Assembly (NCBI GenBank): GCA_030604905.1
Contig: JAUVVA010000024.1
Span: 1-38,921 of the forward strand
Length of the DNA stretch: 38,921 nucleotides
Origin: Verrucomicrobiota bacterium
Lineage (GTDB): Bacteria; Verrucomicrobiota; Verrucomicrobiia; Opitutales; Opitutaceae
Reading direction: 5' to 3'
Part shown: positions 1-38,921 of the stretch, piece by piece
How positions within the stretch are numbered: position 1 is the stretch's first letter
Layout: each line of letters begins with the position of its first letter
The notes under the pieces: model-generated
The model's database searches: none
What the model saw: the letters and a program-made list of their open reading frames with translations, nothing else
Told to the model about the DNA's origin: nothing
Position numbers and translations under genes: made by a program

Positions 1-1
1 C

Positions 2-424
2 CAAAACTCCGACATCGGCTTCCAGATCGCGCCGATGATCGACGTGGTCTTCGTCATCCTCGTCTTCTTCATGTCGCTCGCCGCGCAGATCCGCATCGAG
101 CAGATCCTCCAGACCCGCCTCCCCGGCCTCGCCGTCGCCGGCACGCCCACCGAGTTTGTCGACGAACAGATCCTCCAGGTCTCGGAAGACGGTGAAGTCA
201 CGCTCAACGACGAGATCTACGACTCCGCCACCAGCCGCGAGCTTCCCCAGCTCACCCGCACCCTCGGCCAGCTGAAGGCCTCGGCCGACGCCGCCAACAG
301 CAAGTTCCTGGTCACCCTCATCAGCCACCCCGACTCCCCCTACTTCCGCACGGTCGACGTGCTCAACGCCCTCGCCGTCGCCGGGGTCACCAACGTCACC
401 TTCACCGCCGACACCCCGGAATAA
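2..424 (+). CDS. exbD: ExbD/TolR-family biopolymer transport protein, 5' end outside the window
   Basis: The reading frame is open from base 2, so the N-terminus lies before the window. The visible part begins with the membrane-proximal segment IAPMIDVVFVILVFFM, the ExbD/TolR transmembrane signature in which the Asp of PMIDV is the conserved proton-pathway residue. A periplasmic domain of about 110 residues follows and ends VTFTADTPE, as in the family. ExbD works with ExbB to couple proton motive force to TonB-type or other outer-membrane processes. The VWA gene starts 18 bp downstream, so the two probably share a transcript. The family call is firm; the exact system it energises cannot be told from this fragment. 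Confidence 0.9.
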   Translation, partial: QNSDIGFQIAPMIDVVFVILVFFMSLAAQIRIEQILQTRLPGLAVAGTPTEFVDEQILQVSEDGEVTLNDEIYDSATSRELPQLTRTLGQLKASADAANSKFLVTLISHPDSPYFRTVDVLNALAVAGVTNVTFTADTPE

Positions 425-442
425 CCCGCTCCGAGCCCCGCC

Positions 443-2086
443 ATGGCCCACGACCCCGCACCCCCTCCTCCTTCCGGCGACGAACAAGCCCCGGTCGTCG
501 AGACCCCGGCCACCTCGGCCGCCACCCCGCGGAAAAAGAAGCACATCTACCTGCGCCTCATTTCCAGCATGCCCCTCGCCGTCACGGTCCTCGTGCACGT
601 GCTCCTCGTGCTGGCGGCCGGCGCGGTCGTCATCCAACAAAACTTCATCGAGAAGAAGAAAACCTTCGAGGCCAGCGCCCCCACCGAAAACGTCTCTCAA
701 CGCCAGGTCGAGCATCGCCTCCAGGTGGCCCGCCGCGGCGGCGCCTCCGGCTCCTCCGGCTCCCCCATCGAGGTCAACCGCGTCTTCTCCACCGCCGAAA
801 ACGCGCTGCAACTACCCCCGCTTCCCGACCTCCCCTCGCTCTCCGGCCCGGGCGGCTTCGGCGGCTTCGGCGGCGTCGGCTCCGGCGTCGGCCTCGGCGC
901 CGGCACCGGCATGGCCACCTCCCTCGGCGGCGGCGTCGGCCTCGGCGGGCGCGGCTTCATGTCGATGAGCTTCCTCGGCATCACCGATCAGAACGTCCAG
1001 AATGTGGTCTTCGTCATCGATACCAGCCCGCGGATGATGGACCTGCGCAAGAGCGGCTTCCGCGCCTTCGAAATCATCCGCAACGAGATCGGCTCGCTCA
1101 TCGGCCGCCTGCCCCCGGCCGCCACCTTCAACGTCATCCTCTTCGGCAACTCCCACAACCCCTACGCCGACCTCAATCTCTTCCGCCCCGAGCTCGTGCC
1201 CGCCACCACCGAAAACAAAGAGGCCTTCTTCGCCTGGATGGCCCCGGTCAACACCGTGCACACCAACCTCGGCCCCCGCTCCGCCGGCTCGTTTAACGCC
1301 TACCGGCGCCCGCCCTTCCCCGAGAACCACGGTTTCGATACCACCATCACCAACATCAACCGCTTGGCCGCCGTCCTCAAGCCCGCGATCGCCATGCAGC
1401 CCGACACCGTCTTCCTCATCACCGGCGACGTCAGCCTCCGCGCCGGCTGGCGCGAGCCCCCAAGCGCCGATTTCCTGCGCCAGGAGCGCGCGAAATGGGA
1501 TCGACGCTCCGACGAGCGGCGCAAGGACCTCGCCGAATACGAGAAGGCCGTTCGCGAACTGGCCGCCCGCGGCATCACCCCCGAATCCATCGACCGCGCT
1601 CGCGGCGCCGCCTCTCGCAAAGCCCAGGCCGATCTCGCCGAGGCCAACCGCCGCCTCGTCGCCGCCGGGAAACAACCCGTCGTCAACATCAACAGCCTTT
1701 ACGACATCGAGCGCCGCGCCGATGAGCTCCGCCGCGCCGGGATCAACATCACCATCGACGGCCGCGGCTGGAAGGTGGACGACCAAGGCCGCCCCATCCG
1801 CCTGCCTAACCGGCCAAACATGGAATACACCCCGCCCACCCGCGAGGACATCACCTGGAACGACATCCACCTCCACATTAACCGGCTCCAGCGCGCCTTC
1901 ACCTCAAAGAAAGTCGCCATCACCACCATGCTCTTTGTCGGCCCCGAAGATTCCGAGAGCCGGGTCGAGGACTGGAGCGTCCCCCTGCGCGAGATCTCCC
2001 GCCGCAACGACGGCAAATTCCAGGTGCTCACCACCAAACGCCTCGAGGAAATCCTCGCCGCCCAAAACGCCGCGCGAAATCCCTGA
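443..2086 (+). CDS. Membrane-anchored von Willebrand factor A (VWA) domain protein
   Basis: 547 residues. A Pro-rich cytoplasmic N-terminus and a basic patch (PRKKK, about 30) precede one transmembrane helix at about 43-65, so the rest is predicted periplasmic. A Gly-rich linker spans about 135-172. The VWA core begins near 186 with VVFVIDTSPRMMD; the usual DxSxS metal site reads D193-T-S195-P-R197, so the last metal-binding Ser is replaced. A highly charged, probably helical insertion (about 350-420) interrupts the C-terminal half. It follows exbD closely, which fits a role in an ExbBD-energised envelope complex; TonB-like placement of the single helix is compatible with that, but no TonB C-terminal domain is seen. 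Start ATG 443 is the first in frame. Function unknown. Confidence 0.8.
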   Translation: MAHDPAPPPPSGDEQAPVVETPATSAATPRKKKHIYLRLISSMPLAVTVLVHVLLVLAAGAVVIQQNFIEKKKTFEASAPTENVSQRQVEHRLQVARRGGASGSSGSPIEVNRVFSTAENALQLPPLPDLPSLSGPGGFGGFGGVGSGVGLGAGTGMATSLGGGVGLGGRGFMSMSFLGITDQNVQNVVFVIDTSPRMMDLRKSGFRAFEIIRNEIGSLIGRLPPAATFNVILFGNSHNPYADLNLFRPELVPATTENKEAFFAWMAPVNTVHTNLGPRSAGSFNAYRRPPFPENHGFDTTITNINRLAAVLKPAIAMQPDTVFLITGDVSLRAGWREPPSADFLRQERAKWDRRSDERRKDLAEYEKAVRELAARGITPESIDRARGAASRKAQADLAEANRRLVAAGKQPVVNINSLYDIERRADELRRAGINITIDGRGWKVDDQGRPIRLPNRPNMEYTPPTREDITWNDIHLHINRLQRAFTSKKVAITTMLFVGPEDSESRVEDWSVPLREISRRNDGKFQVLTTKRLEEILAAQNAARNP

Positions 2087-2120
2087 TCCCCCGCCGGCCG
2101 GGAACCCCAAACCCCCTCGC

Positions 2121-2140
2121 TGTAACTTTAACGTTACACT
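2121..2140 (+). promoter_or_regulatory. Operator-like palindrome, site 1 of three
   Basis: TGTAAC-N6-GTTACA is a perfect 6-bp inverted repeat. Inside it sits ACTTTAACGTTACAC (2125-2139), which matches words at 18273 and 34024 at 12 of 15 positions. The core TTNAACGTTNCA resembles LacI/GalR operators, which have a central CG and TGNAAC half-sites. It ends 5 bp before the ATG of the heparinase-like gene at 2145, so a bound repressor would block initiation. No LacI gene is in the window; the assignment is inference. Confidence 0.55.
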
Positions 2141-2144
2141 CGCA

Positions 2145-4049
2145 ATGCCGCTTCCCTCCCTCTGGCTCTCTCCCTCGCGCCGCGCGGCCCTTGCCGCGCC
2201 ACCGCCCACCGAGCCTTGGCTTGCCCATTTGCACCGGACGATCCTGGCGCCCCCTCCCGCTTCCCAAACCGGCGCGCGCGATCCCGCGCACGACTCCCAC
2301 GACGGCGCGATCTCCCGCGCCCTTCAGGCCCTGCTCGGCGCCGACCCCGTCCTCGCGTCCCAAGCCCTCCAGGACTGGCGCTCCGGCCTCGCCCACCTCG
2401 ATCTCACCGAAGACCTCGGCAAAGCCCACCTCGCCCTCGCCTCGGCCGTCCTCTTCGACCTGCTCGCCCCGCAGTGGTCCCCCGCGGAGCTCGCCACCTG
2501 GCGCGCCGACTCCCGCCGGCTCGCCGACGCCTTCTTCCGCCTCAGCCCCGGCAACCCCCATCACATCACCAACAACTGGTGGGCCGTCACCCACTCCGCC
2601 CTCTACTGCCTCGTCGCCGCGCTCCGCGACGCCGGCGACGACGAGGCCCCCCTCCCGCACGCCCGCCGCTCCCTCGCCGAGATCGAGGAGTGGTCGTGGG
2701 CCCGCCTCGACGCGTTCCTCGGCCACTTTGGCGACGCCGGCGCCTACCACGAAGGCCTAGGCTACCAAGGCTACACCTGCGCCTACCTCCTCCCCGCCGC
2801 CATCCTCCGCGAACGGCGCTCCGGCCCCGCGCTCGCCTCCCGCTTCCCCGGCCTCGCCTCGATGGCCGAGCTCCTCCTCCTCTCCGCCCTCGAAGGTCCC
2901 GCCTACGATGACAGCACCGGCCGCCGCTCCGGCTGGGGCCGGCAATTGAGCTGGAACGACGCCGGCCTCGACTGGCCCGACAACGCCGTCGCCCTCCTCG
3001 CCCTCCACTGGGCCCCGCCCGCCAAAGCCCCCGCCCTCCTCGCCCGCTGGGACCGCCTCTCCGGCCACCTCCGCCCGGACGGCCTCGCGCCCGCCCGCTT
3101 CGGCGCCCTCTTCTTCACCGCCGCCCTCCATCCCGGCTCGGGCCGGGACGCCCCTCGCCCGCCCGAGCCCGACTCGCGCCTTTCGCTCTCGCTCTGCGAC
3201 CGGCGACAAGGCCTCTGGCTCTCGCGCGATCGCTGCGCCGGCCCCGCCGACGCCCTCCTCGGCGCCTACGCCCGCTGCCACCAACCCGGCGGCCATGCGC
3301 AAGACGACGCCGGCTCCTTCCGCCTCTCCGCCCTCGGCTGGGATTGGGTGCTCGGCGGCGGCCAGGCCCGCCCCGAGGCGATCTGGCAAAGCGTCGTCGT
3401 CTCCTCCGACGCCCCCGCCAAAGCACAATGCGGCGCCGTTCTCCACGTCTCCGACCGCGTATTCGGCATGGAACTACGAAAGGTCCACGCCGCCTACGGC
3501 GAACGCTACCTGGCGCTCCACCCCTCCACCTCCGAAGGGGCGCCCCTCGCCGCCGCCGTGCTCGACTTGATCGACGACCACCGCTCCGACCGCGACTGGA
3601 GCTGGCGCCTGACCACCAGTCCCGAACACGCCTTCTCCCCCGCCCCCGACGGCCTCGGCTTCACCCTCGCCGCGCCCGACGGCGCCTCCCTCGAGGCCCG
3701 TTTCCTCGCCGAGCCGCCGCTCTCCCTAGCCCTCGAACACACGCCCGGCTCCGCCCGCACCTTCGCCAACGGCACCCGCAAAACCTACGGCTCGCGCCCC
3801 TGCATCGTCGCCACCTTCGCCCGCCGCCCCGCCCTCGCGATCTACGTCGTCCTCACCCTCCGCCCCGCCGGCGCCGCGATCCCCTCCCCCGTCCTCCTCC
3901 CCGACGCCGGCCTTTCCCTCGCATGGGGCGAACCCGCCGCGTCCGTCACGTCACGCTGGCTGCGGCCCTTCGCCCCCGCCCTCCCCGCCGACATCCCGCC
4001 CCGGCGCCTCCGCAGCCAGTCCGCGCACCCAGCCCCCCTTTCCTCGTGA
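2145..4049 (+). CDS. Heparinase II/III-like (alpha/alpha) toroid protein, putative polysaccharide lyase without signal peptide
   Basis: 634 residues. The N-terminal half is helical and carries the toroid motifs NNWWAVTHSALY (about 143-154) and GAYHEGLGYQGY (199-210), the YxEGxxY region that supplies catalytic or substrate-binding residues in heparinase-type lyases. The C-terminal half is a beta-sandwich with GGHAQDDAGSF (382-392), matching the HxHxDxxSF region of the family, followed by WVLGGG. The N-terminus shows no clear signal peptide, so it may act in the cytoplasm on imported uronate-containing oligosaccharides. Start ATG 2145 follows the operator-like palindrome by 5 bp; no Shine-Dalgarno sequence is visible. 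Its TGA overlaps the GTG of the next gene, pointing to translational coupling with the ABC importer. Exact PL family and substrate are not determined. Confidence 0.75.
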   Translation: MPLPSLWLSPSRRAALAAPPPTEPWLAHLHRTILAPPPASQTGARDPAHDSHDGAISRALQALLGADPVLASQALQDWRSGLAHLDLTEDLGKAHLALASAVLFDLLAPQWSPAELATWRADSRRLADAFFRLSPGNPHHITNNWWAVTHSALYCLVAALRDAGDDEAPLPHARRSLAEIEEWSWARLDAFLGHFGDAGAYHEGLGYQGYTCAYLLPAAILRERRSGPALASRFPGLASMAELLLLSALEGPAYDDSTGRRSGWGRQLSWNDAGLDWPDNAVALLALHWAPPAKAPALLARWDRLSGHLRPDGLAPARFGALFFTAALHPGSGRDAPRPPEPDSRLSLSLCDRRQGLWLSRDRCAGPADALLGAYARCHQPGGHAQDDAGSFRLSALGWDWVLGGGQARPEAIWQSVVVSSDAPAKAQCGAVLHVSDRVFGMELRKVHAAYGERYLALHPSTSEGAPLAAAVLDLIDDHRSDRDWSWRLTTSPEHAFSPAPDGLGFTLAAPDGASLEARFLAEPPLSLALEHTPGSARTFANGTRKTYGSRPCIVATFARRPALAIYVVLTLRPAGAAIPSPVLLPDAGLSLAWGEPAASVTSRWLRPFAPALPADIPPRRLRSQSAHPAPLSS

Positions 4050-6844
4050 GCCCCCTCCGCCACCTCCTCCTGACGCGCCTCCGGCGCGCCCCAGTCGTCA
4101 TTCGGCATTCGGCATTCGTCATTCTCACCATCGCCGCCCTCTGCGCGGCCCTGCCCGTCCGCGCCGCGCCCGACTCCGAACCCGCCCCCGCCCCCGCTCC
4201 CTCCGCCCCCGCGGTGGTGCGAGTCACCGGCTACACCCCCTGGGCCTGGAGCCCGCCCACGCGGGCCCGCCGCGCCGCCCTCCAACACTTCATGCGCGAG
4301 ATGCGCGATCCCGCCACGGGCCGCCCCTGGGGCGAGCTCATCCGCATCGAGGCCGACAATCCGCTCAGTTTCCCGGGCTTCAGCCTGAAGATCCTCAACT
4401 TCGCCGCCGGCACCGGCGAGGAGGTCATCGCCACCAGCACCGGCATCACCCAGTTCTATCAATACCGCGACCAGCGCTTCCTTCTCCCGCTCAACCCCTT
4501 CATCTGGGAAATTCGCCACGATCCCGCCACCGGTCGTCCCCTGCGTCGCCCCGACGGCGAGTGGGACTACCTTCCCGGCCCCGACGAAGGCCGCACCCTG
4601 CGCTGGCCCGATTGGGCCGGCCTCTCGCCCGCCTACCGCGAGATGGTCACCTGGAAAGGAGATGTTTTCGGCCTGCCCATCAGCTCCTCCGCGCAAGGCC
4701 TGCTCTATCGCCGCGACGCCTTCACCGCCGCCGGCCTCGATCCCGACCGGCCGCCCGCCACCTGGGATGACGTTTTCGAGGCCAGTCTCCGCATCGCCGC
4801 CCTCTCCACCCCCGGCGGCGCCGTCTACGGCATCCAGCTCAACAACGCCGTCGTCGAGAGCCACCTCCTCGGCCAGGGCGGCCACCTCGCCCGCCTCCAA
4901 CCCGCCGCCGACGGCCGCCCCGAGCGCTGGCTCTCCGACGTCGCCTCCCCGGAGATGTTTGAAACCCTCGCTTTCGTCCGCCGGCTCACCCTCACCCGCT
5001 GGATCACCGACGAGGCCGGCCAACCCTTCGTCGTCGCCCGCCCCGACGACCACGCCCTCTCCCTGGAGCATCCGACGCTCGGGCTCGGCCGCTGGGAAGG
5101 CGCGCCCTACTCCAGCTCCGCCCGGCTCGTTTTTCCCGGCCGCACTTACCTCAACGGCGAGATCCGCACCGGCGTGGCCTTCAACCAGCTCGGCGGCGTG
5201 GCCATGGAGGGGAACGTGCAGTGGTATAATCTCTTCCTCGAACGCAGAGCCCGCATCGGCATGTCGCTCAACACCCCCGAGCGCTACGGCGATTTCATCG
5301 CCGCCTTCGATCCCGCGCTGCTCGATTTCTCCCCGGCCCCCGCCGGCCCCGCCGGTCGGGCCGTCTTCGCCCAAGGCGACATCGCCGGCCTCAACTACCG
5401 CCTCGCCAACGAGCCCGGGACCGCGCGCCTGGCCTGGGCCGTCCTCGGCTTCCTCGCCAGCGACGCTTACAAGGCCCAGGTCGTCCACAGCTTCACCCGC
5501 GAAAGCGAGGGCATCGCCGAGACGCTCAACCCCCGCCTCCTTCGCGCCACCGGCTACGAGACCATCGCCGCGAGAGTCTCCCCGTCCCTCCAAGCCTATT
5601 GGGAAAGCCTCGACGAGGCCGTGCGCCCGGTCGTGCCCGCCAAAAACTTCCAGGCCATCACGCAGCAATACCTCGGCCCCATCCTCCGCGAGGCCTCGCT
5701 CAACCCCTCCTTCGACTACCGCTCCGCCCTCGTCGCCGCGCAGCAGCAGATCCAGGCCCGCCTCGACTTCGCCGCCGGCGACTACTCCCGCGTGGAGAAC
5801 CGCGGCCTGATCATCGCCGCCATGATTTTCGTCATCGCCGGGGTCATCGTCGCCACCTGCTACGCGATCCGCGCCATGTTGCAAAAGGCCGCCGAGTCCC
5901 AGTCGGTCAACACCCTCGGCCCCAACCCCCGCTACCAGATCATGGCCTGGGCCCTCCTCGCCCCCGCCCTGCTCCTCATCTCCGTCTTCTCCTATTACCC
6001 CATCTTCAAGGCCCTCCCCATCGCCTTCCAGGACTACAGCGTCACCGGCCAGACCACCTGGGTCGGCGCCGCGAACTTCGTCGAGATCTTCAGCAACCCC
6101 GCCGCGTGGAAGGCTCTCCTCAAGACCGCCTACTACATGGCGCTCAGCATCGGCCTCGGCTTCCTCGCCCCCGTCGTGCTCGCGATCCTCATGAACGAGA
6201 TCCGCGCCTTCCGCTACTTCCTGCGCACCGTCTACTACCTGCCGGCCGTCATCGCCGGCATCGTCATGCTGCTCCTCTGGCAGCGCTTCTTCGACGCCAC
6301 ACCCGACGGCCTCGTCAACCGCCTCTGGTTCTTCGTCGCCGATTGCTGGAACGCCCTCGTCCCCGCCGCCTGGGAGGTCGCCCGTCAGCCCGTCGACTGG
6401 CTTCGCCATCCCGTCTGGGGCATCCCCGCCGTCGTCTTTGTCGGCATCTGGGGCGGCATGGGCCCCGGCATGCTCATCTACCTCGCCGCGCTCAAGAGCA
6501 TCCCGGAGGACCTCTACGAGGCCGCCGAGATCGACGGCGCCGGCTGGGGCGCGCGCTTCCTCCACATCACCCTCGCCTACCTCCGCCCCCTGCTCGTCAT
6601 CAACCTCATCGGCGCGGTCATCGGCGCCTTCCAGGCCTCGGGCAACATCCTCGCCCTCGCCGGCAATTTCCCCGCCACCTACACCTTCGCCGTCCACCTC
6701 TGGTTCGAGACCTTCGGCCTCGGCAACTTCGGCGTCGGCACCGCCCTCTCCTGGGTCATGGCCGCCATCCTCATGGGCTTCACCCTCTGGCAGCTCCGCA
6801 TCCTCCGCCAGGTCGAGTTCCGCCGCTCCCAGGCCGACGACTGA
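4046..6844 (+). CDS. Sugar ABC importer: solute-binding protein fused to a MalF-type permease
   Basis: 932 residues from GTG 4046, which overlaps the upstream TGA as GTGA. A signal peptide (about 1-40, ending PVRA-AP) leads an extracellular solute-binding domain (about 45-575) with family 1 features: FGLPISSSAQGLLYRRDAF and AGLDPDRPPATWDD. A transmembrane helix at about 586-607 (GLIIAAMIFVIAGVIV) is followed by a short basic segment and a full MetI-type permease (about 628-930) with the EAA loop EDLYEAAEIDGAGWGARF (about 821-838) that contacts the ATPase. The topology is consistent: binding domain outside, permease N-terminus inside. These modules are normally separate polypeptides. The second permease follows after a 7-bp repeat array. 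No ATPase gene is nearby; a shared MsmK-like subunit elsewhere is likely. Confidence 0.88.
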   Translation: MSPLRHLLLTRLRRAPVVIRHSAFVILTIAALCAALPVRAAPDSEPAPAPAPSAPAVVRVTGYTPWAWSPPTRARRAALQHFMREMRDPATGRPWGELIRIEADNPLSFPGFSLKILNFAAGTGEEVIATSTGITQFYQYRDQRFLLPLNPFIWEIRHDPATGRPLRRPDGEWDYLPGPDEGRTLRWPDWAGLSPAYREMVTWKGDVFGLPISSSAQGLLYRRDAFTAAGLDPDRPPATWDDVFEASLRIAALSTPGGAVYGIQLNNAVVESHLLGQGGHLARLQPAADGRPERWLSDVASPEMFETLAFVRRLTLTRWITDEAGQPFVVARPDDHALSLEHPTLGLGRWEGAPYSSSARLVFPGRTYLNGEIRTGVAFNQLGGVAMEGNVQWYNLFLERRARIGMSLNTPERYGDFIAAFDPALLDFSPAPAGPAGRAVFAQGDIAGLNYRLANEPGTARLAWAVLGFLASDAYKAQVVHSFTRESEGIAETLNPRLLRATGYETIAARVSPSLQAYWESLDEAVRPVVPAKNFQAITQQYLGPILREASLNPSFDYRSALVAAQQQIQARLDFAAGDYSRVENRGLIIAAMIFVIAGVIVATCYAIRAMLQKAAESQSVNTLGPNPRYQIMAWALLAPALLLISVFSYYPIFKALPIAFQDYSVTGQTTWVGAANFVEIFSNPAAWKALLKTAYYMALSIGLGFLAPVVLAILMNEIRAFRYFLRTVYYLPAVIAGIVMLLLWQRFFDATPDGLVNRLWFFVADCWNALVPAAWEVARQPVDWLRHPVWGIPAVVFVGIWGGMGPGMLIYLAALKSIPEDLYEAAEIDGAGWGARFLHITLAYLRPLLVINLIGAVIGAFQASGNILALAGNFPATYTFAVHLWFETFGLGNFGVGTALSWVMAAILMGFTLWQLRILRQVEFRRSQADD
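4097..4124 (+). repeat. 7-bp tandem repeat (NTCATTC type) inside a signal-peptide coding segment
   Basis: Four consecutive units of the form G[TG]CATTC. In the reading frame of the solute-binding/permease fusion they encode VVIRHSAFVI, part of the hydrophobic core of its signal peptide. Same family as the TTGGTCA arrays at 19927, 21914, 23964, 29828 and 37063. Confidence 0.75.
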
Positions 6845-6847
6845 TTC

Positions 6848-6895
6848 TAGACCTCAGCTACTAGCCTCTAGCCACTAGTCCCTAGCCTCTAGCCC
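6848..6895 (+). repeat. 7-bp tandem repeat array, TAGNNNC type, in the gap between the two ABC genes
   Basis: About seven consecutive heptamers (TAGCCTC, TAGCCAC, TAGTCCC and variants) fill the whole gap and end exactly at the ATG of the next gene at 6896. Every junction C-TAG is the self-complementary tetramer CTAG, so the array places TAG stops in all frames of both strands. The same array type lies at 11791 and 12433. Confidence 0.85.
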
Positions 6896-8857
6896 ATGGC
6901 CATCATTTCCAACATCGACCGCCTCAACCCCAAGGGGCGCCTCGCCATGCTCGCCATCTACGCCGTCCTCTTCACCGGCGCGATCAGCATGCTCTACCCC
7001 TTCCTGCTCATGCTCCGCATGACCACGGCCGACCCCATCGACCGCGCCTCCATCTCCATCCTGCCCAGCTACCTCTGGGAGGAGAACCTCTACGCCCGGA
7101 AGTATTTGCTCGGCCAATACCGCCTCAGCCCCGGCCGCGTGCTCGCCTCCGTCTACGGCGCGCGCGATTGGACCAACCTCACCCAGGTCGAGGACTTCCA
7201 CGACCGCTACCTCGCCCCCTTCGCCGCGCTCCCCCCCGGGGCCCTCGAGACCAGGGTCGCCGACTACGAGGACTTCAAGGCGCAGGCCGACCTTCGCTAC
7301 CTCCACCCCCTCGCCGCCCACCTGCCGGGCCGCAGCTTCGAGGATTTCTTCATCGTCAACTGGCTCGCCCGCCGCGACGGCGTCTCCCCCAAGGTCCACC
7401 AGTTCTTCGAGCCCATCCGGCCCGACTTCGCCCGCCGCGACTGGGCCCCGCCCTTCGACGAGTCTTGGGACAACTGGCAGGCCTGGCTCTCCCAGCTCCC
7501 GCCCCGCCAACGCCTCGCCCTCGGAGCCGCTCCGCTCTGGCAGGCCTACCTCGCCGACAAATACCGCGACAACCTCGACGCTCTCCGCGCCGCCCACGGC
7601 ATCGCGTATCCAAGTTTCACCGACGGCCCCTGGTTCGACGCGACGCCCCCGGACGGCGCGACCGTCCCGCCCGCGGATCCCGCTTCACCCCGGGGCCCCG
7701 GCGCCCCTCCCGTGGGCCCGCTCACCGCCCCCGCGTCCTCCGCCCTCCTCGCCGACCGCGACGAGTTCATCAAGACCCGCTATCCCCTCTTCTGGCAATC
7801 CCTCCCGCCCTCCTCCGTCGAACGCCACTCCACCGCCTGGCGCGCCTACCTCGCCGAGTCCGCCGCCGTGCCCGACGCCGCCGAATGGACCCGCCGCACC
7901 GGCCTCTCCCCCGAGGCCGGCTACCACCACATCCCCTCACGCATGCCGCCCGAGGCGGCCGCCGCCCGCTGGTGGTGCGCCTTCGTCGGCGCCCAGGTCC
8001 CCGCCGCCGACCGCCAACTGCTCGTGCCCGAGATCGAGTTCGCCGACTTCCTCCGCGCACGCCACGGCTCCCTCGACGCCCTCAACGCCGCCTGGGGCTC
8101 CGCCCTCCCCTCCTGGGAGCTCCTCCGCTTCCCCCAGCCCGAGGCCGACCACCTCGTCCTCCGCGACCACTCCGTCGGTATCCGCTGGAACCTTACCACC
8201 GCCAACTTCCGCACCGTGCTCAAATCGCTCGTCCTCGAGGGGCGCGCCTTCACCAACACCGGCATCATCCTCTTCCTCTCCATTCTCACCTCCCTGACCA
8301 TCAACCCCGTCGCCGCCTACGCCCTCTCCCGCTTCCGCATCCGCGGCACCCACAAGATCCTCATCTTCCTCCTCGCCACCCTGGCCCTCCCCGGCGAGGT
8401 CGCGATGGTCCCGGGCTTCCTCCTCGTCCGCGACCTCCAGCTCATCGACACCTACTGGGCCCTCGTCCTGCCCACCGCGGCCAACGCCTTCAGCATTTTC
8501 CTCCTCAAGGGCTTCTTCGACTCCCTTCCGCAGGAGCTCTACGAGGCCGCCCTCATCGACGGCGCCGGGGAGTTCACGCTCTTCACCCGCATCACCATCC
8601 CCCTCTCGATGCCCATCCTCGCCGTCACCCTCCTCGGCACCGTCACCTACGCCTACAACGTCTTCATGCCCGCCGTCATGTATCTGGGCGACACCAACAA
8701 GTGGCCCATCGCCACCGCCATCTACCGCATCAGCCAGATCTCCTCCCCCGGCGTCAGCATGGCCGCCCTGGTCGTCTCCTCCATCTTCCCCCTCCTCGTC
8801 TTCGTCTTCTGCCAAAGGATCATCATGCGCGGCATCATCCTTCCCAGCATGAAGTGA
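6896..8857 (+). CDS. Sugar ABC importer: MalG-type permease with a very large periplasmic insertion
   Basis: 653 residues against about 280-300 for a usual MalG-type permease. The first transmembrane helix is at about 18-40 (AIYAVLFTGAISMLYPFLLML). About 385 extra residues (about 45-430) then precede the remaining five helices (from about 455). The permease domain is otherwise standard, with the EAA loop QELYEAALIDGAGEFTLF (about 546-563) and ending RGIILPSMK. The insertion should lie in the periplasm. It holds repeated helical motifs: WQAYLADKYRDNLDALRAAHG near 7537-7600, and FADFLRARHGSLDALNAAWG near 8038-8097, so it may be an accessory sugar-binding or docking domain. It pairs with the binding-protein/permease fusion upstream. 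Start ATG 6896 directly follows the repeat array. Confidence 0.88.
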   Translation: MAIISNIDRLNPKGRLAMLAIYAVLFTGAISMLYPFLLMLRMTTADPIDRASISILPSYLWEENLYARKYLLGQYRLSPGRVLASVYGARDWTNLTQVEDFHDRYLAPFAALPPGALETRVADYEDFKAQADLRYLHPLAAHLPGRSFEDFFIVNWLARRDGVSPKVHQFFEPIRPDFARRDWAPPFDESWDNWQAWLSQLPPRQRLALGAAPLWQAYLADKYRDNLDALRAAHGIAYPSFTDGPWFDATPPDGATVPPADPASPRGPGAPPVGPLTAPASSALLADRDEFIKTRYPLFWQSLPPSSVERHSTAWRAYLAESAAVPDAAEWTRRTGLSPEAGYHHIPSRMPPEAAAARWWCAFVGAQVPAADRQLLVPEIEFADFLRARHGSLDALNAAWGSALPSWELLRFPQPEADHLVLRDHSVGIRWNLTTANFRTVLKSLVLEGRAFTNTGIILFLSILTSLTINPVAAYALSRFRIRGTHKILIFLLATLALPGEVAMVPGFLLVRDLQLIDTYWALVLPTAANAFSIFLLKGFFDSLPQELYEAALIDGAGEFTLFTRITIPLSMPILAVTLLGTVTYAYNVFMPAVMYLGDTNKWPIATAIYRISQISSPGVSMAALVVSSIFPLLVFVFCQRIIMRGIILPSMK

Positions 8858-8910
8858 GCACCCGACTTCCGGGCGCGCCCCTCGCCCACCCCCGCCGCCG
8901 GCCCGCCTCC

Positions 8911-8935
8911 TGATCGCACCTGATCGGTTTGATCA
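8911..8935 (+). promoter_or_regulatory. Repeated TGATC elements upstream of the DeoR gene, candidate autoregulatory operator
   Basis: Three TGATC[GA] words start at 8911, 8921 and 8930, about one helical turn apart. The last two also form an inverted repeat, TGATC-N5-GATCA (8921-8935). They sit in the 110- to 140-bp gap before the regulator gene, the usual place for a DeoR-family binding site. Binding is inferred from position and symmetry only. Confidence 0.45.
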
Positions 8936-8997
8936 CATCCGCACTCGACCATCGCCCCTCCTCCCCCATGCGCCAGACTGCCTTTGCCACCCTGCCC

Positions 8998-9762
8998 ATG
9001 CTCGCGCCCGAACGCCAACGTCGCATCCTGCGCATTCTGCAAGAGCAGGGTCGCATCGGCCTGGCCGACGCCGCCGCCCACCTCGGCGCCTCCCTCCCCA
9101 CCATCCGCCGCGACTTCGCCCGCCTCGCCGCCCTCGGCCACGCCCGCCGCGCCCACGGCGCCCTCCTCCCCAGCGACTTCGGCCTCGCCGAGCCCCGCTT
9201 CTCCCGCAAGGCCGAACGCGCCGTCGCCCTCAAGGCCCGCCTCGGCCGCGCCGCCGCCGCCCTCCTCCCCGAGGCCGGCTCCGTCTTCATCGACTCCGGC
9301 ACCACCGCCCTCGAGGTCGGCCGCGCCCTCCTCGACCGCCCCGGCCTGCGCATCCACACCAACTCCCTCCCCCTCCTCTGCCTCGCGCCCGAGTCCCGCG
9401 CCACCCTCGTCTCCCTCGGCGGCGAGGTCCGCGCCCTCGGCCTCTCCCTCACCGGCGGCCTTGCCCAGCACTGGCTGCAAAACCTCCGCTTCGACGCCGC
9501 CGTGATCGGCGCCTCCGGGCTCGATCCCTCCGACGGCGCCTCCACCACCGAGTCCGCCGAGGCCGCCCTCAAAACCGAGGCGCTCCGCCGCTCCGCCCGC
9601 CGCGTCCTCGTCGCCCACGGCGAAAAATGGGGCCGCCCCTCCGCCCTCCGCTTCGCCCCCTGGTCCGCCTTTACCGACCTGGTCAGCGACCACCCCTTCT
9701 CCCGCGCCGAGCGCCTCGCCCTCGGCCAGACCGGCCTCCGCCTCCACCCGCCCCTTCCCTAG
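8998..9762 (+). CDS. DeoR-family transcriptional regulator
   Basis: 254 residues from ATG 8998; an in-frame ATG at 8968 would add 10 residues, but family members begin just before the ERQRRIL helix, favouring 8998. Residues 4-57 form the winged helix-turn-helix (APERQRRILRILQEQG, then LGASLPTIRRDFARLAALG, a classical DeoR recognition helix). The C-terminal sugar-phosphate sensor domain shows FIDSGTTALEVGRAL and LVAHGEKWGR. Such proteins usually repress sugar-catabolic operons and are released by a phosphorylated sugar. The stop codon abuts the ATG of the aldolase gene with no gap, so it is co-transcribed with the downstream catabolic genes and probably controls them. TGATC repeats upstream are a candidate site. 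Confidence 0.9.
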   Translation: MLAPERQRRILRILQEQGRIGLADAAAHLGASLPTIRRDFARLAALGHARRAHGALLPSDFGLAEPRFSRKAERAVALKARLGRAAAALLPEAGSVFIDSGTTALEVGRALLDRPGLRIHTNSLPLLCLAPESRATLVSLGGEVRALGLSLTGGLAQHWLQNLRFDAAVIGASGLDPSDGASTTESAEAALKTEALRRSARRVLVAHGEKWGRPSALRFAPWSAFTDLVSDHPFSRAERLALGQTGLRLHPPLP

Positions 9763-10593
9763 ATGAAATCCGCCCGCCTCCACCGCCTCTTCAACCCGCA
9801 AACCGGCCGCTGCTTCGACGTCGCCATCGACCACGGCTTCTTCAACGAGGCCTCCTTCCTCGCCGGCATCGAGGACCTCCCCGCCGCCGTGCGCACCCTC
9901 GTGGCCGCCGCGCCCGACGCCATCCAGCTCACCGTCGGCCAGGCCCCCCACCTCCAGTCCCTCCCCGTCCGCCCCAAGCCCGCCCTCGTCCTCCGCACCG
10001 ACGTCGCCAACGTCTACGGCAACCGCCTCCCCCGCGCCCTCTACTCGCGCACCATCGCCGACCCCGTCGGCCAGGCCCTCCGCCTCGACGCCGCCTGCGT
10101 CGTCGTGAACCTCTTCCGCATCCCCGACCAGCCCGAGGTCGCCGACCAGTGTATCCAAAACATCCTTACACTGAAGCCCGCCTGCGACGCCGCCGGCATG
10201 CCCCTCATGATCGAGCCCCTCGTCTTCCAGCCCAACGAAAAGGCCGGCGGCTACATGGTGGACGGCGACCCGCAAAAGATCATCCCCCTCGTCCGCCAGG
10301 CCGTGGAGCTCGGCGCCGACATCATCAAGGCCGACCCCACCGACGACGTCTCCCTCTACCACAAGGTCGTCGAGACCGCCGGCGGCGTGCCCGTGCTCGT
10401 GCGCGGCGGCGGTCGCGTCTCCGACGAGGTCATCCTCCAACGCACCGCCGACCTCCTCGCCCAGGGCGCCCGCGGCATCGTCTATGGCCGCAACATCATC
10501 CAGCACCCCAAGCCCGCCGCCATGACCCGCGCCCTCATGGCCGTCCTCCACGAAAACGCATCCCCCGCCCAGGCCGCCAAGCTCCTCGCCTGA
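9763..10593 (+). CDS. Class I aldolase of the DeoC/FbaB/LsrF family
   Basis: 276 residues. A TIM-barrel class I aldolase: an early strand carries AIDHG (21-25), the conserved IDHG of FbaB/LsrF enzymes. The Schiff-base lysine is K189 in GADIIKADPTDD, and VPVLVRGGGR (about 208) is the phosphate-binding strand-loop. It probably cleaves a ketose phosphate into two shorter units, or acts as an LsrF-like thiolase. The neighbouring isomerase and PfkB kinase could together supply a ketose phosphate, so retro-aldol cleavage is the simpler idea. The exact substrate cannot be read from sequence. Start ATG 9763 immediately follows the TAG of the DeoR gene. Confidence 0.85.
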   Translation: MKSARLHRLFNPQTGRCFDVAIDHGFFNEASFLAGIEDLPAAVRTLVAAAPDAIQLTVGQAPHLQSLPVRPKPALVLRTDVANVYGNRLPRALYSRTIADPVGQALRLDAACVVVNLFRIPDQPEVADQCIQNILTLKPACDAAGMPLMIEPLVFQPNEKAGGYMVDGDPQKIIPLVRQAVELGADIIKADPTDDVSLYHKVVETAGGVPVLVRGGGRVSDEVILQRTADLLAQGARGIVYGRNIIQHPKPAAMTRALMAVLHENASPAQAAKLLA

Positions 10594-10613
10594 GCCCGCA
10601 GGGCTCCGCTTCC

Positions 10614-10641
10614 GACCTTCACCCTTCGACTTTCAACCTTG
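10614..10641 (+). repeat. 7-bp tandem repeat array, RACCTTC type
   Basis: Four consecutive heptamers (GACCTTC, ACCCTTC, GACTTTC, AACCTTG) occupy the end of the short gap before the oxidoreductase ATG at 10645. It is a third sequence family with the same 7-bp period as the TAGNNNC and TTGGTCA arrays. Confidence 0.65.
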
Positions 10642-10644
10642 GAC

Positions 10645-11793
10645 ATGTCTTCCCCCTCCCCCGTTCGCGTCGCCGTCATCGGCGCCGGCCTCATGGGCCG
10701 CGAGGTCGCCAGCGCCTTCGGCCGCTGGTTCGCGCTTCTCGACTGCCCCGTGCGCCCCGAGCTCGTCGCCGTCTGCGACGTCAACGCCGCCGCCCTCGAT
10801 TGGTTCCGACAAGTGCCCGGCGTCCGCCACTTCGACACCGACCACCGCACCCTCCTCGCCCGGCCCGACATCGACGTCGTCTACGTCGCCGTGCCCCACC
10901 ACCTCCACGAGCAGATCTACCTCGACGTCCTCCGGGCCGGCAAAGACCTCCTCGCCGAGAAACCCTTCGGCATCGACCTTGCCGCCGCCCGCCGCGTGCG
11001 CGACGAGGCCGCGCGCCTCGGCCGCTTCGTCCGCGTCTCCTCCGAGTTTCCCTTCCTCCCCGGCGTGCAGCGCGTCCTCGCCGCTTTCCGCCCCGGGAAC
11101 GCCGAGCCCCAGCTCGGCAAAATCCTCTCCCTTCGCAGCAGCTTCCTCCACTCCAGCGATCTCGACCCCACCAAGCCCATCAACTGGAAACGCCAGGTGC
11201 GGTTCTGCGGCGAGGCCGGCGTGATGAACGACCTCGGTCTCCACGTCACCCACGTCCCCCTCCGCCTCGGCTGGCGGCCCGTTCGCCTCTACGCCCAGCT
11301 CCAAAAAATCTACACCGAGCGCCCCGACGGCAAAGGCGGCCGCGCCCCCTGCGACACCTGGGACAACGCCACGCTCCACTGCACCGTCGACCTCCCCGAT
11401 CAACCCGGCGTCCCCCTCACCCTCGAGACCAAGCGTATGAGCCCCACGGATACAAACTCCTGGGAGATCGAGGTTCTCGGCACCGACGGCGGCCTGCGCT
11501 ACTCGACCAAGCAGCCCAAAACCCTTTGGACCTACGAGCGCGGCAAGGAGCAAAGCTGGTCCGCCACCGATCTCGGTTTCGCCACGCCCTTCAAGACCAT
11601 CACCGGCGGCATCTTCGAGCCCGGTTTCCCCGACATCCTCCAGCAGATGTGGGCCGCCTACCTTGCCGAGCGCGCAGGTCAGCTCGGCGACCGCTTCGCC
11701 TGCGCCACCCCCGACGAAGCCGTCACCCAGCACGAGCTCTGGGCCGCCGCCCTCCAGAGCCACGCCACCCAATCCGTCGTCACCCTCCCCTAG
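10645..11793 (+). CDS. Gfo/Idh/MocA-family NAD(P)-dependent oxidoreductase
   Basis: 382 residues from ATG 10645 (a TTG lies two codons upstream). The N-terminal Rossmann fold begins VAVIGAGLMG (GxGxxG at 13-18); the EKP catalytic signature is at 105-107 in LLAEKPFGID. The C-terminal alpha/beta domain contains GEAGVMNDLGLHVTHVPL, with the His of the family's active-site helix, and ends at a TAG that is itself the first unit of a 7-bp repeat array. Members oxidise or epimerise sugars, inositols or sugar derivatives. Placed between an aldolase and a lyxose-isomerase-like gene, it probably handles the same sugar pathway. Substrate unknown. Confidence 0.9.
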   Translation: MSSPSPVRVAVIGAGLMGREVASAFGRWFALLDCPVRPELVAVCDVNAAALDWFRQVPGVRHFDTDHRTLLARPDIDVVYVAVPHHLHEQIYLDVLRAGKDLLAEKPFGIDLAAARRVRDEAARLGRFVRVSSEFPFLPGVQRVLAAFRPGNAEPQLGKILSLRSSFLHSSDLDPTKPINWKRQVRFCGEAGVMNDLGLHVTHVPLRLGWRPVRLYAQLQKIYTERPDGKGGRAPCDTWDNATLHCTVDLPDQPGVPLTLETKRMSPTDTNSWEIEVLGTDGGLRYSTKQPKTLWTYERGKEQSWSATDLGFATPFKTITGGIFEPGFPDILQQMWAAYLAERAGQLGDRFACATPDEAVTQHELWAAALQSHATQSVVTLP

Positions 11794-11846
11794 TCCCTAG
11801 CTTCTAGCCCCTAGCTCCTAGCCCCTAGTCCCTAGCTCCTAGCTCC
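11791..11846 (+). repeat. 7-bp tandem repeat array, TAGNNNC type, 8 units
   Basis: Eight consecutive heptamers (TAGTCCC, TAGCTTC, TAGCCCC, TAGCTCC and variants) fill the gap to the isomerase gene. The first TAG is the stop codon of the oxidoreductase. Two degenerate AGC units follow up to the ATG at 11857. Confidence 0.88.
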
Positions 11847-11856
11847 AGCCCCCAGC

Positions 11857-12435
11857 ATGCTCCGCTCCCAAATCAACGCCGCCTACCGCGCCGCGTCCGC
11901 CTGTTTCGCGCGCCACCACTGGGCCCTTCCTCCCGCGCCCAAGTGGGACATCACCGACTTTGGCCTCGGCGACTTCGAGCGTTTTGGGCTCACCCTCATC
12001 AACCTCGCCGAGGAGCCCGAGTATTGCGAAAAGCTCATGTGGGCGCGTCGCGGCCAGACCACGCCCTGCCACACCCACGCGAAGAAGAAAGAGGACATCA
12101 TCTGCCGCGCCGGCCAGCTCACCCTCGAACTCTGGCCCGCCCGCCCCGCCTCGCCCGCCAGTCCCCCCGGCGGCCTCACCGTCCCCGTAAACGGCCAGCC
12201 CCGCGCTCTCGCCGCCGGCGAACGCCTCGTCCTCCCGCCCGGCTCGCGCGTCACGCTCGTCCCGGGTGTCTGGCATGCCTTCTACCCCACGTCCGACGAA
12301 TGCATCATCGGCGAAGTCTCCACCGCCAACGACGACCTACACGACAACTTCTTCACCAACCCCGACATCGGCCGCTTCCCCGGCATCACCGAAGACGAGC
12401 CCGCCCAGATCCGCCTCCTCAGCGACCGATCCTAG
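11857..12435 (+). CDS. D-lyxose ketol-isomerase family protein (metal cupin)
   Basis: 192 residues. A single-domain cupin matching the bacterial D-lyxose isomerase family: metal ligands H72 and H74 (CHTHAKKKED), E79, and H140 (GVWHAFYP), and a C-terminal segment GEVSTANDDLHDNFF typical of the group. Known members convert D-lyxose to D-xylulose and often D-mannose to D-fructose. Its position between an oxidoreductase and a PfkB kinase suggests it makes a ketose that is then phosphorylated and cleaved by the nearby aldolase. Repeat arrays flank both ends, and its TAG stop is the first unit of the downstream array. The family is recognised with good confidence; the physiological sugar is inferred. 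Confidence 0.85.
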   Translation: MLRSQINAAYRAASACFARHHWALPPAPKWDITDFGLGDFERFGLTLINLAEEPEYCEKLMWARRGQTTPCHTHAKKKEDIICRAGQLTLELWPARPASPASPPGGLTVPVNGQPRALAAGERLVLPPGSRVTLVPGVWHAFYPTSDECIIGEVSTANDDLHDNFFTNPDIGRFPGITEDEPAQIRLLSDRS

Positions 12436-12481
12436 TCCCCGGCCGCTAGCGTCTAGCTCCTAGCCTCCAGTCACTAGTTCC
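12433..12481 (+). repeat. 7-bp tandem repeat array, TAGNNNC type, partly degenerate
   Basis: Seven heptamers beginning with the TAG stop of the isomerase gene; five start with TAG and two have drifted (CGGCCGC, CAGTCAC). Same family as 6848 and 11791. Confidence 0.82.
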
Positions 12482-12491
12482 TCCCCTCCGC

Positions 12492-12518
12492 TCCTCCGTG
12501 CTCTCCGTGCCCTCCGTG
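12492..12518 (+). repeat. 9-bp tandem repeat (CTCTCCGTG type) at the kinase gene start
   Basis: Three 9-bp units, each ending CTCCGTG. Each contributes a GTG in the kinase frame, so all three are possible start codons and the first residues of the protein (LSVPSVV) are repeat-encoded. Confidence 0.6.
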
Positions 12519-13649
12519 GTTCAATCCTCCGCCCCCGCCCGCGCCGCCCTCGCCGCCCGCCTCCGCGCCCACGCCGACGCCGCGACCGCGCTCCCCTCCG
12601 TCGCCATCGGCTTCGACGGCTTTGTGGACGAGATGATCCGCCTCGTCGCCGAGCGCCAGTCCCTCTCGTCCTACACGCCGGTGCCCACCATCGCCGCCTT
12701 CGGCGAGCTCGTCACCCGCGCCGCCGGCCACAGCTCCCTGCGCGAGATCGTCGTCACCGCCACGCACCCCGGCGGCTGCGCGATCAACATGGGCGACGGC
12801 CTCGCCGCCCTCGGCATCCCCGTGGACTGCTTCGCCACGCTCGGCGAGCCGCCCCACCCCGCCTTTGCCGCCACCACCGCGCGCTTCCGCTCCACCCACA
12901 GCTGGGGACGCGAGCCCGGCCGCACGCTCGCCTACGAATTTGCCGACGGGAAACTCATGTTCAGCTCCGTCACCCAGCTCGCCGAGTTCACCCCCGAGGC
13001 GGTCGCCGCCCGTCTCGCCGACGGCGCCTACGCCGCCGCCTGCCGCGCCGCCCCGCTCATCGCCCTGACCGACTGGACGCTCTACCCCCACATGACGGCG
13101 GTCTGGCGTCACCTCCAGTCCTCCGTCTATTCGCACCTCGCCCACCGCCCCGCCTTCTTCATCGACCTGGTCGATCCCTCCAGCCGCTCCGAGACCGACA
13201 TCCGCGCGATGCTCGACACCCTCCCCGCCTTCGAGCCCTGCGGCCCGCTCACCCTCGGTTTCAACGGCAACGAGGCCAACATCCTCGCCCGTCTCCTCGG
13301 CCTGCCTGCCTGCGACGACTCCGCAGCCTCCTCCCTCGCCCTCGCCTCCGTCCTTCGGGAGCGCCTCCGCGTATCCGCCGTGGTCATACACCACATCCGC
13401 TCCGCCGCCCTCGCCGCCCCCGATGGCGTCGCGACCCTCGCCGGCCCCTTCTGCGCCTCGCCGCGCAAGAGCACCGGCGCCGGCGACCGTTTCAACGCCG
13501 GCTACGCCCTCGGCCTGCTCCTCGATCTCCCGCCCCTCGAGCGCCTCCTCTGCGCCTGCGCCAGCTCCGGCTTCTTCGTCCGCGAAGCCCGCAGCGCCAA
13601 CGTCCCCGAGCTCGCCGCCTTCCTCGCCCACCCCGACTGGCCTTGTTGA
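12498..13649 (+). CDS. PfkB-family carbohydrate kinase
   Basis: About 383 residues from GTG 12498; GTGs at 12507 and 12516 lie in the same 9-bp repeat and are equally possible. The ribokinase fold is shown by VAIGFDGFVDEM near the N-terminus, the glycine-rich HPGGCAINMGDGLAALGIPV, and the signature KSTGAGDRFNAGYALGL, whose GAGD (about 327-330) provides the anion hole and catalytic Asp. It would transfer a phosphate from ATP to a ketose or similar sugar. Downstream of a lyxose-isomerase-like protein and in the same orientation as the class I aldolase, it probably phosphorylates the ketose before aldol cleavage. The substrate is not deducible. Confidence 0.88.
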   Translation: MLSVPSVVQSSAPARAALAARLRAHADAATALPSVAIGFDGFVDEMIRLVAERQSLSSYTPVPTIAAFGELVTRAAGHSSLREIVVTATHPGGCAINMGDGLAALGIPVDCFATLGEPPHPAFAATTARFRSTHSWGREPGRTLAYEFADGKLMFSSVTQLAEFTPEAVAARLADGAYAAACRAAPLIALTDWTLYPHMTAVWRHLQSSVYSHLAHRPAFFIDLVDPSSRSETDIRAMLDTLPAFEPCGPLTLGFNGNEANILARLLGLPACDDSAASSLALASVLRERLRVSAVVIHHIRSAALAAPDGVATLAGPFCASPRKSTGAGDRFNAGYALGLLLDLPPLERLLCACASSGFFVREARSANVPELAAFLAHPDWPC

Positions 13650-13740
13650 CGCCGCGCCTTCCACGCCCCCGCCCTGCATCCGGCCACCCCTTCCGAAACT
13701 CAGTCCTCCCTCTTCGGCGGCCACGCCCTTCGCCCCCTCC

Positions 13741-15240
13741 ATGCCCGACCACCTCATCACCGCCCACGGCGCCGTCGCCGACGGCGCCACCAACAACGCC
13801 CCCGCGATCAACGCCCTCATCGCCTCCGTCTCCGCCTCCGGCGGTGGCCGCGTCGTCGTGCCCTGCGGCGTCTTCCTCGCCGGCACCATCGAGCTCAGAT
13901 CCCGCGTCACCCTCCACCTCGAGGACGGCGCCGTGCTCCTCGGCTCCACCGAGCTCTCCCACTACTCCACCCGCGTCTGGGGCCACCACGACGACATCAC
14001 GCCCTGGCATTTCATCCTCGCCGAGGACCAGGAGCACGTCGCCCTCACCGGGCGCGGCACCATTCGCGGCAACGGCCCCGCCTTCTGGGAGCCCACTCGC
14101 CGCGACGAGTGGTCCTTCTTCATCCCGCGCAAACGCGAACGCCCCAGCCCCATGCTCGAGATCGTGCGCTGCCGCCACGTCCTCATCGAGGGCATCCGCA
14201 TTGAGCAGTCCCCCGGCTGGACCCTCCACGGCCACGACTGCGACCACCTCCGCATCGAGGGCATCACCATCCGCAACACCAACTTCGGACCCAACGTGGA
14301 CGGCATCGACCTCACCGGCTGCCAAGACGTCATCATCCACGGCTGCGACATCGACACCGGCGACGACGCCATCGCCCTCAAAACCTCCGAATACTCCCGC
14401 TCCGTCGAGCGAGTCGCCATCAGCGACTGCATCCTCCGCACCTCCTGCGTCGGCGTGCGCATCGGCTACGAGTCTCGCGAGGATTTTCGCGATATCGTCG
14501 TCACCAACCTCGTCATCCCCCGCTGCACCCGCGTCTTCGACCTCCGCGCCGTCGAGGGCTGCACCATCGAGCGTATCCGTTTTTCCAATATCGTCGCCTC
14601 CACCGACGGCGGCTGGCCCGCCACCCGCGCCATCGAGCTCGTCCAGCTCGACCGCCCCAACGTCTACAAAGACCTCCTCCCGCCCGAGCACCCCGATCAC
14701 GGCAAAGACAAACCGCTCACGCGCTCCAGCGTGATCCGCGACATCAGTTTCACCGGCCTCGACATCACCACCGACGGCCGCATCCACCTCGTCGGCAAAC
14801 CCGGCCAACCCATCGAGGGCGTGCGCTTTAGCGACCTCCGCCTGCGCTACCCCGTCCTCGACGACTTCCGCCCCTTCAAAAACGCCCGGAGCACCGGCTT
14901 CATCCCCGGCGACTACGCCGAGACCCGCGCCGCCAACGCCGCCTTTGTCCTCCACCACGTCCGCGATCTCGAGATCGAGGGCCTCCGCCTCCGCTGGCCC
15001 ATCTACCCGGTGACGACTGGCTGGCGCATGTTCGAGAGCACGCAGACGCGCCTCTCCGCCTACTGGCACGGCAACGTGGACAAGATCCGCGCCGGCGAGA
15101 TCCGCGCGCCTTATCACCTCGTCTGGGCCCGCGACGCCGAGGCCCGCCTCTCCGGCCGCGGCCTTGCCGCCAGCGAACCCGAGCTCCCGGTCCTCGACGC
15201 GGACTCCTCCTCCCGTATCCACCTCATCGATACCCAGTGA
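13741..15240 (+). CDS. Glycoside hydrolase family 28 (polygalacturonase-like) protein without signal peptide
   Basis: 499 residues, a right-handed parallel beta-helix. GH28 acidic residues are visible: N185-V-D187-G-I-D and D208-D209 in GDDAIALK. The third GH28 motif, usually GHG, is replaced by TSCVGVRIGYES, as in bacterial relatives acting on other glycans. The N-terminus (MPDHLITAHGAVADG) enters the first helix coil directly, so there is no export signal and a cytoplasmic location is likely. It should hydrolyse galacturonic-acid or rhamnose-type linkages in imported pectic fragments. Its TGA overlaps the GTG of the next gene (GTGA). The 91-bp upstream gap shows no recognisable element. Confidence 0.87.
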   Translation: MPDHLITAHGAVADGATNNAPAINALIASVSASGGGRVVVPCGVFLAGTIELRSRVTLHLEDGAVLLGSTELSHYSTRVWGHHDDITPWHFILAEDQEHVALTGRGTIRGNGPAFWEPTRRDEWSFFIPRKRERPSPMLEIVRCRHVLIEGIRIEQSPGWTLHGHDCDHLRIEGITIRNTNFGPNVDGIDLTGCQDVIIHGCDIDTGDDAIALKTSEYSRSVERVAISDCILRTSCVGVRIGYESREDFRDIVVTNLVIPRCTRVFDLRAVEGCTIERIRFSNIVASTDGGWPATRAIELVQLDRPNVYKDLLPPEHPDHGKDKPLTRSSVIRDISFTGLDITTDGRIHLVGKPGQPIEGVRFSDLRLRYPVLDDFRPFKNARSTGFIPGDYAETRAANAAFVLHHVRDLEIEGLRLRWPIYPVTTGWRMFESTQTRLSAYWHGNVDKIRAGEIRAPYHLVWARDAEARLSGRGLAASEPELPVLDADSSSRIHLIDTQ

Positions 15241-16964
15241 AGATCCTCGGCCCCGCCCCCGTCCTCGCCCGCCTGCTCGCCCACCACGAGACGCAGGGCC
15301 ACCGCGTCGATCTCCGCCCCCGTTCGCCGCACCACGGCGCGTGGATCTCGCCCGACACCGGCCTCCCCGAGGCCGGCCACACCGGCACCGCCCTGCACTT
15401 CGCCCGCGCCGCCCTGCTCTGCGCCGCCGCCCGCCGCGAACTCGTCGCCCTCGACGAGATCCGCCTCCTCGGCGAGGCCCGCGCCCACCTCGCCTACCTG
15501 CTCCGCGCCCAGCGCCCCTCCGGCCTCATCGACCTGCGCTCCTGCAACTACGACTCCGGCCCCGACACCGCCTTCGCCGTCCAGCTCGTCTGCGCCGCCG
15601 TCGAGACCGGCCGCGCCGTCCCCCGCCCCTCACCCGCCTGGCGGCTCCTCCTCCGCGACTCCGAACGCTTCCTCCGCCGCGCTTTTCCCGGCCTCCTCGG
15701 CGGCGGTTTCCACACACCCAACCACCGCTGGGTCGTCGCCTCCGCCCTCGCCTGGTCCGCCTCCCTCCTCCCCTCCCTCAAGCCCGGCCGCGTCCTCGCC
15801 GACTACCTCGCCGAGGGCATCGATATCGACGCCGAGGGCTCCTTCATCGAACGCAGCGCCGCGATCTACGACGCCGTCTGCGGTCGCTCCCTGCTCCTCC
15901 TCCACGAACACGCCGCGTGGGAACCCGCCCTCGACGCCGCCCGCCGAAATCTCCGCTTCAACCTGTCCCTGCTCCGGGCCGACGGCTCCATCGACACCTC
16001 CCTCTCCCGACGTCAGGACCACGGACTGCGCTCCGTGCCCCTCAACCTGGCTCCCTGCTACCTTCAAGCCGCCGAGCACTCCCCCGACGATCGCGCCGAC
16101 TTTCACCACGCCGCCTCCCGCCTCTGGGCCGCCTCCGGACCCGCCCAAGACAAAGATCTCTTCTGGCTCGCCCACGCCCTGCTCCGTCTCGGCCCCGTCA
16201 ACATCCCGGCCCGCGCGCCCGAGACCCGCTTCCGCCGCTGGTTTCCCCAAAAACCTCTTTGGCGCGTCCGCCACGACGACCTCTCCGCCTCCTTCCTCGG
16301 CGGCGGCACCCGACTCGCCACCATGAGTTGCCGCGGCGCCGAACTCCACGCGCTCAAGATCAGCCAGAGCTACTTCGGCACCGGACGATTTATCGCCGAC
16401 CACATGAGCCCGCGCGGCGACGGGCTCCGCATGGAGTGCGAAGCCCGCCACTTCCCCCACGCCCCCGGCTACCAGCTCCCCCTCGGTCGCCCGGTGCCGA
16501 TGGAGGAGTGGGAGAAGAGTCTCGACGCACGCCCCATGCGCACCATGCCACCCTGCCGGAGCCGGCTCGACATCGCCCCGCTCGCCGACGGTTTCGCCTT
16601 CGACTACCACACGCTCGACGGCCTCGACGGCGTGCCCGCCCAGATCGCGCTCGATTTCGCCCCCGGCGCCATCTGGGAAAGCGCCGGCACCGCCCTCGTC
16701 CCCGCCGCCGGCCAGACGCTCTTCCTCACCGCCGGCTCCGCCCGCCTCGTCTACCCGGACTGCGTGGTGGAGATCTCCCCCGGCGCCGACGCCCACCGCA
16801 CCTGGCAAATGCGCGACGCGGAGCCCGTCAGCTCCGCCTCGATTCGCATCCTCATCCCTCTCCTCACACCCCTGCGCCACCGCTTCCGCCTCCGCTTTTT
16901 CAAGCCCGGCCCCGGCTCCCCCCTTCGCGGCTCTTCGCGCGCTTCGCGGTCAAATAACGCTTGA
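15237..16964 (+). CDS. Uncharacterised toroid-type protein, possible heparinase-like lyase
   Basis: 575 residues from GTG 15237, overlapping the upstream TGA. The first two thirds look like an (alpha/alpha) helical toroid with NYDSGPDTAFAVQLV (about 102-116), GGFHTPNHRWVVASALAWS (about 158-176) and DAEGSFIERSAAIYDAV (about 198-214). The last of these resembles the E-G-x-x-x catalytic segment of heparinase/alginate-lyase-type proteins. The C-terminal third is beta-rich (FLGGGTRLATM onwards), as in their sandwich domain. No signal peptide is visible. Translational coupling to the GH28 gene suggests the two act on the same oligosaccharide in the cytoplasm. No family was recognised with certainty; it may also be a glycosidase of the same fold. 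Confidence 0.6.
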   Translation: MKILGPAPVLARLLAHHETQGHRVDLRPRSPHHGAWISPDTGLPEAGHTGTALHFARAALLCAAARRELVALDEIRLLGEARAHLAYLLRAQRPSGLIDLRSCNYDSGPDTAFAVQLVCAAVETGRAVPRPSPAWRLLLRDSERFLRRAFPGLLGGGFHTPNHRWVVASALAWSASLLPSLKPGRVLADYLAEGIDIDAEGSFIERSAAIYDAVCGRSLLLLHEHAAWEPALDAARRNLRFNLSLLRADGSIDTSLSRRQDHGLRSVPLNLAPCYLQAAEHSPDDRADFHHAASRLWAASGPAQDKDLFWLAHALLRLGPVNIPARAPETRFRRWFPQKPLWRVRHDDLSASFLGGGTRLATMSCRGAELHALKISQSYFGTGRFIADHMSPRGDGLRMECEARHFPHAPGYQLPLGRPVPMEEWEKSLDARPMRTMPPCRSRLDIAPLADGFAFDYHTLDGLDGVPAQIALDFAPGAIWESAGTALVPAAGQTLFLTAGSARLVYPDCVVEISPGADAHRTWQMRDAEPVSSASIRILIPLLTPLRHRFRLRFFKPGPGSPLRGSSRASRSNNA

Positions 16965-16977
16965 GACCGCCGCGGCC

Positions 16978-18240
16978 CTAGACGCGCCGAAATCCAGCGC
17001 GGTGCTCCACCGCGTGGCGCAGCGCCAGCAGATGGATTTCCTCCCGACGATAGTCGTGGTCGTGCATGAGCCGAAACACGACGTGCTCCAGTTCGTGCCC
17101 CTCTCCGCGCAAATACGCGAGCCGCTCGTCCTTGTCTTTCGGCAAGCCGCCCGGCGGGAGCACCGCGATGATTTTCTCGATCAGCTCCGCCCCTCCCGGC
17201 GCGCCCACGCGCAACAACGCGTCCCGCATCTGGGGCAACTCCGCGCCCGAATCCTCCAGCAAGGTGTCCGCGAGCTGGTGGGCCACGTAATACGAGCACC
17301 GATCCGCCAGATAAGTCGTCGCCTCGTCCGGACTCAGGCACTCCAGGCCGTCTTCGTCCACCCAATCCATCAAACTTCCCCGGGGATGCGGCAGGTCATG
17401 CAGCTCAATCAACGCCTCCGCCGCCATCGTAGCCGGAAAATCCGGCAGCCGCATGATCTCCTGCAGACGCATCTGCGCCTCCTCCCGCCGCGTCTTCGCC
17501 AAAAGCGCGAGCAAACGCACCTCGTCGGCGCTCGCGCTTCGCCCCGAGTCGATACGACGCGCCGCTTCGACGCGTAGCCACTCGCGAATCAACGCTTCCT
17601 CGGGTGCGCGGTCCTCCCTCTGGACAAGCTCCAGCAAAGCACCGAAAGCCGGACGCCCCGGCGCCATCAACGGTCTGATCACCTCCCACGCCCGCGCCTT
17701 GTTCAGTGTGAACAAGGCCAGCGCCACCGCCCGCGCCTCATGATCGCTTGCCTCCAGCCGGGGCAAGGCACGCGCCAACGACTCGCGTAGAATCTCCGCC
17801 ACCTCGCCATCCGCCGCGGCCTCGCGTTTTTGCGCCAAAATCCTCGCCAATAAAAACGCCAGCCGCCCGTCGGAATTCCTCACCGTCCGCGCCATGCGCG
17901 CCAGCGCCTCGCGATCCCGCCGCTCCTCCATCAGGCGCTCCATGATTTTCGTCGCCGCCTCCTCCTCCAAATCGTCGCACCGCTCCAGCAACTCGTTGAG
18001 CGCCGCTCCACGCGCCCCGCGCTCCATGTCCTCCACCTCCTCCAAACGCCGCTCCAGCCACGCCTGCCGCCGCCCCGACCGCATCACCGCCCACGCCATG
18101 GCGGGCGTCGTCTTCACCGGACCGATTTTCACCACCTGCCAGTTCCGCCAAGCCCACGCCCCGACACATCCGATCCCCGACAGCACGAGAATGATAAAAA
18201 AGGGCATGGGGCCCATGAATTGAAGCCCGGGCAGCATCAT
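16978..18240 (-). CDS. Membrane-anchored helical-repeat protein of unknown function
   Basis: 420 residues from the ATG whose first base is at 18240; a TTG seven codons upstream (18261) would extend it slightly. One transmembrane helix near the N-terminus (about 10-30, PMPFFIILVLSGIGCVGAW) is followed by a long charged, almost wholly helical region of HEAT/ARM-like character with heptad-rich stretches (ERRLEEVEDMERGARG; EEEAATKIMERLMEERRD). The C-terminus contains a His-rich segment (MHDHDYRREEIHLLALRHAVEH). It is the only clear long gene on the minus strand besides the transposase, and it converges on the gene ending at 16964. Its start lies 33 bp from the shared operator-like site at 18273. 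No enzymatic motif was recognised; a scaffold or regulatory role is only a guess. Confidence 0.7.
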   Translation of the reverse strand: MMLPGLQFMGPMPFFIILVLSGIGCVGAWAWRNWQVVKIGPVKTTPAMAWAVMRSGRRQAWLERRLEEVEDMERGARGAALNELLERCDDLEEEAATKIMERLMEERRDREALARMARTVRNSDGRLAFLLARILAQKREAAADGEVAEILRESLARALPRLEASDHEARAVALALFTLNKARAWEVIRPLMAPGRPAFGALLELVQREDRAPEEALIREWLRVEAARRIDSGRSASADEVRLLALLAKTRREEAQMRLQEIMRLPDFPATMAAEALIELHDLPHPRGSLMDWVDEDGLECLSPDEATTYLADRCSYYVAHQLADTLLEDSGAELPQMRDALLRVGAPGGAELIEKIIAVLPPGGLPKDKDERLAYLRGEGHELEHVVFRLMHDHDYRREEIHLLALRHAVEHRAGFRRV

Positions 18241-18272
18241 CGACTTGGCGGCGCGTGCCAACCCCTACTTTT

Positions 18273-18287
18273 ACTTGAACGTTTCAC
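18273..18287 (+). promoter_or_regulatory. Operator-like site 2 of three
   Basis: ACTTGAACGTTTCAC, sharing 12 of 15 positions across all three sites (2125, 18273, 34024). It lies between the divergent genes starting at 18240 (minus) and 18325 (plus), so it could serve the large plus-strand degradation cluster, the helical-repeat gene, or both. Confidence 0.5.
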
Positions 18288-18324
18288 CCATTGACTCCAG
18301 CTTTGCCCAAAACCCCTCCCCGCG

Positions 18325-18477
18325 ATGCCTCACCCCACCCCCGCCCATCCCGCTCGCCCGGTCTGTTCCTCGCTCGTTCTCGCCTCCTCGCTGATCTTGG
18401 GCGCCGGCTGCGCGCTTCTCGCCGCCGCGCTCGCGCTCGCGATCCTCCTCGCCCGCCTTCCCGACGCCGGTTCCTGA
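18325..18477 (+). CDS. Predicted 50-residue single-pass membrane protein
   Basis: ATG 18325 to TGA 18475-18477 encodes 50 residues. A Pro/His-rich start (MPHPTPAHPARPV) precedes a long hydrophobic helix at about 14-45, built of Ala, Leu, Ile and Gly (LVLASSLILGAGCALLAAA). It is the first plus-strand ORF after the operator-like site at 18273. Small single-pass proteins of this kind are often accessory subunits of transporters. No homologue was recognised, and a chance ORF in GC-rich sequence cannot be excluded. Confidence 0.4.
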   Translation: MPHPTPAHPARPVCSSLVLASSLILGAGCALLAAALALAILLARLPDAGS

Positions 18478-18515
18478 CGCCGCGCTTCGCTGCGCAATCC
18501 TCCGCTCATCGGTCC

Positions 18516-18571
18516 CTGGTCATGTCAAACCAGCCTCCCAAGGTCGGCTAGAGGGCATTGGACATTTCGCA
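18516..18571 (+). repeat. Dispersed repeat, copy A (CTGGTCATGTCAAACCAG type)
   Basis: CTGGT-N8-ACCAG forms a 5-bp hairpin and is followed by a GGCTAGAGG word and degenerate 7-bp units (TTGGACA, TTTCGCA). Copy B at 37597 has the same order of parts. The insert includes ATGTCAAACCAG, a short start-like ORF (MSNQPP) that stops after nine codons here. Confidence 0.65.
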
Positions 18572-18580
18572 TCCACCTTC

Positions 18581-19882
18581 ATGCCCGACTTTCCCCTCTC
18601 CGCCTTCGGTCCTGTCGCCGACGGTCGCCACGACGACGCCCCCGCCCTCCAACGCGCCATCGACGCCGCCCATGCCGCCGGCGGCGGGCGCGTGGTCATC
18701 CCCTCCGGCGCCCGCGTCCGCGCCGGCTTCTTCGAACTCCGCTCCCGCGTCGAGCTGCACGTCGAGCGGGACGCCGTGCTCCTCTCCGCGACCACCCTCG
18801 AGGCCTTCCCGCGCCGCGTCTTCGGCTCCGGCGACGAGTCCGAAAAACGTCTCTGGATCGGCGCCGCCCACGCCGAGGACGTCACGCTCTCCGGCGAGGG
18901 CGTCATCGACGGCCAGTGCCACGCCTTCGCCCTCGGCGAGAACGAGCACATCTACACGCCCACGCTCAAGTGGCGCCCGGCCCTCACCTGCTTCGAAAAC
19001 ATCCGGCGCCTCACGGTCCGCGATCTCACCTTCCGCAACGCCGCCAACTGGACCCTCCACTTCACCGGCTGCCGCGACGTCGACGTTCACGACGTCAAAA
19101 TCCTCAACGACCTCCGCTTCCCCAACGCCGACGGCATCGACCCCGACCACTGCCAGCGCGTGCGCATCGCCCGCTGCCACATCGTCTCCGCCGACGACTG
19201 CATCGTCCTGAAAAACACCGCGCAGTTCGCCCACTACGGACCCTGCGCCGACATCGAGGTGTCCGACTGCCGCCTCGAGTCCGTCTCCGCCGCCTTCAAG
19301 ATCGGCTCCGAGTCCCACGGCGACTTCCGCCGCATCCGGGTGCGCGATTGTGTGATCGAACGCAGCCACCGCGGGCTCGCCCTCCAGCTCCGCGACGGCG
19401 GCAACGTCGAGGACCTCGAGTTTCGCAACATCACCATCAACACCCGCCGCTTCGCCCCCGTCTTCTGGGGCGCCGGCGAGGCCATCTACCTCACCACCCT
19501 CGCCCGCCGCCCCGGCGGCCCGGTCGGCGAGCTTCGCGACATCCGTTTCCACGACATCCGCTGCTCCGGGGAAAACGGCGTCGTCATCTACTCCGATCCG
19601 CCGGGCCGCATCCACGATGTCCTCCTCGAACGGGTGCACGTGGAGCTCGCCCGCGACACCGCTTGGCCCTCCGGCCTCTTCGACCTCCGCCCCTGCGCCC
19701 CCGACTACCTCCCGCCCGGCTCCGCGCCGGCCGGCGTATCCACTCCGTGGGGACGCCCCGCGCTTCGCCCGCCGGCCATTTTCTCCATCGAAAACGCCGA
19801 GCGACTCACCCTCCGCGAGGTTACCCACGCCCTCGCCCCCGGCCTCGCCTCCGAGTGGCGCGTCGGCCTCCCCACGCTGTAA
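18581..19882 (+). CDS. Glycoside hydrolase family 28 protein without signal peptide
   Basis: 433 residues of parallel beta-helix sequence. GH28 residues are N182-A-D184-G-I-D and D205-D206 (SADDCIVLKN). The usual GHG motif is replaced by SAAFKIGSES. The N-terminus (MPDFPLSAFGPVADG) resembles that of the GH28 at 13741 and likewise has no signal peptide. It is followed after 6 bp by the SSS symporter gene, so it may attack an oligosaccharide or glycoside imported by that symporter. The two GH28 proteins differ in length and sequence and are not recent duplicates. Linkage specificity is unknown; exo-polygalacturonase or a rhamnosidase-like activity are the main options. Confidence 0.87.
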   Translation: MPDFPLSAFGPVADGRHDDAPALQRAIDAAHAAGGGRVVIPSGARVRAGFFELRSRVELHVERDAVLLSATTLEAFPRRVFGSGDESEKRLWIGAAHAEDVTLSGEGVIDGQCHAFALGENEHIYTPTLKWRPALTCFENIRRLTVRDLTFRNAANWTLHFTGCRDVDVHDVKILNDLRFPNADGIDPDHCQRVRIARCHIVSADDCIVLKNTAQFAHYGPCADIEVSDCRLESVSAAFKIGSESHGDFRRIRVRDCVIERSHRGLALQLRDGGNVEDLEFRNITINTRRFAPVFWGAGEAIYLTTLARRPGGPVGELRDIRFHDIRCSGENGVVIYSDPPGRIHDVLLERVHVELARDTAWPSGLFDLRPCAPDYLPPGSAPAGVSTPWGRPALRPPAIFSIENAERLTLREVTHALAPGLASEWRVGLPTL

Positions 19883-19888
19883 CGCCCC

Positions 19889-21865
19889 ATGGCCTCCCTC
19901 CGCCTCCTTCGCCTGTGCTTTGCCCCTTGGGCATTGGTCATTGGCCATTCGTCATTCGCGGCCGCGCCCGCGGTGCCCGCCGCACCCGCCCCGCTCGTCC
20001 AGCTCGCCTGGCCCGACTGGCTCATCATCGGCATCTACTTTGTCGTCACCTTCGCCATCGCCTTCTGGGCCGCTCGGCGGATCAAGGACTGCGGCGGCTA
20101 CCTCGTCGGCTCGCGCAAGCTCGGCAAATGGATGCTCGTCGCCGCCTCCTTCGCCGGCGGCACCAACGCCAACCACCCCATGGCCGTCGCCGCCGCCGCC
20201 TTCCAGCGCGGCCTCTCCGGCATCTGGATCAGCCTCACCTGGATGCTCATCACGCCCTTCTTCTGGCTCTACCCGCCGGTCGTGCGCCGCCTCCGCATCG
20301 TCACCCTCGCAGATATCGTCCGTCTCCGCTTCGGCGCCCCGCTCGACTGGACCCTGAAACTGCTCCTCCTCTTCAAGTTTCCCGTCGCGATGGGCCTCGG
20401 CATCAAGTCCGCCGCCATCGTCATCCAGGTGATGACCGGCGGCCACATCTCCGGCCCCGTCGCCGAGGCCCTCGTCGTCTTCCCCACCCTCGCCTACACG
20501 CTCATCGGCGGCATCGTCGCCGCCTACGCGACCGACATCTACCAGGGCCTGCTCATCGTCGTCCTGTCCTTTCTCCTCATCCCCTTCGCCATCTCCTCCG
20601 CCGGCGGCGTCGCCGCGCTCGACGCCCAGATCTCCGACGAGTTCACCAGCCTCCTCTCCGGCGCGCCCGGCGACTTCGGCTTCTGGTGGATCTTCTGGTT
20701 CGCCATCGGCATCACCTTCTCCGCCGTGCTCGCCTCCGTCGGCGGCGCCGCCACCGCGCGCGATGAAAACGCCGCCCGCGCCTCCGCCTACGGCCTTGTC
20801 CTGAAACGCTTCTGCACCGTCGGCTGGGGCTTCGTCGGCGTGCTCGCCATCGCCCTCTACGCCGGCCACCCGCTCCTCACGCCCGGCTCCGGCACGCCCG
20901 GCGCCTCGCCCGACAACGTCTTCCCCCTCGCCTCCGGCCAGCTCCTCCCCGTCGGCCTGCGCGGCCTCATGGTCGCGTCCATGCTCGCCGCCGTCATGTC
21001 GAGCCTCAACTCCGGCATCATCGGCTTCGGCGGCATGATGGTGAACAACATCTACCAAGCCCACCTCGTCCGCTCCGCCTCGCCCGCCCACTACCTCCTC
21101 GCCGCCCGCGTCTTCTCCGTCGTCGGCGTGCTCGGCGGCTGGTGGGTCGCCTCGGCCATCACCGACATCGTCGAGTTCTCCACCGTCGTCGAGCCGCTCG
21201 GCGGCCTCATGGGCATCGCCATCCTCGCCGCCATCGTCTGGCGCCGCGTCACCGCCGCCGGCGCCCTCGCCTCCTTCCTCGTCGCCGCGCCCCTTTTCCT
21301 CGCCGCCAACTTCCCCGCCTGGCCCGCGCGCCTCCCGCTCTTCGAGCTGCTCCACCTCCGCCCGCTCGTGGACGCCCTCGCCGGTCTCTACGGCCTTGAT
21401 CTGCTCGACCCCGCCCAAGGCTACCTCAACGCCGCCGGCGAGCTCGCCCGCCTGCCCGTCCAGATCAAATACCCGCTCTACCTCATGCCCTCGATCGCCG
21501 CGCTCATCGGCGTCTCGCTCCTCACCCGCCAGCACCGCCCCCGCGACGTCGAGGCCTTCTACTGCCGCCTCGACACCCCCGTCGGCCAGGAGCACCGCAT
21601 CCGCGAGGCCGGTTTCCAAGCCGACCAGATCGAAAACCTCGACGGCGACTCCGGCTCCACCCGCACCGACTCCGCCCCCGCCGCGCCCGCCGGCCCGCCC
21701 GATCGCCTGCTCCTCCCCGACCTCTTCCGCCTTCCCGGCCTGCTCCGCCGCGGCGAGGTCCGCCTCGCCGACTACCGCCGCGACCTCCTCGGCACCGCCG
21801 GCTCCATCCTCTTCGTCATCCTCTTCCTCCTCGGCGTCGAATACCTCGGCCGCGCCCTCTTCTAA
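19889..21865 (+). CDS. Sodium:solute symporter (SSS/SLC5 family) with an N-terminal signal-like segment
   Basis: 658 residues, many hydrophobic helices. SSS features include GGYLVGSRKLGKWMLVAASFAGGTNANHP near the start and MLAAVMSSLNSGIIGFGGMMVNNIY in the middle, the latter matching the family's conserved Ser/Asn-rich helix. It would take up a sugar, uronate or similar solute with Na+. A hydrophobic segment typical of a cleavable signal peptide (WALVIGHSSFAAAPA, about 14-28) precedes the first true helix; it is encoded by 7-bp repeats. A cleaved signal would set the N-terminus outside, as expected for SLC5 proteins. It sits between a GH28 gene (6 bp) and the heparinase-like pair (10 bp), so they form one operon. 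Confidence 0.9.
   Translation: MASLRLLRLCFAPWALVIGHSSFAAAPAVPAAPAPLVQLAWPDWLIIGIYFVVTFAIAFWAARRIKDCGGYLVGSRKLGKWMLVAASFAGGTNANHPMAVAAAAFQRGLSGIWISLTWMLITPFFWLYPPVVRRLRIVTLADIVRLRFGAPLDWTLKLLLLFKFPVAMGLGIKSAAIVIQVMTGGHISGPVAEALVVFPTLAYTLIGGIVAAYATDIYQGLLIVVLSFLLIPFAISSAGGVAALDAQISDEFTSLLSGAPGDFGFWWIFWFAIGITFSAVLASVGGAATARDENAARASAYGLVLKRFCTVGWGFVGVLAIALYAGHPLLTPGSGTPGASPDNVFPLASGQLLPVGLRGLMVASMLAAVMSSLNSGIIGFGGMMVNNIYQAHLVRSASPAHYLLAARVFSVVGVLGGWWVASAITDIVEFSTVVEPLGGLMGIAILAAIVWRRVTAAGALASFLVAAPLFLAANFPAWPARLPLFELLHLRPLVDALAGLYGLDLLDPAQGYLNAAGELARLPVQIKYPLYLMPSIAALIGVSLLTRQHRPRDVEAFYCRLDTPVGQEHRIREAGFQADQIENLDGDSGSTRTDSAPAAPAGPPDRLLLPDLFRLPGLLRRGEVRLADYRRDLLGTAGSILFVILFLLGVEYLGRALF
19927..19957 (+). 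repeat. 7-bp tandem repeat (TTGGTCA type) encoding signal-peptide core
   Basis: About four and a half heptamers (TTGGGCA, TTGGTCA, TTGGCCA, TTCGTCA) end in the GC-rich word TTCGCGGCCGCGCC. In frame they encode LVIGHSSFAAAP of the SSS symporter's N-terminal segment. Confidence 0.8.
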
Positions 21866-21875
21866 AAAACACCCT

Positions 21876-23894
21876 ATGCTCCCCCTCCGCCTCCTCCGCC
21901 TCTGCATAGTCCAGTGGATATTGGTCATTGGACATTGGTCATTCGCGGCCGCGCCAGCGGCCGCGCCGCACCCCCGCCTCTTTCTCGACGCCGCCCAGAT
22001 CCCCGGCCTGCGCGAACGCGCCGCCACCGAGCGCGGCGCGCGGCTCCTCGAGTCCATCCGCTGGATGCGCGACGGCGGCGACGCCTTCGGCACTCAAACC
22101 GGCAAGGCTTTTGGCAACGACGCCGCCCTCTACCTCGCCACCGGCGATCGCGCCTACGCCGACCTCGCCCGCGACGAGTTCCTCTTCCACGTCGCCAACC
22201 GCGAGGTCTGGGCCAACCCCGGCTTCCGCTCGCTCACCCGCGGCGCCATCACCCGCGGCGCCGCCATCAGCTACGATCTCTGCCACAACGCCTGGGCCGG
22301 CCAGACCGTGCCCGCCTCCGTCACCGTCCGCGGCGAGACCCGCGCCCTCCCCGCCGAGCTCGTCGGCCAAGACCTCAACCGGGTCGCCTCCCGCGCCCTC
22401 CTCGACTCCGCCCGCGCCCTCAACCAAAGCGGCGGCCCCGGCTGGCCCGGTAACCAACGCCTCGGCAACAACTGGTTCGCCGTTCGCTACGGCTCCGCCA
22501 TCCTCGCCCTGCTCGCGTGCGACGAGCCCGAGGAGGAGACCCGCGAGGCCCTCCAGACCGCGCTGCGCCACCTGCGCAACCACCTCCGCACCGCCTACTC
22601 CACCCACCGCGACGCGGCCGGTTGGAATCCCGAGGGCTACGGCTACACCTTCTACCCCGCCCAGTTCACCTACCCCGCCGCCCTCGCCCTCGCGCGCCTG
22701 CGCCAGATCCGCCTCGCCGACGAGATCCCCGCCCTGCGCGCCAGTTTCGGCGCCCTGCACCACGGTCTCCTCCCGCTTCCCACCCGCTTCCCCGGCCCCC
22801 TCTTTGGCCTGCGCCCCGACTTCACCGACGACCACAACCACTGGCTCGGCGAGGGCTTCGCCAACCTCGCCTTTGCCTTCGCCCCCGCCGATCAAATCCC
22901 CGGCCTGCGCTGGCTCTATCGCCGCTCCTTTGGCGAGCTCGGCGACGCCCGCTACGACACCGCCTCCGTCGGCGGCCTCTGGGCCCTTCTCCACCTTGAT
23001 CTCGACGGCCCGGAAAAAAACCCCGCCGACATCCCCTCCCTCGGTCTCAGCCTCTCCGATCCCCACCACGGCTACTACTCCTTCCGGAAGAGCTTCGGCG
23101 ATGACCCAGGCCAGGACGTCCTCTCCCAGTTCATGGCCAAGCACGTCCTCAGCCAGGGCGGCCACGCCGGGCCCGACGGCCTCGGTTTCCGCCTCTGGGG
23201 ACTTGGCACCCCTTGGACCGTCGGCTCCGGCCGCACCCACCGCGCCGGCGGCCAATGCACCGTCTTCACCGCCGATCCCGGCGACGAGCGCCACCGTTCC
23301 CAGGCCCACCGCACCGTCTCCAGCCTGCTCCGCCCCGCCGGCGGCGGCTACGTCGTCGCCCGCTCCGATCCGCTCTCCGATGTCGGCGTGCGCGACCACG
23401 TGCGCCGCTTCATCGTCGACTACCGCCCCGAGACCGGAGCCGAGGCCGCCTGGATCGTCGCCGACACCTCGGCCGACGGACGTATCTGGCGCATGAATAC
23501 ACCGGGCAAGCTCGAGGACGGGCGCGCCTACAACGTCATCACCCACGACGCCGCCACCGCCACGTTCACGATCACCAACCAGTTCAACGGCCACCGTCTC
23601 GTCGGCCGCGTCCTCCACCCCGAGCGCCCCGTGTTCCGCACCGGCACCTTCACCCGCGGCAACGCGACGAGCGTCCCGCTCGACCGCGCCACCGGCGCCT
23701 CCCTCACCGAAAACGCCTGGATCGACTTTGGCTCCGCCGACGGCGCCTTCGTCGTCGCCCTCACCCTCCACCGCAAGGGCCAGCCCGCCCCCGCCGTCTC
23801 CTCCACCGTCGCCACCGACGGCGCCCGCGAGATCCGCATCGGCCAAGCCACCTACACCATCGACGGCGACGGCATCCGCGTCCGCGGATGGTAA
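21876..23894 (+). CDS. Secreted heparinase II/III-like protein, paralogue 1
   Basis: 672 residues. Signal peptide at about 1-28 with core WILVIGHWSFAAAPA. The mature part begins HPRLFLDAAQIPGLRERA, a common opening of secreted heparinase-like proteins. The toroid domain carries LGNNWFAVRYGSAIL and WNPEGYGYTFYPAQFTY with E253, Y255 and Y257 in the catalytic YxEGxxY region. The beta-sandwich domain has GGHAGPDGLGFRLWGLGTPW, with H430 and D434 at the place of the HxHxDxxSF motif, partly altered. It should cleave or bind a uronate-containing polysaccharide in the periplasm or outside. It is a tandem duplicate of the next gene, which has an extra C-terminal part. Substrate unknown. Confidence 0.8.
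   Translation: MLPLRLLRLCIVQWILVIGHWSFAAAPAAAPHPRLFLDAAQIPGLRERAATERGARLLESIRWMRDGGDAFGTQTGKAFGNDAALYLATGDRAYADLARDEFLFHVANREVWANPGFRSLTRGAITRGAAISYDLCHNAWAGQTVPASVTVRGETRALPAELVGQDLNRVASRALLDSARALNQSGGPGWPGNQRLGNNWFAVRYGSAILALLACDEPEEETREALQTALRHLRNHLRTAYSTHRDAAGWNPEGYGYTFYPAQFTYPAALALARLRQIRLADEIPALRASFGALHHGLLPLPTRFPGPLFGLRPDFTDDHNHWLGEGFANLAFAFAPADQIPGLRWLYRRSFGELGDARYDTASVGGLWALLHLDLDGPEKNPADIPSLGLSLSDPHHGYYSFRKSFGDDPGQDVLSQFMAKHVLSQGGHAGPDGLGFRLWGLGTPWTVGSGRTHRAGGQCTVFTADPGDERHRSQAHRTVSSLLRPAGGGYVVARSDPLSDVGVRDHVRRFIVDYRPETGAEAAWIVADTSADGRIWRMNTPGKLEDGRAYNVITHDAATATFTITNQFNGHRLVGRVLHPERPVFRTGTFTRGNATSVPLDRATGASLTENAWIDFGSADGAFVVALTLHRKGQPAPAVSSTVATDGAREIRIGQATYTIDGDGIRVRGW
21914..21945 (+). 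repeat. 7-bp tandem repeat (TTGGTCA type) encoding signal-peptide core
   Basis: Units GTGGATA, TTGGTCA, TTGGACA, TTGGTCA, then TTCGCGG, encoding WILVIGHWSFAA in the first heparinase paralogue. Confidence 0.8.
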
Positions 23895-23916
23895 CGATCC
23901 CCAAACCCCGCCCCCC

Positions 23917-26900
23917 ATGCTCCCCACCCGCCTCCTCCGCCTCCTCCGCCTCTGCCTGGTCCATTGGACATTGGTCATTGGGCATTGGTCATTCGCCGCC
24001 GCGCCCGCCGAGTCCCATCCGCGTCTGTTCCTCGACGAGGCGGCCGTCGCCGCCGTCCGCGCCCGCGCCGCCACCCCGCAGGGCCGCCGCCTCGTCGAGT
24101 CCATCCGCTGGATGCGCGACGAGGGAGACCCCTTCGGCCTCGATAGCCGAAAAGCGTTTGGCAACAACGCCGCCCTCTACCTCGCCACCGGCGAGCGCGC
24201 CCACGCCGACCTCGCCCGCGACGAGTTCCTTTTCTACCTCTCCCAAACCGAGGTCTGGGCCAACCCCTCCTTCCGCTCCCTCTCCCGCGGCGCCATCGCC
24301 CGCGGCGCCGCCATCACCTATGACCTTTGCCACCCCGCCTGGGTCGGCCAAAAAGTCCCCGCCAGCGTCACCTTCCGCGGCGAGACGCGTCCGCTCCCCG
24401 CCGAGCTCGTCGGCCGCGATCTCAACACCGTCGCCTCCCGCGCCCTCTTCGAATCCGGCCGCGCCCTCGTGCAAAGCGGCGGCCGCGAATGGCCCGGCAA
24501 CACCAAGCTCGGCAACAACTGGTTCGCCGTCCGCTTCGGCTCCGCCCTCCTCGCCCTCCTCGCCTGCGACGAGCCCGAAGAGGAGATCCGCCCCCACTAC
24601 GAGACCGCCCTGCGCCACCTGCGCACCCACCTCCAGACCGCCTACTCCACCCACCCTCGCGCCGGCGGCTGGAACCCCGAAGGCTACGGCTACACCCTCT
24701 ACCCCGCCCAGTTCACCTACCCCGCCGCCCTCGCCCTCTCGCGCCTCCGCGGCGTTCACCTCGCCGACGAGATCCCCGCCCTGCGGCTCAACTTCGCCGC
24801 GCTCTACCATGGACTCCTCGCCCTGCCGATGCGCTTCCCCGGCCCCCTCCTCGGCCTCCACCCCGACTTCACCGACGACAACGCCAACTGGATCGGCGAG
24901 GGCGTCGCCAACCTCGCCTTCGCCTTCGCCCCGCCCGAGCAACACCCCGCGCTCCGCTGGATCTACCGCCGCTCCTTCGGCGATCTCGGCGACGCCCGCT
25001 ACGACACCGCCTCCTCCGGCGGGCTCTGGGGCCTCCTCTTCCTCGACTTCGACGGCCCCGAGCAAAACCCCGCCGAGGTCCCCGCCTTTGGCGGCCTCAA
25101 CTTCGCCGACCACCACCACGGTCTCTTCAGCTTCCGCAAATCCTTCGGCGACCCCGCCGGCGCGGACATCCTCGGCCAGTTCATGGCCAAGACCGTGCTC
25201 TCCGCGGGCGGCCACGCCGCGCCCGACGGCCTCGGCTTCCGCCTTTGGGGCCTTGGCGTCCCCTGGGCCGTCGGCTCCGGTCGCACCACCAAGGCCGCCG
25301 GCCAAAACACCGTCTTCCCCGGCGAGCCCGACGACGCCGGAAACAGCTCCCAGGTCCACCGCGTCATCGACTCCTACCTGCGCCCCGCGGGCGGCGGCTA
25401 CGTCGTCGCCACCTCCCAGCCCTTCTCCGACGTCGGCGTGCGCAACCACGTTCGCCGCTTCATCGCCGACTACCGCCCCGAGACCGGCGCCGAGGCCGCC
25501 TGGATCGTGGCCGACACCTCCGTCAACGGCCGTATCTGGCGCATGAATACGGTCGGGCCCCTCGAGGACGGCCGTCCCTACAACGTCATCACCCACGACT
25601 CCGCCGCAGCCACCTTCACCATCGAGAACCAGTTCACCGGCCACCGCCTCGTCGCCCGCGTCCTCCACCCCGCCCGCCCCGTCTTCCGCACCGGCACCTT
25701 CAAACGCGGCAGCGCCATGAGCGCCCCCCTCGATCTCAAATCCCGGGGCGCCACCTCGCCCGAAAACGCCTGGATCGATTTCCCCTCGGACGACGGCGCC
25801 TTCGTCGTCGCCTTCACCCTCCTCCGCAAAGGCCGGTCCGCCCCGAACATTTCCTCCACCGTCGCGGCCGGCGGCACGCGCGAGATCCGCGTCGGCCGCG
25901 CCCACTACACCCTCGCCGGTGAGACCATCCGCGTCGCCGGCTGGGAACGCCCCCGCCTCACCATCACCCAACCCGCCCCGGACGCCTTCTTCTCCGGCGG
26001 CGAACAATCCGTTCCCGTCTCCGGCCGCGCCGCCACCGCCTCCGGCAAACCCGTCGCCGCCATCTCCCTCTCCGTCCCCGGCCAGTCCCCGGTCCCCGGC
26101 CGCATCTCCGGAGACGCCTGGAGCGTCGACAGCCCCCGCCTTCCCCTCGGCGCCCACACGCTCCTCGTCCGCGTCGTGGACGCGGACGGCGGCTACACCG
26201 AGCAAAACCTCCCCGTCCGGATCACCCGCTCCCATCCGCCGGTCCTCAGCCTCTCTTCGCCCGCTTCCGGCTCCATCCTCGCCTCCGACGAGGCGCTCGT
26301 GTTTTCCGGAAGGGTCTCCGACCCCGACGGCCCGCTCCCCGCCGCCGTCGAACTCCTCGGCGGCGAACAAAACACCCTCGTCCGCGCCGCACCCGCGCCC
26401 GACGGCAGCTTCTCCCTCACTCTCCCCGCCGCCCGCTTCACCCCCGGCCGACACCGCTTCACCCTCCGCGCCGCGGACTCGAGCGACGACCTCACCGAGC
26501 TGGGGCCCATCGAGCTTCTCGCCAGCCGCCCCTTCAGCGACGCCTCGCCCTACAGCGATCTCGCCGCCTGGACACGCGAGACCGAGTGGCGTGTCTCCCT
26601 CGAGGACGAGGACGGCAACCTTCGCTACACGATCTCGCCCTCCCAAGGCTACCGCCTACGCCGCGCCCTTGCCTACCTTCCCGACCGCACGATCACCGGC
26701 CCCTTCCACCTCCGCCTCAAACTCCGGCTTCGCAGCCCCGAGAGCGTGTTCCAGGTCCGCTTCGGCCGCGACTCCTACCTCACCCTCGGCGGCCCCGCCG
26801 CTTCGGGCCCCCACGCCTTCCTCGGCTTCTCCGCCGCCGGTGAGCGCGCCATCGCCCGCCTTAAACAGCCGGCCATCCCCGACCTCGAATGGCACGAGCT

Positions 26901-27153
26901 CGACATCATCCGCACCGAGGAAAGCTTCGAGGTGCGCCGCAACGGGACCAGCCTGGTCAAGATCACCCTCAAAGCCGACCGCTCCGTCTCCGTCACCCCC
27001 GCCGACGCCCTCGCCTGGGATCCCGTCGAGGGACCCTTCGGCCGCCGCGGCGGTTCGCTCAACCGCGTCTGGGCCGCCGGCCGCTTCGGCATCGGCGCCC
27101 CCTTCGCCGACCAGAGCCACCTCCAGCTCGACGACATCATTCTCATCGAATAG
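23917..27153 (+). CDS. Secreted heparinase II/III-like protein, paralogue 2, with Ig-like and LamG-type C-terminal domains
   Basis: 1078 residues. Signal peptide with core WTLVIGHWSFAAAPA. Residues 1 to about 672 align with the upstream gene throughout, by eye at roughly three quarters identity, including WNPEGYGYTLYPAQFTY (E255) and GGHAAPDGLGFRLWGLG. The extra 400 residues contain two Ig-like/cadherin-like modules (about 673-770 starting PRLTITQPAPDAFFSGG, and about 770-860 starting HPPVLSLSSPASGS). A concanavalin/LamG-like domain follows to the end (about 875-1078, SDLAAWTRETEWRVSLEDEDG). These extras probably bind glycan or cell surface. Gain in this copy or loss in the other after tandem duplication are both possible. 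Gap to the previous gene is 22 bp. Confidence 0.82.
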   Translation: MLPTRLLRLLRLCLVHWTLVIGHWSFAAAPAESHPRLFLDEAAVAAVRARAATPQGRRLVESIRWMRDEGDPFGLDSRKAFGNNAALYLATGERAHADLARDEFLFYLSQTEVWANPSFRSLSRGAIARGAAITYDLCHPAWVGQKVPASVTFRGETRPLPAELVGRDLNTVASRALFESGRALVQSGGREWPGNTKLGNNWFAVRFGSALLALLACDEPEEEIRPHYETALRHLRTHLQTAYSTHPRAGGWNPEGYGYTLYPAQFTYPAALALSRLRGVHLADEIPALRLNFAALYHGLLALPMRFPGPLLGLHPDFTDDNANWIGEGVANLAFAFAPPEQHPALRWIYRRSFGDLGDARYDTASSGGLWGLLFLDFDGPEQNPAEVPAFGGLNFADHHHGLFSFRKSFGDPAGADILGQFMAKTVLSAGGHAAPDGLGFRLWGLGVPWAVGSGRTTKAAGQNTVFPGEPDDAGNSSQVHRVIDSYLRPAGGGYVVATSQPFSDVGVRNHVRRFIADYRPETGAEAAWIVADTSVNGRIWRMNTVGPLEDGRPYNVITHDSAAATFTIENQFTGHRLVARVLHPARPVFRTGTFKRGSAMSAPLDLKSRGATSPENAWIDFPSDDGAFVVAFTLLRKGRSAPNISSTVAAGGTREIRVGRAHYTLAGETIRVAGWERPRLTITQPAPDAFFSGGEQSVPVSGRAATASGKPVAAISLSVPGQSPVPGRISGDAWSVDSPRLPLGAHTLLVRVVDADGGYTEQNLPVRITRSHPPVLSLSSPASGSILASDEALVFSGRVSDPDGPLPAAVELLGGEQNTLVRAAPAPDGSFSLTLPAARFTPGRHRFTLRAADSSDDLTELGPIELLASRPFSDASPYSDLAAWTRETEWRVSLEDEDGNLRYTISPSQGYRLRRALAYLPDRTITGPFHLRLKLRLRSPESVFQVRFGRDSYLTLGGPAASGPHAFLGFSAAGERAIARLKQPAIPDLEWHELDIIRTEESFEVRRNGTSLVKITLKADRSVSVTPADALAWDPVEGPFGRRGGSLNRVWAAGRFGIGAPFADQSHLQLDDIILIE
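23964..23995 (+). repeat. 7-bp tandem repeat (TTGGTCA type) encoding signal-peptide core
   Basis: Units TTGGACA, TTGGTCA, TTGGGCA, TTGGTCA, then TTCGCCG, encoding the repeated peptide LVIGHWS in the second heparinase paralogue; one unit more than in paralogue 1. Confidence 0.8.
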
Positions 27154-27178
27154 CCGCCCGCGCCTCGCATCGCCCTGG

Positions 27179-28666
27179 ATGCACTTCCCCGCGCCCACGC
27201 TCTCCTCCGACTCGCTCCTCCTCGACCGCGCCTGGCGCGTCGCCACCGGCGATCTCGTGGGCAACCTCCAGCCCGCCCGCGCCGGGCTCGCCGAGCCCGG
27301 CTCGCCCGTCCTTCACGCCGGCCTGACCTACGAATCCTGGACGCGCGACGCCGCCATCAACGTCTGGAACGGCCTCCCCGCCCTCTGGCCCGAGGTCGCC
27401 CGCTCCACCCTGCTCGACGAGCTTGCCCGCGACCCCGCCGGCCACCCGTATCCACGCGGTCAATACTGGGACGCCGTCCTCTGGGTCGTCGGCGCCTGGC
27501 GCCATTTCCTCTGGACCGGCGACCGCGCCTTCCTCGCCCTCGCCCGCGAGGCCTCCGAAAACTGGCTCGCCCGCATGGAGCGGGAGGAACTCGGCGAGGA
27601 CGGCCTCTTCCGCGGTCCCGCCTGCTACGGTGACGGCGTCAGCGCCTACGGCGACCGCTACGCCGATTGCGGAGGCAAGTCCTGCATCGCCGACTGGCCC
27701 CTGGCCCACCCCCGCGGACGCCACCCCCGCGGCGTCGGCCTCCCCCTTCGCACCCTCTCCACCAACTGCCTCTACTACGAGGCCCACCGCATCCTCGCGG
27801 CCATGCGCGCCGCGCTGGGCCTCCCGCCCCCTCCCTCCGCGGTCGCGCACGCCGAGCGGCTCCGCTCCGCCATCCTTCGCCACCTCCACGACCCCGCCAC
27901 CGGCCGCTTCCTCTATTACCGGGACCCTCAAGGCGTCGACCCCCGCCAGGAAGGCATGGGCCTCGCCTTCGCGCTCCTCTTCGACCTCGCGCCCGACCCC
28001 GCCGCGCTCCTCGCCGCCACCCACCTCACGCCCCACGGCCTGCCCTGCCTCTGGCCCACCTACCCTCGCTACGCCGGCGACACCGACGACGGCCGCCGCG
28101 CGCGCTACGGCCGCCACAGCGGCCTCGTCTGGCCCCAGATTCAGGCGCTCTTCGCCGACGGCGCCGCCCGTCACGGTCGCCACGATCTCGCCTTCGCCGA
28201 ACTGGACCGCCTCGCGGAGAAAGCCGTGCGCGACGCCGGCTTCTTCGAGTGCTACCACCCCGACGACGGCCTCCCCGAGGGCGGCGTCCAGGAAATCGAT
28301 CCCGGCGCGCCCGCCGACTGGCACGCCTGGTGCCTGCGGGAACGCCACGAGACGCTTCCCGGCGGCCCGCTCCTTCGCTGGGTGTCCCAGCCTCGCGTCT
28401 CCTGGGGCGCCACAGGCTTCATCCGCCTCCTGCTCCACCTCTGCGCCGGCCTTCGTCCCGAGCCCGACCGCCTGCTCGTCAGCCCTCGCCTCCCTCCCGG
28501 CGTCTCCCGCCTGCGCCTCGACGGCCTCCGCTGGCACGCCGCCACGCTCGACCTCGAGATCACCCGCGAGCCCGCCCCGCCCCTCACCATCGACGGCAAC
28601 CCCGTCTTCGCCCTTCCGGCCACCCTCGCCGGGCGCCGCCGCGTCGTCGCCCATTGCCCCGCATGA
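27179..28666 (+). CDS. Six-hairpin (alpha/alpha)6 glycosidase-like protein, GH63/debranching-enzyme type
   Basis: 495 residues, no signal peptide. The segment LTYESWTRDAAINVWNGLPALWPEVARS (about 49-76) matches the substrate pocket of six-hairpin glycosidases, in which the W-x-RD pair contacts sugar. PYPRGQYWDAVLWVVGAWRHF and LSTNCLYYEAHRI continue the hairpins. HSGLVWPQIQALFADGA and SWGATGFIRLLLHL near the end complete a fold like GH63, GH37 or glycogen-debranching C-terminal domains. Its catalytic acid cannot be assigned with certainty. The stop overlaps the GH10 start (ATGA). A role in trimming imported oligosaccharides is inferred from the neighbours. Confidence 0.65.
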   Translation: MHFPAPTLSSDSLLLDRAWRVATGDLVGNLQPARAGLAEPGSPVLHAGLTYESWTRDAAINVWNGLPALWPEVARSTLLDELARDPAGHPYPRGQYWDAVLWVVGAWRHFLWTGDRAFLALAREASENWLARMEREELGEDGLFRGPACYGDGVSAYGDRYADCGGKSCIADWPLAHPRGRHPRGVGLPLRTLSTNCLYYEAHRILAAMRAALGLPPPPSAVAHAERLRSAILRHLHDPATGRFLYYRDPQGVDPRQEGMGLAFALLFDLAPDPAALLAATHLTPHGLPCLWPTYPRYAGDTDDGRRARYGRHSGLVWPQIQALFADGAARHGRHDLAFAELDRLAEKAVRDAGFFECYHPDDGLPEGGVQEIDPGAPADWHAWCLRERHETLPGGPLLRWVSQPRVSWGATGFIRLLLHLCAGLRPEPDRLLVSPRLPPGVSRLRLDGLRWHAATLDLEITREPAPPLTIDGNPVFALPATLAGRRRVVAHCPA

Positions 28667-29808
28667 TTCATCACCCGCTCGCCCGCCTCCTCGCCGTGCT
28701 CTCCCTCTCTGCTCCACTCCACGCCTCCGAGCGCGGCGAGATCTCCCTGCGCGAGGCCTTCGCCGCCCACTTCTCCATCGGCTTCGGCACCGGCCAAACC
28801 AACGACGCCCGCTCCGCTCTCCTCCGCCACCACGCCACCTCGCTCACCTGCGAAAACGTCCTCAAGCCCCGCCCTCTCCGCCCCAGCCCGGAGCCCGGCG
28901 TCTTCGCTTGGGAACGCGCCGACGCCTGGCTCGCCTGGGTCGAGTCGCTCGGCCTCAAGCCCGTCGGCCACACCCTCGTCTGGAGTTACCAGATGCCCGA
29001 ATGGCTCCTCGAGCGCGCCCGCTCCGGCGCGCTCACCCGCGACGAAGCCCTCGCCTGGCAAGACGCGCACATCCGCGCCGTCCTCGCCCGCTACGGCGAC
29101 CGCATCCGCACCTGGGACGTGGTCAACGAAGCCCTCTCCGACGCGTCCTCCCCCGACACCTACCTGCGCGACGACCCCTGGCTGAATCTCGTCGGCGAGG
29201 ACGGTCTCGTCGCCGCCTTCCGCTCCGCCCGCGCCGCCGCGCCGCACGCCAAGCTCCTCTACAACGACTACAACCTCGAGCAGCGCGCCAAGCGCGCCCG
29301 CGCCCTCCGCCTCCTCCGCCGCCTCGAAGCCGAAGGCCTCCGCCCCGACGCCGTAGGCATCCAGGGCCACTGCACGCTCTCCGCCCCGCCCGCCGCCGAC
29401 TTCGAGGCCGCCATCCTCGAGCTCCACGCCGCCGGCTACCCCGTGCACATCACCGAACTCGACGTCTCCGTCTACGACTGGGCCCCGGGCGCCGACATCG
29501 GCGCCATGATGAAACGGCGCTACGATCCCGCCACCGATCTCGGCTACGACACGCTCCCGCCCGAGCTCCACGAACGTCTCGCCGCCCGCTACCGCGAGCT
29601 CTTCGCCGTCTTCCTCCGCCACGCCGACAAGCTCGAACGCGTCGCCTTCTGGAACGTGGACGACGGCCACACCTGGCTGCGCAACTGGCCCCTCCCCGGC
29701 CGCCCCAACCACCCGCTCCTCTTCGACGCGCAACAGCAGCCCAAGCCCGCGTTCCACGCCGTGCTCGGCCTCCTGCGTCCGAACGCGAGCCCCGCCCCCT
29801 CCCCCTGA
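28663..29808 (+). CDS. GH10 endo-beta-1,4-xylanase, secreted
   Basis: 381 residues. Signal peptide at about 1-22 (LARLLAVLSLSAPLHAS). A single GH10 TIM barrel: LTCENVLKPRPLRP, GHTLVW (102-107), acid/base E156 in WDVVNEAL, YNDYNLE, GIQGHCTL and nucleophile E265 in ITELDVSVYDW. The usual HTLVWHSQ reads HTLVWSYQ, so a His that lines the -1 subsite in typical xylanases is missing. The C-terminus ends KPAFHAVL as in the family. It would cut beta-1,4-xylan or mixed-linked xylose/glucose chains outside the cell. ATG 28663 overlaps the preceding TGA, and a gene for another secreted heparinase-like protein follows after 2 bp. Confidence 0.93.
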   Translation: MIHHPLARLLAVLSLSAPLHASERGEISLREAFAAHFSIGFGTGQTNDARSALLRHHATSLTCENVLKPRPLRPSPEPGVFAWERADAWLAWVESLGLKPVGHTLVWSYQMPEWLLERARSGALTRDEALAWQDAHIRAVLARYGDRIRTWDVVNEALSDASSPDTYLRDDPWLNLVGEDGLVAAFRSARAAAPHAKLLYNDYNLEQRAKRARALRLLRRLEAEGLRPDAVGIQGHCTLSAPPAADFEAAILELHAAGYPVHITELDVSVYDWAPGADIGAMMKRRYDPATDLGYDTLPPELHERLAARYRELFAVFLRHADKLERVAFWNVDDGHTWLRNWPLPGRPNHPLLFDAQQQPKPAFHAVLGLLRPNASPAPSP

Positions 29809-29810
29809 TC

Positions 29811-32423
29811 ATGAACTTCCTCCGTCATTGGGCCTTGGTCATTGGATCTTGGTCGTTCGCGGCCGCGCTCGCCGCCGCGCCGTCCCTCCCCGACGACGCC
29901 TTCCTCTCCTTTCCGCTCCAGGCCTTCTTCGCCGGCCGGACCGAGGCCGGCCAGGACAAGCCGCTCAACCTCTACCTCGTCCGCCGCGACGGCCGCTGGG
30001 CCTCCGGCCTCGGCACCGCCACCATCAAGGGCAAAGCAATCTGGAACACCGCGCTCATGCCGGTGGATGTATCCGACCTATCGCTACAAGACGATCGTCT
30101 CGCCGGCCGACTGCGCATCACCCTCGTCCCCGACCCGTGGAAGCCGGACGACCGCCGCCCGCGCGTCGCCACCGTCGCGCTCGACGCCCGGGTTCTCCCG
30201 CCCGCGACGCCCGAGGCCCGCCCGCGCCTCGAAGGCACGTGGCGCTCCACCATCGGCGAGGACCCCGCCACGCTCGCCGCCGCCTTCCTGCGCCCCGAGG
30301 CCGCCGGCACCTTCGCCGCGACGCTCGGCCCCGCGCCCGACCACGCCGGCTCCGACGTCTCCTACGACCTCGCCCTCTACGATTTCCTGCCCACGCCCGG
30401 CCTCGACGCCCACCACGGCCGCCTCGCCCTTTCCCTCGGCCTCCGCGAGGCCCGTCTCGTCTCCGCCCGTCTGGGCAAGATGGATATCCGCCACCGCGCC
30501 TACGACTACCAACCGCTCCCCCTTCCCGCCGCGCCCGACGCCCTCGCCACCACGCCCGACAGCTTCTCCCTCACGCTTCCGCTCACCCTCGCCGACCTCG
30601 AAGGCGAGGAACGCACCCTCACCGTCCGCCTCGAAGGCCGCCGCGTCGTCAACTGGCTGGTCGGCGAATGGTCCACCAACGACGGTCGCTCCGGCTGGTT
30701 CCGCGGCAACGCCGCCCCCGGCGCGCACGTCCCCGAGTCCGACCCGCTCGCCGCCGACACCCGTCCCTGGTTCGCCCCCGCGCCCGGCCACCAACCCGTA
30801 GCCCCCGGCGAGCATCCGCGCCTCTTCTTCCGCAAATCCGACCTCCCCGAACTGCGCCGCCGCGCCGCCACGCCCGAGGGCCAGATCATCCTCGCCCGCC
30901 TCCGCCAATTGCTCGACGGGGCCGACGCCTCCACGCCCTGGCTCGACTTCAACCCCGCCACCCGCGCCTACGAGAACAACAAGTTCCGCGCCCGCCCCGG
31001 ATCCTACTCGATCTCGCACGCCGCCGGCCACGGTTTCTTGTATCAGCTTTCTGGTGACGCCCGCCACGCCGAGCTCGCCCGCGCCTGCGTGGACGCCGCC
31101 CTCGAAGGCCGGCGCAACCACGATGACCGCTACGCCTACCTCGCCCCCGGCGGCGAACTCCGCGCCGGCCCCACCCTCGCCTGGCTCGCAGTCGCCTACG
31201 ACCTCTGTTACGAGGCCTGGCCCGAGGACTACCGCCGGCACGTCGCCCGCGCCCTCGTCGACTACGCCGACCAGCGCGGCGGCGAGTGGAACACCCCCGA
31301 GGGCATCACCTTTCGCCGGATGGTTCTCACCCCCAAGCACGGCCCCGCCTCGAATCACTTCGGCGCCGTCGTCGGTGGCGCCGGCCTGGTCGTGCTCGCC
31401 CTCCTTGACGACCCCGGCCTCGACCATGCCCTGCTCCGCCGCTACCTCGCCATCCTCGAGCGCAACGTCGTCCGCCACCTCTCCGCCGGCTGGGGCGACG
31501 GCGGCTACTACGCCGAGGGCTGGGGCGCCTCGCGCGTCGGCACCCAGGGCGCCTTTCTCCCCTTTCTCCAGGCCCTGCGCGTCGCCGCCGGACGCGACTA
31601 CGTGAACGTCGAGCGCCCCAACGCCTCCTACGTCACGATGATCCCGCGCACCCACCTCGTGCTCGGGCCTCCCGCCGTCTTCCCCTACCGCTCCAGCATG
31701 GGCCCCACTTACGGCCGTCCGGAAATCGGCCACGCCTCCCAGCGCGAAGGCTTCTCCCACGGCGGCTATTTTTCCGAAGGCTTCGGCGCCGTCGCCGACC
31801 GCCACAAGCCCGCCCTCCTCTGGACCCACGCGCGCCTCTTCGCCGACGACCCCTTCGACCTCGCGAGCCTCTACCCGCACCGCGCCATGCTCGCGCTCAT
31901 CAACTGGCCCACCTTCACCGGCCTCGCCGCCGAGAACCCCGCGACCGCCCTGCCCCTCGCCGTTCGCGACCAGCTCCACGACCACTTCGCCTTCCGCAAC
32001 CGCTTTCACGACGACGACGACATCCTCGTCACCGCGCTGCTCCGACCCGTCTCCGGCACCCGCCCCCGCGAGATCATGGTCTGGGGCCTCGGCGGCCTCC
32101 GCCTCGAGCTTGGCGAACCACCCCGCGCCGCCCGCGTCACGAGCTACCATGCCGCCGCCGATGGTTCCGCGCGCCTCGTCACCACGGAAGACTTCGCCCT
32201 TACCGTGGACTACTCGCGCGCCTCCGGCGCCGACGCCGTGGTCATCGTCCGCGGCGCCTCCGCTCCGAAACCGCTCCCCGCCGCCGCCGCGCCCCGCGCC
32301 CGCCTCGTCGAGATCGGCCCCTACCGCGTCCTCACCCTCTCCGCCGCGGGCACTCACCCCGAAGCCACGCTCGACGGCGACACCCTCGTCCTCGGCGCCC
32401 ACCGTCTCCGCCTCGCGCCATGA
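29811..32423 (+). CDS. Secreted heparinase II/III-like protein with N-terminal beta domain
   Basis: 870 residues. Signal peptide at about 1-24 with repeat-encoded core HWALVIGSWSFAAALA. Residues about 25-330 are beta-rich and unassigned. From about 335 (HPRLFFRKSDLPELRRRA) the heparinase-like toroid begins, with SNHFGAVVGGAGLVVLALL and GGYYAEGWGASRVGTQGAF (E569 in the YxEG segment). The expected HGHAD-type motif near the C-terminus is not obvious; HDDDDILVTALLRP lies in that area. It is more divergent from the paralogue pair at 21876 and 23917 than they are from each other. It ends ATGA, overlapping the esterase gene. Likely a polysaccharide lyase; target unknown. Confidence 0.75.
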   Translation: MNFLRHWALVIGSWSFAAALAAAPSLPDDAFLSFPLQAFFAGRTEAGQDKPLNLYLVRRDGRWASGLGTATIKGKAIWNTALMPVDVSDLSLQDDRLAGRLRITLVPDPWKPDDRRPRVATVALDARVLPPATPEARPRLEGTWRSTIGEDPATLAAAFLRPEAAGTFAATLGPAPDHAGSDVSYDLALYDFLPTPGLDAHHGRLALSLGLREARLVSARLGKMDIRHRAYDYQPLPLPAAPDALATTPDSFSLTLPLTLADLEGEERTLTVRLEGRRVVNWLVGEWSTNDGRSGWFRGNAAPGAHVPESDPLAADTRPWFAPAPGHQPVAPGEHPRLFFRKSDLPELRRRAATPEGQIILARLRQLLDGADASTPWLDFNPATRAYENNKFRARPGSYSISHAAGHGFLYQLSGDARHAELARACVDAALEGRRNHDDRYAYLAPGGELRAGPTLAWLAVAYDLCYEAWPEDYRRHVARALVDYADQRGGEWNTPEGITFRRMVLTPKHGPASNHFGAVVGGAGLVVLALLDDPGLDHALLRRYLAILERNVVRHLSAGWGDGGYYAEGWGASRVGTQGAFLPFLQALRVAAGRDYVNVERPNASYVTMIPRTHLVLGPPAVFPYRSSMGPTYGRPEIGHASQREGFSHGGYFSEGFGAVADRHKPALLWTHARLFADDPFDLASLYPHRAMLALINWPTFTGLAAENPATALPLAVRDQLHDHFAFRNRFHDDDDILVTALLRPVSGTRPREIMVWGLGGLRLELGEPPRAARVTSYHAAADGSARLVTTEDFALTVDYSRASGADAVVIVRGASAPKPLPAAAAPRARLVEIGPYRVLTLSAAGTHPEATLDGDTLVLGAHRLRLAP
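29828..29862 (+). repeat. 7-bp tandem repeat (TTGGTCA type) encoding signal-peptide core
   Basis: Units TTGGGCC, TTGGTCA, TTGGATC, TTGGTCG, then TTCGCGG, encoding LVIGSWSFAAA in the secreted protein starting at 29811. Confidence 0.78.
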
Positions 32424-33547
32424 ACCGCCGCGCCGCCCTCGCTCTCCTCGCCGCGCTGCCCTTCGCCCTGCGCGCAGCCACCGACTCCAACCCCGCCGCG
32501 CCCGCGTCCGCACCGGATCTCGCCGAACATCCCCACTGGCCCCTCGGCTTCCGCCTGCCCGACGCCTTCGTCGTCCGCCGCCCCGACAAGCGCCCGCCCC
32601 GCGCCGACATCCTCCTCTGGCTCCCGCCCTCCACCTCGCCGCGCGCACTGCTGATCATCCCCGAAAACTCCGACTCGAAACACTTCGGCGAATACGGGCC
32701 CCTGCGCGAGGTCGCCTCGCGCCACGGCCTCGCCATCGCCTATCTCCGCGGCGCGGTTCAACCCGGCGTCGAGGACCAGCCCGCCCCGGCCGACCCCGCG
32801 CGCCTCCCGCGACTCCTCGACGAACTGGCCGCCCTCGCCGGCCTCCCCGCCCTTCGCCACGCGCCCTGGATCGTCTTCGGCAAATCGTCCCGCGGCCGCC
32901 TCCCCTTCCGCACCGCCTGGCTCCACCCGGAGCGTGTCATCGCCACCGTTTCCTACCACGCCGAGACTCCTCCGTATCCGCCCGCCGACTACGCCGTTTC
33001 CCCGCCGGACGGCTTCACCCCGCTCCACGTGAACATCAACGGCGCCACCGAGTGGGGCGGCACCTGGCACCGCCACGTCCGCCCCGCCCTCCTCGGCTAC
33101 CGCGCCCACACCGGCTGGCTGCCTCATCAAGTGGTCGTCCCCGGCGTCGGCCACGGCGACTACGCCGACGTCCACGGCAGCCCCGGCTGGGGCAAACCCT
33201 TCCCCGACCGGGTCACCTGCGTCGAGGTCTGGGACTACCTCGCGCTTTTCATCGACCGCGCCCTGCGCCTCCGCCTCCCCGACTCCGGCTCGCCCTCCAT
33301 GGCCGAAACCCCGCCCGCCCTGCGCGCCGTAAACGAGGCGGACGGCTGGCTGCTTTCCCCCGCCGCCATCGACGCGCTCCTCGCGGGAGGCTCCACCGAA
33401 GCCGCTATCCGCCCCGCCCACGAAGTGCCGCCCGAGTCGCGCCTCGACCACTTCTGGCTCCCCGACGAAACCCTCGCCCGCGCCTGGCTCCGCCTCCACG
33501 CGCCACGGGGCTGGAGTGAAGGACGCAGCGAAGCGGAGACAGCGTAG
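32420..33547 (+). CDS. Secreted alpha/beta-hydrolase, putative carbohydrate esterase
   Basis: 375 residues. Signal peptide at about 1-20 (MNRRAALALLAALPFALRAA). The fold is alpha/beta hydrolase-like: ALLIIPENSDS, then the nucleophile elbow FGKSSRGRLPF (about 153-163) with Ser in a GxSxG-like context (GKSSRG), and a late His in VVPGVGHGDYADVHG (about 235-249) that may complete the triad. It could remove acetyl or other ester groups from xylan or pectin, fitting the neighbouring GH10 and lyase-like genes. ATG 32420 overlaps the upstream TGA. The last dozen codons (GWSEGRSEAETA) run into a low-complexity repeat that continues past the stop, so the native C-terminus may have been replaced. Confidence 0.7.
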   Translation: MNRRAALALLAALPFALRAATDSNPAAPASAPDLAEHPHWPLGFRLPDAFVVRRPDKRPPRADILLWLPPSTSPRALLIIPENSDSKHFGEYGPLREVASRHGLAIAYLRGAVQPGVEDQPAPADPARLPRLLDELAALAGLPALRHAPWIVFGKSSRGRLPFRTAWLHPERVIATVSYHAETPPYPPADYAVSPPDGFTPLHVNINGATEWGGTWHRHVRPALLGYRAHTGWLPHQVVVPGVGHGDYADVHGSPGWGKPFPDRVTCVEVWDYLALFIDRALRLRLPDSGSPSMAETPPALRAVNEADGWLLSPAAIDALLAGGSTEAAIRPAHEVPPESRLDHFWLPDETLARAWLRLHAPRGWSEGRSEAETA

Positions 33548-33600
33548 CCCGGAGCCGCAGGCGGAGGGTGAGCCCGCAGGGCGAACCATACGCGGAGAGT
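33519..33600 (+). repeat. GC-rich low-complexity repeat at the end of the esterase gene
   Basis: The stretch consists of recurring GCAGCGAAGCGGAG-like words. It supplies the last esterase codons and its stop, then continues into the gap up to the inverted-repeat element at 33606. Confidence 0.4.
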
Positions 33601-33605
33601 ATTTT

Positions 33606-33782
33606 AACCCGGATTCCGCGATTGTCCCGGCGGAGTATCGCGCGAGGTGGTGAGGCGGAAGATCGTCGCGGAATCCCGACGTGTCCCGTTCCGCGGGAGA
33701 AGGTGCATGGAGCGGATGACGCGGCGAGCTGGCGGCCACCAGCTTGGGTGAGACGACCCGCGACAACCGCGGATTCCGGGTT
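33606..33782 (+). mobile_element. 177-bp MITE-like element with 21-bp imperfect terminal inverted repeats
   Basis: The left end (33606-33626, starting AACCCGGATTCCGCG) matches the reverse complement of the right end (33762-33782, starting GACAACCGCGGATTC) at 19 of 21 positions. Inside are two further perfect hairpins: CGCGGAA/TTCCGCG (33667-33695) and AGCTGG/CCAGCT (33727-33744). No target-site duplication is evident and no transposase is encoded. A minus-strand ORF through it looks like a by-product. The element could be a non-autonomous transposon or a structured RNA. The rest of the 568-bp gap (33548-34115) holds repeat sequence before it, and plain sequence with an AT-richer patch (about 33935-33980) after it. 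Confidence 0.6.
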
Positions 33783-34023
33783 TGAACGAGGGCCCCGCCG
33801 AAGGGTGCCGCGCGATCACCCCAATGCAATTACCGCTTGATCGATAAATCCACGACCATCCCGCGCAACCACTGATCCACCCCTGCGCGTTGCCGTCACA
33901 CCCCGGCACCGATCAGGCCTGCACGATCCACTCAAATCCGCTCACATAAAACAGTAAAATAATACCCGCCATTAGTTGTCCTCACCGCTTCAGGCTTTTC
34001 GCCGCGCTCCGAGCGCCTCATTC

Positions 34024-34038
34024 ACTTGACCGTTACAC
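34024..34038 (+). promoter_or_regulatory. Operator-like site 3 of three
   Basis: ACTTGACCGTTACAC, sharing 12 of 15 positions across all three sites (2125, 18273, 34024). It lies 77 bp before the start of the haem-domain protein and just after an AT-richer patch that could hold the promoter. Confidence 0.5.
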
Positions 34039-34115
34039 CTCCCGCTTTGCTTGGTCTACCCCCTTGCGACCGAGCCGCCACGCGGATTCCTCCCCTCAAC
34101 CCCACCTCGGTTCCC

Positions 34116-36908
34116 ATGCACACCCCCGCCCCCGCGGCGCGCCCGCTCTCGCGCGCCCGCTCCCCCCGCCCCAGCCCCCGCGGCCCCCGCGCCGCTCTCC
34201 TCGCCGCCCTCGCCTCGCTCGCCGCCCCCTTCGCCCTCGGCGAGGTCGTCTTCAGCACCGGCTTCAACGCCTTCACGAACAACGGCGCCGACGCGGTGAA
34301 GGTCAACGGCGGCTCCGACACCAACATCGCCGTCACCGGCGCCGGCAGCAACAACCCCTCCCCCGCCGGCTACTGGACCGTGGCCGACGCCACCGCGATC
34401 GACCTCGCCGGTCGCGCCTTCCTCCAGATCCCCGCCGTCCTCACCGGCGGCTCCGCCTTCACCTACGGCGACGTCTCCGTCGCCAACAGCCAGCTCAAAA
34501 AAGGCGCCGTCTTCACCACCCGAGGCGACTTCACCCACACCAACGGCTCCGTTAACGCGCAGATCCGCTACGCCGCCTCCACGTCCCCTCATCGAGGCTA
34601 CGTCCAGCTCAACTCCTCCGGCCTTCACGACGTCCGCTTCAACGTCCCCTTCGAGATCAAGCCCGGCGCCGCCCCCCGTGCCGGCTGGGAACTCTCCTTC
34701 CGCTACGGCACCGGCGCCACCTCCGCCGATTCCTGGCACAACAACAGCGCCGCCCAAAACGGCTCCGCCACCGCCCAGGTCTTCGCCGTCGATCCCGCCA
34801 CCGGCCTCGTCGCCACCAGCCCCACCCTCACCTTCCCCTCGGTCAACCTCGCCGGCGCCGGCCCCCTCGCCACCCTCTCCGCGCTCGATGCCGGCGCCGC
34901 CCTCGGCCCCGGCCACTACCTGCTCAGCATCCACCTCCACGGCAAGACTCGCAACGAGCGCTACACCATCGACGACCTCTCCGTCTCCGCCGCCTCCGGC
35001 GCCACCGAGGTCATCCTCGACAACAACGCGCCCTCCGGCGTCACCCTCGCCGGCTCCTGGACCACCGCCACCTCCGCCCCCGGCTACTTTGGCGCCAACT
35101 ACCTCCACGACGGCTCCTCCGGCAAAGGCTCCAAGACCGTCACCTACTCCCCCGCCCTCGCCGCCGGCGTCTACGCCGTCAGCATCCGCTACCCCGCCGC
35201 CTCCGGCCACGCCGCCAACGTGCCCGTCGACGTCTCCCACGCCCAGGGCGTCGACTACATCACCGTCGACCAGCGCTCCGGCGGCGGCCAGTGGCTCCTC
35301 CTCGGTCACTACCGCTTCGGCGCCGGCTCCTCCGGCTACGTGCGCATCTCCAACGTCGGCACCACCGGCCTCGTCGTCGCCGACGCCGTCAAGTTCACCC
35401 CCATCGGCGAACCCTCCGACATCGAGGTCCTCGCCGACGGCCTGATCGACTGGCGCACCCCCGATGGCGACGGCATCTCCTGCGCCCAGTGCCACGGCCC
35501 CGCCGGCTACGACGTCGCCGTCTTCAGCTTCACCCAGGCCGACCTCCGCCGCGCCACCGCCCCCCACCTCGACGACGCCGCCGCCGACCGCATCTTCAAG
35601 ATGATCGAGCTGCACCGCCGCAACTACCCGCCCGCGGGCGGCCTCAGGGACGTCGAGACCTTCCGCCCCTTCCAGCCCACCGGCGTCGTCCTCGGCGGAG
35701 CCAACGCCACCCAGGAACAGCGCGACGCCGCCTTCGGCAATCACGTCGCGGCCAACTTCCTCTACGCCCAAGGCCGCATCACCACCCTCGCTCAGGCCCA
35801 GGCCGCGCGCGACCAATTGGTGGCCCTCGACGTCGACTCCGTGCCCATCGGCATCGCCTTCAACCGCTGGTCCGAGTCCGTCTCCCGCCAAGGCGCCCAG
35901 GATGGCGGCAAGATCGCCGAGTGGCTCCCCGGCATCGGCTTCCAGGTGCTCGGCGCCAACGCCGCCGCCTTCGAGGCCCTCGAGGACGCCTACGTCGCCA
36001 ACCCCACCGACGCCAACTTCTGGGCCCTCTTCCACAAGATCGACGCCTGGACCACGCCCGATCCCGTCAACACCAGCACCGTAAGCGATCCCCACTGGAT
36101 CCGCCTCCACCGCGAGCAGCTAAAGTCCAACCTCATCTTCCAACACGACGAGCTCCTCAAGTCCCAGGGCATCCACGACTGGGTGACCGGCCGCACCAGC
36201 GTGCGCCCCTTCCAGGATCAGGAAGGCAAGGGCAGCATCCTCTTCTCCTTCTGGGAGGTCGGCGACGCTTCCCGCATCGTGAAGAGCACTCCCTTCTCCC
36301 AGCTCCCCAAGCGCCACCAAGACTCGATGTGGGTCAGCGGCACCGAAACCGTCGGCGATCAGGTCCACCGCCTCAGCAACACCTGGTTTTACTTGGGCTG
36401 GACCATGGATCACAGCCTCTTCTTTAGCGGGAACAGCAACCCCGCCCGCTCCGGCGAATACTTCATCGGCCGCCTCTGGGCCGAAAATCTTCGCGCGCAT
36501 TCAGTGTTCTTCAACACCACCCACGCCGTCAAACGCGGCTTCCTCCCCGGCGGCTGGGCCGGCGGCAACGGCGGCGGACCCGTGCAACACTTCAACTCCC
36601 ATAAACCCTACTATCTCGCCTACAACCGATACAAAAAAGGCGCCGACGCCCCGGGCTACCCCGGCTCCGCCGACACCTATCGGCTACAACTCGGCAACTC
36701 CGTCCGCCTCATGGCCCTGCTCCATGAACAAGACATCAAGGACAAGGGCTTCGTCCACACCACCAACGGAGGCGGCAAGACCTCCATGCTCACCCACGTC
36801 GAACTCATGCGCGACGTCCTCGACTGGGCCGATCTCGCAAACAAGGCCCAAAACGACGCCATCCTCGACGCTCTGATCGCCACCATCAACGCGTATCCAC
36901 CCCATTGA
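34116..36908 (+). CDS. Secreted protein with golvesin-like carbohydrate-binding domain and c-type haem motif
   Basis: 930 residues from ATG 34116. A long basic n-region and hydrophobic core (ALLAALASLAAPFALG, about 26-41) form a signal peptide. Residues about 42-295 are a beta-rich, Gly/Ser/Thr-rich region (FSTGFNAFTNN onwards). Residues about 298-430 resemble the golvesin/xanthan-lyase C-terminal binding module (VILDNNAPSGVTLAGSWTTA; YVRISNVGTTGLVVADAVKF). Then comes a single CxxCH haem site, C456-A-Q-C459-H460, followed by a helical region to the end. Haem would be attached after export. The last 400 residues, rich in Trp, His and Asn, match nothing I recognise. It sits alone with its own operator-like site, suggesting an oxidative or electron-transfer step on glycan, but activity is unknown. 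Confidence 0.72.
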   Translation: MHTPAPAARPLSRARSPRPSPRGPRAALLAALASLAAPFALGEVVFSTGFNAFTNNGADAVKVNGGSDTNIAVTGAGSNNPSPAGYWTVADATAIDLAGRAFLQIPAVLTGGSAFTYGDVSVANSQLKKGAVFTTRGDFTHTNGSVNAQIRYAASTSPHRGYVQLNSSGLHDVRFNVPFEIKPGAAPRAGWELSFRYGTGATSADSWHNNSAAQNGSATAQVFAVDPATGLVATSPTLTFPSVNLAGAGPLATLSALDAGAALGPGHYLLSIHLHGKTRNERYTIDDLSVSAASGATEVILDNNAPSGVTLAGSWTTATSAPGYFGANYLHDGSSGKGSKTVTYSPALAAGVYAVSIRYPAASGHAANVPVDVSHAQGVDYITVDQRSGGGQWLLLGHYRFGAGSSGYVRISNVGTTGLVVADAVKFTPIGEPSDIEVLADGLIDWRTPDGDGISCAQCHGPAGYDVAVFSFTQADLRRATAPHLDDAAADRIFKMIELHRRNYPPAGGLRDVETFRPFQPTGVVLGGANATQEQRDAAFGNHVAANFLYAQGRITTLAQAQAARDQLVALDVDSVPIGIAFNRWSESVSRQGAQDGGKIAEWLPGIGFQVLGANAAAFEALEDAYVANPTDANFWALFHKIDAWTTPDPVNTSTVSDPHWIRLHREQLKSNLIFQHDELLKSQGIHDWVTGRTSVRPFQDQEGKGSILFSFWEVGDASRIVKSTPFSQLPKRHQDSMWVSGTETVGDQVHRLSNTWFYLGWTMDHSLFFSGNSNPARSGEYFIGRLWAENLRAHSVFFNTTHAVKRGFLPGGWAGGNGGGPVQHFNSHKPYYLAYNRYKKGADAPGYPGSADTYRLQLGNSVRLMALLHEQDIKDKGFVHTTNGGGKTSMLTHVELMRDVLDWADLANKAQNDAILDALIATINAYPPH

Positions 36909-36920
36909 TACGCCCAATGC

Positions 36921-36960
36921 CGCGCGCCCCCTCTCTTTATTTTGGGGGGGGGGGCGCGCG
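36921..36960 (+). terminator. Strong GC hairpin with an 11-G tract, possible terminator
   Basis: CGCGCGCCCCC (36921-36931) pairs perfectly with GGGGGCGCGCG (36950-36960), 13 bp after the stop of the haem-domain gene. The loop contains TTTATTTT and the start of an 11-G run (36944-36954). No T tract follows the stem, so it is not a classical intrinsic terminator, but it could stop or protect the transcript end. A G11 run is also prone to length change or sequencing error. Confidence 0.4.
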
Positions 36961-37062
36961 CCCCGCGCCCGCAGCGACCGGGCGCTTTGGCAAGCATGGC
37001 ACCGCCCCCTCCAAGCATCCCGCCTCCCAGCTCACCGTCCATCCGCGATTAGTCGTTCAGCA

Positions 37063-37086
37063 TTGGTCATTGGTCATTGGTCATTC
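37063..37086 (+). repeat. 7-bp tandem repeat (TTGGTCA), three identical units
   Basis: TTGGTCA is repeated three times without change, then TTC. It is the most regular array of this family in the window and encodes SLVIGHS at the start of the small ORF below. Confidence 0.85.
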
Positions 37087-37573
37087 CCGCCCCCTACCCC
37101 TCCCGTCCCCACTGCGCCCCGCCCTCCTCCTGCTCGCCCTGCTCCCCCTGGGAACGCCGAGCCCCGGCTCGGCCTCTGCGCCCGCCGCGTCCGTCCCCAC
37201 CCCCGCCCCGTCCGCGCCGCGCCTCGCCTCGCTGTCCCTCGACGCCGCGCTCTCGCTCGCCCGCGCCCATCTCGCCGAGTCTTCCGAGCCCGCGGAGCAA
37301 GACCGGGAAATCGTCGGCCTCCAATTCATCCCTCCCCACGGGCGTGGAGGCACCGGCTTCTGGCTGGTCGACCTCGCGCCCTATCCCGCCGATCGCCCCA
37401 GCCCCGCCGCTCCCTTCTCCAGCCTGCTCATCGGCATGGACGGTCGCGTCGAAGAACGAGGCGGACGGCGCCCCCTCGATCAGGCGACGCAACGCGCCCG
37501 CGACCAGAAAGCCGCCGGCCTCCACCAACTCATGCGCGAGGCCAGTTCCCCCGCCACCCCGACGGCGCCTTGA
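37070..37573 (+). CDS. Small secreted protein of unknown function, start uncertain
   Basis: About 167 residues if TTG 37070, inside the repeat array, is the start; the frame is open further upstream to an ATG at 36917, through the G11 tract. A hydrophobic segment (LRPALLLLALLPLG) ending near GSASA looks like a signal peptide. The body reads LSLDAALSLARAHLAES, then VGLQFIPPHGRGGTGFWLVDL, then SSLLIGMDGRVEERG, a pattern resembling PepSY-type small periplasmic domains (helix, strands, a final IGMDGRV strand). That likeness is by eye only. It follows the haem-domain gene on the same strand and could be its partner. Confidence 0.45.
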   Translation: MVIGHSRPLPLPSPLRPALLLLALLPLGTPSPGSASAPAASVPTPAPSAPRLASLSLDAALSLARAHLAESSEPAEQDREIVGLQFIPPHGRGGTGFWLVDLAPYPADRPSPAAPFSSLLIGMDGRVEERGGRRPLDQATQRARDQKAAGLHQLMREASSPATPTAP

Positions 37574-37596
37574 TCCGCTTCCGCACCGACTGCTCT

Positions 37597-37658
37597 CTGG
37601 TCATGTCAAACCAGCCACCTCCTGTGGCTAGAGGTCATTGGTCATTCGTCCTTCGTCC
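37597..37658 (+). repeat. Dispersed repeat, copy B (CTGGTCATGTCAAACCAG type) with two hairpins
   Basis: Carries the same core as copy A at 18516. CTGGT/ACCAG (37597-37614) forms the first hairpin, and AGCCAC/GTGGCT with a 5-nt loop (37613-37629) a second, perfect one. GGCTAGAGG and 7-bp units (TTGGTCA, TTCGTCC, TTCGTCC) follow. Confidence 0.65.
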
Positions 37659-37893
37659 TTCCCCCTCCACTCCTCCTCCGCTCTCCGCCGTGGCCCGCTT
37701 TCACGCGCTCGTGCGTGAAGCCAACACCCTCCCCGCCGTGGCCGCGCTCGGAGCCGAGTTTCGCGCCGCCGATGCGGCCGAGGCGAGGAACGCCAGCCCG
37801 GCGCGAGCGGCCGAGATCAAGGACGTAGCCGTGCCCCGTGCCCCTCCGCTCCCCTCCCGCCCCGCCCCCCTTTCCCTCGAACCTCACGCCTGA
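37603..37893 (+). CDS. Short ORF starting in the dispersed repeat, doubtful
   Basis: 96 residues from ATG 37603, in copy B of the repeat (MSNQPPPVARGHWSF). The middle (FHALVREANTLPAVAALGAEFRAADAAEARN) looks like a genuine amphipathic helical protein, but the C-terminus runs into the REP hairpin at 37885. It may be a remnant of a gene disrupted by repeats. No family recognised. Confidence 0.25.
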   Translation: MSNQPPPVARGHWSFVLRPSPSTPPPLSAVARFHALVREANTLPAVAALGAEFRAADAAEARNASPARAAEIKDVAVPRAPPLPSRPAPLSLEPHA

Positions 37894-38064
37894 GACAGGC
37901 GTGGCGACACCAACCTCCCCCCGTGTAGCCACGGCTGTCCCCAGCCGTGCACGTTGCCTCTCCGCTCCCCTCCGCCCCTTCTCCCTTTCCCCCGAACCGC
38001 ACGCCTGAGACAGGCGTGGCTACACCAACCGCTCGCCGTGTAGCCACGGCTGTCCTCAGCCGTG
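37885..38064 (+). repeat. REP hairpin array on the 3' side of the transposase gene
   Basis: Four hairpins alternate in two types: CACGCCTG-N3-CAGGCGTG at 37885-37903 and 38000-38018, and CACGGCTG-N4-CAGCCGTG at 37930-37949 and 38045-38064. Each has a perfect 8-bp stem and is followed or preceded by GTGTAGC/GCTACAC-like words. This is the arrangement of REP/BIME elements mobilised by RAYT enzymes; the RAYT gene ends 33 bp further on. Confidence 0.85.
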
Positions 38065-38097
38065 CCCCTTGCCCCTCCGCCCCCGCCTCCTTCCACC

Positions 38098-38577
38098 TCA
38101 GAACCGAATCGGCACGATCTCTCCCTGCAAAGGCCAGTCCTCCGACCGTGCGCACAAACCGGCGCGCTCGGGATTTAGCCGCACATACTCCCATTTAGCC
38201 GAGTAGCTCTCTCCACTGCGGAGCACGTGGTCGAAGAACCCTTCCTGCCAATACGGCGGAGCTTCCCCTCGCTTCTGCAGCACGGCCCCGAGCGCGCGCT
38301 TCAAAGCCTTCATCCAACGCGCGAGCGGGATGCCGTTTTCCGGCAGCACCACGAAGAGGTGCACATGGTCGGGCATGATCACGAAGCGCCCGACCGCCAC
38401 GCCCTGCTCATCGTAACCGCGACGTGCAAATTCCAAGAACGTCCTCAGGATGTCGTCCTGCGCGAGCAGGTGCCTCCGGGCCGCGGTGTTGAAAGTGACA
38501 AAGTAGAATGGCCTCTGGTCCTGAAACAAGTCGATGCGCGGTGGCCGACGCGGGAATCGGGGAAGCGGGTTGTCCAC
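38098..38577 (-). CDS. REP-associated tyrosine transposase (RAYT, IS200-like Y1 transposase)
   Basis: 159 residues from a GTG whose first base is at 38577 (VDNPLPRFPRR); a TTG at 38619 is an alternative, and the frame extends further upstream through REP sequence. The fold is Y1_Tnp: RPFYFVTFNTAARRHLL, then RFVIMPDHVHLFVVLPE with the metal-binding HVH at 71-73 (HuH motif), then WMKALKRAL and a C-terminal helix ending EYVRLNPERAGL, as in RAYTs. Candidate nucleophile tyrosines are Y125 and Y131. The gene appears intact. REP hairpins lie on both sides (37885-38064 and 38636-38770), so it is the likely source or domesticated partner of these repeats. Confidence 0.93.
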   Translation of the reverse strand: MDNPLPRFPRRPPRIDLFQDQRPFYFVTFNTAARRHLLAQDDILRTFLEFARRGYDEQGVAVGRFVIMPDHVHLFVVLPENGIPLARWMKALKRALGAVLQKRGEAPPYWQEGFFDHVLRSGESYSAKWEYVRLNPERAGLCARSEDWPLQGEIVPIRF

Positions 38578-38635
38578 GTCCGCAGGCTTTTCTCTCGCGC
38601 GCGGGCAAGCAACCCGCAACCGCTCCCCGTGTAGC

Positions 38636-38770
38636 CACGGCTGTCCCCAGCCGTGCCCCTTGCCCCTCCGCTCCCCTCCCGCCCCCGTCCACCTTTCCCC
38701 GAACCGCACGCCTGAGACAGGCGTGGCTACACCAAGCTCTCCCCGTGTAGCCACGGCTGTCCCAGCCGTG
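38636..38770 (+). repeat. REP hairpin array on the 5' side of the transposase gene
   Basis: Three hairpins: CACGGCTG/CAGCCGTG at 38636-38655, CACGCCTG/CAGGCGTG at 38707-38725, and CACGGCTG/CAGCCGTG with a 3-nt loop at 38752-38770. A decayed CACGCCTG copy with a broken right arm lies at 38824-38840. The rest of the stretch to 38921 shows no convincing gene. Confidence 0.82.
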
Positions 38771-38921
38771 CCCCTTGCCTCTCCGCCCCCCCCCTCCCGC
38801 CCCGTCCACCTTCCCCCAAATTCCACGCCTGTTGCAGCGCCGTCTCCGCCCCGCTCCCGACGCCTCCTCAAACGCCGGCCCGTCCCGCCCACCCCCGCTG
38901 CGCCAGCTCCACCACCGTCTC

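Follow-up and report, generated by a model that had tools for sequence, protein, structure and literature searches.

Tandem 7-bp repeats of one intergenic family very probably land at gene starts and are kept there as hydrophobic-core material in exported proteins. The repeat, written (CATTGGT)nCATTC, is mainly a 5' leader element lying in the sense direction of its gene, and at some gene starts it forms N-termini that are predicted Sec signal peptides. The best proof that such predicted signal peptides are built from the repeat is the comparison of orthologues with and without an array. We analyzed a window, i.e., the whole stretch of 38,921 nucleotides from a Verrucomicrobiota bacterium, together with G000 (366 kb of the same genome, made up of the window and 20 other stretches picked for holding arrays), G013 (a relative within the genus), and G018 (a complete genome, treated with the cases beyond the genus). 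A previous, sequence-only reading of the window had presented signal peptides as the repeat's setting and missed the 5' leader as its main home.

The heptamer family and its placement

The doubled TTGGTCA unit, at no more than 2 mismatches, matched the window 13 times against 0.04 expected, and 0 of 100 shuffles gave as many as 13 matches. Throughout the own genome the doubled unit (no more than 1 mismatch) gave 232 + 230 matches and the reversed-control unit gave 0. Exact tandem steps in the 366 kb of G000 numbered 92 for TTGGTCA and 11 for the second-ranked heptamer; arrays of at least 3 units numbered 50, compared with 0 to 2 for 11 of 12 shuffled control units and 11 for the other, ATTTGGC. 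On the window count, the reversed control, and the shuffled units, chance was rejected as the source of the arrays, which consist of tandem 7-bp units in many genome-wide copies. Read on its sense strand, a TTGGTCA-type array is stop-free in all three frames and, because 7 and 3 have no common factor, gives the same LVIGHWS cycle in each; the 7-residue periodic peptide of the sequence-only reading is thus confirmed, in every frame, and is weakly hydrophobic. When 2340 strand-specific heptamer classes were ranked by how well they read as a hydrophobic peptide without stops, TTGGTCA came within the top ~12%, which is favorable but not unique.

Arrays were classed by an in-frame-ATG rule, leaders being those no more than 250 nt 5' of a start codon in the same orientation. 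The 50 arrays of G000 comprised 27 leaders, 14 N-terminal arrays (13 with ATG, 1 with GTG), 6 other intergenic arrays, 2 antisense overlaps, 1 array before a convergent gene, and 0 internal to a coding sequence in sense direction. Corresponding counts were 30 leaders, 4 N-terminal, and 6 internal for G013 (n = 49) and 19, 3, and 3 for G018 (n = 27), so that the repeat is mainly intergenic and near start codons in all three. Some leader arrays precede genes whose N-termini we take to be EF-P-like and enolase-like. In G000 (30 eligible arrays), 13 open ATGs upstream of an array shared the gene's frame, against 4 and 1 in the two other frames; the corresponding counts in G018 (12 eligible) were 3, 0, and 1, and G013 (30 eligible) showed no gene-frame excess (4, 3, and 3).

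Since their start or export nature was doubtful, several N-terminal arrays were counted by hand with the leaders, namely L045-8618 in G000 (14 becoming 13), L088-9341 in G013, and L061+5855, L077-5590, and L078-5642 in G018; L071+2889, a poor 3-unit array, was retained. Of the 50 arrays in the 366 kb of G000, the resulting signal-peptide class has 13, distributed over 12 genes. By these hand classes the three genomes together have 19 signal-peptide arrays and 9 internal ones among the sense arrays in coding sequences; the latter, in G013 and G018, are distant from the start, and arrays are therefore tolerated elsewhere in coding sequence. A rough rule assigns N-termini of signal-peptide or transmembrane type to 51 of 198 genes; on that basis signal peptides would make up ~2% of coding DNA, far below the 19/28 share of the arrays. 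Some of this excess could be due simply to arrays favoring gene starts. Signal-peptide arrays have fewer units than leader and intergenic arrays (P = 0.003, G000 and G013 together), a possible sign of selection.

Several other features were noted. A second heptamer family, CTAGCCT / CCCCTAG, occurs at gene junctions (window 6861-6894 and 11787-11856); its sense unit contains TAG, so no frame of a pure array is free of stops. Directly 5' of some arrays lies a short-hairpin word, AGCCACCTCC.GTGGCT (window 37590-37630; L045 ~8618 and 14964; L038 ~9323-9427). In opposite-facing array pairs (at least 2 units each, within 150 bp), the minus-strand array precedes the plus-strand one in all five cases (L049, L084, L088, L094, and L095), so hairpins are possible, and the L049 and L095 pairs occupy orthologous places. 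On the minus strand of L082 (~11335, G013), an in-frame array lies inside a kinase-like protein, presumably between its DFG-like and APE-like motifs. Of the 133 21-mer matches in G018, the 100 listed all lie on the plus strand as far as 2.26 Mb and all on the minus strand beyond it. Genes near arrays there run in that same direction in 157 of 163 cases, versus 79 of 103 for 20 regions elsewhere, and the direction rule has exceptions among two-unit arrays. One G018 leader array (L064) has 21 nearly perfect units.

Array-bearing genes of the window

Window genes were called by codon log-odds, which found plus-strand genes alone (Table 1). Sec signal peptides with AXA cleavage have a basic n-region, a hydrophobic core, and an Ala-rich c-region before the exported domain. 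Of the six arrays that the sequence-only reading had placed in frame within a signal-peptide h-region, five (in the genes at 4046, 19889, 21876, 23917, and 29811) are in frame with the downstream gene, follow a start codon and basic n-region, and are themselves followed by an Ala-rich region. The sixth, at 37063, is best taken as a leader: an in-frame ATG was looked for upstream and not found, the called gene begins at a TTG within the array, and an ordinary hydrophobic stretch, RPALLLLALLPLG, comes next, on which grounds this array was rejected as a signal peptide. The FAAAPA-type word said to follow most arrays was recovered as a FAAA tail 3' of four of the six (19927, 21921, 23964, and 29821), and was not found at 4094 or 37063.

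Table 1. Arrays and array-bearing genes of the window, with start codons where arrays are in frame (SP, signal peptide; TRF, Tandem Repeats Finder).
Feature	Position	Strand	Basis or remark
Fusion of solute-binding and ABC permease domains (SBP_bac_1, BPD_transp_1), GTG start, predicted SP with degenerate array	4046..6844	+	Gene call, domain search; N-terminus VSPLRHLLLTRLRRAP[VVIRHSAFVI]LTIAALCAALPVRA
Degenerate TTCGGCA-type array, 4 units by own finder	4094..4121 (TRF 4095-4124)	+	First part of hydrophobic stretch VVIRHSAFVI-LTIAALCAALPVRA
Sodium:solute symporter, ATG start, with extra N-terminal predicted SP MASLRLLRLCFAPWALVIGHSSFAAAPA	19889..21865	+	SSF domain
Heptamer array, 4 units, in symporter h-region	19927..19954 (TRF 19927-19956)	+	TRF, doubled-unit search
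GC-rich word TTCGCGGCCGCGCC encoding FAAAP, c-region of symporter predicted SP	19955..19968	+	Sequence reading
Paralogue A, ATG start, 74% identical to next gene, predicted SP MLPLRLLRLCIVQWILVIGHWSFAAAPA	21876..23894	+	Gene call, protein comparison
Heptamer array, 3 units, paralogue A	21921..21941 (TRF 21915-21943)	+	TRF, own finder
Paralogue B with Ig-like domain, ATG start, predicted SP MLPTRLLRLLRLCLVHWTLVIGHWSFAAAPA	23917..27153	+	Gene call, domain search
Heptamer array, 4 units, paralogue B	23964..23991 (TRF 23957-23993)	+	TRF, own finder
Gene with sub-cutoff HepB similarity, ATG start, predicted SP MNFLRHWALVIGSWSFAAALAAAP	29811..32423	+	Gene call, model search
Heptamer array, 3 units by own finder, in h-region	29821..29841 (TRF 29824-29854)	+	TRF, own finder
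Perfect 3-unit array, read as leader	37063..37083 (TRF 37061-37085)	+	No in-frame upstream ATG
Intergenic array 3' of hairpin-like word, non-coding by gene calls; seventh array, absent from the sequence-only reading	37631..37658	+	Own finder

The equation of array and h-region holds in part: the arrays contribute to the hydrophobic core, but in most cases other codons, such as those for the preceding LRLLRLC and similar peptides, supply the remainder, and at 4094 the hydropathy peak lies mostly 3' of the array. That array, which had been assigned to one TTGGTCA family with the others, is real but degenerate, with 0.75 identity to TTGGTCA. Among the 12 own-genome cases, the first 14 residues carry a net charge of 1 to 4 in 12/12, and the best 10-residue Kyte-Doolittle mean is 1.6 to 2.9, partly owing to non-array codons; often the peak lies mostly in ordinary codons rather than in the array. 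His and Trp, both present in the LVIGHWS cycle, are unusual within an h-region. Array-bearing proteins have domains of exported or membrane kinds above cut-off (SBP, SSF, alginate lyase, glucuronyl esterase, CE2, LptA, FlgI, and sulfatase), while 8 of the 17 signal-peptide-class proteins scanned lacked a Pfam match.

The proteins behind the window arrays had been described as unrelated: a symporter, heparinase-like proteins, and a solute-binding protein. The symporter and the solute-binding domain were found, the latter fused to a permease, but the heparinase label is weak, since a sub-cutoff HepB match was obtained for 29811 alone and none to heparinase for 21876 and 23917 in Pfam and NCBIfam. 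The genes at 21876 and 23917 are paralogues of each other. Solved structures searched for 21876 and 29811 gave no credible match. For the symporter, the gene caller took a later GTG (19973), and ATG 19889, chosen by eye and by the in-frame-ATG rule, was preferred because it makes the signal peptide complete. Matches to the PutP and PanF models begin at residues 46 and 48, respectively, so the first ~40 residues are extra; the N-terminus of PutP is outside, which would suit a signal peptide on a symporter. Plasmid records gave only distant matches to this protein. Between the array end and the common HPRLFLD motif, 21876 and 23917 have no in-frame ATG, GTG, or TTG, and in 23917 a TTG within the array is a conceivable alternative start. 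Since the 23917 product was matched in 2 of 250 family genomes, its own included, the window signal peptides are not datable. A separate 115-bp tandem repeat (2.2 copies) occupies window positions 37827-38084.

Orthologues with and without the array

We searched 38 genomes with LptA of G013 (PF03968) and obtained matches in 31; the own genome gave no LptA match in this search. Among the 12 orthologues found within the genus, seven (G003, G005, G006, G007, G009, G010, and G013) have an array in the predicted signal peptide, of four units in 7/7, and five (G001, G002, G004, G011, and G012) have plain signal peptides. In 12/12 orthologues the LptA start codon and the TGA of the upstream LptC-like gene overlap (ATGA). 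In the seven with an array this ATG is the sole in-frame upstream one, and the array follows it by 42, 45, or 54 nt, which places the array within the translated frame. The sequence-only reading had named two results that would speak against it, true starts downstream of the arrays and an unchanged peptide over unrelated codons. The LptA starts, however, are upstream, and G010 presents the reverse of the second: its array units have drifted to TGGGTCC-like forms, so that the DNA period is kept and the peptide changed. G010 and G012 have the n-region MSLLR in common, with the array in G010 alone. Seven family outgroup orthologues had no array near the LptA start, and the LptA tree needs 4 label changes, its starred branches forcing 2. 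Mean hydropathy peaks of the LptA signal peptides were 2.4 for the array type versus 2.8 for the plain type. The LptC-like neighbor has an array in 4 of 12 orthologues, with four units in 4/4, and none in three outgroups.

A CE2 esterase search, matching 6 of 43 genomes, found the array in the G000 gene and its G013 orthologue, i.e., in both species where the orthologue was found, and none in two paralogues from G013 or in four distant homologues; our finder counted 3 and 5 units in this pair, and by eye there are five each, degenerate in G000. Together with the extracytoplasmic and membrane domains above cut-off, the LptA, LptC-like, and CE2 orthologues support the earlier proposal that repeats are captured as export signals. 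Alginate lyase matched in 2 of 57 genomes, and the G000/G013 pair (91% identical) keeps its signal-peptide array in place with four units in both, while the leader array, located ~50 bp farther upstream, shows a two-unit difference (a 14-nt step). Four orthologous gene pairs have arrays in both genome samples, and in 3 of the 4 the leader unit number differs; unit number in the family thus changes between relatives.

Beyond the genus, a 21-mer of the repeat (no more than 2 mismatches) occurred in 17 of 57 genomes, comprising all 15 of the genus (own included) and two of 42 from other genera, and a related 21-mer occurred in 38 of 387 genomes of the phylum. A groundwater Verrucomicrobia MAG encodes a sulfatase (L055; PF00884) with a predicted array signal peptide, MSRLVWSFVILSSFVIRHSSFAAAPRPPNIVLMLVDDLG; G442, of another family, has MKHHPQSVIRHSSFVIASALAASAACA ahead of a sub-cutoff PHP match; and G018 has an array in the predicted signal peptide of FlgI. 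Among 29 array loci from the phylum search (L163-L191), L169 alone is a clear signal-peptide case and L170 is doubtful, the remainder being leaders or nothing. Capture of an array as a signal peptide has probably happened more than once.

Proposed origin of the array signal peptides, and known systems

The following sequence of events would account for these observations. The heptamer family is present genome-wide, for the most part in 5' leaders and in sense direction, and an array landing at or growing over a gene start would yield an in-frame N-terminal hydrophobic segment, since all of its frames are stop-free and each reads as the weakly hydrophobic LVIGHWS. Where the gene encodes an exported protein, with a basic N-terminus before the array and Ala-rich codons after it, the array could be kept in the Sec h-region, replacing the ordinary one, and selection might then hold unit number and hydrophobicity. 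The family, its position in leaders, its occurrence within signal-like N-terminal segments, and the array-bearing and plain forms of LptA, the LptC-like protein, and CE2 are observed; the insertion or expansion step, this direction of change, the selection, and export with cleavage are what we infer.

Were the arrays merely 5' leader repeats with true starts downstream, the signal peptides would be an illusion of gene calling. Most arrays are indeed leaders, the one at 37063 fits such a reading, and false extensions are easy when all frames are open, with out-of-frame upstream ATGs numbering 5 in G000, 1 in G018, and 6 in G013. However, the stop-overlapping LptA starts, the n-region common to the G010 and G012 proteins, and the stretch free of start codons behind the arrays of 21876 and 23917 make it very improbable. 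A heptamer in a signal peptide might also act as a phase-variation switch, as 7 is not a multiple of 3 and one unit more or less would shift the frame and turn export off; leader arrays do change by whole units among close relatives. Yet the coding tracts of LptA and the LptC-like protein hold four units across species, without the variation among relatives that marks a phase-variable locus, and perfect tracts are shorter in signal-peptide arrays than in leaders (P = 0.008 in G000; P = 0.053 with G013 added), so that a switch is very improbable.

It is also conceivable, though we consider it unlikely, that array recombination carried a cassette of n-region, array, and FAAAPA from one gene to another, unrelated one, and the sequence-only reading had raised repeat-mediated spread of this kind. 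One pair hints at it: the symporter and gene 21876 are 82% identical in DNA over 85 bp, and the identity of their n-regions is 76% over 38 nt, higher than in any of the 1275 pairs formed from 51 signal-peptide-like N-termini (mean 44%, maximum 74%); furthermore, a 13-base word 3' of the array recurs in three window genes. But this is a single adjacent pair chosen after seeing it, from which spread of a whole signal cassette is at most suggested, and array signal peptides elsewhere differ in their n- and c-regions. Tight array + FAAA matches number 4 across the own genome, of which the window accounts for 3, and 2 in the collection of genome contigs (the L055 sulfatase signal peptide and L056, with two units in a doubtful frame); a widespread cassette was rejected on these counts. 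Equally tentative is a broader proposal, that the family forms a standing supply of export signals whose segments (n-region, array, and c-region) are swapped between unrelated secreted proteins via array recombination; if such a supply existed, a sense array near a start codon would be one upstream ATG short of a signal peptide.

As to capture of an intergenic repeat at gene starts, the reading that we prefer, its interest is that the origin of new signal peptides is an open question and could here be traced to a simple repeat. Since one genus has both array-bearing and array-free orthologues, the exchange between ordinary signal peptide and repeat DNA would be datable and countable. For gene callers there is a warning, since leader arrays read through every frame and can mimic signal peptides.

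Heptamer repeats, also as leaders, are already known, and their use in signal peptides would be the new part according to our literature search: the doubled repeat, its complement, and the peptide letters gave no mention in a search mostly of papers open without subscription, and among the literature matches listed, judged by title and abstract opening, none reported heptamer repeats as signal peptides. Cyanobacterial short tandem repeats of heptamer type bear the name STRR. Rickettsia palindromic elements and the repeats called PARCEL resemble the present arrays in being repeat DNA within ORFs that adds peptide, and are not known to be heptamers or tied to signal peptides. The PARCEL repeats have spread into coding sequences (PMC2996958). 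Marine Beggiatoaceae have TAACTGA heptamers whose forward repeats carry stops and so, unlike TTGGTCA, cannot encode a sense N-terminus; the term "signal peptide" is absent from the main text of the paper describing them (PMC4679880). The GGGAATC / GGGGATT heptamers of Xanthomonas and Nostoc resemble the present family in being mostly intergenic, genome-wide, located between the same genes in relatives, and variable in length, but they are G-rich and quadruplex-forming, and the available part of the paper describes no export-signal role (PMC4692102). With Sec signal peptides in general, the array-bearing ones have in common the basic n-region, hydrophobic core, and Ala-rich c-region, and they differ in that the core is partly encoded by a tandem repeat common to non-coding leaders.
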